In this document: one piece after another, positions 1 through 64,000 of the stretch
Numbering within the stretch: the first letter of the stretch is position 1
Layout of the letters: every line of letters begins with the position of its first letter
Source: Deuterostichococcus epilithicus
Taxonomy: Eukaryota; Chlorophyta; Trebouxiophyceae; Prasiolales; Stichococcaceae
DNA: 64,000 bases
Assembly: GCA_033439295.1 (NCBI GenBank)
Contig: JAVTLE010000023.1
Location: 4,252,530 to 4,316,529 of the forward strand
Direction of reading: 5' to 3'
The notes under the pieces: generated by a model
Database searches by the model: none
What the model saw: the letters and a program-made list of their open reading frames with translations, nothing else
Told to the model about the DNA's origin: nothing
Made by a program: the position numbers and the translations under genes

Positions 1-19
1 GTTCGCAATCGGACGGTAC

Positions 20-2189
20 CTGAGGCACTGGGAGTTCGGCGCCGGCAAAGTTGGAGGGCACATTGGGGTTGCCCAACGCTTGCGGGCGGTGCCACTGGTC
101 GGTCTGCGGCAGCAGCAGCACATCTCACGGGCAGCAGGAGCGCAGGTATGTAAGATGAGCGAGATGAGACATGCGCACGCCGAGCTTCCACACGACTCAG
201 TGCTCCGCTGGTGGGTTGCGTTCGGGCCCTGCCCAGACCCTGGCACGCTGTGGCTGGACATGCACCCGGCCGCAGTGCAGCAGGAGCAAGGCCTCAACAT
301 TCAATGAGATACGCAGTCTCGGGTCCAGCGCCTCCGACACGAATGATAGCGTGCAGAGCTTCAAAACTGATGGCACTGTGTCGCGTTCCCGCACACCTGC
401 TGGAAGGCCTGCGACATGCCGGGCTCGCCGCCGCCATAGGCGGAGCCGACCGACGCTGCGCGGAGGCCCGCGCCATTGCCGGGGCCGCCGCTGCTGCCAA
501 AGTCCAGACCCGAGGCGCCACCGAGGCCGAGCCCCGACGGCTGCTGCCCGTATTGCGCCAGCATCGATGAGATGGCCTGAGGGCGCGGCATCATCGCACA
601 TCAAAGGCCTGGGCGAGTTGGTTAGGAGCTGGCGAGGGGAGCCGAGCCACCCGCTGGGCGCCTCCTGCTCATGCCGCCTGCCAGAAGTGCGTTGCTGCAA
701 TGCGGTGATGGGTAAGGCTGTGCACGCCCCTTCGCAGAAGGAGAGCACCGCTCCCGCTGTCCAGGAGGCGCACTTCACAAGCTGCACTGTCCCAAAGACC
801 GGCCGCGCACCTGCTGCTGCTGCTCGGCATAGTTTGCGGGGGCGCTGCCGGCGCGCAAGTCCTGCCCGCTGGAAGCCATGCCCGCAGAGAACGCCGGCGG
901 CAGCGGCGGCCGCCCCTGCAGGGGACGCCATCCCAACCCTGGGTGTCTGTCGCCGTGGGCTTGTGGGCTGTAACCAGCTTTCAGCGACAGGCTCAGATGT
1001 GTCCGCGTCACATGGCAGGTTTGCAAGCTGGAGGGAATGCGGCAGCGCACGGCTTGCGCTCGTTGGGTGCGGTTGGGCTTCCAGTCCGAGGCTCACGAAG
1101 TGCTGCTCAGAGCTGCGGCCTGAATCCAACCTCAGCTGTCACGACCAGGCGAGCACCAAGTTGACGCGGCTGCTGCGACAGACCGGGTCAGCAGGCTGCA
1201 CTGTAGTTGTTTCTGAAAGCCCGGTCAAGGGCGTACCCCAAAGTCACCGCTGCCGCCAGGGAACCCAAGCTGGCCGGCCTCCGCGCCCGAACCCTGCCGC
1301 GAGCCGAAGTTCATGCCACCGCTGAAGCCGCCGCTGCCGTAGGGGTCCTGCTGCAAGCCGGCTGCGCGGCACAGGTTCGACAAGTCATACAAGCGTTATT
1401 TAGACGTCATCAGAAAGTCGTCCCCACGCCCGAACCGATCACGATACGGCTGAGCCAAGCCAGGAGCCAAGCATGCGCCGCAGCCGCAGACCAGTGCGCA
1501 CACACTCGCCATGCTTTGGATGCCAAAAGGATGGCTCGACGATGGCCTTTGTGAAGCTGCGCAGCTGCCGTGACACAGGCCTGATCAAGCTCGCTGCACA
1601 GCACAGCCTCCATCCCCGCCACGCCTCGCTGCTCCATCAGCAGGCCGTGCAATCTTGTGATAAACGCAGTTCGGGGCAGCCAACTGGGGCGGGTGTGCTC
1701 ACAGTCGCCGGAGCTTCGTTTGAGGTCCTCCAGCTGCGCCGCCTGCGCCGCATGAAGCTGTGCCTGCTGCTGTTGCTGCTGCATCAGCAGCGTCTGGTGA
1801 CGCTGCAGCGATGACTGGTGCGCCAGCGACCGCCCGTGCTGCTGCTGCTGTTGCTGCTGCGGCGGCTGGCTCACTGCCTGGCCGCCTTGCTGCGCACCGT
1901 GAAGCAGCAAGGCGTTAGCATGTCGGCAGCGGCGCGCCAGACCAATCGGTTACTTGCAGCGCACAGCAGCAGGGGGCGATCAGGACGAATGCCATCAGCG
2001 CAGACAAACGGGGTGCACAGGACAGGGTGAAGCATGGAGCACATGGATGTCTGCATGCAGGGCACGCTTGCAGGGGGTTGCGCCCACCGTGTCGACATTC
2101 ATGCCCGACAGCTCCTGCACATAATCCTGCAGAAAGTCCTCGTCCACGGGAATGAACTCCTCGAAGTTGGAGTTGGGGTCCAGGATGAG
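20..2189 (-). CDS. Gln/Gly/Ser-rich protein, partial (3' end beyond left edge)
   Basis: I do not recognise the family. Six exons join in frame on the minus strand: 2189-2088, 1889-1703, 1361-1237, 915-811, 576-397 and 103-20; the last ends in a donor (GTACCG), so the gene continues past the left edge. The first visible exon encodes an acidic, possibly folded stretch (FEEFIPVDEDFLQDYVQEL). The rest is low complexity: two runs of 6-7 glutamines, then Gly/Ser/Met-rich sequence (GGFSGGMNFGSRQGSG; YGQQPSGLGLGGASG). This composition is typical of disordered coactivators and RNA-binding scaffolds, but that is inference. The 5' end is unresolved. A plausible further exon around 2360-2500 (SPMSQHSSLHASIQPP) does not phase cleanly onto 2189. 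It is convergent with nothing on its left and tandem with HCF173 on its right. Confidence 0.6.
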
Positions 2190-3721
2190 CTGCGCGTGCA
2201 CACATGGATAGCTGACAGGTTGAGCCACTAGAAGGGTGCGCTTCAGCATGCGGTGTGCGCGGCCTTGGCAGGGACCTCTAGAAGCACCGGCCGGCACAGC
2301 TGGCGTCAATGGCTAGCTCGGAGCGGTTGCATCAGACCCAGGTGCCGGATCCACTGGCACTAGAGTTCGCCACTTGCCGAAGACCGAGACACGTCTGGGA
2401 AGCTGGGCACCGCCTGTGGCAGCCAGCGGCTGCCGGACACCAGAGGAGGTTGAATGGAGGCGTGCAGGGAGCTATGCTGCGACATGGGACTTTGCGGTCC
2501 GACTGACCGGCAAACTTTCCGGTCCGAATGACCGTGCTCCGGCACAGCTGTTTTGGTAAACACGTGCGCTTGCAGGCCCGCGATCTGCTGACCATAGCCG
2601 TCGCACGACTGCATATGTGTTTAGCGGGGAAAGCACGCCCTACTGCCTTCTACGGAGCGGTCAGCGAGGTGGCACAATCCTCGAGGTCCAGTTGAAAGGT
2701 ACATTAGCGGTTCTAACGTCGCTGGCAGGTGCCAACCCACCCGCTGCGCTGAGCATGCCGCCCATCACAGCTGCACGCACTGCGTGCGAGGGCTCATGCA
2801 AGAGCCCGCGCCTGGTCTGGTGACTACACGGTGGGGAGCGGCAGGCGGACAGGGGCCGCTCACCCTGTCGAAGGTCTGGTTGCCGCTATCCTTGTGCACA
2901 AGCGGCCGTCCACCATCCATCCCGCCGTGCGGCTGCCAGCCTCTCCGGGCCCGGTCGGTGCTGCCTCCCGGTGGCAGGCGATTCGAAACCCTGGCTGGCC
3001 ACGTGCAGCCCGCCGCTGCGCAACGGTCTCGGCGCAAACGATTTTACGTTTTCTGAAGACTCCTTTGGGCGCCTCAGTGACCCGATCAACTCGCGGCTGG
3101 CACAGCTTAGGTCAGGCTGTCTACTAAGGCTAGATCCGAGTAAAGCTTGCTCCTCGCGAGGCGGCCTCCTTTTGACGTGCGGCCAGCCTCGCAGGTTCGC
3201 GATGCGCTCTAGGACCGTGGACACACACCACCCGGCCCGGTGACGGTTTGGGTCGCCCTGCACGGCACTCCATGCAAGTGTCGACATCAGCGGATTTGGG
3301 TGAAATAAGTAAGCAAGTTGAACTCTTGTTCTTCAACACCCCTTCATCAGGCAGGAGGCGATTAGGCAATGAATGACGTCCCTCGTTGTTTGCAAGACTC
3401 GGGATTCGGGCAAAATCCGACTTCAAGTCAATAAAGGGGCATTCGATTAACTATGACATACAGATCCAGCTTAACTTGGCTGGCGTGCAGAGCGCGTCTC
3501 GGCCATTGAGCTCTGGGCCGTCCATTATGCACCTCTCGCGCACGTATGTGCCTCCCGGCGTCTGGCCACCCGGCACATAGCGCCGTCCTCGGCCCCCCTC
3601 GCATGACCTGACCCTCGCGTGTGAAACACACGGGCCGCTCCGCCGCGCCGCAAAGGCGACATACACGCGAGCCGCAGGCGCATCTGCACTGCCGTGCGGC
3701 GGGCGCCTGGTGGCACACACA
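2190..3721. other. Interval between Gln-rich gene and HCF173 3' end
   Basis: Probably holds the unresolved 5' exons of the Gln-rich gene on the minus strand. Weak candidates are around 2360-2500, 2730-2770 and 2860-2990, the last reading GGMDGGRPLVHKDSGNQTF next to a GTGAGC donor. None could be joined with consistent phase. No other gene is seen, and the HCF173 3' UTR should lie at the right end. Confidence 0.35.
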
Positions 3722-6700
3722 TCAGGTGTTCTTCTCCAGCCCCGCGAGCGCGGGCGTGAGGTAATTGTTGGAGCGGTCCGGCAGGTGTGCCACCAGCTCG
3801 TAGGCCGCGGCGCCCGGCTCCGCCGCCACCTCGGAGCACACCTCGAAGGTCTTGTTGCGCGCCGCGCCGTCGTGCAGCGCCTGCACAAGCCCGATGCAAG
3901 CCAGGTGAAGCGAAGCTTTATCCAAATCGCAAGCAATGATGCGAGCTGCAGGGAGCGCAGGGAGCTGGGCGTTCGAGGGTTCCGCAGCAACAGCTGAAGG
4001 ACCGATGCAGAGTGTCAAGGCCAGCGGTCCGTTCGCAATCGAGACCTACCTTGAGTGCGACATCCGCGACGTCGGCGCAGGAGATGTCGTGCTGGATGCG
4101 GTTGCCCTGGTCGAAAACCAGCGCCTTGTAGCCGCCTGGTTCCTCTTTCAGAGGCCCTGGCCGCACGACTGTGTAGCCCAGCCCGGTGGCGCGGAGCACG
4201 TCCTCGCCCCGCCTGAAACGAGGAAACCTGAGGCTGACACCAAAACTGACACCGAAACTGGAACCGGAGCGACTGTAGGGCACAATCCACTCGCGCGCAG
4301 CACGTCCTTGCGCCTGACGGCAGCGGGGGAAGGATTTAATTTGAAGACTGAAGCCGATTTTGACGCTGAACAAGTACTGCTTGCAACTGCAAATTGGATG
4401 TGAGACTGGAGAATGGAACCTGAACGCCCGCTTCCTGTGTCCCGCCTGCTCTGCCTGCAGCACGCCCTCGCCCTGTTGAGTTGGCAGCAGCGGCAGCGGC
4501 AGGCTCGGACATTCAGGTGGGCATGGCCTAGCGATCACTGCCCATCCGATATGCGATTCTGCTACAGCGGATGCACTCAGCCTGGGCTGCTTGTGGCCTG
4601 ACGAGTGCATTCAAGTAAGCAGGGTACACAGACCATGGGACTTGGACACATTGCGTTGCGTGAGACCACGCTGCAGCGCACCGCTTGGCTGTGATCATGT
4701 TGCGCCGCGTCTGCCCGGTGAGCCCCGCTCCGACGCAGGAGATCAGCACAAAGTCCGTCTCGGCGCCACCCGGCAGCGCCTTGACCCAGTCGATCTCCAG
4801 CCGGAAGTCGTTCCTGCGGCGGTGCAGGTTCCAAGGTCAGCCCTGCGATTCCGTGTGTGGTCGTCGAAGCAGCAAAGCCGCCTCGGCGCCGCCGGGCGGA
4901 GCCCTGACCCAGTCCATTTTCTGCGAGGGAGGCGCACGTCCGGCACTTGAGCACCAACGCTGTATCTACGCCGCGCTGGCATGTTGATCTCAGGGGTGGC
5001 GCCAGGGATTCCCCTGGCAGTGCTAAGTCTCAGTTGGCTCTCAGCCACAAGTGGATCTGTGGTGCAGCTGCGCTGTGTGCAACTCCTCAGCGCTGGAGCT
5101 GTCGAGAGACACTCACAGCGGGGCAGACGCCTCCTCTGCGCTGACAACCACTGCGCTCTGCCGCGGGCTGCGGTCGAAGCGCAGCCCCATGGAGACGATT
5201 GCCGCAGGGTCCAGGTCCGGTGGGAACGACGGGTCCTCCGGGCGGAAGACGCTAAAGGGCAGCCGCGCCGTCATGAACCCCCGGCGGGTGCTGATGCGCG
5301 CGCCATATGCGTGCCCCTCCGCTGCAGGGTGGGGCAACATGAAACGTGGAATTGATGGAGGGTGATGGTGCTGTGCGAAGAGGAGCCGTGAAACCGCCTT
5401 TGCAGCGCGTGGTGATGTGCGTTGCAAAGGTGGCCCTCCGCTGCAAAGTGCATCACACTAGAAGGGTTAGGGTATCGCCTAACAGAAGCAAATTTGACAT
5501 TGGACACTCCAAAAGCAAGTGACACTGTAGTCTGAAGCTCTGAGCGTGTGCTATGCAGGAGGCTGAGCGAAGGTGCGACATCAGCGCTGCAGCACCGCAA
5601 TGCTGGTTTCAGCCGAAAGAAGCATGTGCCACGGCTGCGGCACCAGTGGCCATGCCAAATTGTCGGTTGTAACCCTACATGCGCCCTGTGGCACAGGCGA
5701 GCGCTGATTGCTGCCCGAATCACTTGCGCTGCAGCGTGCACGAGACGCCGCCGCCAGCACCGGCAGCAGTGGCCTCCCGCCCCAAGCGACCAGCCGCCCT
5801 CCGCAGAGTCTCTGATACTTGGCAAGGCTAGAAAGCAGCGCTTAAAACGAAAGCGCCTCGCTGAGGCTGCCGCTCTTGGAACGAAAGCGCCCTGCAGGCG
5901 GTATGCGCTGGAAATGCACAACCCTGGTGTGGGAGAACGAGCACCACCCCGGCACCTGTATACAGCAGCAGGCTGTAGGCGTTGCCGTCGGCGCCCAGCT
6001 TCAGCACTAAACCCTCTGTGCCGGCCAGGTCGCGCCCCTGCGGCAACTCCACCGGGCCGCCCACCTCCGCGCGCCCGCCGCGCGTGTAGATGACGCCTGC
6101 GCAGGATTTTAGGGTTCTATGCTAAATGGGCAATATGCTAGAAGCACGACAGTTGCTCAACAACTCCCGCATTGCTCCGCAGCCCCCACTGGGCTGCCCG
6201 CCGCGGCACACGGACAGCGCGTGTGGATGGCGCCTGCGCACAGGCACATGCGCCAGTGCAGCAGAGGTCTAGGCCAGTTGAGCATTTGCTGAGCAGCTCC
6301 ACTGGATTGCCGACCTCTGGGCACCCGTTGCGCAACGCAGACGGCGCCATTGCACGTTGTAGGCGGGCTGTGAGTCTGTATTGTCATTGTCGTGATTTTC
6401 GGCCTGGCATCCTCCACACAGGCTTGTTAGATGGCGGTACGATTAGGGAGGGCTGAGCATGGCATGTTGCACAGGGAATTTGCGGCATAGCTGTGGCAGC
6501 GGGCATCTCCGTCTGCCGGGGGACCTGACTTCCTGTTCCGAGGTCAATGGCCTTCACGGCACAGAAGCTTCATGCAGCACCACCACTCACCAAGGTTCAA
6601 ACGTCCGGAACGCCGCAGGGCAGGCGCCGCTCTTCAGAGCTGACAAGGGAAGCACAGGCGGCCGCGCCACGCCACCGCACCACTCGCTGAGGAGGGGCGT

Positions 6701-9209
6701 GGCCTGTCCTATGCCGGGGGCCCTCCGCTGTCAACTCGAAGAGGCATTGGCGCTTACCTGAGAACACCAGGGTATCGCGCCACTCGGACTTCTCTGCTGA
6801 GGCCAGGTCGATGCCGCGGTCGAATGCACGCCGCGCCAGACTGCTGCTGTTGTCCTACATGGGAAAGACAGCCACTCTTGTCCTGCATGAAAACTATCAC
6901 ACAGGCATCGTTCTGGGGTCCTGCCGCCGCTGCGCCGCTGCCTCCGTCTCGAGCGCAACCGTCAAGCGGCATGGGGTTTCTGAAGAGCACAGCAGTGTTT
7001 CGGGGGTCTGACGATGTTTGGGGTGCAACTACTGCTATGTTCCGCATGAACAAGCTTTTCTGCATGATGTGATCCGCATGTTGGACTCGTATGGCTCGTA
7101 GCTCACCCGGGGCAGGCCCACATGCGTGATGCGCCAGGCCTTGCGCGCCGTCGGGCTGGCAAAGTCGATGACCGGCACCTTGGCCAGGCGCGAGGGTGTG
7201 TACTTGTTTGCGAGATCCTGTCGTCAAGAGCGCAGGCACTGTCATCAAATTGCAGATGCTGGCAGATGTGATGCATTGCGACAGCAGTATTCCCTTTCGT
7301 GACGGTGCAGGTATGTTGCAGGTCTGGAACGGTCGTCATTCGCCAGTGGTTCTTGCAGGAGATGGCATGGCAGTCATCGAACGGTGGCCGTTAGCGGCAG
7401 CAGCACAGCTGCCACTGGCGCGGCGCGGGCCTGATCGCGCCAGGGTCTGCGCTGTCAGGCCTGGCCAAGGGCCGCGCAGCCGCCAAGGACCGATGTCAGA
7501 CCTCACATATCCCAGCGGGGCTGGTCTTCCACCCGGCCCACAAGCAACCCGGATGCGGAAAGGGAACAAAAGCAGGGGCCTCTCACCATGTATGCGCGCG
7601 CCAGATTCTGGATTCCTTGCTCCTCCACCCGCTTCAGGTCGACTGTCAGGTCCGAGCGCGCCGACACGCAGCTGATGACCTGCGGTGTGTGCATGGTGTG
7701 TTGCCTTTGAGGAATGTTTCCTGCGCTAAGCTTGATTGGACGGTTGAGTTGCTTCTCACTCAATGCCGTTGCCTCAGCAGTTGCACATCGTTGCAAAGTC
7801 GAAAGGCACCGGCTGTGGCCCTGCCGCCACCACAGAATGGTGGCTGGCCCCTCGCCAACTCCCCCTGACCGCTGTCCTAAGCACCCTGTTTTCAGTGCAA
7901 CACCCACCTTGTCGCAGCCGCGCATGGCCTGCAGGCAGGCATCATAGTCGCCGATGTCGCCCTTGATGATTGTGACGCTCTGCGGGATGGCCTCCAGGGC
8001 CGCCTGGTCGCGGCCCCGCACCAGCGCCCGCACCTGCGCAGCGGGTGACGCGGATGCCAAATCATGATCCCATCTGCAGTTCTGAAGCGGAAGCCGGATT
8101 CTGAAGAGCTGACTTATGAAAATGCCGGCCGTCGCCACCGCCTGCATGTGGCGATCTGCCACCTATTGCGCTGCTGTCACAGTGCCCGGGGTTGCCACAG
8201 GTCTCTTGGGGGACCCCCTCGCGTGGCCAGCAGATTGTGCCGGTCCAAAGTCAGGGCAATCTCGTCACACGGCAGGTGCCACAGAGGGCGCCGTGATCTA
8301 CGGGGCACCGTGCCGGGAGTCACATGCATGCCTCCCAGGCTTAAACGCGCCTTGTAGCCGCGCAGTAGCAGCTTGCGGACAAGGATGCGCCCAACGCGGC
8401 CGGTGGCGCCAGCAACCAGCACCGTCGTGCTGGCAGCTGCCGGGCTGCTGAACTCCTCCGCGGGCGACGCATAATCTAGGCTGCCAGCCGCGCTGCCGCG
8501 GCTTGGCGACGCCAGCCGCGCAAACTGCTGCCACACGTCGTCAAACACCTGTGCGGTAAGGGACCGGCACGTGATCGTTGACGCAAGCAGGAAACTATAA
8601 TTTCTGAGAATCAAGCGGCCGTAGTTGTGCATGCACGAGCAGGCACCACTGCGGTGATGCAGGCGCGGCTGCCGTCGATGCACCATGCGTATCTGCTGCC
8701 CTGGGTGCAGACACCCTGCGATCAGCCGTGCAAGACCAGCATCTCACTCGCATTGTTTGCGGCAACCACAGATTGTGAAAGTCAGGCATGCATGCATGCG
8801 GGAATGCGCGCACTTGTCGCGACCGCTTGCCGATGGCCACTGGGTTGATGTCGTCCAGTTTGAACGCCTCTGCCGCCTCTTCCGCCTCCTCCTGGCTGCG
8901 TCGTAGCGTCAGGCTGACAGTCTTGCCGGCTGGCGCCTTTCCCGCCGGCGACCTTCTGGATTTGCGTTTGGCTTTCGGCTGGGAACGCTTGGCATCCTGC
9001 TCGGCTGGTTTTGCTGCCGGCTCGCTGGCCTTGTCACCGTCCTCCGCTGACATGCGGACGGCGAATCGGCTGTGCCGGTATGGGTGCACCGTTCTGAAGG
9101 GCCCCGTGGCTTTGCATGGCCTGCTTCGCAAGCTGTGCACCGCCTGATGCAGGTGCCCGCCATTGCAGCAGGGAGCGCTGGCGCCCGCCCGCATCGTCTG
9201 CAAGTTCAT
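3722..9209 (-). CDS. HCF173: HCF173-like atypical SDR, chloroplast psbA mRNA translation factor
   Basis: In Arabidopsis HCF173 binds psbA mRNA and activates translation of the photosystem II D1 protein. Eleven exons: 9209-8814, 8548-8351, 8033-7908, 7679-7587, 7202-7107, 6854-6758, 6096-5956, 5321-5117, 4813-4682, 4212-4050, 3880-3722, giving 601 aa, close to the plant protein (about 600). Residues 1-95 are basic and Ser/Ala-rich, as in a transit peptide. NPVAIGKRSRQ precedes a Rossmann fold (GATGRVG about 179-185, then RGYKVRALVRG). A CIA30-type beta insertion (about 330-450, GVIYTRGGRAEVGG) is characteristic of this family, and the fold resumes with YTVVRPGPLKEEPGGYKA. The C-terminus (ELVAHLPDRSNNYLTPAL, ending LEKNT) is near-identical to what I recall of land-plant HCF173. 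Intron 2 has a GC donor (8350-8349). Introns 7 and 8 carry decayed copies of the next exon. Divergent from APT. Confidence 0.9.
4871..4925 (-). repeat. Decayed copy of HCF173 exon 9 acceptor edge
   Basis: Inside intron 8, upstream of exon 9. The minus strand contains GACTGGGTCAGGGCTCCGCC then GGCGGCGCCGAG. The true exon 9 has GACTGGGTCAAGGCGCTGCC then GGGTGGCGCCGAG, encoding DWVKALPGGAE. The copy keeps a CGCAG-like acceptor edge but is frameshifted. Confidence 0.7.
5380..5450 (-). repeat. Decayed copy of HCF173 exon 8 acceptor edge
   Basis: Inside HCF173 intron 7, upstream of exon 8 in the direction of transcription. The minus strand reads GCAGCGGAGGGCCACCTTTG, against GCAGCGGAGGGGCACGCATA at the true exon 8 boundary (5321). 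The similarity runs on for about 60 bases with substitutions and small gaps. The frame is not open. Confidence 0.75.
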
Positions 9210-9575
9210 ATTTGGCAGCCTTTTGTGCTTCTAAGACTGCGTTATCCGCATTTGCACGATCGATCGCGGGGTGCAACCTGCAAAAGCTCTGGGGGAAGCC
9301 ACGATCTGCACTTTGGCAGTGCCTGGCTGACATCCGTCAGACAAGAATCCGCATTTGGCTGCAACTCGACATGGCACTGCGTTTTATTTTCGCAAGGACA
9401 CCTACGGCAAAGCACCCCCTTTCATGTGCTTGAGCTTTTCGATCGACTGCTCGTCGCCATCGCAGCAACAGTTGCCGAATCACCCACCCACTTCACTCTT
9501 GGCTCACACCATCTCGCAACGCAAGCACGCAGGCTCGCTACTGGTGGCGACTGCGCACCCTAAATCGACCCAAGC
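9210..9575. promoter_or_regulatory. Shared divergent promoter interval, HCF173 / APT
   Basis: 366 bases separate the HCF173 start codon (9209, minus) from the APT start codon (9576, plus). It must hold both 5' UTRs and core promoters. I see no clear TATA box or named element, so the call rests on gene arrangement only. Confidence 0.45.
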
Positions 9576-11870
9576 ATGGCGGCCATCACCTCGGACCCCG
9601 ATCCCAGGGTCAAAGCCGTGCTCGCATCCATCAGGGGCATCCCTGACTTCCCCAAGAAGGTGGGTGCCTGTGGGTGATTCCCATTGCCTCAGGCATGATG
9701 CAATGCGTCGGCTCGTACCGTCGAGCCAGCCGCACGGCCGCCTCGCACAGCGGGGTTGGCCGCTCTAGGGAATATGCCGTTCCGGAGGCGGCGGCTGTGG
9801 CGCTCCGTCTCAGGCGAACGAAACCAGCACTCAGCCTGCTCTGCACGCCGTGAGGCAAGGCGGCTGTCCACCTGGGCGTGCTCGCGTCACGTCCTCAGCC
9901 TCCAATGCCTTGCGGCGCCGCCATCAGCGGCGCATTGTCTTCCAGGCCCGTGCCGTGCAAGCAACCAATGCTGCCGAACCCGCCGTTTCCACTTGCCTCC
10001 GGACGTATCCTACAGGGCATCTACTTCTACGACATCACCACGCTGCTGCTGGACACCGAGGCCTTCCGCCATGTCATCGACATGCTCGTGGAACGGTACC
10101 TCGACCAGCGCATTGACGTCATTGCGGGTGCGCTCGCTGTGGCGGCCATTTCTTCGACCGTCAGCCGTCAGTGCAGGCGGGCACGCTGCGCAGGATGAAA
10201 GCGGTCGGGAGCTTGCGGCGCATGGATCGCTGCGATGGCGTTGGCAATTTGCGAATGGCAGCTGAGGCGATGTGATAGTAATCTTGTCGCCTTATTGGTT
10301 GCTGAAGCCGGCGTGCCGCCGTCAGGCTCCCTTCGTGGCTCGCCACCAAACATTGATACAATTGTTCTCAGACGCACGCACATCTGCTTTGCAGGCTTCG
10401 AGGCGAGGGGCTTCCTCTTCGGGCCGCCGCTGGCGCTGCGGCTAGGCATCCCCTTTGTGCCGTTGCGCAAGCCCGGCAAGCTGCCCGGTGCGTGATGGAG
10501 GTGTCGAGCTGGTTGACTGAACCTTCAGGCAAGAATTGCAAGCAGCTGGGGGTCTCTTCTGCGCACCTCCAGGCTCAGCAGATGTGCTCGGATTGGAGCT
10601 TCTTGTGCAGGCGCGAACTCGTGCGGTTCCCCGCGGCCGGGAGCGCTGCGTCACCGCTGCACCATGCATGCAGCCCGGGTTGAGCAGCGCAGGCTCCTAC
10701 CTTGACAACTCACCGACCCTGCTCAGCTCGCAACCTGCACCAACTGGCCTCCCCACCAAAGCAGCAACATCACGCCGCATACCTCCTTAGGCGCGACCAT
10801 AAAGGCGTCGTACGAGCTGGAGTATGGGACAGACGCCATTGAGGTGCACGCGGACGCCATCACGGCCGGGCAGCGTGTGGTGCTCGTCGACGACTTGGTG
10901 GCCACCGGCGGCACACTCGCGGCAGGTGCGCCGCGCAATCCGTGGCTCTGTCCCTCCAGTGGACAAGGGCCTTCAGAGCGGAACAACATCAGCCCCGCCA
11001 AATGTGATGCCGCTCCCGGCCAGACGAGGCGCTGTTGAGCGATGCCTCCAGATTAGCAATTTGGTGCTCATCGATTCCCCATCGAACTAGGGACCTCTGG
11101 CGTCACGCCTTTTGCAGTTCTGGCTCCTGAAACACATGCTGCATAAGCCCTGTGCCTTGCTGCGGGTTGGGGCATGCGGTGCAACTGCTGGGGGCGGCAG
11201 GTGCCGTGCAAGCATGGGTATGAACCATTGCTGCACGCGTGCGGGAAGCTCATGGCGGGGCACTGAAGGGTGGGTGGAGGCAGTAGCAATCCTGCAGTAG
11301 TGTCCCTTGCATATGCACATGTTTGCTGTTTATGCTTTCTGCTTGAGGCGGCGGCAATCCTGCAGCTGCGGCCTTCGATTTGAATATGACCACAAGTACG
11401 CGCATCCTTTCACCATACCGACACGGAGCTAATGGCGCAGTTGATGACGGAGCCGGTGGAAGCGGCAGCAACGCTGTCATACAAGGGTTGCCGCCCATTG
11501 TAAGTTCTTCATCGGTAGATGTAATAACGCAGTATATGCATCTTCCACATTCACAGGCGTGAAGCTGAGGCGGAGCTCGAGGCGGAGGTTGTGGAGGCCT
11601 CAGCCATATGGACTCTACATTTCCTAACTCATGCCCAAAAAATTTGCAAGGCTCATGTGCTGAACCCGCCTTTGCTCAGGTGTGAAGCTCATGGCGGAGC
11701 TAAACGCGGAGGTGGTGGAGGCGGCAGCAATCCTGGAGCTGGCTGAGCTCAAGGGACGTGAGAAGCTGCCCGGCACCGCGCTGCACGCGCTGGCGATCGT
11801 GTCCGAGTACGGTGAGCCTGCGTGGATTTGGCTCACCCAAGAATGGTTTGCCATGACAACACAGCGCTAA
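9576..11870 (+). CDS. APT: Adenine phosphoribosyltransferase
   Basis: Converts adenine and PRPP to AMP and pyrophosphate (purine salvage). Five exons: 9576-9659, 10016-10127, 10395-10487, 10791-10925, 11680-11870, giving 204 aa. Family landmarks appear in order: [20 protein letters not shown] with [59 protein letters not shown], and the PRPP-binding loop [13 protein letters not shown] (about 126-138). No transit peptide is evident, so it is probably cytosolic. APRTs are usually about 180-190 aa. Here the frame runs through a strong donor-like GTGAGC near 11812, after IVSEYG, to a stop at 11868-11870, so the last ~17 residues may instead be replaced by a further exon. The 754-base intron 4 carries four decayed copies of the start of exon 5. 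Start chosen because it gives the conserved N-terminus. Confidence 0.93.
11238..11616 (+). repeat. Four decayed copies of APT exon 5 edge within intron 4
   Basis: True exon 5 begins at 11680 (GTGTGAAGCTCATGGCGGAG). Related blocks lie upstream in the intron: about 11238-11300 (GGAAGCTCATGGCGGGGCAC, then GGTGGAGGCAGTAGCAATCC), 11341-11373 (GAGGCGGCGGCAATCCTGCA), 11423-11478 (GAGCTAATGGCGCAGTTGAT, then GGTGGAAGCGGCAGCAACGC) and 11553-11616 (CAGGCGTGAAGCTGAGGCGG, then GTTGTGGAGGCCTCAGCC). The last keeps an AG acceptor in the same place. All are frame-broken or stop-interrupted. Confidence 0.85.
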
Positions 11871-14800
11871 TGCGCTGAGGGTGTCTCCTCAGGCCTATTT
11901 TTTCTCAGCGCTTGCAGAAGGAATATTGCGTGCACCCTGCCTAAACTCAGCTGAGCCTTCCATTGACCTGGTGCCGCCTCATGCGCGCGCCTGAAGTTCC
12001 GTGTCATGTACATGACTTTGAAGATTCCACGAGATCTGCATGCAGAGCTCTGTGCCGAGAGCCAAAATCTCCCCTGGTGAGTCCACCCTACTCGTTTGAA
12101 CGTTTCCATGTTGCCGACTTATGATGAGGTATGGCTTCCTGCGCAGGTCCCGGCGGTCTGCCTGGCAGCGACGCTAACCATTAGCGCGTTTGGAGGCCCA
12201 ATGCTTTGTGCGTACCCTCCTATTCATCTGCGGCGACATAGTGGATCAGCAAGCGAAGCAATGGCGGCGCTGCAAACTGGGTTTGCATTTATTGAAGTAC
12301 ATATCATGCTGAGTGATCATTCGGCTGGTGCATGTTCCACACCATCAAATCAGCTCAGAGAGGCGTCGGGCGTGAACGGCGTCGGGCGTGAACGTTGACC
12401 TAGTCCCCGACTGCTGTTTAGGTATGTAAATGGACCAGACAGCCGTGGTTCCAATGGCGTCTCCTGTAAACTCTATCAAACCGTGTTGCAGGTGGCCTTC
12501 AACATTCATTTAGTAGTTCGAGAACAAGCTCACGTTGTACTGTGCAGCATCTTTCCTTTGCATAAGATATATTTTATATAGGGACCATCTGGGCGGCCAT
12601 AGGTACCTCACACCGTCACACGCACATGCAACTTCCGAATCTGGGCAGCCTTTCAACAAACATCAATAGATCTAGCATACCGTACGTGCGACCATCGCAG
12701 TGGAGACGCACACATGCGCGGCGATCCCTGCGCCCACCTTTGCCATAACTGCTGAACCATAACCGCGGGCAATGGTGCATTCTCAGTTGTGGTGACGCTA
12801 CCAGGACGCTGCACAGCAGCCCAGCAGCTGGTACGGCGCTGAGGACGCGCCACTGCAGCCGCTGTCGCCATTGACTAGACCGCTGCAGCCGCAGGCCAAC
12901 CCCGCAGTCGATGGCGGCTGCTCGCCCACCATCCTGTGCAGCCATAGCAACATGCTGCTTGCCGGTGGCCGCCGCAAAGGAAATGTTGGCGCCCAGGCCG
13001 CTGGGTCGGGCGGTGCTGCTACCTGCCGGCTAAGCGCCCTTGCCCATCTCCTGCGCGCGTGACATGTCGCTGTTGCCACTAGCTACATCAGACGTAAATG
13101 GCATATGCTGCGTTGCACGCAACAGCCCCACGGCCGCAGGCTCAGATAAATTCTGATGCAGGAAGTGATGCGGTTGGCTGGGCAGAGTGCATAATACCCA
13201 TAGCGCGCTCCAAGCGCCGCAGGTAATTTCTAGATCATCAGTGACAAGCGTGGTCTGGGATATGTCAAAGACAAAATGGAACTAGACAACACACTATTTA
13301 CGTCCTTGAGGTTGATACAGATGTGACCCGGGGGTGCACGACCTGGTGGAGCCTGCCCAGCAGCAACATGCAGATCTGCCAACGAATGCCGGGCACTTGG
13401 CACATTCACTCTTTCGTGGCCTGATGCGAAGACAACCACAAGATCCTGGAGACTCCGGGCCTGAAACCGGGAGCTAGACAGTCGCTTCTCAAGGGGGTGT
13501 CCATCAGAAGCATTTACAAGACGTCCACGGTCAGCAGGCATACCTGACATATGGCCTGCGTGTGCTCGTGCTGCACCGCCGGATCCGCCTCCAGCTCACC
13601 GCCTCCAGCTCGCACGCTTGCCTGAGATGGCTCATGAAAGCGATGTCACTTGTACACCGGTGTGCAGCGGGGGCGGCCCCGCCTGGCATTGCTATCTTGA
13701 ACATTGTGATACTACCGCCGGCAACTGCTATTATCAGTTTCTGGCTGTCGACAGGCTCTTGAAGGTTCTGCCAGGCGTGACTCAGAGCTGCAGTACTGAC
13801 TAGTCAGACGGCGGAGGCTCTTCATTGACGAGCCGGTGTAGAGCGGATTGGTGCGGTACCGCTCCCCAGCCTGCAACGGCTGGCGGGAAGCTTGCCCAAT
13901 AGCCTATATGTGGTGGAGCAGCTGGAGGGAAGGCTGAGGCCCATTTGTATGCTCCCATGCCACTGCACTGACAGCCCTCGCTGTGTCCCTGACAGGAGGC
14001 TTGTCGGGCATGGAGTATAGCTGCAATTGGACCATAAAGCAGCTTCAGGTGCGGGTGGCAAGCCGTGGGCGCTGTATGGTGTATGTCGTCCTCATGTGGA
14101 CCCCCATGTGCGCATTTTGGCTGCTCCAATATGCATGTCCTCGACCAACCCGTCGGCCATGGTGCTCCCGAGCGCCGCCAGCTGAATGTTGAACATCGCC
14201 ATTAGCATTGAACGCTCGGCGCTCTTGCACTGGCAACCCCTCAAACACAGGCCGGATGTGTTGATGCGATCAAAGTCAGCAAATGGACTAGTGAGCGTGC
14301 ACTAGCGCTCAACTAGCGGCTTGTAGGAACCACACAATAGGATGTCTGTCAGCTCTGACCTTGACGGCTTCTCCCACGATGTACAAAGCTCACCAGCGGC
14401 GCTTTTCACGCAGCTTGAGCTGACTGTAGCGGAGATGCGGATCGAGGCAGCCAAAATGTGCACGTGGGCGTCCACTTGAGTACGACATGCACCACAGCAC
14501 GCCTGCGCCCGGCGACCGCTCGCACACCTGTAGCTGCTTCAAGCTCCAGTTGATGTTATCATTGCATGTCCAAATTTCCGCTTGTCAGGGATACAACGGA
14601 GGCTTTCGGTGCAGTGGCAAGTATAAATACAAGAGATCCTCCGTCGCCCGTCCAGCTGCTCATTGCTACGTCCACCCTAGTTGCTGGGCAAGCCAATTGA
14701 GGCAAGGCGAAAGTGCAGCCATGCGCTTCAAGACCGGAGTTGACAACACGCAGAAGTATCTCGAGAGAAGCATGCAAATGTCTGCGGATGAGCGACTGCG

Positions 14801-16804
14801 GCTACCCTATCTCCATTACCCTGCAACAGAGCATGCATGCGGGCCGCCTTGAGCTAGGCGCCCGCACCATCTTCTCTACAAGTGCGTCTTTGAACGTGGC
14901 CTGGCCTCTCGATGAGACATGTGGTCTACTACACAACAGATGGTATGGTACAGCTTCACCTCTGCACCCACCAGACAAAACATGAGTATGCAAGTGGAGG
15001 AGGCACCTGCATAGCGGCGCTCAAGGGCATCGGCAAAGCGGTGTGACAGATGCGGGCGCTGTGCTAGCCTGCGACCATCTCCATTGCAAGCGCAAGGCGA
15101 GGTTACTCTGCCTGCATCGTGCACCAAGGCCTGCTACTTACAAGAACACAAGCTAGGCTGACGCCAAATTGCCGGCTGCCGCAAGAAGGCGGCGACTGAA
15201 ACTGCAAAGGCTATGCGCCTGCGCTGCACCTGCGCCTCAAGCCTGTTGTGTGCCAACGTCTGCCCTCGCTGTTTAGGTGTCGCGCCTGCATGGGCAGGAT
15301 TGTGGCGGGCGGTACTGGTCAAGAAGAAGGGGGGTTGCTGTAAACCCGTTCACCATACTAATGGTATAGTGTGGTGCAACAGTTTTCGTCCTCACTTGCA
15401 AACCTGCAAATTGCAAAATGCAAAGCAAAATTCATAGCACTTGGCTCAGTGCGGTTCTGGCTGTGCCCCGCCCAGTGCCAGAAAGCCCTGACACTGGGGA
15501 ATGCTTCTGGACACATGGGGCATGAATCCCCTGTCCGACGTGGAGGGTTCTGGAGTAGGGTTCTTTAATAGACAATATAAACAGAAGTGTGCCCGCCCTG
15601 TGGTACACACCCCCATGTTTGAGGGCTGCCTGTGGCGGTTCCAGCAATCTGATGGCGCCGCCCTCCTAGCCAGCAGTAGAATCACTTCCAGAATCCTGAT
15701 TGTGGGGCGCTGCGCCGCAGCAAACGCCTCCCGCAGCCGCGACAGCCGAAACTGGGTGATTGGAGACGGCCAGAAAGAAAGGGCAAACGTTCCCTTTCCC
15801 AAAAGTGGTGCTTCAGCAGTGATGGCAGCGTTGCAGCGTCCCCCACCACCCTGCATGTGTTGCTTACACTCATGTCCCTATTTTGTTGGCCGGTGCCCCC
15901 GCAGCCTCGCGCTGTGCACGGCGCCGCTGCCGGCCGGACCGAGCCATGTCACCATCTGTCGTTGCCAGCCTTTGAAAGGGTGACACCTGGCGGCCCACCT
16001 TTCGCTTGACCAATCGCCCCTGGCCGTGCCCTTTTCACAGGAGCTCGGTGAAAGGGTCTAGTAGCACGACTGAATCAGCGGCCGGCTGCCAAGCTGTGCA
16101 ACAGCCGCTTCAATTTTTAATTTCAGCCCAGCTGTCAGACAAGGGACGAAAACTTTTGCACCGGACTTTATATATTCTGGAAATGTTGCTAACTCGTGGC
16201 CAGATCCTGGCATGAGGGCCGGCCATCTAGCCGTGCCAAGCCTGCTGAGGATTGATGAGAAGGGAATCTCAACATGGCAGCATACCAGCCAGCATGCAAT
16301 TGCTACAGATGCATGGACTGCGGAAAAACAGGCGTCATCCATGTTGAATCACGTCTTTTGCGCCGCCTGATCGAAGGATATGCAAGATTTTTAATGCACC
16401 ATGCCCCTCCGAGTTGCAGGTGCAGCGGAGAGGATGCATCACGGGAGACCTGCCGCGTGCTGTGTCAGCAATCTCGGGGCCTCGCGGCGGCACTTGAGCT
16501 GCAGGCCAGCGCTGCCAGGCGGCTGTTGGAGGGGAAGTGCTTGCCTGGAGGTGCCGATGCTGTCGTTTTGTACGATAGCGAGTTGCTGGAGCCCTCGCCG
16601 CCAGGCGTGCTCTTCCGGCAAAGTCGCAAGCATCGTACTTGTGGGCTTCAACCGTGACCGGTTCAGGTGCGGCATACCATCACGCATATCAGCCGGTCGT
16701 TGAAGAATTGTGGCAACGCATCGTTCATCAACAATCGCCGTATTGGGATGCCGCTGTCAAAACGCCGACAAAACGCCGGGCAAAAGACGTGTGCTTCACG
16801 TATG
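11871..16804. other. Gene-poor interval downstream of APT
   Basis: About 4.9 kb with no exon chain I can support on either strand. Only short frames without recognisable motifs occur. A 16-base tandem pair lies near 12362-12394 (GGCGTCGGGCGTGAAC twice). AT-rich sequence around 12560-12585 could be a promoter remnant or nothing. Fast-evolving or lineage-specific exons cannot be excluded by eye. Confidence 0.4.
16754..16785 (-). terminator. RNA polymerase III terminator T-runs
   Basis: Downstream of the tRNA in its own direction lie three T4 runs, the first at 16785-16782, 20 bases past the tRNA 3' end. The other two are embedded in a repeated CGGCGTTTTG. Short T-runs are the standard Pol III stop signal. 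Confidence 0.6.
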
Positions 16805-16915
16805 TGCTCCCAGTGAGGATCGAACTCACGACCTCTGGATTGCTCCGCCGCCGGAAGGGGGAGAGGGGGGAAGGGATTATGAGACCAACGCTCTAACCAT
16901 CTGAGCTATGGAAGC
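16805..16915 (-). tRNA. tRNA-Met (CAU), elongator type, with intron
   Basis: Read on the minus strand, the acceptor arms GCTTCCA and TGGGAGC pair (one G-U), followed by A73. The D stem is GCTC/GAGC with loop AGATGGTTA. The anticodon arm is TTGGT-CTCATAA-TCCAG with anticodon CAT at 16881-16879. The T arm is GTGAG-TTCGATC-CTCAC. A 37-base intron interrupts the anticodon loop at the usual position after base 37, as is normal for nuclear elongator tRNA-Met of plants and algae. The 31-39 U-U opposition is also seen in plant elongator tRNA-Met. The CCA end is not encoded, fitting a nuclear gene. The mature tRNA is about 74 nt. Confidence 0.93.
16840..16876 (-). other. tRNA-Met intron, pyrimidine-rich
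   Basis: A 37-base insertion between the CTCATAA loop and the 3' half of the anticodon stem. In the tRNA sense it begins with a long C/T tract and ends CGGCGGCGGAGCA. The boundaries may shift by one base. Confidence 0.8.
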
Positions 16916-17173
16916 ATGTCATTTGTACCATTCAGAAGATATACATAGCCAATATATTGGTGAGAGTTTTCTGGCGGCTGACAAAAGGCGTGCAATGTAA
17001 ACAATGGGCGCTCGCCAGGGGCGAGACGCGAGTTTGATCGGAAGGGGCCAGCCGAAAGGGAGCAGCCCGGTCGCTAATAGGGCGGGCCGAGGAATGGCAG
17101 CACCCTGTAGCGAAAACGGCCACAGCAAATGACGCATCGCAGCATGCAGCAGCTGGCATGGCATGCTCGTGCT

Positions 17174-17592
17174 CAGGGTTGCACCGCACGTCACTTTACA
17201 CTGACGTGCGGCCGTGCGCACGCGTGCGCACCGCGTGCGCACGTCACACGGCAGGGAACGGCACTTTCGCACGGCTGCTTATGTTAATCCCCCAGGGGAA
17301 TGAAGAAACAGGCTGCGCTGGGCCATAACAGGCTGAACAATGCATACAACCTCACTGCACATATATTTTATGCGTTGAGATGATGTATGCAACATGTCAA
17401 ACGGTCTTGATGTGCAGTTGCGTCTCATTTGCAGCCGCAGTAACATGCCGGCAGCTGTTGTCTAGCTGGATAACATCACTGTCTGACAGCGTCTGACAAC
17501 GTGCGCACGGCAGTGCTCACCGCCGTGCGGCCGTGCGCACGCGTGCGGAACGCGTGCGCGTGCGCACGCGTGCGCCGTGCGGTGCAACCCTG
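17174..17592. mobile_element. TIR element copy A, hAT-like non-autonomous (MITE-like)
   Basis: A 419-base segment bounded by a perfect 17-base terminal inverted repeat, CAGGGTTGCACCGCACG and its reverse complement. CAGGG/CCCTG ends resemble hAT transposons. Just inside both ends are many GTGCGCAC/CGTGCG subterminal motifs. There is no coding capacity. The right subterminal region holds two GTCTGACA-type motifs, which recur in copy B at the opposite end. A 7-base match TCGTGCT is found next to both ends but offset by two bases, so the target-site duplication is not clean. Confidence 0.65.
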
Positions 17593-19039
17593 CGTCGTGC
17601 TATCACGGTCGCAGGACACACCAGATAGCAAATTAGCACGCTCCAGGACATTCACGGCTCGGGGTGTGGCGAAAATCATGAAGATGTGCATGACAGTCAA
17701 CGCGACGTGAAGGTTCCACGCCGAAAGCACTCGCACATCACTGCAGAAGCATTTGTGAAATGTGCTGAAACAAGCAGGCGCGATTTCCAGGTCGGCTGCT
17801 GAGCATCCCTGCACAGGCACAGCCGGGAGGATGGCTGGGGATTCAAAAGTCCAAATTTTCCCCCCGTCGTTGATCTCTCCGAAACGCCCCTTATGCAATC
17901 TGCCTCAGCGCGCAGCGGCTGCCAGCTGCAGCAGCCGTGCAACCTGCCAGCGGACTGCTCTGCAGCCCTGAAGCCTCCAAATCACAGTCTGCGTCTGGCA
18001 ATCGCGAATACTACCCTCGTTATAAGGTGGGTTTCATAGGACGGATGTGCTTCCCCGTTCTATGGAAATTCGTACTAAGGGCGCGAGAACGATTCTTACA
18101 TCAACTCGCCAAATCTTACAACGCCGGCTGCCGGGGGGCCGTTCGCACGGCCAGCCGCAGCGCGAGGCACCTGCCTCACGCAAGGTCTGCATACTGGCCC
18201 AAGGAGCAGCTGACGGACCACGGAAGACCCGAAGACGCAGACTGCAACCGGCAGCAGGCGTGAGAGGTTTCCCGTCGACGACTCTTAGGGTTTACTACGG
18301 CCAAGCGGAAAACTTGAGTGCATAAGTTTGAATCACCGAAGGTGATCAAACTAAAGCGGCGGGGCGAGCCGGCCAGTCAAACGCGGGAAAGTAGGCGTTG
18401 AGTCACGTTGTGTCTTGGGGCTGTCAGGAAATTTTCAATCTGTGCTGCCGTGCCTTGCACACGACGTTTGCAGCCCGAAATCAATATTTTTTTGGGGCAG
18501 CGGCTACCGCCCAAATCTGCGGGGCGCACGGGCCGGCGCTTAGCATGTGGCCCTATCTGAAACGTACCATACCCTCCATCGTCAACACACAGTCGTGCCG
18601 GCTGGCGGCCCTCTTCCCCTCGTGGTAGCAGGAGACATAAGGGGTGAAATGCAGTCGGGACAGCTACCGTGTGCCCTATGAGAACGGTTGGTGCAAACCC
18701 TTGCCTTGCAGCTGCCGCTGCCAGCAGAGGCAGCTCGGCCCAAGAGTGGCACAGCTCATTGCTAACGCCGCCGCGGTCACAAGAGAATTACGGTGGCAAT
18801 GAAGGCTGCCATGCCTGATGCTGGCAATGGCGGTGTTCAGCCCACCTTGCAGCCGCCCTTGCAACGCCCCACTTGAAGGTCCCTTTTGCAGCGCCCTAGC
18901 GAGGCCAAAGCGGCGTACAACCAGCGCCCCAGGCCCGTCACGGCTAAGGCGGCCCTCTTTGTGCGCCTTAAAATGATTCGGATTTTAGCTTGTTGCGCTC
19001 AACCGCGGCGCGATCATGGCCTGAAGCTGCAATTGCCGC
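17593..19039. other. Interval between the two TIR elements
   Basis: No gene recognised. A short hairpin-forming ATCACCGAAGGTGAT lies near 18333-18347. Otherwise unremarkable. Confidence 0.3.
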
Positions 19040-19442
19040 CAGGGTTGCACCGAACGTCGCATGTGTCCGAACGTGCACGCTTTCGGCACCCGTGCGCATG
19101 GCCACCGGGCATTGCTATGCAAACGGTGTCAGACGGTGTCAGATAGTGATGTAGTTTAAACGGCTCGACTAGGCAACAGCTGCTGGGGCTGCAAAAGAGG
19201 CGCAACTACACATTGCAACATTAGAAGCCGACATCATATAGACGCACAAGATGCATGTACAGTGAGGTTGCATGCATTGTCCGGTCTGTCTTGGCCAAGC
19301 GCGGCCCCTTTTCACATTCCCCTGAGCAATCGAAGACGCTGGCATGCGACAGTTCCGTTTTCTGCTGTGCGCAAGGCGCGTGCGTTCCGGATGCGTACGC
19401 ACGGCCGCACGGCAGTGAAGTGTGCCGTTTGGTGCAACCCTG
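19040..19442. mobile_element. TIR element copy B, same family, opposite orientation
   Basis: A 403-base segment with ends CAGGGTTGCACCGAACG and, reversed, CAGGGTTGCACCAAACG. Its left end carries the tandem GGTGTCAGACGGTGTCAGAT and AGTGATG motifs that copy A carries at its right end. Its right end carries CACTGCCGTGCGGCCGTGCG, matching copy A's left end. So A and B are one element inserted in opposite directions about 1.4 kb apart. Flanking 8-mers ATTGCCGC and ATTTTTGC match at 5 of 8 positions, possibly a decayed target duplication. No open frame is seen. Confidence 0.62.
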
Positions 19443-21827
19443 ATTTTTGCAACCGCTGTTTGCCGTAGCCAGCGCAACATCAATCACCGCGTGCCACCAG
19501 GCCCTGATTCTCAGGGTACCAAACACGCAAAGCCCGGCGCGTGTCACGGAGGCGCTGCGGCGCCATGGCACTTTGGTGCAAAAATTGCAAGGAGGCAGAC
19601 CTGGATGGCCAGTCGCGGCGGGACGCTCACTGGACGACCTTTGATGAAAGCAACAACCGCAGCAGGGATCCACTCAAGTTTTTTAAGCTAGTTGTCTCGG
19701 AGGGCACCATTGCAGCTTGCCGAGTCGACATCCAGCCGCTTCACCCCGACGACCTTCCGGTGGCGACGGGCGGCCAGATGGTTGCTCCGCCAGCCGTCTG
19801 TGCCGGCAGCAGCTCTGGCAGCGGGGCGGTGCCACTGGCCACTTCTCGCCTCACCCAAGCGACCAGCACGGCGCACTTTGGTTGCCAGCCCCGACTGCCG
19901 GCGTGCCAGCCTTAGTCAACCCTTCAATAACCGCCGCATGCGCCGCCACGCCGCCACCAGAGCCGGCTCCGCATGGTTGGGGAGTTGGAGCGGGGGCAGC
20001 CCAGCCGGGCATGCACGCCGGTACATTGGTTGGTGGTGATCTTGAGTTGAGGACTGCTAGTAACAACAAGGCCAGCTACGCCGCCATCTGGGGTGTTGCC
20101 GTTCTTTTGCTGCCCGCCAAAGTCAAGGCAATGGCTGCGACAGTGCCAGGCCTTGCAGCATCGAAGATCCCCTGCACGTCCGCCATGACGAGCATCTTCG
20201 CTACCGCCGGCAGCACCTGCGGGGGCGCCCGCCACATGTTGAATGACGATGTCTTCGATAATTGCTGCAATCGGAAGTGAAGTTGACAACTGCTGGAGTT
20301 GCAATATGAGCTAGCTGCCGTAGCAAGAACGACCAGATTGCTGCAGTGCCCACGTTTGCCATGTGGTTCACATACTTCATTGAATGCAAGTCGTCTGCGC
20401 TTCTTGCCCAGAGCCGCCGCTAGCATAAATTCCCGGGATCCTCACCCTCCTTGTGCAGCAGCATGATGCTTGAAGTTCGGCAAAATATGCTGGAACAGTC
20501 CGCAGCCCACACTGCGGGGTGCTGCAGCAGCAGTGTCGCAGTCACAAGCGAAACAATGACAGTGTCTGGCCGACTGTGGACAGGCGGCGGGCCGCAGGTC
20601 CAGAAGCAGCGCTGCGCTAGCGACACAAACGCCGAGAGCCACGGCTTCCGGCCTTCCGACCCACTCAATCCGTCATCAACTAAACTCTATCACAGTCCGA
20701 GGACTGAATAAACAAGCTGGTCGAATGAAACACAATTCTCTTGCTGGGGCGGAAGCTCATGTTGCCGTCTGTGGCGTAACTTCGTCGCTTTTGAGGATGC
20801 ATACTGCTGGCCGCTGCGACACCGAGGCCTCGCTCAAATCAAGCGCTAGAAGTGTGTTGTGACTGGCGTGGCAGCAAGCGGTCGTGCAGACGGCATGATG
20901 AGCCCCTAGCTAGGCAGGCTGGCACAGTGGGGCGCACTGCCAACAGGGCAACGGCGGCAGTGCTCGGTGTGGGACCCCAAACGGGACCCCGTCCTGTAAG
21001 CTTCTGGCTAACTTATAATGAGTCGCTGAGGAATGTCAAATGGAAATACCTGGATCCCAACCATGCGGGATCGAAGTCTGACTACCGGTTTGAATCGATA
21101 TCATCAGTCCCAAAGCTGGTGTGCGCTTGATGGGTATTAGGTATGGGTAACAATCAAGCTTCCCAAACTTCCGGACCTCATTTTCAATGCAGATCGCGTC
21201 TGTCAGCAAACAGAGGGAGCTTGCAGCAAGTCGACTTTAGGGCGGCAACCAAGGAGATGACAGATGTATTTTCCAAAGCAACCACTGGCTGCTGCCTGAG
21301 TGTTGACCTTGATGCCTTCGAACGACATATGGGGTTGCGTATTTCCGGTCCTAATGCTCCAACTTATTCCGTTGGCCTTGTGTCGTCTTGTGGCCTTGCA
21401 TCTTTCTGATTCCGGGTCACCTGAACACACATTTCAGCGTATCTCCTCCTCATGAAACTGAAGCTTTAGGCGCAAACGTTGAAAAAGGGCAAACATGGAC
21501 ACAAGTTCAATCTGCGAGGAGAAGGCTCGTTGCACTCAGCAAAGATACACAAGCAAACTCTTTGAAAACCACAAAAATACCTGGTGGGTTCAGAACAAAT
21601 GCATATTGTCGTAAACGCCACCGTTTCTGCCTACGCCCAAACGCCCCGGCAGGTACGGCCAGGCAAATAGTAGGTCTCACCGCTGCAAACATGACCCGCC
21701 TCTCTTCAGGGTTCAGTCCCGGTCTACAAGGATGTCACCGCCTCAATGTGCCCGCCTATTCCATACTCAAGGTGTTGCGGCATCCAAAATCATATCTGAA
21801 CGAACATTCACTGCTGTAATACGTACC
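19443..21827. other. Gene-poor interval between TIR element B and methyltransferase 3' end
   Basis: Contains open frames (for example 19541-19915 plus, with an N-terminal CKNC pair, and 19717-20280 plus) but no motif or splice context supports them as genes. The methyltransferase 3' UTR should occupy the right edge. Confidence 0.3.
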
Positions 21828-24800
21828 TCAGACGGGGCGAAAGCCGCGAGTGGCACGATTTGATGTCGAGAAGGCGTACCCCGAGACGCGGGCAGTGTCG
21901 TCGGCGGCCGCCTGTAGTCGCTCCACCGTCTCATAGAAGCGCAGCCCTGCTACCAGACCCACAACCGTGGGTTCCTGATGACATAAGGTGTTTCAAGGTG
22001 GTCAAGCTGGGGCCTGCAGGCCCACCCATTCCATCAAGCTTGAGCTACTGTGCTGTTGCTGCCCATGCGCCAGGTGGCATGCACCTCGCGCATCATCATC
22101 AAACATGCGAAGCATTTGCCGCAGCCGCAGTCAGGCCACGCACGCAATCCGGGTGGTTGGAGGCTGTGATGTCCGAGGGTGCGACCAATGGGTCACAATG
22201 CTGCCTCAGTCGCACCTGAGGCGGCGCCCGGTTGCAGCGCGCGTGTCACCACCACGATGATGTTGTGCTGCCAGGCGGTGCTGATGGTATAGGCGAGGCC
22301 CTGCGGCAGGCCGCCGGGCCGCAGCGGCGGCACGAGCGCGTCCCTGTGGGTGCAAGACCTCTGCTCGAGAAGCGCTTCCACAATATGGGAGAGAAACTTT
22401 CCAGGCAAAGAGCAGAGCGATGTGTGTCGATATTGCAAGGCGCCTGTTCAATGGTGTGGAAAGCCTGCAGCGCCATTCAATGTGGAGGCTCGTCGTGAGC
22501 CACGCCGGCGGGCTTCCACACTGCATGGCTGCAAGGCGGCTTATAGTTTTAAAATCGCGATTTCGTCCCGACATTATTTTGACACTCAGTTCACTTGGTG
22601 AAATGAGTGTCAGTCCGACGCACTTGAAGGCCTGGGAGATGCGCACGACGGCGGCGCCCGCGGGGCTGTCCTCGCTGAAGCCGGGGCCGCCGCCGCGGCC
22701 GCCGCCCCGCAGCAGCTGGCCTAGCGACGCCAGCGGCCCGCCGGGGCCGCCGCCGTGCAGGTTAAGGATCGCGGTGCCGTGCTCCGGGTGGAGCGCCGCC
22801 GCCAGGTCCGCCAGAAATTCTGCAGCAGTGCTACCTCTACTTATGATTCTATATCTTCTAGCAAGCAGAGGCGTCTGCTCAGTGTTTCGTTATGTTCAGA
22901 CCGGCAGAAGCGCACGAGCCCTGCTGCACAGGTGGAACAATTATTTGGCCTACCGGCCATCGTGTGGGCCGCTGGCGGCGGCGCGGCGTGGCCGCTACTC
23001 AACGAGGGCTGCAGCAGAGTGCACCCACTGCATAGCTGGCAGTTGCTGGTGTATCGAGGGGACGTGACACAAGACAGGGCTCTTTCAACTTGCACAAGCT
23101 CTGTCCAGGTCTTTGTCCAGGGCTCTGCGCTCTGTCAACCCGCATGTCATGCGCACCTGGAGACGACAGGGAGGGCGGCGTCACGTCGGCGCCGTCAAAC
23201 ACGTCCAACACCGCGAGGTCTATGCTGCCGGGCGCTTTGGCTGCCTGGCTGGCGATGTATGCCGCTGCGTCCGCCTCCACGACAGACAGCCCCGGCCTGT
23301 AAACAGGGCTGTAAAAGAGTATGGATACCAGATTCAATAACAACAGATACAAGAAGGTATGGTGCGGAAAAACTTTGGCAAGTGAAAGGCTGTGCGCAAC
23401 AGGTGCTTGGATGGTCGGCTGGCGTGGCGGACTAACTTCCGATTGAGATGCGTCGTAACGGTTGTGATACCGCATGGCTGCATGCCGAATTCTGACGCAG
23501 GCTGGCGTGCAGGTTCTTATGACTCGCCTATCCGCAGGGAAGCCCATGGCTTCTCGTGCTGCGCTGATGACCACCGGATCAAGGTCGATGGTGTCGACCT
23601 GCATACGACAGAGGCTCGTCAGAAAACACCGAGGCATGTCTTTTGTGTCTGATGTCTCCGGTACTCGTCAACATCCCAGTCTTCAGGACGGATAAGTTTG
23701 GAGAGTGGGACCCTGCAGCTCCCTTCGGTATCCAATAGCTATGATTTCTGAGGCGGTGGTGAGCTGCAGTCGCATCACTGGGACCACCAGCAGTGTTTTC
23801 CACCTGCAGCTGGGGGAAGTGGTGCGCTAGGAACATCGGAATGCTGCCGCCGCCCATGCCAATGCATGCTGCGCGACCGATGGCGGCGCTCGCACTGTCC
23901 CGCGATCGCGCCCAGTGCTGCAGGCCGGCCGCACCGGTTATTGATGCCGCTGCACGAATGGCATTGCCGCATCAGAGGACCAACAGCGTTTTCTTTTTGA
24001 TGCACAAGCCCTGCAGTAGCTTGGAGGCGCCAAGGCTGCTGCAGCGTCAGCAATCTTGCGGCAGTACCCTGAGGTTGCTGTCCTGTGAGGCGGAAACCCT
24101 GCCAATGCAAGACATGTGAGAGTTGAGAGGTGTTTGCGGGTGCAAGCGCGGCGCGGTAGCTGGGCCATATGCACCCGCGGCGTGGCTGCCGTGCCAATGC
24201 ATTTAGTTGCATTGGGCTGCAGCCTCACATCGCAAAACATCAGGGTGTCAGCTGCTGGGACCCGAGCACTGGACGAGCACGCCGCTGGATTGCAACAACC
24301 GTGCAACTTGTCTCCAATTCGCAGCTGCCATGCTGGCCCACACTTGCATTCATGCATTCACCTGCCGAAGCCATTGCCTTAGTGTACTCAAATCCCAGGC
24401 AGCGCGGGTCCGCGACGAGCACCGGCGCGGCGGAGGCGCCGGCGCCGGCGGCGTCGCCGCCGCCCCGTGCAGCAGCGGCGTGCACGCGCGCCACGCTCTG
24501 CCGCGTGGCGTCGTTGAAGCGCAGCACCCGCCACTGCTCCGGCAGCTCAGTGGCGCTGCCCGCCACGCGGGACGCCGCGTGGGCGGTCACAATCACCTGC
24601 GTGCAAAAGGGGCGGCGGTTTGCCTCGTTGGGTTGCAAACCGGCTGGTTGAGAGTGGTGCAGTCCGTGAGACTGTTTTCTGATCGTTGCGGGCAGGACAT
24701 TGCGGGTAGGAAGTGCTGAACTGTCATAGCGCAGCACAGCGCGGCATAGCACGGCTGAACACCTCGCCGTTGCCGAGCGTAGAGTGCTGCCGGAAGACCG

Positions 24801-25284
24801 CCTCCCCGGTGTCGCGGCCCCAGCCGCCGCCCTGGGTGCCAAACCACTCCGGCGACAGGTCCCAATGGCCCACGTCTTTGTGCTGCGCCAGTGCGCAAAC
24901 CGACCGCGGCGGCGGCGGCGCGCCGCGCATGCGCCGCAGACTGTCCAGGCTCCACTGGAGACCTGCCTGCCGTGCAGCGACCTGTCGCGAGGGGCAGGCA
25001 GCGTTGTTGCAAGCTGTCGCACAAACAGCATTCATTTGCAAATGGTTTCGCCAGCTGTGCAATGCATGCGGTTTATGGCGGCGGCGTACCTGTCTGGGCG
25101 TTCTGTCGATACCACCCAGAATCGAACTGCATCAATCAAGCTTTGTCAGTTTGTGTCTCTTTCATGATGAACTCTTCGCATGTCGCTCACGCTCGGCAAA
25201 CAATGAACGCCTAGTACAGGTCGTCGCACCCACCTGAGTGCCTCCGATGATATCGACGAGCTGCGCCTCGTCTGGCCCCGCCAT
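21828..25284 (-). CDS. Spermidine-synthase-like SAM-dependent methyltransferase
   Basis: Nine exons: 25284-25234, 24966-24763, 24596-24362, 23868-23804, 23598-23528, 23296-23157, 22819-22624, 22343-22216, 21949-21828, giving 403 aa. A class I methyltransferase fold is visible: glycine loop ACIGMGGGSIPMFL (about 164-177), the acidic strand-2 motif VDTIDLDPVVISAA (about 186-199), a second acidic strand IDLAVLDVFDGADVTP, then EFLADLAAALHPEHGTAILN and AYTISTAWQHNIIVVV. This order matches the spermidine-synthase/METTL13-like group; substrate unknown. The N-terminal part (HWDLSPEWFGTQGGGWG; FEYTKAM) is not diagnostic. Intron 5 uses a GC donor (AG|GCGAGT, 23527). The start is the first ATG of a 17-codon exon; a possible coding-like stretch near 25500-25640 could mean a longer 5' end. 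Divergent from ProRS. Confidence 0.82.
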
Positions 25285-26027
25285 ATTTGAAAGCGTGTGA
25301 TGCGGCCACAGTGCGACTGCGTCGCCACTGCGAACGCTGTCATCGAACGGGTCTCGCGGCTGCAGGATATGTTCACTTGCGAGATAAGTTTATTGTGCGC
25401 CCGAAGGCTCACAAATCTGCGCACCTTGACAGGCTCCGCATCACAACAACATGCTCTGTGCGCAATCCGGCAGACAGCGCTGCGACCACCTTGCATCTGA
25501 TTGATATGCAGGGTGAGCAAATACCACGTCGGACAGCTGCAGGGTCCAGCAGTTGGCGGAATGGTTGGAATCCGCGGCGGCCCTGAGCAGATCTTGAAGC
25601 GCCTGCAACGGCACACGGGCGTCCTGATTGTCCACATCTGCAGCTCTAGGCGGACCAGTTGCTCGTTTGCGGCCTGCTAGTGCAGCACAGGCGGCTTTCC
25701 GGAACGTTCAGCCATTTCTGCTTTCAAGCACTCACAGCCGCTCCAACCTCGTTCAAGCATCAAGCCCGATTCCAGTGGTGCTGAGGGCCTCCGCAGGGCC
25801 ATAGGCATACAGCCATGGTGGGCCGTACATCGAGATCGCGATGGCTTTTCTTCTGATCCTGCTTGCGTTTCTTGCACGCGAGCCCGCATGCACGAAACGA
25901 GCCTTCCTATCATATCTCCTTGCCGAGTGTATGCTGCTGAAACTCGCTTCGTACCTTCAGCAGCATTGCGGTCGTCATCGCGCGCTGGCGCTGGGGCTGG
26001 CCATTAACCTCATGTGCCTCTGCTCAG
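25285..26027. promoter_or_regulatory. Divergent 5' interval, methyltransferase / ProRS
   Basis: Must hold both promoters and the unresolved first exon of ProRS. One possibility is a start codon at 25815-25817 followed immediately by a GTGGGC donor, splicing to 26028. On the minus strand 25500-25640 reads LQALQDLLRAAADSNHSANC, which looks coding, but I could not phase it into the methyltransferase. Confidence 0.35.
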
Positions 26028-29000
26028 GAGCTGGCCATCGGCGACTCGCCGGAAGACCGGTTGCTGCAGCTCAAGGCGCGCCTGGTGGTGGCACACCTGC
26101 CGCCGCACCACAAGCTGGCTGTCAGCAGGCTGGCCAATGGGGCAACGGCGCAGGTGCTCCGCGTCGGTAGCACAGACATTCCTGTTGGCGGCAGTGCCAT
26201 CCTCAGGTGCGACGGCCTGAGCGCCGCTGCCATGTGAGACCTTCCAGCATGACATTGCAGGTTCCTGGATGCCAGCGCCCAAGCAGCGGCTCCGCTCCAA
26301 GCTTCCTGTCGCCTCAGGCTGCGTCTGGGTACGATGGCGATCCTGACTGGCAACCCCTGAGATGGCAGGTACATTGCGGCGCTGGGCGGCAGCAGCCTGT
26401 ACCCACGGCCGCCGCTCTCCGCCTCGGCGCGACAGCAGGCGGGCGCGATCGATGGCTGGCTGGACTTCAGCAATGGCACTGTCGCGGCCGCGGTGCAGCA
26501 GTGGGAGGCGGCCGGCTCCGTCAAGGTACATCGATGCTTGCCCGGTGGATAGTGCCTTCCTAGAGCCCTTTATGCATGCGGCGGCTATCGCAATCAGCGC
26601 AGGCGCAATCCTCTTGTGTCAAGAATAGCCCTCCTTTCGCAGCAGTGACTGATGAGGACAGCGGAGCACCAGTTGACGCTCAACCGGCTACTGCCAGGTG
26701 GCACGCATGCTGACGTTGATTCGGCACCGTCCTGCACCCAAGTAGTCAGGTGGAGCCCAATGTGCAGTAGAGTGGCCGGCAGCTGGCAGCTCCTTGAAGA
26801 TGCAGGAGCATGCGCCACCACCATGCACTGGCCCAGTGGGCAACAAATTTGGTTCGATCCTGTGGCCCCCTGCTGACTGCTGCTGCCTCAATCCGCTTCA
26901 GCAGATCGTCGGGAAGCTCGATAATCCTCTGCCGCAACGCTCTGCGCAGGAGGCGGACGTTTTGCGGCAGGAGCTGGCGGCGAAGCTCGCAGGACTTGAG
27001 ACACATCTGGCCTGCCAAACCTACGTCGCCGGTGATGCACTCAGCCTGGCGGACCTGGTGCTGGCCGCCGACCTGAAGCCCGCCTTTGAGCAGGTTGGTC
27101 CTTTGCATTAGCACCAGAATATGCAAAACCAAGACTGGAGAGCCGGCTCTGGTGGTGATGGAAGATTGGTCCTCAGTGAAGGGGGGCTTCGAGACGTGCC
27201 GCCAAATGGATCGTCGGGAGGCTTGTGCAGAAAGGCTGCTTGGAGGCCTGCTGCGGACAAGCCGGGCCGGTCGGGTAGCAGCCGCCTGCGGATGAAGATA
27301 CAGCCCGCTAGCACGCAGTCCAGGTAGCGTGCCGGCGCTAGCTGGGTCAGACAGAACAGGACAGGGTGAACATGTAGCGCTGTCAGGCTGGTGTGTGCCT
27401 TTTAATCCACAAATTGAACCAGCAACAACCTTTGCACGTCAGATGCGTCTTGTATCCTGCTGTAGATGCTGGATGCTGAGGCGCGGAAGCAGCTGCCGCA
27501 CACGGCCCGGTGGTACCAGACAGCCGCCTCGCAGCCGCGCTTTGCCGCGGTCGCCGGCCCCATCGTGCTGGCCAACAAGGTACGTTGCATTTCCAGCAGC
27601 CTCTCCCGACATGCACGAACACCTGCACCTGCAGGTGGAGAGCCCTTGCAGGCTTCATTAACGTACGTATGCAAGCCACTGCCAATGAGCTCGTGAGGAT
27701 GAGGCACCGACAGGAGGCGCATGGTCCTGGGACAGCTGCTTGTTGGTCAGACTGGCGGAGGCAGACACGGAGGAAAATACCAATGCGACATGCCCTCGAC
27801 TCGCTCACAGGGCCAGCAGCCGCCGGGTGTGGCGGCCAATGCAGCCCGCGCCGCCGCCGGCAAGGCAGCGGCCGAGAAGAAGAAGGCAGAGCGCCTGGCG
27901 GCAGGTGACTTGGCCCTGCTCGGTGCGATTGTACCTGTACAGGCTGTCTGCCATGCTACTCTAGACGGCGGCAGGGCGTATGCAGTCAGGCATGTCTAAT
28001 ACATTCTGGCACGAGTCAGGCCACAAGTCAGGTCCAGCACCTGCAAGGCAGATGCGAATGGGAGCTGGGCATGCTGCAGGCGGAGCAGCGGCAGCCGGCG
28101 GTGCGGCGGCCGCCGGCGCCGGTGGGGCCAAAGCTGCAAAAGCCAAACCGGCAAAGGGCGGAAACGACAAGGGCCCCAAGCCCGCCGGCAAGGCCGATGG
28201 TAGGCACTGCTGTCCCTGGACGTTCGTTCGGTTATGCCTGGTGTGCTGTACCTGATATGCTTCCTGCCTCGTGTTGAGCGCGACGGCAGGCATGGGCGTG
28301 CTTGAAGAGAGCTGCAGCTCGGGGGGTTAGAAACTTGTTTCCAAGGGCCCTGCCGCCATAGGCAGCAGCCATGGCCGATGCTGCTGCGTGATGGGCTCGG
28401 CCGTTTGCCGGTGGTCTGCGAGTGCTGCGCAGCCGCTGCATCCTGCCCGCGCTGTGTCAGACTGACAGGCAGGGAGGACGCTCCCTGGCCGCGTTCGGAT
28501 CTCCAGTCACTGTCCTGACAATGCTGCGCAGGGCGCGCAGCTGGCAAGCTCTCGCGACGGCGAGCATTTCCCTTCCCCCTTTGGCGCGGGCGGCGCTCGA
28601 CAATGGCGCTCACGTGGTGTGCTTGCGGATTCCTGCAGGCAAGAAGAAGGAGAACGAGGATGGCATGACTGTTGGCAAGGCGCAGGATTTCGGCAAGTGG
28701 TACCAGGAGCTGGTCGTCAAGTCGGAGATGATCGAGTACTCCGACATTTCGGGTGTGCACCCCCACAGCTGCGCACAGCTTTGGTTGGGTGTAGCCTTCG
28801 TCGTTGTGTGTGTTTGCCTGTGTCTTGCGCCATGTGTTGGTGCTGTGACAGAAGCTATGATGCTCGGGGCCACTGCCTGGCTTTTTGAGGATGGACAGGG
28901 TATGAAACCGGACAAGCCTCGGCGCCAGCTGTTCTCGCTGCACAGGATCCCACGGGTCACCCATGCAAAGCCGGCAGAGTTGCCCTCGTTATCTCCGCAC

Positions 29001-32000
29001 GTGCGGCAGTCCTCCGCGGCTGTGTGCGGCGCCACTGCCGCCAGCCGTCCGCCGCGCGCGGCCCAGCCTGGCGCGGGAGCACACCTGCAGCGCCGCACGC
29101 GCCGCCGCACGGGCCAGGCGCCCATCGAGGGGCACCATTCGATCGTGTTCGGTCACAAACCTTCCTGTCGACCAGTGACTGAGAATGCCCCTGCCGCCCC
29201 GCGCACGCAGGCTGCTACATCCTGCGCCCCTATGCGCACCAGATCTGGGACGCCATCCACCGGTGGTTCGACGAGCGCATCGCCGCCCTGGGCGTGGAGA
29301 ACTGCTACTTCCCGCTGCTCATCACCAAGCAGGCGCTGGAGACGGAGGCGTCGCACGTGGAGGGCTTTGCCGCCGAGGTGCGAGCGGCGCCTCTGGTCGA
29401 GAAGCTCTCCGGGATTCTGTGGTGGATACCACCCGAGGCCCTCTTCTGCATTGTGTTGGGTCTAGTTGCGGCAGCGCTGAGGCTCATCCTGCAGAAGGCC
29501 GGCTGCCGGGAGCCTGCTAACCAAACCCTCAACCCTCAACACTACACCCGGCAGATTGCTTGTGTTGTGCTGAATCTACGTTGGCGTGCCTCAGACGCCC
29601 AGCAGCGCAGGCAGCAGCCGCCAGCAGGAGACACGCAAAGTTGCGCTCGCCTGGCATCAGGCAGTCAGCTGCTCGTGCTACCGTCAGACAAGCCTTCACA
29701 AGCAGGAGACCCATCGCTTGCAGGTGGCGCGGTGACCGAGAGTGGTACCAGCGACCTGGAGGAGCTGGTGAAAAGCGCATCTTTTGGTCGGAACTTGTAG
29801 TATATGGACTCACATCCAGTGAGAGCTGTGTTTGAAAGTCGATCGGCGCAGGTCACCAGCAGCGGCATCAGCGACCTGGGAGGAGCCGCTGGCGATTGCG
29901 ATCCTCTTAGAACGACATGTCGCCCCCATCACCTGAATGCCTCGCTCGCCTGTGCCAGGTGGCGTGGGTCACCAAGAGCGGCACCAGCGACCTGGAGGAG
30001 CCGCTGGCAATCCGGCCCACCAGCGAGACGGCGATGTACCCCTTCTATGCGAAGTGGATCCGCTCGCACAGGGACCTGCCGCTGCGGCTCAACCAGTGGA
30101 ATGCAGTGCTGCGCTGGGAGTTTAAGCACCCGACGCCCTTCATCAGGCATGCTGCTGCCTTCCCGCTGTGCGCACACGAGCATGGGCCCGGACGGACCAG
30201 CCTGCCGGTGTGACCAGCTGTGGCGGATTTGTATCGCATGTGGTATTGCGCAGGAGCTTGGGGTTCCTGTGGTGGAAGGTGCGCACGGGGTTCGAGACAG
30301 GCATAGGCGGTCTCTCAGACACACGTTGAAACCATCTTGAAAATATGACCTCAACGAAGCATGTAACAAGCTGCCATGCGCCGTGCAGGAGCCGCGAGTT
30401 CCTGTGGCAGGAGGGTCACACCGCGTTCGAGACGCGCGCGGAGGCGGTGACGGAGGTGCTCCAGATACTGGACCTGTACGCCGGCATCTACCAGCAGCTG
30501 CTCGCCGTGCCCGTGTGCCAGGTGCAGCTCTGTTTCTGCAGCATTCATGGTGGTTGGACAGGCTGTGCCGAAGGTTTTGCTGTGCTTTTGAGAGGCTGTG
30601 TCGAAGCCTCTTGATGGCGGCTGCGGCAAGCTGGACTGCCTGATCGGGCGCATGATACCTATGAGCGGCAGATGTCAGGGGAAGCCACGAGCCTTGGCAG
30701 CAGGCTCTGCCTCACTTCAGTTCAGCCATGCATCATCGGTGGTCACCTACTGCCGGGGATGCCGTCGCGCAGGGCAAGAAGAGCGAGAAGGAAAAGTTTG
30801 CAGGCGCTGAGTTCACCACCACCGTGGAGGCCTTTGTGCCCTCCACCGGCCGCGGCATCCAGGTAATTGAGTCACCTGTGGGTACACCGACTGTTGGTTA
30901 CCCCGCCATCGCACCACCTGGCCATGGTTGGCGAATCTGTGTGCCTGCCCAGGTGCCGAAAGCTGGCTCGACCTGCTTGTCGTATTGGGCGCGACTTGCA
31001 GCTGGGGTTGGGCGTTGCCTCGCAGAGGGAGCAAGCGGAAGAACATGGACATCAATTTGGAGTGGATGCATCCTTGGTTGCGCGCAGGGCGGCACCAGCC
31101 ACTGCCTGGGCCAGAACTTCTCCAAGATGTTCGGCATCCAGTTCGAGACGACGGACAAGCAGAAGGCATTCGCGTGGCAGAACTCCTGGGGCTTCACCAC
31201 CCGCAGCATCGGCGTCGCCATCATGGTGCATGCCGACAACAAGGCGAGTGCTTGGAAATGTTAAACAACTCTGTTTCCGATGAAACCGCCGAAGTCACGG
31301 AGCTCTTAGCCTGCTGTGGGTGAGGGGGTGCTGGGTCATGTATCACAGCCTGGACAGCCGCCTGAAACCTCAGCATTGCCATTATTGTGTGACAGTGCAC
31401 AGTCTCGTTTCGTGGATGACTCATCTCACATCTGGCATGGCACTGCAGCGACATCTTAGTAATTGCCGTGTGCATGCTGCAGCAGCTGCCAGCCAGCTCT
31501 TCTCAGCCCAGCTCCGGGCCGCCCCCAGATTGGTGAACAATTTGCACTGTCAGGAGGTGCACCAGCCGACCCCTGAATCGTCTTTTGCATCCCGCAGGGC
31601 ATGGTGATGCCGCCGCGGGTGGCGCCGGTGCAGGTAGTGGGCATCCCCATCCCCAACGCCAAGCTGTCTGCCGAGGACCGCGCCGCGCTGACCGACAAGG
31701 TGAAACCCGAAGCCTGATCTCTCAGGCCAGCTCTCCGCCGAACGTGCCGTGCGGACGACAACAGCCGCTTCGTGCTTCAGTTTCAGCGCAGATCAGCTGA
31801 TCCAGCCTCTGCGCAGTTCACAGCATGCTGTCAGTGCCTGTGGCTGTCATGCGGCACTCACTGGATCTGGAATTTTCCCTGGGCTGGTGAAGGATCGAGC
31901 TGAACGTTTCTGGCAGCTGGAAACTGCCGAGAATTCAATGTTGCAAAATCTTCCACGCAGGTGGAGGAGCTGGCGGGCGCGCTTCGAGCCGCGGGCGTGC

Positions 32001-33596
32001 GCGTCAAGACGGACACGCGGGACCACCAGACGCCTGGCTGGAAGTACAATTATTGGGAACTCAAGGTGTGGCATCGTCTCGTGGTTGACCTTGCCCAAGT
32101 GTTTGAGTCAGGAGCAAAGCCCGGCTCGATCGGCAGCTGCTGCCGTCGCCGCTCTGCCGTAGTGACCTGCCGTCATGTGGGCAGCGCTTGATCAGAGGGC
32201 CAGGCGGCGTCGCTGTTGCAGGGGTTTGTCAGCGGACCGTGACATCCTCTCCGAGGGCCCGAGAGCCTGCTCCCTTCCGCTGCGAGGCGTCCCCATCTGG
32301 CAGGGGCCAGAATTGCGGGACCTGTCTGGCCAGACGATAATGCCGGTGCAGCATCTGTCGAGACTCATGGTGTTGTCCACGTGATTCAGTGTCTATGGTT
32401 CGCTGCAGGGCGTTCCCATCCGGCTGGAGCTAGGGCCCCGCGACCTGTCCGGCCAGACGGTGGTGCTGGTGCGACGCGACACTGGCGCCAAGACGCCGGT
32501 GGCATGGACGGAGGTCGCAACCGCCGTGCCGGCGCTGCTCGAGACCATCCAGGCGAGTGGCTGGATCGACGGATCGACCGAAGCATTGCTCAGCTCGCCG
32601 CAGAGCTGGGTGCCCGCACCTGCCGCCATGCGCGCCGCGGTGCCAAGTTCTTGTCGCCTGCAAGTCGAAGAGACCTCAGAAGTTGCATCGTGGCATGACT
32701 GCCGCTGTGCAACCTTGCATCCTGGTTGCTGGAGGCGTCCCGCTGCATCAGCGCGTCGGCTGCTGTCATGGCTTGGGTGGGTTTTGTGCAGCACAGCACA
32801 CTCAAAGGTGAGGGTGTGGGTTTGTTGTGGAGTGAAGGGTGCATATTCCGCAGGAGGAACGGTGACTAAAACCTGAACCGTTCCGGTCCCTGACACGTCC
32901 TGGGGGCTTGTCTTTGCGCCGTCATCCTGCAGTGATCGCAGCCTGTACTGCTTGCACACGGTGTGGCCGACCTGGTGTTCCGTCCTGTAGTCCCAGGCCT
33001 TCCTCACCCCTGCATGTCGTGTGCCGCAGGCAGAGATGCTGGAAGCGGCCAGCAAGGAGTTCTCCTCGTGCATCGAGAAGGCAGTGACGTGGGACGACTT
33101 TATGGCGGCGCTGGAACGCGGCCACATGGTGCTCGCCCCCTGGTGCGTCAAAACTGTCATTTTAGATATTCCTAAGTGAGAACAAGATCAGACTCAGCGG
33201 CGTGCGGCATATTCACGGCGGCGCTGGAGCGGCTCTGGAGTCAGGCTCGCTCGCCACTCTCCACAGGTGGAGGATGACGTCAAGCGATGCAGCCAGATGG
33301 ATGAGGCGCCATAATCGTTTTCATCCGGAAAGCTGCTTTCTCGCTGCTGCTGCAGGTGCAACGAGGAGGATGTGGAGGATGACGTCAAGCGGCGCAGCCA
33401 GACAGAGGAAGCCATGGGCGCAAAGACGCTGTGCCACCCCTTCGCCAGGGAGCTGGGCAAGCTGCCGCTCGCCGCCGGCGACTACGCCGAGTCGGTGGAC
33501 GACGGCACGCTGGCGGTGCCGGCGGACGCTGGCGTCAAGTGCTTCGCCAGCGGCAAGGCCGCGACGCACTGGACCCTCTGGGGCCGCTCCTACTGA
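26028..33596 (+). CDS. Prolyl-tRNA synthetase, eukaryotic type, with N-terminal GST-like domain
   Basis: Charges tRNA-Pro. Seventeen exons join in frame (at least 802 aa): 26028-26206, 26369-26525, 26902-27093, 27466-27579, 27811-27904, 28080-28199, 28639-28752, 29211-29377, 29959-30146, 30389-30521, 30773-30862, 31088-31243, 31598-31699, 31961-32065, 32409-32552, 33030-33142, 33356-33596. The first four encode a GST-like fold ([44 protein letters not shown]). A Lys/Ala-rich linker follows, then the class II core: [35 protein letters not shown], motif 2 [51 protein letters not shown], motif 3 [17 protein letters not shown], and the eukaryotic C-terminal domain ending WGRSY. Donors after 30146, 31243 and 32552 are GC. 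Three introns hold exon-edge copies. The first exon is not found. Confidence 0.92.
29719..29905 (+). repeat. Two decayed copies of ProRS exon 9 start within intron 8
   Basis: The true exon starts at 29959 and encodes [20 protein letters not shown]. Copy 1 (29719-29775) still reads [13 protein letters not shown] after a CAG acceptor, with a frameshift upstream. Copy 2 (about 29847-29905) reads [13 protein letters not shown]. Both sit behind CAG or GCAG, so each may still act as a cryptic 3' splice site. Confidence 0.88.
32286..32345 (+). repeat. Decayed copy of ProRS exon 15 start within intron 14
   Basis: GGCGTCCCCATCTGGCAGGG, then GACCTGTCTGGCCAGACGAT, parallels the true exon at 32409: GGCGTTCCCATCCGGCTGGA, then GACCTGTCCGGCCAGACGGT. 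The similarity extends about 60 bases and stops at the acceptor. Confidence 0.87.
33208..33306 (+). repeat. Fused copy of ProRS exon 16 end and exon 17 start within intron 16
   Basis: The first half (33208-33262; TTCACGGCGGCGCTGGAGCG) resembles the end of exon 16 (TTTATGGCGGCGCTGGAACG). It runs directly into 33263-33306 (GTGGAGGATGACGTCAAGCG), which matches exon 17 (same 20 bases). The copy has the two exon edges side by side with no intron between them. Confidence 0.8.
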
Positions 33597-34144
33597 GCTC
33601 AGCGCACGCGGCACGTCATCGTGGCGATAGGTAGCAGGCCGGCGCAGAGACTTGCTGCTGGCGGTGGTGACCAGCTCTGCAGGACATGCTCCTTTCGCTA
33701 GAGCGGTCTCAGTCTACATCTTCTCTGGTCTAGTTAGCTATAACCCACTTTCAGATCATTTGATATCTTGACGGGACGCCCAACTCTGGCGCGTACTCAC
33801 TTGTGACCCGCAGTTGGTCAGACAGACATACCCGCTGGCAATGCCGCCGTGTGGCAGGAAACTACCTCGATGTATACGGGCTAGATTCTTTGCCAACGTG
33901 TCTCGAAGTGGCAAGCGCACGTGCCAACCGATGTTTTTTGGCACCAGAACTTATGCATTGGCTTTCCTCGATGCCGAAATCTAAAAGACCGCGCGAATGC
34001 GAGCGCATCTGTTCTCCTGCGCACACGTCAGTTGCGCAAGCCGTCGTCATTGAACCACTGCTGCGTCACGCGGTGAAATTTAAGCAGTATAGTGGGGCAC
34101 TCGGAGCCAGCAGGTGACTTTCGGAGCTCAACCAGGGCTGCAAC
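33597..34144. other. Intergenic, ProRS 3' to RING-LON 5'
   Basis: 548 bases between two plus-strand genes. It holds the ProRS 3' UTR and the next gene's promoter. No motif can be named with confidence. Confidence 0.4.
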
Positions 34145-37100
34145 ATGCCTGCGGCTGATATGGCGGCTCGCAAACTAGAGAAGGATGAGGTGGGCCTGAT
34201 GCGAATGGTGCCCTATTCAGCAACTGCAGTGCGACACCTCCATCGTGCACATCACCCAGTCTGCATCGACAGCAGCAAGATGATCAACGTCGCAGCAGAT
34301 TTATCTGGCCGAACGGCTGGGGGGTTCAGCTCGGCATGCACCAAGACTCAGCGCCAGGGTGGCAGCGGGCATGTGTCAGCCATGAACATCTGTGCGCTCA
34401 GAAGCCTTGATACAAAAAAACCACATAACATCCCGTCGGCATCACGCCTGCATGCGGCTCGCAGCTGGAGGAGCGCATACAGAGCCTAGCCGCCAGAATC
34501 CGCGCCGCACCACCAGGCGATGAGCTGCTGCCGCTGGGCGAACGGGCCGACGCGCTCCTCAGGTATGGCAGACCATAAGTGCATGTTGCAGGACGTTCGA
34601 ATGCAGGAGTGTGCTCAGAACCGCCAAACCGGCATGTGACACGTCTCATCCGCGGCCTGCGGCGGCATGGGTGCGGGCGCTGTTCATCATGCGCTGTTTG
34701 GCAGGCCTGCACAGGGTGGCGACCCTCTGCCCAGCCGCCGCTGGACTGCAAAGGATGACCTGCAGTACCTGTCGCGGCCGGCCTGCCCCCGTTCGGCAGG
34801 TTCTGAGGGCGGCTGCTGCGTCAATGCAGGCTTGCACGACTGCTGCGGGGCATCCCTGCGGCGGAGTCTGAGCGCTGGGCGCTCAACGGCCTGGACCCCA
34901 CCCACCTAGCGATGCTGGCGCTGAAGGACGCGCAGCGGGGGGCAGCCGCGGCGCCCAGCGACAGCGGCTTCTTGCGCCGCAAGGTGAGCCTGTTCAGGTC
35001 GTCAGACCAGCTGCAGCTGGCGTTGGGTCTGTCTGCGGTGCAGCATGATGCAGCGGCGCTGCGGCCGCAACTCCGACCTGCATAGCGATGTCACGTTCAC
35101 GCGTGGGCGCAGCCGGCATCTTGCATCAGGCTGAGCTGACAGGGTCTCTAGGCAGTGTCCTGCCTGTGGCTGCCAGCAGCCCCCTGCACGAGGCGACCGG
35201 ACTGCACCAGTTCTCTCCCTCAGGCACGATCCCCGGTCCTGTCCGAACACAGGGAGATGCGCACGTGTCGCTGGAGCAGTACCAACCGGCTCACGAGGCG
35301 TTCCTGGAGGCGCTCTCAATCGACCCCGCAGATGCGGAGGCTGCGGAGGGGCTGCGGGCGGCGTCGGCGGCGCTGGCGGCGGGCAGCGAGGCCGCCGCCG
35401 CGGCGCTGCGGTCGCCCACCTCGCCGACATCGCCCGCGGCGGTGCAGAAGCGGTGTGCAGAGTTGACCCGCCATCGGTGCTGCGGTGCAGCCTGGCGGAG
35501 GTGGCTGTTCGAACAGGCAGCTGCTCTGCACCTCCTGCAAGCATGGTCACAGGACTGCAATTCTGCTCGGGCGGTGACGGTGCAGCCTCCCTGCACGACT
35601 TGTGCCGCCTGCCAAATTTTTGTAGGCGACGCACCGCGGCATGGGGCGACTTGGACGACGGTGGGTGCCCGCCGTCTGCAACAGAACCCTCTTTCTGCTG
35701 CAGTCACCGTGCGGTGTTTCTGCCCGCCAGACCCCTTGCACGCTGTGCACTGCGGCGCGCGGCGATGTGGACTTGGAGCGACCGCAGGCGCCTGGGCCCT
35801 TTGTTCTATTGAAGATTTCACTCTGTCTGACGCACCGCCTGCTGGAATGTGAACAGGCAGCGCACAGCGGCCCGGGGCGATGTGGACGACTGGGAGTGCC
35901 CGCTGTGCCTCAAGCTGCTGTGGGAGCCGGTGGCCACGCCTTGCGCCCACATGTGAGATTTAGGGTTAAGGGTTTGCGCCCGCATGTGAGCTCCTGGCAG
36001 AGCCCTGAGCCCTCAGCTGGACCGCTGCAGATATTGGACTGTGCGTGGAGCGCTGTGCGCGGTTCAAGCGTCCACGGACGTGCTTCGGCTCGCCCGGAGG
36101 GCAATGCCTCAAGAGCTGGCGGCAGTCTCGGCATGGTCACTAGGCTTGAAAACAGTCGCCCTTCGCGGCTTTGCTGCTTCGACTGCGACATTTGCTGCTT
36201 CGACTGCGACACAGCAGGTTGCTATATTTCGCGATGCGAACGCAGGTTTTGCCGCCCGTGCTTCCAGCGTGCCGGCGACCATTCCTCGAAGTGTCCCTCC
36301 TGCCGCACGGTGCGCCTGCTGTCCATCCAGGGACTTGGGTGAGAGCAATCAGTTTGTCAGCCCATGCGGCGCTCTGCCCGAGCCGCCTTTCAGCGGCGCT
36401 TCTGCAAGCCCGCGGCAGAGCCCTGCATACGTGCTGCCGGCACAGGCCGCAGGCTCACTCAGCGTCACACAGCTGTGCCTCTCTGCTGCTGCTGCACGGG
36501 CCGATGGGCCAGCTGATCTGACCTTTCCACAGGCGCAGCACCACCTGCTGCTGCCTCGCCGTTTCAGGGGTGGTCAAGCGTCTCCCAAATGCCTCCAGCC
36601 CTTTCCCGCAGGTGCTGCACGTGGGCCGCGCCATCCCGGTGCTTACGCAGGTGCGCCGCTTCCTGCTCAAGGCCTTCCCCGACGAGTACGCATCCCGCGG
36701 CGCGGAGGAGGCCGCGGCGCCGGCTGGCGACGGCGATGCGCCGCTTCCGCTGTTCGTCATGGCGACCATGCTGCCGGGTGCGCGCGCCTGACAGGCAGGG
36801 AACAATGCTAATCAATTCCAGCCCGCAGACAGCGCTCGGCCTCTGCGGCCGTGCGGCAGGGGCGGGTTCAGCAGTGGCTGCAGCCTCTGCTGCGCAGTGA
36901 CTGCAGCAGCGGCTGTTGCAGCGGGTTTAGCAGCATGTTTCAGACTGTGACCGAACTGCCAGGACGCCTCTGATGGCGGTCGGCCAGTGCTACCTCTAGC
37001 TGACAAGCCGGCAGCATCCGGCATGTTCGGCCATCATGCTTCCCCCCGCAGCTGGCGCTGCCATGCCGCCAGGCTCACTGCGCAATGTGTCCCTTTCCCC

Positions 37101-38685
37101 CGCCGCAGGCGAGCGGATGCGGCTGCACATCTTCGAGCCGCGCTACCGGCTGCTGGTGCGGCGGGCCATGGAGGGCTCGCGGCGGCTTGGGATGGTGGCC
37201 CCCGGGCCGGACCGCAGCGTGTCGCCGGTCGGCGCGGAGTGCGAGATCACAGAGTGCCAGCCCCTGCCCGACGGGTGCGCGTGCCTGCGGCAGCGATTCT
37301 TGTGAGATGATCAAGAGATGCACAGCCAGGCTGCGAGGGTCAGGCAGAGTGCGCAAACGTTCCAGCGCCCCAGCGGCGCAGATGTCACCAAGGAACCGAA
37401 GTTCTGGTGTGCGCCGTGCATGCCGCGTGCCATCACGGAAGATCGTCGGCTCTCCAGTCTGTTTCTGTGGACGCTTTGGCCCGAGACATTATCGCTGTCG
37501 CAACATGTGCCCCATCTTTGACCATCCCGGAGATCGACCCCCAAGCGTGCCAAGGTGTGTGTCAGCGTGGCAGCCATCTGATAGGGTTTCGCACCTCGGT
37601 CTGCAGGCGCTTCTACCTGGAGATAGCGGTGCGGCGGCGCTTCCGGGTGGGCCGCGAGTGGGAGCAGGACGGCTACCGCGTCGCGGTGCCGCTGCCGCTG
37701 GCGGATGACCCGCCGCCGACGGACGGCCCTGCGGCGGAGGAGCTGGCGGGCCTGCTCAAGGACGTGGAGGAGGCCGCGGACGCATGGGTGGCCCGCATCT
37801 CGTGCGTGCCGTGCACCCTCCTTTCCCTGCGCTTCCTGCCTTTGGGATTCCATGCCCGGGAAGCTGCCCCTCGGGTAGGGCCGGCCCGGCGCACAGCGGC
37901 GTGCTGGTTGCAGGGCATTTGGGGGGCGCCAAGGCCGCCTGGCGTGCCCTGGAATGTGCCCTCTTCCTAGAACATGAAGCGCGACATGAAGCACACTGGC
38001 CAGGGAGCAGCAAAGGGTGACGTCTGCCACGCGTCGCCAGGCTGCTGCAGCGCACGGCCACTCGAAACGTCACCTGTCAGGAGGCTGCACCACCATCTGA
38101 GAAACACAGGGGGTCGAAACGAGCTGTCTCCCTGCCAGGGTGATATCCGCCACGCGGCTGGGCGGCCGCATCGCCGAGCTGCTGGAGCGAGCAGGGCCGA
38201 AGCCGCCGCCGGGCGCGCCTTCGCGACCCGAGGCGCTCGGCTTCTGGGCTGGCTGCCTGCTGCCGCTTGGCCCGGGGGAGCAGCTGCAGCTGCTGGCCAT
38301 GACCGATTCCGCTCAGCGCCTGCGGTGCGCAGTCCATCTCTTGACTGTTGCGGTTTTGCCATTTGCAACTGTCAGCATTCACCGAGTTGCCACTGGGTTT
38401 TGTACGGCGCCAGTGGCGCGTGAGTTGCACTTCCTCCGTGCCCTTCTCTGCGAACGGGTTTGAAATCGTTTGCCAATTGCTGCCAGACTCCGGAGCGGCA
38501 GCCGGGAAACATCCTGTCCAGTCCTGCAGTCCATGGCAGCAATTCTCCTCAAGTGCCTTGCCCTGATGGTCCTTGGACTCCTCGTTTGACTGCTGACCGA
38601 GGCCAAGTTCTTGCACTTTTGGCACAGGTACGTGAAGACCGAATTCGACCGCCTGGGAGGCGAAGGCGCCTGCAACATGATGTAA
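34145..38685 (+). CDS. TPR-RING-LON substrate-binding domain protein (LONRF-like E3 ligase)
   Basis: Eleven exons: 34145-34189, 34465-34562, 34830-34983, 35253-35452, 35857-35952, 36246-36309, 36612-36777, 37109-37274, 37607-37801, 38139-38324, 38628-38685, giving 475 aa. Residues about 100-135 form a TPR-like helix pair (SLEQYQPAHEAFLEALSIDP). A C3HC4 RING follows: C180, C183, C195, H197, C200, C203, C214, C217 (WECPLCLKLLWEPVATPCAH and MFCRPCFQRAG). Then comes the LON substrate-binding domain: PLFVMATMLPGERMRLHIFE, PRYRLLVRRAME, RFYLEIAVRRRF and LGFWAGCLLPLGPGEQLQLL. No Lon ATPase or protease follows, as in animal LONRF1-3, which are E3 ubiquitin ligases; ligase activity is inferred. Animal LONRFs usually carry more TPRs. 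Introns 4 and 5 contain exon-edge copies. Convergent with the NlpC/P60 gene. Confidence 0.9.
35623..35790 (+). repeat. Two decayed copies of RING exon 5 start within intron 4
   Basis: True exon 5 (35857) encodes RQRTAARGDVDDWECPLC. Copy 1 (35623-35680; CACCGCGGCATGGGGCGACT) still spells RRTAAWGDLDDGGCPPS behind a GTAG acceptor edge. Copy 2 (about 35741-35790; GCGCGCGGCGATGTGGACTT) keeps TAARGDVDLE. The zinc ligands are lost in both. Confidence 0.85.
35941..35990 (+). repeat. Duplicated exon 5 donor edge flanking telomere-like motif
   Basis: TTGCGCCCACATGTGAG (the exon 5 end plus donor) recurs 32 bases later as TTGCGCCCGCATGTGAG. Between them lies TTTAGGGTTAAGGGTTT (about 35959-35975), two degenerate units of the plant/green-algal telomere repeat TTTAGGG. 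The second copy offers an equivalent GTGAG donor. Confidence 0.75.
36170..36211 (+). repeat. Perfect 21-base tandem pair in RING-LON intron 5
   Basis: Two identical 21-base units beginning TTTGCTGCTTCGACTGCGAC lie head to tail, 34 bases before the exon 6 acceptor. They are exact and so look recent. Confidence 0.85.
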
Positions 38686-39794
38686 GATATCTGAACAAGT
38701 GAGGCGCTCTGGTATGGGCGGCCGGCCGGTGCGCCGCTGGCGCGGCTCCTGCAGGCGCCATGGGTCCGCCGCCAGCGCCGCCCAGCAGGCGCTGTGCGCT
38801 GCGTCCAAATGCCGCCGCCCAACCAATGGCGACCGAGCAGATGCAGGCTGGCTGGCGGGCGCTGGGCAGCCGCAGGCGCTCTGGCTGCCGCACTGCCGGC
38901 GGCTGCTTTACGGTTGTAAAACCGCCACAGCCAGACGTAACAGCTTCCCAGATAGCCGGCGGCTGGGTCCAGCTTTGCCGTCACCAGTGGCAGTGGCGGC
39001 GGCGGCAGGGGCGCCATCAAGGCGCGGAAACCTGGACGACAAGCCCCAGCAAGAATCGCTCTTGGTCAAGACCTGGCATGCGTGGCCTGCCAGCCGAATT
39101 TACTGCACAAACCTGCCATCATGGTGGGGTCCAGTATGGAGGCTTACAGGACCGCGCTGTTGGCTGCTTCGCTGTCTGCCCCAACAGATGCATAAGTGTA
39201 CCGCTGCAACTGGCTACAGATTCAAAGCGTAGGCCAGGCCAGCGCATTTGCTGACGGCACGTCTGTGAGTTGACCCTGTCATTGTACGCCTTTGTCATCA
39301 ACCAGGGCGGCAGCTGTCAGCGTCCCGTCTACAAGTTTTTTTTGTATGTATGTAATGCTCGCAGCGACAAAAACCATTGTATTGGAGGCCCTTGCTAGAT
39401 CTGGTAGGCTGTTCGTTCAAAAGCACACCCTGATTCGCTCGTGCTCGAATGTAACCATCAGGCTTGGTCCGGTTACCCCCTCGATGAAGTACCAATTCAA
39501 TAAAGTACCAATTCCAACTCGTTAATCGTATTCAATTGCACCTCTGAGTATTGTCAAGAATGTGCAAGCAATGCAGCTGGGAAATCATGAAGGGCCTGAA
39601 ATCAATGTTCGCATGGCTGCTGCCTGCCACCTGAAAAATGCAAGTTAGATTGATTGATTTCACGTGTTCAAAAATCAGTCTTCCAGTGTTGCAGCCGCCG
39701 CTGTGCCAGGTAGAAGCACGTTCGCTGGTATGGCAGCCAGCGACGACCGTAAATCTTGCCCCAAATTTGTGTGCTTTATAGCGCAAAAGAGCCT
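38686..39794. other. Convergent intergenic interval
   Basis: 1.1 kb between the 3' ends of the RING-LON and NlpC/P60 genes. TGTAA, the green-algal polyadenylation signal, occurs at 38915-38919 and again near 39350 on the plus strand. AAGTACCAATTC occurs twice near 39486-39510. No gene seen. Confidence 0.4.
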
Positions 39795-42700
39795 CTAGTA
39801 GTGGTAGTAGCGGCCGCCGCTACGAAGCGCGACCTCGTGCACATTCGTGCCTGCAGCAGCGACGTGGCCAATCATACATGACATCGTCATGGCGGAGCCT
39901 ACAACATGCACCAGTGCGGCTGCAGCAATGCAAAACATGAAGCGGACGCCATGTCAAGAACTGACGATATGGATGGAGTTTTTAGCATTGACTGCTCGCT
40001 AGAATACTGCAGTGAGGAGATATGCAAGTCGAAGGGGTTTGCGCGGTGCATGCATGTCTAGTGCTGCACATTCAGACATTCAATATGCACGTATCGCTGA
40101 AGCTCAGGACAAACGTAAGCGGTGGAGCAGTGTAAAGTCTCACCAGTCTGCTTGGCCTCGATCATCGAGTTGGCGCCTGAGTAGATGGCAGTGTGACCTG
40201 CATCAGAGGCAATCAGAATGAAGAACAGGTATCAGCCAATGTGGTGTGCGCGGCGGCGCCGCCAGCAACCGGGCCCTCATGCAGTCGAAGCTACCAGCTA
40301 TCTCCTGCCAACGGGAGCAGGTCTGCTCGCTGAGGAAAGCTCAGCAGCCAGCCCTCTGCAGCCTATTGATACGGAATGGTTTCCCGCACAGACTGCGAGG
40401 TCGCCTCAGAGCACAACACCAAAGAGCGCGCACCGTCCCAGAAGATGAGGTCGCCCGGCACAGGATTAGTCGTCCGCTTGCTGGACAGGTTCGATTCCTG
40501 TGCCACGTCCACAACATAGCCTTATGAAGGTGTAGAGGTGATTGCGATTGAGCGGGCTGGCTGACACATGTGGCGAGGGAGCTGAACGAATGCCCTACTC
40601 GTGCGCAGACAACATCAGATTTCCTTTTGTAGAAAGGCACGCACCTGAGTGCCAGTGGCGCCATTGTTCACGTCTGATCCAAACGCCTTGAAGTACGCCC
40701 AGCGCGTCAGTCCAGAGCAGTCGTAGCCAATGGTCGTCTCAGCGGGGCACGGCTGGATGCTGCCTGCGCCCATCATCGTGGCGGTAGCATGTCAGCAGCC
40801 CGCTGCGGCATCACATGGGCACAGCCTTCTAGGTGGCAGCGCTGGAGGTGGCAGCGCTGGCGGGTAGAAATCATTATTCCGCTGCATTGGCGGGATCAGC
40901 TCCAGCATCGGGAATTAAGCACAAGGTTGTCCCCACCAGTGTAGCCGACGCATGTGCCTGCGACATAATGCAAAAGTCAGAGTCAGTGGATTTGCTTCCG
41001 CAGCTGCCACGATGATGGGCATGCATGTGCAAAGATCGACATGGACACATCACTTAACGCACAGCACATACGAGGGAAGTTCTGTGATGGCAGTGCAGCC
41101 AAGGCCTGACAGTGGGTTTTGCTCACCAGTGCTCTTGCCGGGCTGCGCCTTGTGACCGCCACCTTTGATGGAAACGTGCAATTTAGAGTTGAGCTTGTAG
41201 ACATGGTTTCGTTCAGACGCTCAATTCCATTCTGGGTGCAATCGGAGGGTGCAACTGGAGATGCGGCAGCATTCCTCATCCCAAACAAAATTAACATATG
41301 GAAGCGGCATCAGGCTGGCAAAATGCAGAGCTTACCCCACACGTAGGGAGTGCTGCGTCCACACACAAAGATTTGGTCAGTCACAGAGCGAGGGCCTCGA
41401 CTGGACAGCACATTATTAGCGTTGCTGCACGAAACAGCCACGAAATCAACAAACAGTGCTCTCACACCAAGCTAATCAGGCACCATGCGTGTCTGACTAC
41501 CGGACCCACATCCGCTTGACGGTGAGGGGTGCAACTATCTAAGCAGGGTGTTTGCGGCACCCAGGACGCCCCACGCACCCAATCTCGGCGCGGGCGGCGC
41601 TCAGGACGGTGGCCAGGCTGCCGGTGGCGGGCACCGGCGCGGGGCCGGACGGGGAGCTGCTGTACAACGCGTTCTTTGTATTGGGTCCGACGATGCCGTC
41701 GACCTGTGCATGACAAGAAACATTATGGGCCGTTGCATCCGCAGAAAGATCGCGATGACATGTTCCTGTTTTGAATTCCACTGCGGGAATTGCCGGACGC
41801 ACGGAACGGCAAGATTGCACGCAAGGGCATGGCTGCATGTCACATGCAGCGACGCAGGTCTTGCGGACTTTTCACCAACTCATAAAAGTCACACTGCGGC
41901 TGGAAGAACATCCCTCATGGGTATCAAATTGAGAGGCTCGCATGCCACGCACCGCAAGGCCACGAGATGACTGGAAGTTTTCCACAGCCGAGAAGGTGGC
42001 GGCCCCGAAGTCACCGTCCACGGACAAAGAGGCACCCTTGCTGTTCAGCAGGTTTTGCAGCGACGTCACGCAGGAGCCTGCACCGCATGCAAACAGAGCG
42101 TCTCTGCGCTCTGCCGTGCTTAAATGCATGAGCTGCAATCTGCAGCAGCTATGCAATACAGCCTAGTATGACACGTCAATGATGATCTCTACTTAGCATC
42201 CGTCGAGTCTTGCACCGAGGAGACGACTGCATCGTCACTGTCAAGTCGGAAGATGTGCCATGCGAGACCACAGCATACTCGTAGCACCTGTGTCGCCCTG
42301 CTGGATATTTGTAGGGCAGCTGGAGCTCCGCAGATCCACTTGCTTGAGCGTCCGCTGCGAGCAGAATGGAGCCATTTACCCTTGGCATTCTTGCTGAGTT
42401 CGCTTCCGAGCGGCTTCCCGTTATGATCGCCGACGTGCATTGCATTCAGCATTTTCAAGAACGGCTAGACGCTACCTATCAGATTAGCATTAAGTGTATG
42501 ATATGCAACAGCAATGGCATGGACGTTTTCAGAGCGGCTGCTGCAGGGATGGGGGAACGTCGTACGACACAAGCGGGCTTGATGGGTGGACACAACACGA
42601 GATGCGGGCTGCAGATTTCTGTCGCGGGCTAGATTGATCTGGATGTGCCGTGCAGCAGATATCTAGAGTGTGGTCAGGGTCAGCTCGGCGTCGACATGAT

Positions 42701-42820
42701 TATAAAGGGAGAAAGAATGTGGCATCCTCATCAGGAACGCACCGCAGCATCGCACCCCACGAGCAGAGACGCTGTCGCAAGAAGCACTAGAAGAGCTGTG
42801 CTGGCCTTCAGTGACATCAT
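39795..42820 (-). CDS. Secreted NlpC/P60 endopeptidase with peptidoglycan-binding domain
   Basis: Ten exons: 42820-42743, 42354-42288, 42077-41953, 41703-41579, 41352-41336 (a 17-base microexon), 41162-41127, 40763-40645, 40476-40434, 40197-40144, 39850-39795; phase is kept throughout and gives 239 aa. Residues 1-26 are a signal peptide (ASTALLVLLATASLLVGCDA). Residues about 34-95 match a PG_binding_1 fold (LQNLLNSKGASLSVDGDFGA, AVENFQSS, VDGIVGPNTKNAL). From about 118 the NlpC/P60 core follows: ARAEIGTPYVWGGGHKAQPG, catalytic Cys in GYDCSGLTRWAYFKAFG (C165), VPGDLIFWDG, and catalytic His in HTAIYSGANSMIEA (H205). The family cleaves peptidoglycan stem peptides. A secreted copy in an alga suggests action on bacterial walls or a remodelled algal matrix (inference). 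Bacterial-type domains inside a spliced gene point to old transfer. The start gives the signal peptide. Confidence 0.9.
41336..41352 (-). other. 17-base microexon of the NlpC/P60 gene
   Basis: The minus strand reads CAG then CACTCCCTACGTGTGGG then GTAAGC. It enters in phase 2 and leaves in phase 1, supplying TPYVW of the conserved GTPYVWGGG motif. Without it the domain is broken and the frame lost. Confidence 0.85.
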
Positions 42821-43758
42821 GGTGGACTGTTGCGGCGTATCCTGCAAGTGCACCACCTCTGGAGTCTGGACCTCCGGCCCACCACCCGTCTCTGGCATGA
42901 ACTAGGTGGACACAGCAACACGTAGCAGCGTGCAGATGCTTGGCGAATGATGCAAGACGTATAGTTATACGCAGTCTGATGAGCTGCGCTGTGTGAGAGC
43001 AGTAGGTCCACCATGCGACGTCAGTCTGTTCGTCGATCCTCACCTTCACGAGGCTGGGAGCTTGAAGACGCGAGCGGATAATGTCTTGGGTGCAAGCGCA
43101 AGTATGGCAAGCTGCCTTAGAGCGCGAGATGCCTGTAGGCGGTGTCGCTGGCAGATTTTATTCCTAGCAGACATTCTAGATCCTCTACTCGTACCGGCTT
43201 GCAGCTGCAGGGCTGGCTCCTGAGGAGTCCTGCAGCCGGTCAGCACAGCTGGCACTGCGGCATATGTTCTCGATCGAGAGCAGCTTCGAAATTCAGGTGA
43301 AAGCATGTCCAGTAGCGCCACGCAAGATCGACGGACTTCAGCTCTCAGCTGCACAGCCGCGATGCTAATCATGGACATTGATGCCACTTTTCTGACTGCT
43401 TCGACAAGCGGTGCTCGTGAAGGCGCAATTCGGGCACGAAGTGCAGGCGGGTCTTCGAGTTGAAGCTGTCCATCTGGGTGCCGGGCTGTGCGGTCACAAT
43501 CCACGATGTCGAGCTACCCAGAGCAATTGAAAGCCGCGCGTTGCGATCGGCGGGTTCAGAAACACCGGTCCTGGACAGTTTCTTGTAATAGCTAGCAGGC
43601 CGCCTGGCGGCTGTAGTGGTACATCTTAATGGTCAAGCACACAACGATCGTACGGCGCTCAGCTGCATTGTAGAGGCTACCGGGAGCAGCGATCGTTCAA
43701 GATGCTCAATTTGGCCGCCCCTGCTGCCGCTGCATCGCCTCCACTGCATCCACCGCCG
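42821..43758. other. Intergenic, NlpC/P60 5' to lipocalin-like 3'
   Basis: 938 bases. The minus strand at about 43370-43480 reads MDSFNSKTRLHFVPELRLHE and could be a coding fragment, but no splice partners were found. Otherwise nothing recognised. Confidence 0.3.
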
Positions 43759-45917
43759 TCATTGCCGCAGGCGATACACTGTGCGGTACTCTATAGTCCG
43801 GTCCACTAGCCGCATGATGGCGTCCACGTGCAGCACACCGGCCACAGGGCTGCTGAAGGTGTCGCTGCCAGTGCCCCCGTGCGGCTCGCCCCATGCCACA
43901 TGCAGCCGCACCCGCCCGTCAGGCAGGACCTCCGCGTGCCCGGTGTGCTTCCCTGCTCGGGCAGCAGGAGGGTTGAGCCCTGCACCGCCTGCCGCCGACC
44001 CGAAAGCTGCCAACCATCCCTGCACGGGCCAGCTGCAGCACCACCAGGGCTGGCGGCACAGCCTTGCCCAGGGCAGCCGCACCAGCCGTCGACCAGGCTC
44101 GAGCCGGCTCGAGTGACCGAGCTGCACACAGACGAGCGCGTTGCCACTTGATAGTTCCCCGCACGCAAGAAGAGTTCCACACACCTCGTCGGAGGTCCCG
44201 GCGCTTGAACTGCCGCGCCTCACCGCTCAACGGGTACCGCTCCCAGACTTTGAAGAAAGGGACGGCAGAGGTGACTGCCATCTCAAACACCGCCTCATCC
44301 TGCATGACGCAGGCCGCGCATCGCGCCAGCTTCGGATCTCCGGCCGTCTGTGCCGTTCTGGGCATTGCTGCAGGACAGGCGCACACGCCTGCATGTGGCA
44401 TGTGCCGCACACGAGTTGACGCCGGCTGGGCCTGGGGCTGTGCCCGCGGCCGCCGCCGGAGCCTGAGGCTGGCCGCCGTGCGGACGTGCGGGGCGGCCGG
44501 GTGCGCTGGCGGTGCAAGCGAGTACCTGCTTGATGAGGAGGCCGCGCACGAGGCCCACTCCCCGCCGCACGAAGCCATTGAGGCGCACTGCATCCATTGC
44601 CGGCTCCATGGAATCGCTGGCCACCTTGTCCTGTGGCAGCATTCGGACTCCTTGAAGCACGCCTTTGTGTGTGTGCTGCGTCGCCGCCGTAAAGTGACTA
44701 GCCTCCTCATCCTGTGGCGGGGACCACCTCCGAGTGTGTGCGCTGTGCCGGCGGCCTTCCTGGAACAAGCACGCTGCCACACCATGCGCAATACCATGCC
44801 GCAGCCGCACAAACCGGGCTGCAACTGCGACGGCAAACCGTGCCACACCTTGCAGGGGCCGCATTCCCACCAACAAGCCCTCTTTCTCACGAGCTGGGGA
44901 CCGTCGTTGTCATGACTGAACCCACACCCGACCAGATCCATGCATCAGAACTGCTCGTTCGTGCCGCCGCCCTGTGCCAAACACACTGAGCCAATGCCGC
45001 ACCCAGAACCTGGCCGGCAGGCTGGCCACATGTCAGGGTCGGCACCTTGTCCCAGAGGCCGCTGAAGTTCTGTGCGACTGGCGGCGCCGCTTCCGCTTCC
45101 GCCTGCTCCAGCCCGCCCATCGCCTGGAGTAGCGCCCCGCCTGTGGCGGCCGCCTGGCGCCGCCCCCGGCGCACTTGCGGTTGCAGCGGTTCTCGCCAGC
45201 TGGTCTGCCACGCCTGCGCACGAGATGCAGGGCTGTTCTTCCACACAGGGTGGGCCGTCAGAACCAGCTGGGGGGGCCCTTTGTGTCAGCAACTGCAGCA
45301 CAGTCTCTGCAGCACAGGGACCCAACCTATCGGTTTGCAGGTGTTGTTGCAGCTGTTCCCCACCCTGAATCCAAGGAAAGGCTGGCGCCATTCGTTCTGG
45401 GGTTTCTTGTTGTCAGATCGCTGCTGCCTTGGCAGTGGCAGATATCCCCTTCTGCAGGCGCTGCAGGAGAGCAATTGCAGCAAAGCAATGTCACACCCCT
45501 CCCGTTCTGCCCTCGTGTCGATTGCAGTCCTTGCCCATTCTCCGCTGACTCGACGCCAACAAGGCTGCTGCTAGCGGTGTTGGCCATCGCATGACCCACT
45601 GCAAGACATGCCGAAGTGTGGCTCGGCGAGTCACCGTGTTGCCGTGCCAGGCACGAACAGCAGTGCACCTGCCACACCGTCGGCGCCAGCGCCAGCAGCA
45701 GCAGAGCCCCTATGAGCAGCATTGACACCCTGAAGACATCCTCTGCCAGCTCCCGCCCATGCAGCCTGTCCGCTGCGACGGTCGCTATGGTCGCCAGCAC
45801 CAGCTGCAGCGCTAGGGTCTGGCCCTCCGGCAGCCACCGCCGCCGCCGCTCTTGCCGGATCTGCGGCCAGCAGGCGCGGGACGCCTGAGGGTCTGACAGG
45901 TCCGGGCTTCGACTCAT
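43759..45917 (-). CDS. Membrane-anchored lipocalin-like protein, function unknown
   Basis: Five exons: 45917-45669, 45213-45046, 44630-44526, 44299-44185, 43952-43759, giving 276 aa. Residues about 30-80 contain two hydrophobic stretches (ALQLVLATIATVAADRL; FRVSMLLIGALLLLALAPTV), suggesting a membrane anchor or hairpin. An Ala/Gln-rich linker follows. From about 130 there is a lipocalin-like barrel: QNFSGLWDKDKVASDSMEPA, DAVRLNGFVRRGVGLVRGLL, VFEMAVTSAVPFFKVWERYP, FKRRDLRRGKHTGHAEVLPD, and a final VDAIMRLVDRTIEYRTVYR. I recall similar uncharacterised plant and algal proteins with this FSG..W.KD and RRDLRRG pattern. The ligand is unknown. Start chosen as the ATG of the membrane exon. Tandem with the small gene and SnoaL gene on the same strand. 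Confidence 0.75.
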
Positions 45918-46273
45918 AGATGGTTGGCATCACGGCCGACTGTGCTAGTCATGCACCGCTCGCCAACCGAGAATGAGGATACCCAAAACACGTCCACATG
46001 CCCAGGATGCTATGCATGATTGCAGCACAAGCTTTCAGACGGCCCAGACGCGGCTGCTGCTCGTTGACAGGCGGGCGAGTGGCTATCAAAGCTTGAAGCT
46101 GCGCTGCCATGTGAGCAGCCTAGCAACCAGGCACCTGCGACTGCACCCGCCTGAGTCAGCCCTGGTAGACCTGTCTTCAGGCCTGGGGCGTTGGCCGCAA
46201 TAACTCCATCAGCTGCCATTGGTATGAGGATCCCAGGTGTCGGACCGAATGGCTCGGTCAGGGACGCACGCAC
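45918..46273. other. Interval with probable last exon of the small membrane gene
   Basis: 356 bases. The final exon of the gene at 46274-46671 should be here on the minus strand. One option near 46055 reads QQPRLGRLKACAAIMHSILG, but its acceptor (CGAG) is poor. Confidence 0.3.
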
Positions 46274-46671
46274 CTGCTGCTGTGCCGCGGCTGCGCCCGC
46301 GGCCGCCGCTGCCGACAAAAGGTCTGCTTCCCTGGTGCCTGCCGAGTGCGTCCGCATACGCCGCTTGTCTGTACCACGTTCAAGGTTGATGACTGATCAG
46401 CAGCAGGCGGGAGCTCAGCGTATGGTAGTATTGGTGAAGCTATGTCATGCGGATGGCGCTCCTCAGGTCAAATATTGGGCCTGTGACTGTACCATCTTCA
46501 TCAAAGCCGTGCTGAAAGGCCTGAGTCGTCCAACAAATAAAGCAAACGCTGACCTGCACTGACGACCACGGCAGGAGCCGAATGGGCTTGTGGAGCCTCG
46601 TTGCGCATGAGCACCAGTTTGATGCCCGCTATCCCCACGACGGCGCTCATCGCGATGGTGCGCCACGACAT
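46274..46671 (-). CDS. Small single-pass membrane protein, 3' end unresolved
   Basis: Not recognised. Two exons join in phase: 46671-46554 (MSWRTIAMSAVVGIAGIKLV, one hydrophobic segment right after the start, then APQAHSAPAVVV) and 46338-46274 ([20 protein letters not shown]). A GTGCGT donor follows, so at least one more exon is expected to the left. An N-terminal membrane segment with a short polar tail suggests a small organelle or ER membrane subunit, but this is a guess. The start could lie further upstream because the frame is open to 46860. Confidence 0.5.
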
Positions 46672-47376
46672 GGCGACCGAAGCGTCGGTTGAGGCCCTTC
46701 GACTTGCAACGCAAGGACACGAGCGATTTGCAAGCCAGTGAAGCTGAAACCTACGTAGCCTGTTCAGGCGCTGGTGCTGCCACCCAGCAGCGGGTTGAAG
46801 GACAACTACTTGTGATTGCGGCGATTTGAGCATGCTGCACCTCACCAGCAATGCAGGCAAGTTCCCGCCAAACCTGTGAGATTCCCGGCACGCACACTCG
46901 GCCTGTCAGAGGGAAGGTGCTGGGAGAGGTGCGCTAAATGCCTTACGTAGAGCGGACCTTCGTGCAGCCTCGGTCACTCGTCGCTACCCTGAGTTTTCAA
47001 GATTGCGAGCAGAACGGAATACTATCGCGAACTGGTTTGGGTCCAAGTAATGTCACATGCACATATATAGCATCAGATTCCAACACACAGCAGCATGGAT
47101 GCGTGGCATTGGAACGCACGGCACCTCAAAAGGCTTCACTCAATCAACTGAAGATTGCATTTGATGCTGCTACTCTCTCATAAGATGCAGATCCGTGTAC
47201 ATGGTGCTGCCCCTACTGCCATGCAGCACCATGATCAATGATTGCTGCAAGGTCTGTCAGTTTGTATTGGCCTTGCGCACGCATCGCTGCGTGCTCTGGC
47301 AAAAATGCCAACAGTATAACGCATCCCTTCAGCGCCAGTCCTTGCCTTGTACACTCGAGTCGTAACGAGCCTATCC
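46672..47376. other. Intergenic, SnoaL gene 3' to small membrane gene 5'
   Basis: 705 bases without a supportable exon. TATATAG near 47065 is the only promoter-like word and is on the plus strand. Confidence 0.3.
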
Positions 47377-49641
47377 TTAGAAGCCGGTCCACTGGAGTGG
47401 CGCGACCTTGGGCTCTGACTCTGTCAGATGCACCGACTTGGTGATGAGGCCGTTGTCGGAGTCCAGGATATTGAAGCAAAGCCCCGTGAATAGCTGCAAC
47501 CACGGAGAGAAACAGCTCACGTAATTGCTCGACAGACATGCGGCGCGGCGGTGCCACCCTTGCGCTTCATGCACAACGCTCCGCAAGCGCAAATGCATGG
47601 ATGCAGGTGTTGCACTCGTGCCATGAGGCCAGCAGCAGCTGCGATCAGGGCGCATGCATTCAGGTCAAGGCTGTCAAGGAGACAGCAAGCCACTCGGGAA
47701 GGGATGTTGCTAAACTCTCAACAGGGGTCCGTCGCATGTGTGCACCTGAGGCGGGGTGGAGGTATCGAAGGTTCCAGTCTTGCACGCCATGTGGCCGAGG
47801 GACGCCCACGCCAGGAAGCCCGATGAAGCGTCAGCGGCAGCCACTCTGCGCGCCTCATTGGTCGCCTTCCAGTACTGCGCATTCCACCGGCAGAGGCTGT
47901 CATGGTGATAGCATCTTGCTTTGGTTCTGGCCCGCGCTCTGCACGGACTCTCTGCTGAATCTGATCGGCACACTCCTTCCCGATTCGAAGAGCGAAATGC
48001 ACTCTCGTTGAGAGGGCCAGCCCATGACGATCAGTGCTAGGTGCTCAGCGCTGCTGCTGGCCCCGCCACATTCCTCCGTGAAAGCTGCAGGCCTGCATAC
48101 TGGCATCGGGCAGTCCACCATGATCAACTGCATAATGCCTAGCTGGCACACCTGCGCGTGAACCTTGAGGTTGTCCTGCACGCTGGCGCGGCCCACTTTC
48201 ACCGTGCCCAGCGACGGCCGCCACTGCATGCGGGATCACGAGACAACCATGAGTGCGCAGCCTGCGCAAGCGCCCAGACCAGACCGCGAAGTGAATGCGC
48301 TGTTCTCGACTGTGCATGCGGTGGTCAGCATGTCCACAATAAGAGGAGGTTGGCAGTCCAAAGCTGCTACCTCCACGAAATCGTCCGCCAGGACGTCCGG
48401 CACCGCGTCGGGATCGGCCTTGTCATAAAGGTCACAGAAGGCGCGGGCGACGGCGTTGACCCTGGCAGCGGCCTCGCCATCGACGGCGCCGCCGCCCGAC
48501 GGGCGCGCGAACAGCGCAGGGTCGAAGGGCGGCGCCTTGGAGCCATCAGGGGTGTCGTCCGGCTGCTCGTGGAACAAAGAAAGATGTGAGCTGCTTTTTG
48601 TTTGGTGCTTGCGGCATCGATTGACACATTGCTGCACACGTTGCTGCTCTGTGTCGCATATTGCAGAAGGAGGGACCAGAGTTGTGCTCAAGCCTGCCCG
48701 GACACAGGCTTACGGCTGTCAGCCGGACCAAAACCCTCGTGTGCTGTGCATGGAACAGTGTCCTGACGACAGCCAAGCACACCGAAACAAAACAGCAAGC
48801 ATCAGAACGCACCGTGAACTTGGGCTTGCAGCTGTGCACGACCAGCTCTTTGATTGCGGAGCCATCCGCCGCCCAAGTGGCATGCCAGATGGCAAGGACG
48901 TCGCGCTTGTCCGGCTGCTCCTCGGAGGCTGGAGCATCTGGGTCTTTCAGGTCCTGGCGATTTCAGACACGACGAAGGTGAGGAGCCTGCATGGTGGTAT
49001 CTGAATCCCCGATTGACTTCATGGTTGACGAACGCGTCCGAGCAAAGGAAAATGCTTCCGAAGGTCGATCCTGATGTCAATGCGACACACCTGGACTCAG
49101 GCGGCACTGTTTCGTGACTTGAAGCTTTTATGTTGGCGGTGCTACTCAGAGGAGCGTTGCGCGAACCAATAATACTTGGTGCATGCCCAGATCTGGTGCA
49201 TGGCACAGAGAGGGATGCGACCGAGGAACGACGTACCTCGTAGCACACGAGTACGAAACTCGTGTTCTCCTCCTCGTTGTCAGCAGAGGCCAGCAGCTCG
49301 GACGAGCTGGCGAGCCTCCTCCAGCGCTCCTCGAAGCTTTCAAAAGCCTCCGCATCGCGCATGTCCAGCACCTGGGAGTTGCCTGTGCATTAAAAAGCAT
49401 TTATGTGCAGCTATGGAGTGGTTTTGGACACGGCTGCCGAGCTGTCGAGCTGTGCACCTGGTCCATGCTGTGCATGATCAGCTCAGATCACACACATCGT
49501 GCAAGCAACCGGCGCACGCAAGGCGAGAAGCTTGCACAAACCATGGTGCAGGATCGCATCAGGTGCCATCAGTAGTTTGACAGACGCAAGATCGCGCTTC
49601 GTGACCGCGTCGGCCAGCCGCTGAGCTTTTGGAGTCGCCAT
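47377..49641 (-). CDS. Tandem SnoaL/NTF2-like domain protein
   Basis: Seven exons: 49641-49542, 49382-49237, 48953-48813, 48565-48371, 48223-48164, 47874-47746, 47493-47377, giving 295 aa. Two cone-shaped alpha+beta domains of the SnoaL/NTF2 type are suggested. Domain 1 (about 1-130) starts with a helix and loss-of-function-like segment (RLADAVTKRDLASVKLLMAP) and continues VLDMRDAEAFESFEERWRRL, TSFVLVCYE and VLAIWHATWAADGSAIKEL. Domain 2 (about 150-290) repeats the layout: VNAVARAFCDLYDKADPDAV, DVLADDFVEWRPSLGTVKVG, LFTGLCFNILDSDNGLITKS. SnoaL-like folds serve as isomerases, hydrolases or ligand pockets, and nothing here fixes the activity. There is no signal peptide. The assignment is by pattern and needs a profile search. 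The start ATG lies 351 bases after the TPP2 stop. Confidence 0.7.
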
Positions 49642-49992
49642 GCTGTCTTGTCAGTGCTGTTCACGTTGGCAGCGCAGCACAGGGATTTGAACAGAGTCTA
49701 TGCGAGCGTTGCAAGTGCTTGTCTGCTACAGCGGGACCTGCTGAAGACAACTGTGTGTGCTATGCCGGGCGTGCTGGGGACCCGGCCCTGTTCCGTATCT
49801 ATGTGTGTCCCGTGACATCATCCCCCACATCTGTACGACAGGGCTAATCTACATCGGAACAGCAACATTATTCCTTAAAAAATGCCAAGGCGCCAAACAA
49901 TCCTGCCGCTGACGGGCAATGCAGATGATGCGTCGCCACCGGTGCGCCCGCTTTTCGCATCCATGCATGCAGGGGATGGCCCTGCCGCGCAC
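49642..49992. promoter_or_regulatory. TPP2 3' UTR and SnoaL-gene promoter interval
   Basis: 351 bases between two minus-strand genes. No named element visible. Confidence 0.35.
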
Positions 49993-52900
49993 TCAGAACA
50001 GCGGGTAGCTTGGCGGGAAGGCCTTGCGAATGCGCGACCGCTCAGCGCGCGCCCAGTGCGCCCAGCCCAGGCGCTCGAAGAGCGCCGCCCGCTGTCGCAG
50101 GACGTCGGCCTTTGGCGCCTCGTCAGCCGCCGCCGCCTGCGCCGCCAGCATGAAAGGATGTTGATGTTGGCAGAAATCCAAGTTTGGGGGCGCTGGAAGG
50201 AAGCCAGCCTTGTGAGCACTGGCTGTGACGTGTCCAGGGCAATGCCTTGCCAGGCCGAGGCGATCAGGCTGGCGAGTCACACGACCCTCCGCATGCACGA
50301 GGCCGCACAAGACGACCGCCGGCGTGGAGGCGCCTTGCAAACCACGCCTGGACGGTGTTGCAGGGCACGGCCTGAATAACCAGTCAGGAATACCAGGTGC
50401 AATCGAGTCGTACATTGAGAGTCAGCTTGTGCTGGTTATCTGCCCACCTTGTCCAGGGCACGCAGGGCGGATGCCAGGCGGCCGGCCCGCGCCTCCCGCC
50501 GCGCGTGCAGTGCCGCATGGGCCTTCTCGGTCGTGTCCGCCCACTTTCGCAGCTCCCTGCGGCCACATGGAGGTGTGACTTTGGCAACGTGCACATTTGT
50601 TGAGAGAGAGTCGAGAGAGAGTCTCGGGGCGCCTGATGACACGCAGATCAGGGCAAGACAGGGCCATCTTACCCAGCGTACGAGTACTGTCTCTTACTGA
50701 CTTGTGAGATGTTCAGTGCAGCCCCCGCGTCCAGGCGACGACGCAGGGCGTGCAGCTGCAAAGGTCGTGGACAGTGCTTGTTTGCTGCGCCCACCTGAAG
50801 GCCTGCTCCACGGCGCCATCGTCCGCCGCTGCGGACGCTTCCTGCTTCCCGCCCTCTGCCGCCGCCGGCCGCTCGGCGGCCTCCGCCCCGGGCTGCTGGG
50901 CTGCCTCTGCCGCCGGCTGCTCGGCGCCGTCCGCCGCAGGCTGCGCCTCAGCGGCAGGCTCCGCCGCCGCGGCCGCTGCGTTCCTGGCGGAAGCGCCTGC
51001 TTCCTCTGCATCCAGCAGCGCCGACACCTTGGCCGCCAGCGCCGCAGTGAGCGCCGAGCGCTGCTCCTCGAACTCCTTTTTGCGCTTTGCTGCCCCCGGG
51101 CCCTCCTCTGGGCATTTCTGCGCCAGGAATCTGCGCGAGCAACAGGTACAACTTCTGAGAGGAAGAAGTAGACGCTTGGCGCACTCATCTGCCTATCTGA
51201 CGAGGCTGGCTGGAGAGGTTGACAGGCCTGGCCACGTACAAGTCCTGTGTGTGTCGCATTGGCAACCCTGCTGTCACGCTCGGCAACATGCTACCAAGGC
51301 CTGCTACAAAAGGCTGCATGGCGGGGTGCAACTGATGCAGCAAACTGCAGACACCCTCCATGAAGACAGTTGTGTCTCTGCAATGGACGCACTTGGCAAG
51401 AGCGTCGCTGTCGATGGCTGCAACGATAGCGTCGGCTGCCGCCACCACGTTCTGTGGCGAGGCAACACCCGCGCCACCGTCCTGCGCAATGCATTTCGCA
51501 GAATCACGATGGTCTGCTGGCCCCTGGTGGCCTGGAAACTATGCTCCAAGAGTAACCCTCCCAAGGCGCATGCGGCAGGTGCTCATGATGGCAGGGCTTG
51601 GACTGAGCTACAGACACGCTAGCCTCGCAATGGCTTGGTGTGTGTGCCCGGAGGACGTCACTGAATGGACAGGGCACCCAGCACAGAGCACATTGGATCC
51701 GGCAGACAGTGTAGCTCCGCACCTCCGGCTTGGCGGCCGCCAGGCGGGTGAGCCGCTCCTGCAGCAGCGGCAGGTGGCCAGGGTGCTGCTCCAGCAGCTG
51801 CTGCAGGAGCTGCTCGTAGTCGCGCCTGTCGCCCTCCTCGTCCGTCTTCAGGCCCTGTACGCAAGAGCAGGAACCCACGTCAGGCCGTGTAGCAAAAGTG
51901 GTCATTCGTGGTTGCGTCTGTTGCCCTCCTCGGCCATCTCGAGGCCCTGCAGACAATGGCAGGGACCGTGTGAGGCCCTGCAGCAAAAGCAGGGTCTCGT
52001 AACCCCACTCGTCCGCCTCACCCCTGCAGCAGCTCAGGTCCGCGTCAAGTAAATGTCTCAGGCAGGTGTCACGAAGCCCACCGCCCCGACGGCGCACTCC
52101 GAATGCGATGTGTGGAGAGCCCCAGCCTGAACGCGCCCCACCTTGAGCAGTGCCACCTTGGCATCACGCACTGCGTCGTCTAGCCGTGCGGCGACGCCCG
52201 GCTTGGCCTCAGAAGGGTCCGCCTCCTCGTCGCCGCCCTTATCCTTGTCGTGCTCCTCCTTCTTGGCGGGGACCAGGTACCGCAGCGGGATGGACCTGCG
52301 CAGGTCATCGTGGGTGAGCTTTCGACGATCCTGTTTCCGTCATGCAGCCATCTTCGACCCCCTGTCCCCGTGTCGTGCTCCTCTGTCTCGGCGGCCACCA
52401 ACTGGCGCAGCGAAGGGGACCAGCGCAGACAAGAAGGGCTCGAGTTGCGATCGATCTTGACACGTTGGCCTGGGTGGAGATATAGCGGGCTACCAGAGGG
52501 GTATTCTGGCGACGCCATGGTGGCCAAGTTGCACCGGCCCGATGTCGCAGTTGTGTGCTGTTCTGCATGACGCAGTTGCCCGCCCAAGATCCAAAGCTGC
52601 GGGCAGCTGAGCACCGCAGGCGCCTGCGCCTGCGGTGCCAGCCCAGAGCTGCAATGCTGACCTGCTTGTCGAAGGTCCACAGCAGGACTGGGCTTGGCAA
52701 CCCAGACTCAGCGACAGGCTCCAGCCCTACTTCAAAACCCTAAAGACGGCACGCACCCGGGCGCCTTGCCGCTGGCGTCGAAGGCGTTGCCCGGGCTGCC
52801 TCCGGCGGCGGCGCCGGCGCTGGCGCNCGGCTTGGCCAGCGCGACCGCCCCCGTCAGCAGCCGCCCCGCGGTCGCGTCCTTCGGCAGCTTATCCTCTGGG

Positions 52901-55900
52901 ACCGGTCCCACGAAGATGGCGGCACGCTCGCCTGTGCTGCACACTAAAAGCTTTCAATTCGTGGGCTTGTTTCGGAGTACACCGAGTCCTGTGCCCACGC
53001 AGCGGGCAGGGAGCCGTGCACAAGATGCCTGCCACAGGCACATGAGAGGGCGACAAGATGGAGGTTTGGGAAAGGATGCCAGATAAGAGTCGGCAGATAT
53101 GGGTACTGTGCGCCGTCCTAAATCCGTAAGGAATTGAAAGGCAATCAAAAGGGCACGCCTGGCGCTAGACTCTTATCCTTCAGCGGCTTGGAGCCCGTCA
53201 GCGAGTCGCTGTTGGTGGCGTACACGGGCACTGTGATGGCCTCTATCTTCTTCTCCACCTCCTGTGGCACCATAGGAATGTTTTGAGAGGTTACTGAGGC
53301 AATTATTGCCCTTCGTGAAGGCTGAAGCGGGGCAGGAAGCCGGTGGCAGATCCGTTTCTTCACGCTCATGTGGCGCAGGAATGAGACACGGGGCTAAGCA
53401 GCAGAGCATGCCAAGAGACTGCGTGAGGTCATGACTCGTGAAAAGAAATCAAGCAACTGGTGTCATGGCGCGCAGCGTGAGGTCGCTTGCGCTGGCAAGA
53501 ACAAGTCACGGCGTCAGAGCGGGATTGGTTCTTCTGTCAGAGCGGGATTGGTTACAGGTGCTGATGCCGCAACGGTCCAGCAGTAACGAGACCGTGCATG
53601 CACTTGCGCTGGGCAGAAGGACATTTGTCCATATGGCTGACGAATGGTCAGGTGCAAAGCCGAAGCCTCACCAGCGGCTGGTGGCGCAGCTTCTCCAGCA
53701 GCGCCGGGTCGTCGTGGCGCAGAAAGGCTCGCAGCGTGAGGTCGCCCTTCTTGACGTCAATGGCTGCTGGGTAGATGTCTGCGACGCCCAGCAGCTGCTT
53801 GTTTGCGTCGTGCACCATCACGAACTGCGCCTCCAGCACGCCGTCGTACACGTACCTGCAGGGAGAGAGTGCAACTTGAAACCTTCACAGAAACATTGAC
53901 TGTACCGTGGCCGCCAGTCTATGTCAAGATTGAGCGTGGCCAGCCGCCACCGGGCAACATGGCCATATGAAATTCTCTGACCTATTTTCGATTGTGGGAG
54001 ATCTGGCGCTAATACTTGCCATCGTTACAAGATCAGGCCGATGCTGCTGCAGCTGGGTGGGCAGACGCTGCCAGCAAGCGATGTATGCAGGAACCCAGCA
54101 TGCTTCAGAGCTGTGACAGTGCGAAGCAATGCTCGGCCGTCGAGGCTCTTCTACAGCAACGAGCCCAGAAGGGCGCGTGCTGCTCCCGCCCTTTCGCAAA
54201 TACAATGCTTCCCGAGAGACGCAGTAAGGCTCAGACCCTTAAACTCCGCACCCGTTCATCATGGGCAGCCGCGGCGTGATCTTGCCGCCTTCCTGCAGGC
54301 TGAGCTTGTAGGTGAGCGTCAGCCCGTGCGGCGTGCGGCCCCGAGGCAGCGCGTCCCGGGGGCCCTCCAGCGGTGCCAGCTCCGCCGCCGCCGGCCGCAG
54401 TGGGATGAGCAGCGCCTCCAGCTTGGCCTGCGGCGCCAGCTTTTCCGGCCGCAGCGGCGCCCGCAGCTGCAGCTTGACGTTGCCTGCAGGCAAGAGGGCG
54501 AGACGACGAGTCTGTCTCGAGGCAAGGAAAATTTCCAGCGTCGGGCCGGCACCTGCTGAATGTCTGTCGAGAGGGTCCGAGTGCTGAGACACACTTGGTG
54601 CATTAAGGCACCTGCAGTGCCATCAGGGCACTAGGGCAAGGCAGCGCGACCGGGAGCTCGGGTGGCGTGCACTGGCTAAGAGGAGTGCCCGCCTCCTAGC
54701 TTGCGAGCACGAGTCATACCCTTACACTGCGTGCCTGATGCGGCGCAGCGCATGCGGCATGGGCAGCACCTGCGGAGCCGTCTATGAAGGCCGACGCCGG
54801 CTCGGCGGCCACTCCGTGGAACTCAATCTCCTGCTCCAGTTCAGAGTCCCCGCCGCTGCTCCAGAACTGCGCCGTGGTGATCTCCAGGGTGGCGCCCGCC
54901 ACCACCTGGCAGGGAATGATCGTCAATCTAAGGCCAGGTGAAAGCAAAACAAGAAACGGCACATACACATGGTTTGGAGGTTGATGCTTGATGTTGCCTG
55001 CAGAGGCTCAACCCTCGGCACCTTGGTTGCCGGTCGTCAGTGGCGGGTGGGATGACCTTTCCACTGGATTGGCGTTCTCAAGGGCTCTGGAAATGCCCAC
55101 GGCAACATGTGCTGACAGCCGGAGGTTTAGACACAGTCAATAGGCGAACAGGACGGACAAATTACATTTTTCACTGCAATTGCACATGTCGCTGTGCCTT
55201 TCCAAAACCCTTGAGGAGGCGGTTTCAGGTGGGTACTGGTATTCAGCTGTCGTCAAGGCTTCTCCTAGGTCCCAGTGCCAGTGCTGTCCGCGGCACATGG
55301 GCGACTGGTCCGCAAACGTAAAAATGTCGTCAACGTGTGTACAGTGGAGCATGCCAACCAAAGTGATCTGCTGCATCTGTGCAGGGCATTGCCCAGGCAT
55401 GCAGGTGCCCAACACCCTGAGCCAACCTTGAAGGTAGTGGAGTGGCGGCCGTGGCCCGACAGCGCAGCGTGCGCCGTCTTTTCGAGCGTCGTGTGCCGCG
55501 TGTGCGGCAGCATCTGCGTCGCCCGCAGGAAGAACATCTGCGGTGCAGGGAGACACAGCAGTCACGTCCCCACCTGTGTGCAGCGCTGCAAGCTGGTGCC
55601 GAGAAGCAATATCCATGCCATTCACGCCACGAGTCACAGAGGCGGCATCAGCTTCGGACCGGAACCTTGCCGTGCTCAAGAGCACAGACCTTGCGAGGCT
55701 TCATGCATGTGTGAAAGGCACGGAGAAGCTCTCACCCGGGGCGTGGGGTTATCGCCGGCAACGCTGCGCAGCTCGGCCCAGGTGGCGCCCTCCGGCACCG
55801 CAACGAACCTCCGAGTCTCTTTGCCTGCAATTAGGTTAGGGACCGCCTAGATCGAAGCCTTTGAAGCCTACCAAAGGCCTCAGCCAAAAGTGGGAGTGGG

Positions 55901-58900
55901 TGCGGAGCGTGTCCGTCTGAGACCGCTGCCTGCCAAGGCGGCATAGCACTCTGGACGCGAATTCACTGTCAAACAACGCCTCATGTTTCTTGGGTCGATT
56001 AGAGCGTGTTGTGCCAGGGAAGTGTCAGAACAGCAGAATGGCAGTAATACAGCATGAAGGAGCGCGCCGCGCGGCCGCACATGCGGAAAGCACGCATGAC
56101 ATTGCGGGCTGGTGGACTCAGGGACACTCTTTCCGCCCTCGATGTCGGAATTGGGAGAGCAAGCAGCAGCTTCGCACCTGGGCTGAAAGACTGGCTTCCG
56201 AGGCGCGCGATGCAGTCGCCACCGGTTGCCGTGGTACCCACCGACTGCGGCTTCACGACTGTCACCGGCACCCTACAGAAAAAAGATACCATCTCTGTAT
56301 TCCTCAAATACTGTCTCTATATCTTTCAGATACTATCTCTTATTGTAGTAGAGCAGCCCTTGGCGCTCTGGGAATTCAGGACTGTGTCTCGTTCTGCCAC
56401 GTCGAAAAGCCTAGCCACAGCTGCAGACTTGGGAAGCCCGGCATAGGATTGGGTAGCTTCGGTGCATTGTTTGCAAATTCGTTGCTGTAGATGCCACTTG
56501 AAGAAGTTCAACAGGTGGTCATGCCAGGGACTTCAGCATGTGCAGTGGCTGCTCACACAGCAGCGGAGAAATAGTCTGTCAGCCAAGTGAAGAAAGTGGA
56601 CCAGACATCATCCGGTGTTGCGGACCACTCGGTACCTTGTGCATCCACCTTGATGGGCATGGCCATGCTGAAAGCATTCATGGCCATGCTGACGGCATAC
56701 CATGCTGGAGCAGGCCCATGATGTTGCGACAGCATGGCCATGCTGTCGCAAATCCACACGCCATCGACCCCGCACGGTGATCGAGATCCCAGACAGGCAG
56801 CGCCGCTCTGGCTTGACAGCTGCCACCTCACACTGTCATGTTGACGAAACAGGTCTTTGCTGAGGTAAGGTCCTCAATTTGGGGCTCAGATCCCGCACCT
56901 AAAGAGCGGGCCGCGCCAGGGTGCAGAGGCGTCCTCACCCGTGACCTCGCCATAGTGCAGCCCCTCCGGCAGCTGTGTCGCGTTCACCTGCGGCATGCAT
57001 GCATTGCATTGCAATGTGTGCACCCATGCGATCATCGGGGAGCCTTGAAGATGCCCAGTCAGGAAAGGTCAGCATGCCAGAACAGGCACATGCGCAGGGC
57101 GGGCCCAATTGCAAACGGGCCTATCCCAGGCGCCGGCGACCTCGCCTCAGACACCGTCTCGAGGGTGCGACCCTTGGACGCAAGCAGCAGCGCCGGCAAC
57201 CGCGACAGCATGCCAGCAGACAAATGAGATGAACGGCGGCGGTGCGGGCAAAATCGCTGCCTAGATACTGGCTCGCACCTCGATCTCGAAGGTGCGGCCG
57301 CTGGACGCGAGCAGCAGCGCCGGCGGCGTCGACAGCCATGGCGCGCTGACCTTGAGCGTGATGCGGTCCTCCATGATCACCTTTTCTCCCTTGACGTCCG
57401 CATCCTGTCGGTGCACCAGCGTTGCACTCGACTGGACATGCGAGCTGGCTGACTCGAGACACTGCAGGGCTTTGAGACATTGTGTCGACTTTGGCTTCTA
57501 GTTCCGAAGGTTCTTCTGGTTCTGGAAGATGTCTCAGAGGCCCATCGAGGAATACGCTGCGCGCTCCCAGCTACCATGCGCGGAAGACCTGCTGCTGACA
57601 CTAGGAAGCCGGAGGCTGCAACCTTCAGCCAGCCGCCACAACACTGGTCCCAGTCGAACCCGTGCACGAAGCCGAGCTGTGCTTGACGTGCAGTGGAGTC
57701 TGCTGCACGGCATGCAGCACTTGCCGCGATAGAATGAGCTTTTGAAATGATCGTCAAGGCAGCCCGTCCGACCCACCTCGTGGAAGGTCGGGTGGACGGC
57801 AGTTGTGAAGGTGACGCGGCGCACGGTATCCAGCGGCTCCCGCAGGTAGATGCCCCGCCCGGCCGCGGCGCCGTCCGGGCGCCGCACCCGCACCGCATAG
57901 CGCACGTCCGGCGCGTCGGCGTCAACCGACTTTTCGAGGTACTCGAACGCTTTGTGCACCTGATTCCGTGATACAGCAAGTGAAGGGTCGTCGTCAGGGC
58001 CGGGCAGGCCTGCCGGGCTTGGTGGAGCACCCGTGGTGCCGCGCGGCTGTTGTGCCATGCCGCCTGGCTCGAAAGGCTTCTCATTACTGCCGCATTTGGC
58101 GTGACCTGCTGCCGGAGGGTGCACGGACACGCTCTGTCTGAACAGGGAGTCGAGAATTTGCCTACAAACTCATACCGGCAGCGACAGGACTGGCAGACAG
58201 GAATCTCCAATGCAATTGCACAGGAGCGCGCCTGCAGCAGGCCGCAGCCGTAGGTGAGTGCGGCATCTGGCGCGTCGCCGCCGACCGGCTGGGCAGTGTT
58301 CTCTAGCGCCCGCCGCACCCTGTGGTGAAAATGCGGCTCTGCTTGCCCTCGAGAGGTTCGGCCAGTCGGAGGAGGCAAGCCGCCATCTATATGTTCACGA
58401 CTTACACGCGCAGTGCTGGAGCGCACGGACGTGTTCAGCAGATTGGCACATGCACAGCGACACGCCTTCCACTGCCAGGGCGGTAGACGGCAGGCGCCCA
58501 ATCTCCTTTCCTACCGCCGCGGCCGAGCAGAAGGACGTGCTGCAGATAGTGGAGTTGTGCTGCAAGCCGTCACGCTCACCTGTTAGGCGAGTAAGTTTGG
58601 CCGATGGCCTTGAGCCCCGACAGCACCAGCGCCACACCGCCGGCCGCGCAAGGCGACGCCATTGAGGTACCGTTCATCAGCTGCCGTGCCGCCATGGTCC
58701 ACTGCAGCATTCAGCAGGCCGACTGCTCAGGTGGAAGCGGCATGCCGGCTTGAACAGGTGTGTCTGCTTGTGAGAGGATTGCTTGCGAGACATAAACTGA
58801 ATTTGTGTCCAGCCGAAAGGGGGCACCCATGCATAAGCATGACCAGGCGCCGCCACTGCCAGAAGGTGCGCCAGTGCTGCACAGTGCAGCCGCACCACGC

Positions 58901-61900
58901 CGCATCACCCCCCTCCCCCTCCCCTCCCCCCATTGCACCCCTGCACCCAGGTTCGTGTGCAACGGCTCACGTGCCACAAACAACAGGCGCTTGCCTGCGG
59001 GACGGGGGCGATGGCGCCGCCAGGCGCCGACAGCGCGACGCCAGGCGCGCCGTCCGCGGTGGGACCGCGGCTGCTCCAGTTGTAGTTGCGCCCCGCGCCC
59101 GCCGCATCCCTGGTCACGGAAGCGGGCGGAAGCTTTTACCTGCCAGGAGACAGGTGTGGGGCAGCACTGGAATGCACTCTGCCCAAAGCAAAGGCGCAAC
59201 GCTCTGTGGTCGGTCACAGGATTGCGCAGTTACTGACCAGGCATAGCCATTGAAGAAAACTCCTGCGCTGACCATGATGCGTTATCAAGTACCCAAGGCT
59301 GTCCTCGAGAGTGCCGCAGCAGCTTCTTCGAGCGGTATCGACCTTCAAACCCTAGACCCACCTCACGGAGTGCGCGGCGTTGGCCATGTCGGGGCTGACG
59401 TAGGCGCCGATGGAGATGATGGGGCTGCCGGTGCCGCCGGGCGCGCCGGCGGTGCTCAGCGCAGGCCCCGCATTGCCGGCGCTGCTGATGAAGATGACGC
59501 CCTGCCGGTGAACAACCTCCGCAGCGAGGTCCATGAAGCGGCCCTGGTCTGGCGTCGCCGTCGCCTGCCGCATGGCACACGAGCGGTTTCCACCGGTGCT
59601 GTGTTTTTCGTTGCTGACCTCAATCCATTCAGGGGCGAAAGCACTGGGGCTATCGGATGCCCCAGGCATGACCACCCGCCGTTACAGCGCTTGGAACGTG
59701 GGCGTAAGCCCTTGGACGCACATGCCGCCTCATTGCACCGGGCGCGACCTGCCGTGCAGGAACCAATTGGTAACAAAGCGACCACAGGCTGCCGAGGCAG
59801 GCCGCCACAAACAACAGCAGGTGCTGCCGCACCCTGACCCTGACTCTAACCCTAACATTTTCTCGCACCTCGCCGTAGGACATGTTGATGACGTCGGCAT
59901 TGTGTGCGATTACGGCGGCGATCGCTCGCGACAGCCCGGTGATGGTCTCCATGCTGTCGAGCCGGCTGTCCCCGATCTTGCAGCTGATGATCTGGGCGCC
60001 TGCGGACGAAGTCGCGGACAGGCTGCGTCATCATAGCGATATCGAAGCTGCAGTGGCACGGTGCTCCAATGGCGCGGTGCCTATTTGGACTCTAGGCTCA
60101 GACCCCAGCTGATGCTCGACAGGTCATTGGCTTGGCGCAGCTTGGGCGCGAGTCCGTGAGGATGTGCCCCTGCGTCTTGCCAGCACAAATCTGCCCCCGT
60201 GTGCCCGTGTGCACACGTGCAAGAGGGGAGGCAGGCCGCAATGCTGGCTGCCTGGCAGCGGCTGGCTGGCTCAATCAGAGCGCACGCGCGCCTCACTGGC
60301 GTTTGCGAGCCCCTTCCATGACTTTGGCTCACTCCTTTCACGTGCCTTCCCTTGCACCCGGCGCATGCCGCTGGGAGCTCCAGCTGCTTGCCGCGAAGCA
60401 AAAGCCAGAGACTCACGCAACCAGTCGCAAGTTCGCAACACATCCTGTACCCTAGACCCTAAAACCATTCTCCCACCTGGCGCCACGCCGTTGAGCTCCG
60501 GCTGGTCGGGGTGATGCGCCGCGGTGATGCCGGCGACGTGGGTGCCGTGGCTGCCCGCGTCCGCCACAATGGACAGCACCTCGCCCTCCTCATAGATGTT
60601 GACGCCAAAGTTCAGGGCGTCCTCGTCGCTGCAGGGTGGGCGCAAGGGCACAGTCTGTGGCTGGTGAAGGCCTCAAGGGTGAGTCGCGGACGAATTTGGG
60701 CAGGTGGGTATTCTGCTGCGGCAGGGAATGCGCATTGCAGAATGCACTGCCCGCCAGCAGCGCCTTGTTCAGCTTCCTGAGCGGCCGGCGGCGCCATGCT
60801 GTCGTGCGTGCCGCAGGCTGCTACAGCGCCGCTTGTCAACTTCCAGGCTGCTGCTGCCTCCGGCAAGGAGGCACGCGGGTGGCAGCTCTGTTGCTGCTCC
60901 GTTTGTTTGACGGCCTCATCTCGTGCCCCATCGCCGTTTACCTGAAGGTGCCGTACTGGCGCTCCGTTTTGAAGTCTGTCATTGGAGCAAAGTCAGCGAG
61001 CAGCCCGCGGCCGTCGCCGGGCGCGTACATGTCGCTGCTGTCGATGGCAGCGCGCCAGTGCTGCCCGTCGTGCCACACCACGCACTCCAGCCACGGGCCT
61101 GCAGCGGCGTGATTGACTAGCCTCATGGGTTCCTGCATCTAGTGGCGGATGCTGCCGGCGCCGCACCATCCGCTTCAGTCGATTCCAACAAAGCCCACAC
61201 GCGCAGCATATATCAGAGACCTATGTGAAGCAAGTCACTAAGCAAAATTTCTATGCAAATGAGCGTACCCAGATCTTCGGCCTTCTCGTCGAGCTCCCGC
61301 AGCAGCGTCGCACGATCCTCCAGCTCCTTCCACCGCTTCCGCGTGGATTCATTGGCGCCCTGCACGCAGCCTCGTCGGCGTTTGCGACAGCACTGTGCCA
61401 TCGCTCATCGTCGGTGCTCAGAGGTTGTGGAATGCGGCTGCGCCGCATCCTGCCATTGTCTAGTGGACCGACGCCGCAGAGGGCGGAACCAGTTGGCTGC
61501 CGGATCTGACACACAGTCCAGTCCATCGCCCTGTTCAGCAAATTGCTGGATAGCGCCACGATGGGGACGGTTTCTTAATAACAGCAGCCGCCCATGCAGC
61601 GCAGCGCTCACAACAGGATTTTCGCAGCAGAGGAGGCTTGTACGCACCGACAGCGCCGCTTTGGCCTCCGTCGCCGCCGCCGTGGCCGCCGTCAGCGCCG
61701 CCCGCTGCCCCTCGGCGAAGCGCTTCTTGCGCTCTCCCTTGATGCGGCTTCGCAGCGGCCCCGGGAACAGGTCGAAAGCTCGCTTGGCACCCACATGCCA
61801 TGCGCCTGGAGGTGCACCAACAAAACTTGTGGAGCTGCTGCCATTACAAGACATTGTTGAGACCTGACCATATTGCATCGGCGTTGCGCCTACAGCTGAG

Positions 61901-63104
61901 CAACCGCCAATTTCCCCAGGACCTGGAAAAGACCTGCTATTGCGACGAAATCAGTCCGTCTGTGCTCCACTGTCCAGGCTGTGGCTCTGCAGGCACGTCA
62001 GCATCTGTACATGGCTGCGACGCACCGCAATCGAGCAGCAGGTTGTGCAAGCGTGACTATCCTGCAGTGCACTGCCGCTGTGGAGATTCCTTGCACAATG
62101 CAGCATTATCCACATCGCAGACGCACAGGTGGGCTCTGTTTGCGGCGGTGCTGGTGGCATCCGGCGCTTTCAATAGTTGGCTAGCAAGGCGTCACGTCAG
62201 CCACAGGCACAGGAGGCCAAAAGCGCACCTGAGGGGTTCTGCCAGTCGGGGTTGACATGCAGGCTGCAGCTGCCCTTGGTGCCGGCGAGCGTGCCGTCCT
62301 CGCCGAGCGACTGCACCTCTGAGGTGTCGACGTCGCCGCTGCCTGTGCCGTCCTGCCATGCGGCAGACGGACAGTTGCCGTCGGGACTGGCAATGTGAAC
62401 AGCAGTCGACAGATCCAGGTCAAGCACCGAGCCTACTCAACCGACCTGCACTCCCTTGTTCAAAATCACCCGTGGCTGTGAGTATCGAAGTTCAGAGCCG
62501 GCACCATGCTCAGCTCAGGGTGCAGCCCTGCTCAGCTTTCTGGCCATCTGTCAGTTGCACATGCACGCCGCTGAACTGCCATGACAATGCACATGCCCTG
62601 CTCTCAGGATCGCAAGTGCAGCTATCAAGGGAGTTTGAATGTAGCCAGGAGGGAGCCTTACGAGGATGTCGATGATCTTTGGGCGGCCGTCAGGCGTCGT
62701 CTGCAGGCCCACTGCTCCGGGGTCGACGCCTGTGTCGAAGATGGCCACCACAACATCGCGGCCATCGTACTTCGGGTGCGCCTGCAGCGGCAGAGTGAGT
62801 TAGTAAGCCTGAGACACCTTGGGACATCTGCACGCCTGTTCGAACGATTGGACATCTAAAATCATGTGTGCATGCCGCCGCATGCATGCTGCGACGGCTG
62901 TCAGTGCGCCCAGAACTCGGATGCAGCATGGCTCATCGTCCGAGTGCCAGTACTCACCTTGAGGTATTCCAGCGCGCCAATTTCCGCCTTGGGCATGGCG
63001 CCAGCAAACGTCGCAGCGCTGTCGACGGGTTCTGGCGGCGCCGCGGCGCCAGCGGCCGTGGCGGACGCGGTGTCTGGACCCCGCCCAGCCGCGCCGTCTG
63101 ACAT
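49993..63104 (-). CDS. TPP2: Tripeptidyl-peptidase II (subtilisin-like serine peptidase)
   Basis: Giant cytosolic exopeptidase removing tripeptides downstream of the proteasome. Twenty-nine exons keep phase and give 1344 aa: 63104-62958, 62781-62662, 62352-62229, 61805-61648, 61359-61269, 61098-60942, 60628-60477, 59999-59869, 59564-59362, 59109-58995, 58701-58580, 58319-58232, 57959-57777, 57404-57279, 56987-56899, 56272-56238, 55824-55736, 55537-55427, 54905-54770, 54483-54252, 53855-53672, 53261-53159, 52931-52757, 52295-52142, 51854-51723, 51481-51393, 51130-50795, 50556-50448, 50136-49993. Catalytic Asp in [11 protein letters not shown] (D65), His in GSHGTHVAG (H293), oxyanion Asn in SSAGNAGP (N391), Ser in NGTSMASP (S479); spacings agree with human TPP2 (44/264/362/449). 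C-terminal motifs match too: [40 protein letters not shown]. Exon 27 adds an Ala/Glu-rich insert. Three GC donors; base 52827 is N. Confidence 0.96.
51855..52030 (-). repeat. Up to four units of TPP2 exon 25 acceptor edge in intron 24
   Basis: The true exon edge on the plus strand is TCGCCCTCCTCGTCCGTCTT then CAGGCCCTGTACGCAAGAGC. At 51907-51952 it recurs as TTGCCCTCCTCGGCCATCTC then GAGGCCCTGCAGACAATGGC. Around 51996-52030 is a weaker copy (CCCACTCGTCCGCCTCACCC). The intronic half (AGGCCGTGTAGCAAAAGTGG; AGGCCCTGCAGCAAAAGCAG) recurs twice more, so this looks like a degenerate minisatellite centred on a splice site. Confidence 0.78.
52365..52435 (-). repeat. Decayed copy of TPP2 exon 24 start within intron 23
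   Basis: Plus-strand GTGTCGTGCTCCTCTGTCTC, then GGCGGCCACCAACTGGCGCA, parallels exon 24 (TTGTCGTGCTCCTCCTTCTT, then GGCGGGGACCAGGTACCGCA). The true exon encodes [19 protein letters not shown]. The copy is upstream in transcription and includes the acceptor side. Confidence 0.82.
56724..56751. repeat. 28-base perfect palindrome in TPP2 intron 15
   Basis: TTGCGACAGCATGG is followed directly by its exact reverse complement CCATGCTGTCGCAA with no spacer. Related ATGGCCATGCTGA words lie at about 56660-56695. Confidence 0.9.
57150..57213 (-). repeat. Decayed copy of TPP2 exon 14 end within intron 14
   Basis: Downstream of exon 14 in transcription. The copy reads CCGGCGCTGCTGCTTGCGTC then GGTCGCACCCTCGAGACG; the true exon end (57345-57279) reads CCGGCGCTGCTGCTCGCGTC then GGCCGCACCTTCGAGATCG. 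Here it is the donor side that is copied. Confidence 0.85.
58908..58931 (-). other. G-quadruplex-capable tract in TPP2 intron 10
   Basis: On the transcribed sense (minus) strand there are four G-runs of 6, 4, 5 and 6 separated by single A residues. They lie about 60-85 bases downstream of the GC donor of exon 10 (58994). Confidence 0.7.
59828..59852. repeat. Degenerate interstitial telomere-like tract in TPP2 intron 8
   Basis: The plus strand reads CCTGACCCTGACTCTAACCC TAAC, successive degenerate units of CCCTAAA-type telomere repeat. It starts about 17 bases past the exon 8 donor. Confidence 0.5.
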
Positions 63105-64000
63105 CGCCGCTGACCTGGACTGCACTACGCTACCTCCCGGTCGAGAGAGGCAGGATCCCGGCTGCTGGCGGGAGGTGCTGTGCCGATGCCTCGGACCAGT
63201 CGAGTTGCCGTGGCAAGAGCTGCACTGCACGGGATAGCAGCGAGCCTTGTATAGTGTTTTGGGGACTGACAGGGCCTTGTACGGACGATCAGTTCCAGAA
63301 AAACCCGATGCGGAGAGTTGTCGAGGTGTCACTGAAGTGCTGCCTGATGAGCAGCCAACAAGAGCAAGCATCGCCCGGCTCAACACTCGGGTGCAGCGTC
63401 GATCGTGCAAATGCTGCACTATGCCACGGCTCCGGCATTTCCTGCACCTCAGTCAGACACGTGCAACGCGTCTGCTACAGGGCTACCAAAGTGGGGACCG
63501 CTGGTGCCACCGTTCAATCAGCCGGCGCAGCGTCCTGCAGGATGCTTGTCACCACGTTCCGTGTCGGGACTGGATGTGCCGGCACCTCGTTAAGCCACAG
63601 AAGCTCCTAAGCTTGGATACTAGAGAAGCGTCAGGGCGCAGCCTGATCGGATACAGCAGCCAGGCAGCCTGCTTGTAAATATGGCTGGGGCTATGGCGGT
63701 CAAGACAACGTGCAGCAGGTCCGCCAGCGCAACCAGGAGCACATCATTGTGGTCCAACACGCAGCCTTCCTGTATAGACTAGAATTAGCCTTTCGACACC
63801 GTAGCAGCAGTGGACATGCACGCACTCATGTTCATGGCATTCTGCGGTCTGATGCATCATGCATGCGCAACTTGTGGTGCAGGTCTACTGGGCCTTGCAT
63901 GACACCTGAAATATCACATGGTACTATCAAGCAGCATCATGCTTTGCTAAAACAGCAGGCTCGGCCTGGCGGGCATGCGGCCCTCGCTGACGGCTCGCAG
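63105..64000. other. Right-edge interval upstream of TPP2
   Basis: TPP2 promoter and 5' UTR lie at the left. At the extreme right, minus-strand 64000-63947 reads LRAVSEGRMPARPSLLF followed by a stop, which could be the C-terminus of another minus-strand gene, but it is too short to call. Confidence 0.3.

Follow-up and report, generated by a model that had tools for sequence, protein, structure and literature searches.

Introns that contain copies of adjacent exon sequence raise the question of whether they were created by exon duplication or were lengthened after they already existed. To our knowledge, the lengthening of introns without mobile elements is poorly understood. The question arose from the initial annotation of a 64,000-nucleotide stretch (hereafter the window) of Deuterostichococcus epilithicus DNA, which reported such copies and pointed to duplication of exon sequence as a source of introns. 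Our analysis instead favors a reading in which recurrent duplications of ~120 bp across existing splice junctions lengthen introns, and we place its probability at roughly 60%.

Sample and gene models

The sample read comprises ~0.29 Mb of the 46.8 Mb genome, with gene models from a home-made HMM. The five window genes were checked with Pfam, and the models give the same outer gene limits as the initial annotation (3722 and 63104). Chance expectations were derived for 309 introns from the window (78 testable introns) and 16 stretches of 10 kb, whereas a larger set of 409 introns came from the window and 23 other stretches. A further test of the intron-end resemblance expected from AGGT geometry covered 378 introns. 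Introns with a flanking exon shorter than 40 nt were excluded from the chance, length, and geometry tests, and those with one shorter than 20 nt from the intron-exon BLAST. Stretches L001-L003 and the plastid-like L027 were left out of the gene sets.

Copies of flanking exons in the window

Coordinates were obtained for 13 window introns, a subset chosen for earlier matches, and all 13 gave copies. The copies are in three introns of an HCF173-like gene, one of APT (four copies), four of ProRS, one of a LON-domain gene (two copies), and four of TPP2, as follows (offsets in nt).

6186..6233, - strand: HCF173-like intron 6097-6757, copy of downstream exon +1..+48, offset 137, 35/48 identical, pseudo-acceptor GCGCAG
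6293..6333, - strand: HCF173-like intron 6097-6757, second copy, downstream exon +14..+54, offset 250, 30/41
4868..4924, - strand: HCF173-like intron 4814-5116, downstream exon +13..+69, offset 123, 46/56
4270..4314, - strand: HCF173-like intron 4213-4681, downstream exon +3..+47, offset 104, 33/45
11559..11607, + strand: APT intron 4 (10926-11679), copy 1, downstream exon +3..+52, offset 123, 41/49
11427..11476, + strand: APT intron 4, copy 2, downstream exon +7..+56, offset 259, 38/50
11340..11368, + strand: APT intron 4, copy 3, downstream exon +34..+62 only, offset 373, 25/29
11245..11297, + strand: APT intron 4, copy 4, downstream exon +5..+59, offset 439, 42/53
29845..29896, + strand: ProRS intron ending at 29958, downstream exon +3..+53, offset 116, 45/51
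29724..29770, + strand: ProRS intron ending at 29958, second copy, exon +1..+48, offset 235, 40/47
30263..30311, + strand: ProRS intron 30168-30388, downstream exon +10..+60, offset 135, 38/49
32286..32349, + strand: ProRS intron 32066-32408, downstream exon +1..+64, offset 123, 48/64
33267..33307, + strand: ProRS intron 33143-33355, downstream exon +17..+57, offset 105, 35/41
35753..35785, + strand: LON-domain gene intron 35453-35867, downstream exon +1..+36, offset 115, 28/33
35637..35675, + strand: LON-domain gene intron 35453-35867, second copy, exon +1..+39, offset 231, 31/39
57157..57209, - strand: TPP2 intron 56988-57278, copy of the upstream exon, -58..-6, offset 127, 44/53
52351..52412, - strand: TPP2 intron 52296-52756, downstream exon +9..+69, offset 125, 46/61
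51906..51946, - strand: TPP2 intron 51855-52081, downstream exon +1..+41, offset 92, 33/41
53467..53486, - strand: TPP2 intron 53262-53671, 20-nt match to upstream exon -74..-55, offset 259, 19/20, weak and off the junction

Some copies pass for exons in gene calling, and annotators should be warned of this. The ProRS copy at 29724..29770 was miscalled by the gene finder as an exon (29724-29767), and the second copy in the LON-domain gene overlaps a stretch called as exon 35626-35660. The initial annotation listed two introns of this gene (termed RING-LON), but both copies occupy a single intron; the earlier count probably arose from the resemblance of one copy to a small exon.

Own-exon copies compared with chance

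Direct copies of an intron's own flanking exons far exceed chance. At scores of at least 40, 26 were observed among the 309 introns and 0.05 were expected (upstream exon, 8 versus 0.03; downstream exon, 18 versus 0.02), and at scores of at least 30 the counts were 10 versus 1.0 and 25 versus 0.8, respectively. In the same introns, the reverse complement of the upstream exon gave no matches at any score, and that of the downstream exon gave three at a score of at least 30, two at 35 or more, and none at 40 or more. For exons at a distance of one, two, three, four, and five introns, upstream edges reached 40 in 3/538, 1/470, 0/410, 0/352, and 0/294 cases, and downstream edges never did. On the opposing side, when 458 introns were compared with all exons by BLAST, 39 matches were to flanking exons but 94 were to non-flanking ones (E<=0.01); these 94 were weak, in both orientations, and drawn from many more comparisons.

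The presence of flanking-exon copies within introns of D. epilithicus is confirmed, with at least one copy in 33 of the 409 introns (~1 in 12). As in the original description, many copies in sampled introns reach the splice site. Copies with AG or GT edges are present.

Position, offset and added intron length

For positional analysis we used 34 anchored copies, 24 of the downstream exon and 10 of the upstream exon, although one of these 10 (window 29768) is an artefact of the miscalled ProRS exon, which is itself a copy. Raising the threshold for this set from 30 to 32 lost L006:5375, L010:8430, and L009:1791, and the anchoring filter removed L005:8479, L013:4013, and the match in window intron 53262-53671. 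Downstream-exon copies begin at 0.39-0.87 of intron length and upstream-exon copies end at 0.13-0.63. Most copies thus lie toward the exon that they match, indicating that an existing junction was copied.

The offsets are narrowly distributed, from 82 to 151 with one exception at 193, and are unbiased modulo 3 (13:12:9). Two scans made without the copy list give the same picture. An ungapped scan, in which one array yields several pairs, found 35 exon-intron pairs at 80-139, four at 20-79, and two at 140-199; a gapped scan, whose 20-79 bin is unusable owing to self-overlap at short shifts, found 33 clusters at 80-140, two at 141-200, and none at 480-540. Arrays of several copies have offsets near multiples of one unit, such as 118, 238, 359, and 462 nt. 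Between copy and junction there are 31-116 nt of other intron sequence in 30 of 32 copies and more in the other two; the downstream matches L005:8479, L013:4013, and L013:9483, as first modelled, were dropped from this measurement because the match reaches the intron end or begins deep in the exon. Offset and exon length are correlated over the 34 copies (0.61), including one 531-nt exon with the offset of 193.

Introns with a copy exceed those without one by about one unit in length. Median length is 232.5 without a copy (n=376), 358.5 with one (n=26), 532 with two (n=4, including a 191-nt 'intron' that results from the miscalled exon at 29768), and 754 with three or more (n=3). Shortening one-copy introns by 90 or 117 nt brings them into line with the copy-free introns that reach 90 nt or more (p 0.40 and 0.61), and shortening them by 0 or 55 nt does not (p 3e-6 and 0.014). 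The histogram of intron length has no visible periodicity.

We propose that exon-intron junctions already in place have been crossed time and again by tandem duplications of ~80-140 bp, most often ~120 bp. Each duplication would add about one unit to intron length and place the duplicated exon half (25-87 nt, with splice-site consensus) inside the intron. Splicing presumably skips this copy, which could then decay neutrally while the original junction remains in use, and several rounds in some introns would produce arrays. The initial event may have been a plain tandem duplication, for example by fill-in of a staggered break and end joining. Since the conserved exon acts as a ruler, old duplications can be recognized, counted, and sized even after the intron has decayed.

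This proposal does not account for the confinement to junctions, for the size ruler, or for how seldom the intron half is recognizable. Duplication by break fill-in would be expected to occur independently of gene structure, and the sample departs from this expectation; the named repair mechanism does not predict confinement to junctions, which counts against junction tandem duplication. If the process is truly confined to junctions, mutation would here be following gene structure, unpredicted by standard break-repair models, and any set of related strains would allow the process to be dated and tested.

Intron half of the duplicated unit

The intron half is recognizable in 8/34 copies at p<=0.06, where ~2 are expected by chance. 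For copies with an identity of at least 0.8 the count is 4/22, whereas simulated tandem duplications give 0.53-0.81, and a second simulation of recovery gives 0.38-0.95 depending on identity class. This shortfall relative to simulation also counts against junction tandem duplication. Plain age was rejected as its cause, because even simulations that include both small and large indels recover more intron halves than the sample shows.

An alternative that we consider unlikely is splice-site-anchored copying, wherein a junction-sensing process, possibly involving spliced or spliceosome-bound RNA, places a copy of only the exon edge, together with some five bases of the splice site, at a set distance. 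Most high-identity copies indeed carry no intron half. Mean identity falls to background ~5 nt beyond the donor, and before the acceptor it drops from 0.62 in the last 5 nt to 0.33-0.43 from -6 to -45, part of the latter stemming from a few full-unit cases. The top-scoring copy (60 nt, 92%, L016:8356-8725) has no significant homology past the acceptor consensus (p 0.62, 0.16, and 0.14). In the cases searched, the spacer resembles nothing else in the locus or genome. Ten comparisons beyond the two for the intron half, which took as sources for the spacer or the sequence beyond the copy the upstream exon, intron start or end, the other exon, the exon beyond the copy, or a reverse complement, gave only 0-2 matches at p<=0.05 per 24 or 10.

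However, introns gain ~90-117 nt per copy, whereas the copy by itself would contribute ~55 nt, and anchored copying has no known counterpart as a mechanism. Moreover, the intron half is clearly duplicated in some introns. Homology covers the full unit in L016:6780-7710 and L018:5624, and the 66-nt units of L011:6684 share 92% identity, intron half included. In the window, the intron half is recognizable in TPP2 intron 51855-52081, and intron sequence flanking the fourth APT copy resembles that before the true acceptor.

As a tentative and less likely extension, we put forward a junction-tied duplication process, with a ~120-bp ruler and a limit near 140 bp, that copies exon edges into the neighboring intron and would be a major way in which introns of this lineage grow. 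That the intron half is so rare hints that the copying itself may sense the splice site, perhaps via RNA.

Repeats elsewhere in the sample

Ordinary duplication or slippage might occur everywhere and be visible only at junctions, since there the exon side is conserved. Copies do decay without codon constraint, with selection on the exon side only, and most intron halves are unrecognizable, as very old intron-intron repeats would be. A simulated uniform process in which both sides decay nevertheless yields 0.87 visible intron-intron and 0.79-0.85 visible intergenic pairs per visible exon-intron pair. For 35 exon-intron pairs, ~30 intron-intron and ~28 intergenic pairs would be expected, but only three of each were found, all within junction arrays or one satellite. 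Beyond that satellite and the junction-array repeats, the sample holds only junction pairs and a few exon-exon pairs. Because no independent repeats of the same size were found in introns or intergenic regions of the sample outside the junction arrays and the satellite, the alternative in the initial annotation, ordinary slippage tolerated only in introns, is not well supported, and we doubt this explanation.

Intron creation by AGGT duplication

Tandem duplication of an AGGT-containing exon could create an intron that consists of the duplicated exon segment. This model predicts that the 5' end of the intron resembles the beginning of the downstream exon and that its 3' end resembles the last part of the upstream exon. 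Among 378 introns, the former resemblance was found in 3 versus 3.3 expected at scores of at least 8, 1 versus 0.7 at 10, and 1 versus 0.0 at 12; the latter in 6 versus 1.7, 3 versus 0.7, and 0 versus 0.3, respectively. The slight low-score excess at 3' ends, the one intron start at 12, and the AG or GT edges of intronic copies are in favor of creation, as was L013:9483-9586, first modelled as a 104-nt intron with a copy near its 5' end. With an enlarged training set, however, the L013 intron became 369 nt long, and its 3' end then lay 134 nt away from the copy. The predicted positions are generally not seen, and the other intron sequence that separates the copies from the junction is likewise at odds with the model. 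Thus, the exon-edge duplication reported initially stands, but its role in creating these introns is very improbable.

Decay and coding constraint of the copies

Identity is ~90% or more in 6/34 copies and 70-89% in the rest, so the 'active or recent' process initially suggested is weakly supported. Mismatches fall at codon positions 1, 2, and 3 at 15.6, 17.4, and 22.0%, and there are 6 stop codons per 607 codons and 27 gap events in 34 alignments. Codon constraint on the copies is rejected as more than slight by mismatch positions and stop codons. Single copies that differ only at third positions exist, such as L016:6780 (0/0/5), and a third-position excess among copies with an identity of at least 0.8 is largely absent from older ones.

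Selection on the copies as decoy or alternative exon edges appears highly improbable. Some are exon-like enough to be called exons, and the pseudo-acceptor AG is retained in 13/22 downstream copies; this fraction is probably about what decay at the same identity leaves, and the slight codon-position constraint, stop codons, gaps, and unbiased offset phase all argue against function.

Introners are marked by families of similar introns across genes and by terminal inverted repeats or target-site duplications of 3-9 bp. Although such elements are known in algae (PMC9860276, in excerpt), we give almost no weight to an introner-like or other dispersed family, because an all-versus-all BLAST of 458 introns gave only seven weak pairs of 19-44 nt, and whole-genome DNA searches with the 1-kb stretches L016:8100-9120 and window 10780-11820 found no other match at E<=0.01.

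Comparison with known systems

The pattern is undescribed in the literature surveyed, namely titles and abstract beginnings, mostly of open papers, and the available portion of the Coccomyxa genome paper does not mention it. Introners, as excerpted in PMC9860276, likewise represent an intron-changing process in algae, but no intron family is shared here. Staggered-break fill-in makes small tandem duplications, with overhangs of 43-50 nt mentioned in the excerpt of PMC8355091. It resembles our cases in producing short direct duplications without a dispersed source, whereas that text describes neither a tie to splice junctions nor a ~120-bp ruler.

Rogers-type AGGT intron gain, along with studies of internal gene duplication (Rogers 1989, Gao and Lynch 2009, and Hellsten 2011, as cited in the excerpt of PMC4974935), also concerns exon sequence that is duplicated in tandem and has splice-site edges, but the copy positions here depart from the prediction of the AGGT model. 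A precedent for the proposed process, a tandem duplication across an intron-exon boundary, is described in the same excerpt for a potato RNA-dependent RNA polymerase gene, where the unit, as proposed for D. epilithicus, joins the 3' part of an intron to the 5' part of the downstream exon. That case is one recent event yielding a new intron with a cryptic donor, whereas D. epilithicus has dozens of cases in which the copy is within an existing, longer intron, along with a mirror class on the donor side.

Sampled sequence and gene models

The genome comprises 46.79 Mb in 21 contigs, and the window (C19:4252530-4316529) has a G+C content of 61%. A 97-kb contig looks like a plastid, with 30% G+C in the 8 kb read. 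Genes were modeled with a purpose-written, small, self-trained HMM gene finder that is strand-symmetric and includes splice-site states. The first training set consisted of the window and sixteen 10-kb stretches, each at position 1,000,001 of one of sixteen contigs. Seven stretches (like all those sampled outside the window, given L-numbers) were then added, yielding 24 sequences, 294 kb and 519 predicted introns, or 0.6% of the genome. In this enlarged set, the predicted internal exons and introns have medians of 126 and 224 nt, respectively. All models are predictions made without RNA support, and copies of exon edges mimic exons. Most donors among 458 sampled introns are GTGCG-like, about 5% being predicted to start with GC, and most acceptors read YGCAG.

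The five window genes named in the initial annotation were all retrieved. Pfam matches back APT (PF00156), ProRS (three domains) and TPP2 (Peptidase_S8 and TPPII_Ig-like-1). A protein with NAD-binding and CIA30 domains is compatible with HCF173, a name taken from the initial annotation. The gene described as RING-LON retains its LON domain, but Pfam found no RING domain in the predicted model. Other window features are as follows.

11995-22192: about 10 kb in which the first gene model predicts no gene
12-24 kb: G+C of 0.57-0.58, below most of the window
17213-17582: palindromic decamer CGTGCGCACG in clustered copies

Introns carry copies of their own exon edges

The best-supported reading is that duplications of about 120 bp would recur across existing exon-intron junctions, each lengthening the intron concerned. 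In 309 introns with both flanking exons of at least 40 nt, each intron was compared by alignment with 90-nt exon edges, both those flanking it and those of other exons. The proposal that introns hold degenerate copies of adjacent exon sequence was borne out, as scores of at least 40 were reached 8 times for upstream exons (0.03 expected from distant exons) and 18 times for downstream exons (0.02 expected). The reverse complements of these edges gave no match at this score in the same introns, and three at a score of at least 30, all to downstream exons. At scores of at least 40, exon edges farther along the same gene matched four times in total, always one or two steps away; those three to five steps away never matched. 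In the enlarged set, 33 of 409 introns (8%) carry at least one copy. Besides the window, 10 of the 23 other stretches have copies anchored near a junction, and the effect is not peculiar to the window. One copy-dense region (L016:4815-9119, C15 near 1.005-1.009 Mb) has six anchored copies in neighboring introns, among them a four-copy array in front of one exon.

Identity to the source exon is 0.70-0.80 in 12 of 34 anchored copies, 0.80-0.87 in 13 and higher in 9, so the majority are not recent. Mismatches fall at codon positions 1, 2 and 3 in 84/539, 93/536 and 118/536 cases, where the small third-position excess is the expected contribution of the exon's own silent changes. The 607 whole codons examined in the ungapped set include 187 nonsynonymous changes, 102 synonymous changes and 6 stops. 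Thus, with only weak codon-position bias, the copies are much like dead sequence. In ProRS (29724-29767) and the LON gene (35626-35660), the gene finder called an exon that is almost certainly a dead exon copy, and such copies probably give rise to false small exons in annotations.

Offsets and intron lengths

Offsets were obtained from a scan for local direct repeats that is independent of the copy list. They were sharply clustered in the sample scan, which was redone on 294 kb.

Exon-intron pairs by offset (294 kb)
20-79 nt: 4
80-139 nt: 35
140-199 nt: 2
200-279 nt: 5
280-419 nt: 3

A gapped rescan, whose 20-79 row is unusable, gave 33 exon-intron clusters at 80-140, 2 at 141-200 and 4 at 200-260, and at a control distance of 480-540 it gave no exon-intron and two exon-exon clusters. 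Of its four exon-exon clusters at 80-140, three (L011, L015 and L021) look like copies miscalled as exons. The three intron-intron pairs at 80-140 all lie within junction arrays, and the three intergenic pairs all come from one satellite-like array in L022. Two of the repeats are described here.

L022:8295-8915: the intergenic satellite-like array, with A-rich units (AAAGAAAGC...TATAGGGC) spaced near 72-78, 104 and 146 nt
L019:6094-6153 and +361: 60-nt direct repeat of 88% identity, one member called intergenic and the other intron

Median intron length is 232.5 nt with no copy (n=376), 358.5 with one (n=26), 532 with two (n=4, including a miscalled 191-nt window intron) and 754 with three or more (n=3). 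After subtraction of 90 or 117 nt, one-copy introns match copy-free introns of at least 90 nt (p 0.40 and 0.61), whereas they still differ after subtraction of 0 or 55 nt (p 3e-6 and 0.014); subtracting 140 nt gives p 0.09. Therefore, about one whole unit has been added, which exceeds the exon copy alone.

The intron half of the unit

If a junction were simply duplicated in tandem, intron would be copied along with exon. The intron half is clearly duplicated at five places.

L016:6780-7710: array
L018:5624
L011:6717: 66-nt units, 92% identity
Window 51855-52081
APT: before the most distal copy

Across all 34 anchored copies, just 8 have a significant intron half (p<=0.06). A related test gave 7 of 34 at p<0.05, with a combined p of 8e-4 that becomes 0.10 when the four strongest are removed. 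Among copies of at least 0.8 identity, it is significant in 4 of 22, whereas simulations, which like the others here rest on simple mutation models, predict 0.80-0.95 by identity class at the gap rate nearest that observed and 0.53-0.62 with added large indels. The highest-scoring copy (L016:8356-8725, 60 nt, 92%) has no significant homology past the acceptor consensus. Intron halves resemble other parts of the same locus no more than by chance, and a genome search with two stretches found nothing like them elsewhere. Intron halves may change unusually fast, or many copies may have originated as little more than an exon edge.

Visibility of repeats and intron creation

Confinement to junctions might reflect visibility, because exon-intron repeats remain recognizable longer when the exon side is conserved. 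We simulated same-size duplications at random positions, with both copies decaying in introns and intergenic DNA and only one at junctions. If ages are assumed to spread uniformly to a maximum of 0.6 substitutions per site and junction duplications to be tolerated, visible pairs relative to exon-intron pairs were 0.87 for intron-intron and 0.79-0.85 for intergenic. For 35 exon-intron pairs, about 30 and 28 are thus expected, but the sample contains no independent pair of either kind at 80-140. A wholly ancient burst would reduce these expectations, and copies of 85-92% identity argue against it.

The initial annotation had proposed that tandem duplication of exon sequence containing AGGT creates introns, which predicts an arrangement opposite to that of the copies found. 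Of 34 anchored copies, 24 derive from the downstream exon and 10 from the upstream exon (the reference for one of these, at window 29768, is a miscalled exon). Expressed as a fraction of intron length, copies of the downstream exon have their start at 0.39-0.87, and many follow a pseudo-acceptor and open at or close to exon +1. Copies of the upstream exon have their end at 0.13-0.63, many stopping at or close to -1 before a pseudo-donor. In an anchored comparison of 378 introns, intron starts showed no overall excess, one intron standing out, and intron ends showed a slight excess at low scores only.

Comparison with known systems

Searches of titles and abstract openings in the open literature gave no account of this pattern. 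Short tandem duplications are known to arise by fill-in of staggered breaks (PMC8355091), but this leaves the junction confinement of the present copies unaccounted for. Potato has a recorded case of one junction-crossing duplication (PMC4974935). There the duplication made a new intron, whereas in D. epilithicus existing introns would be lengthened.
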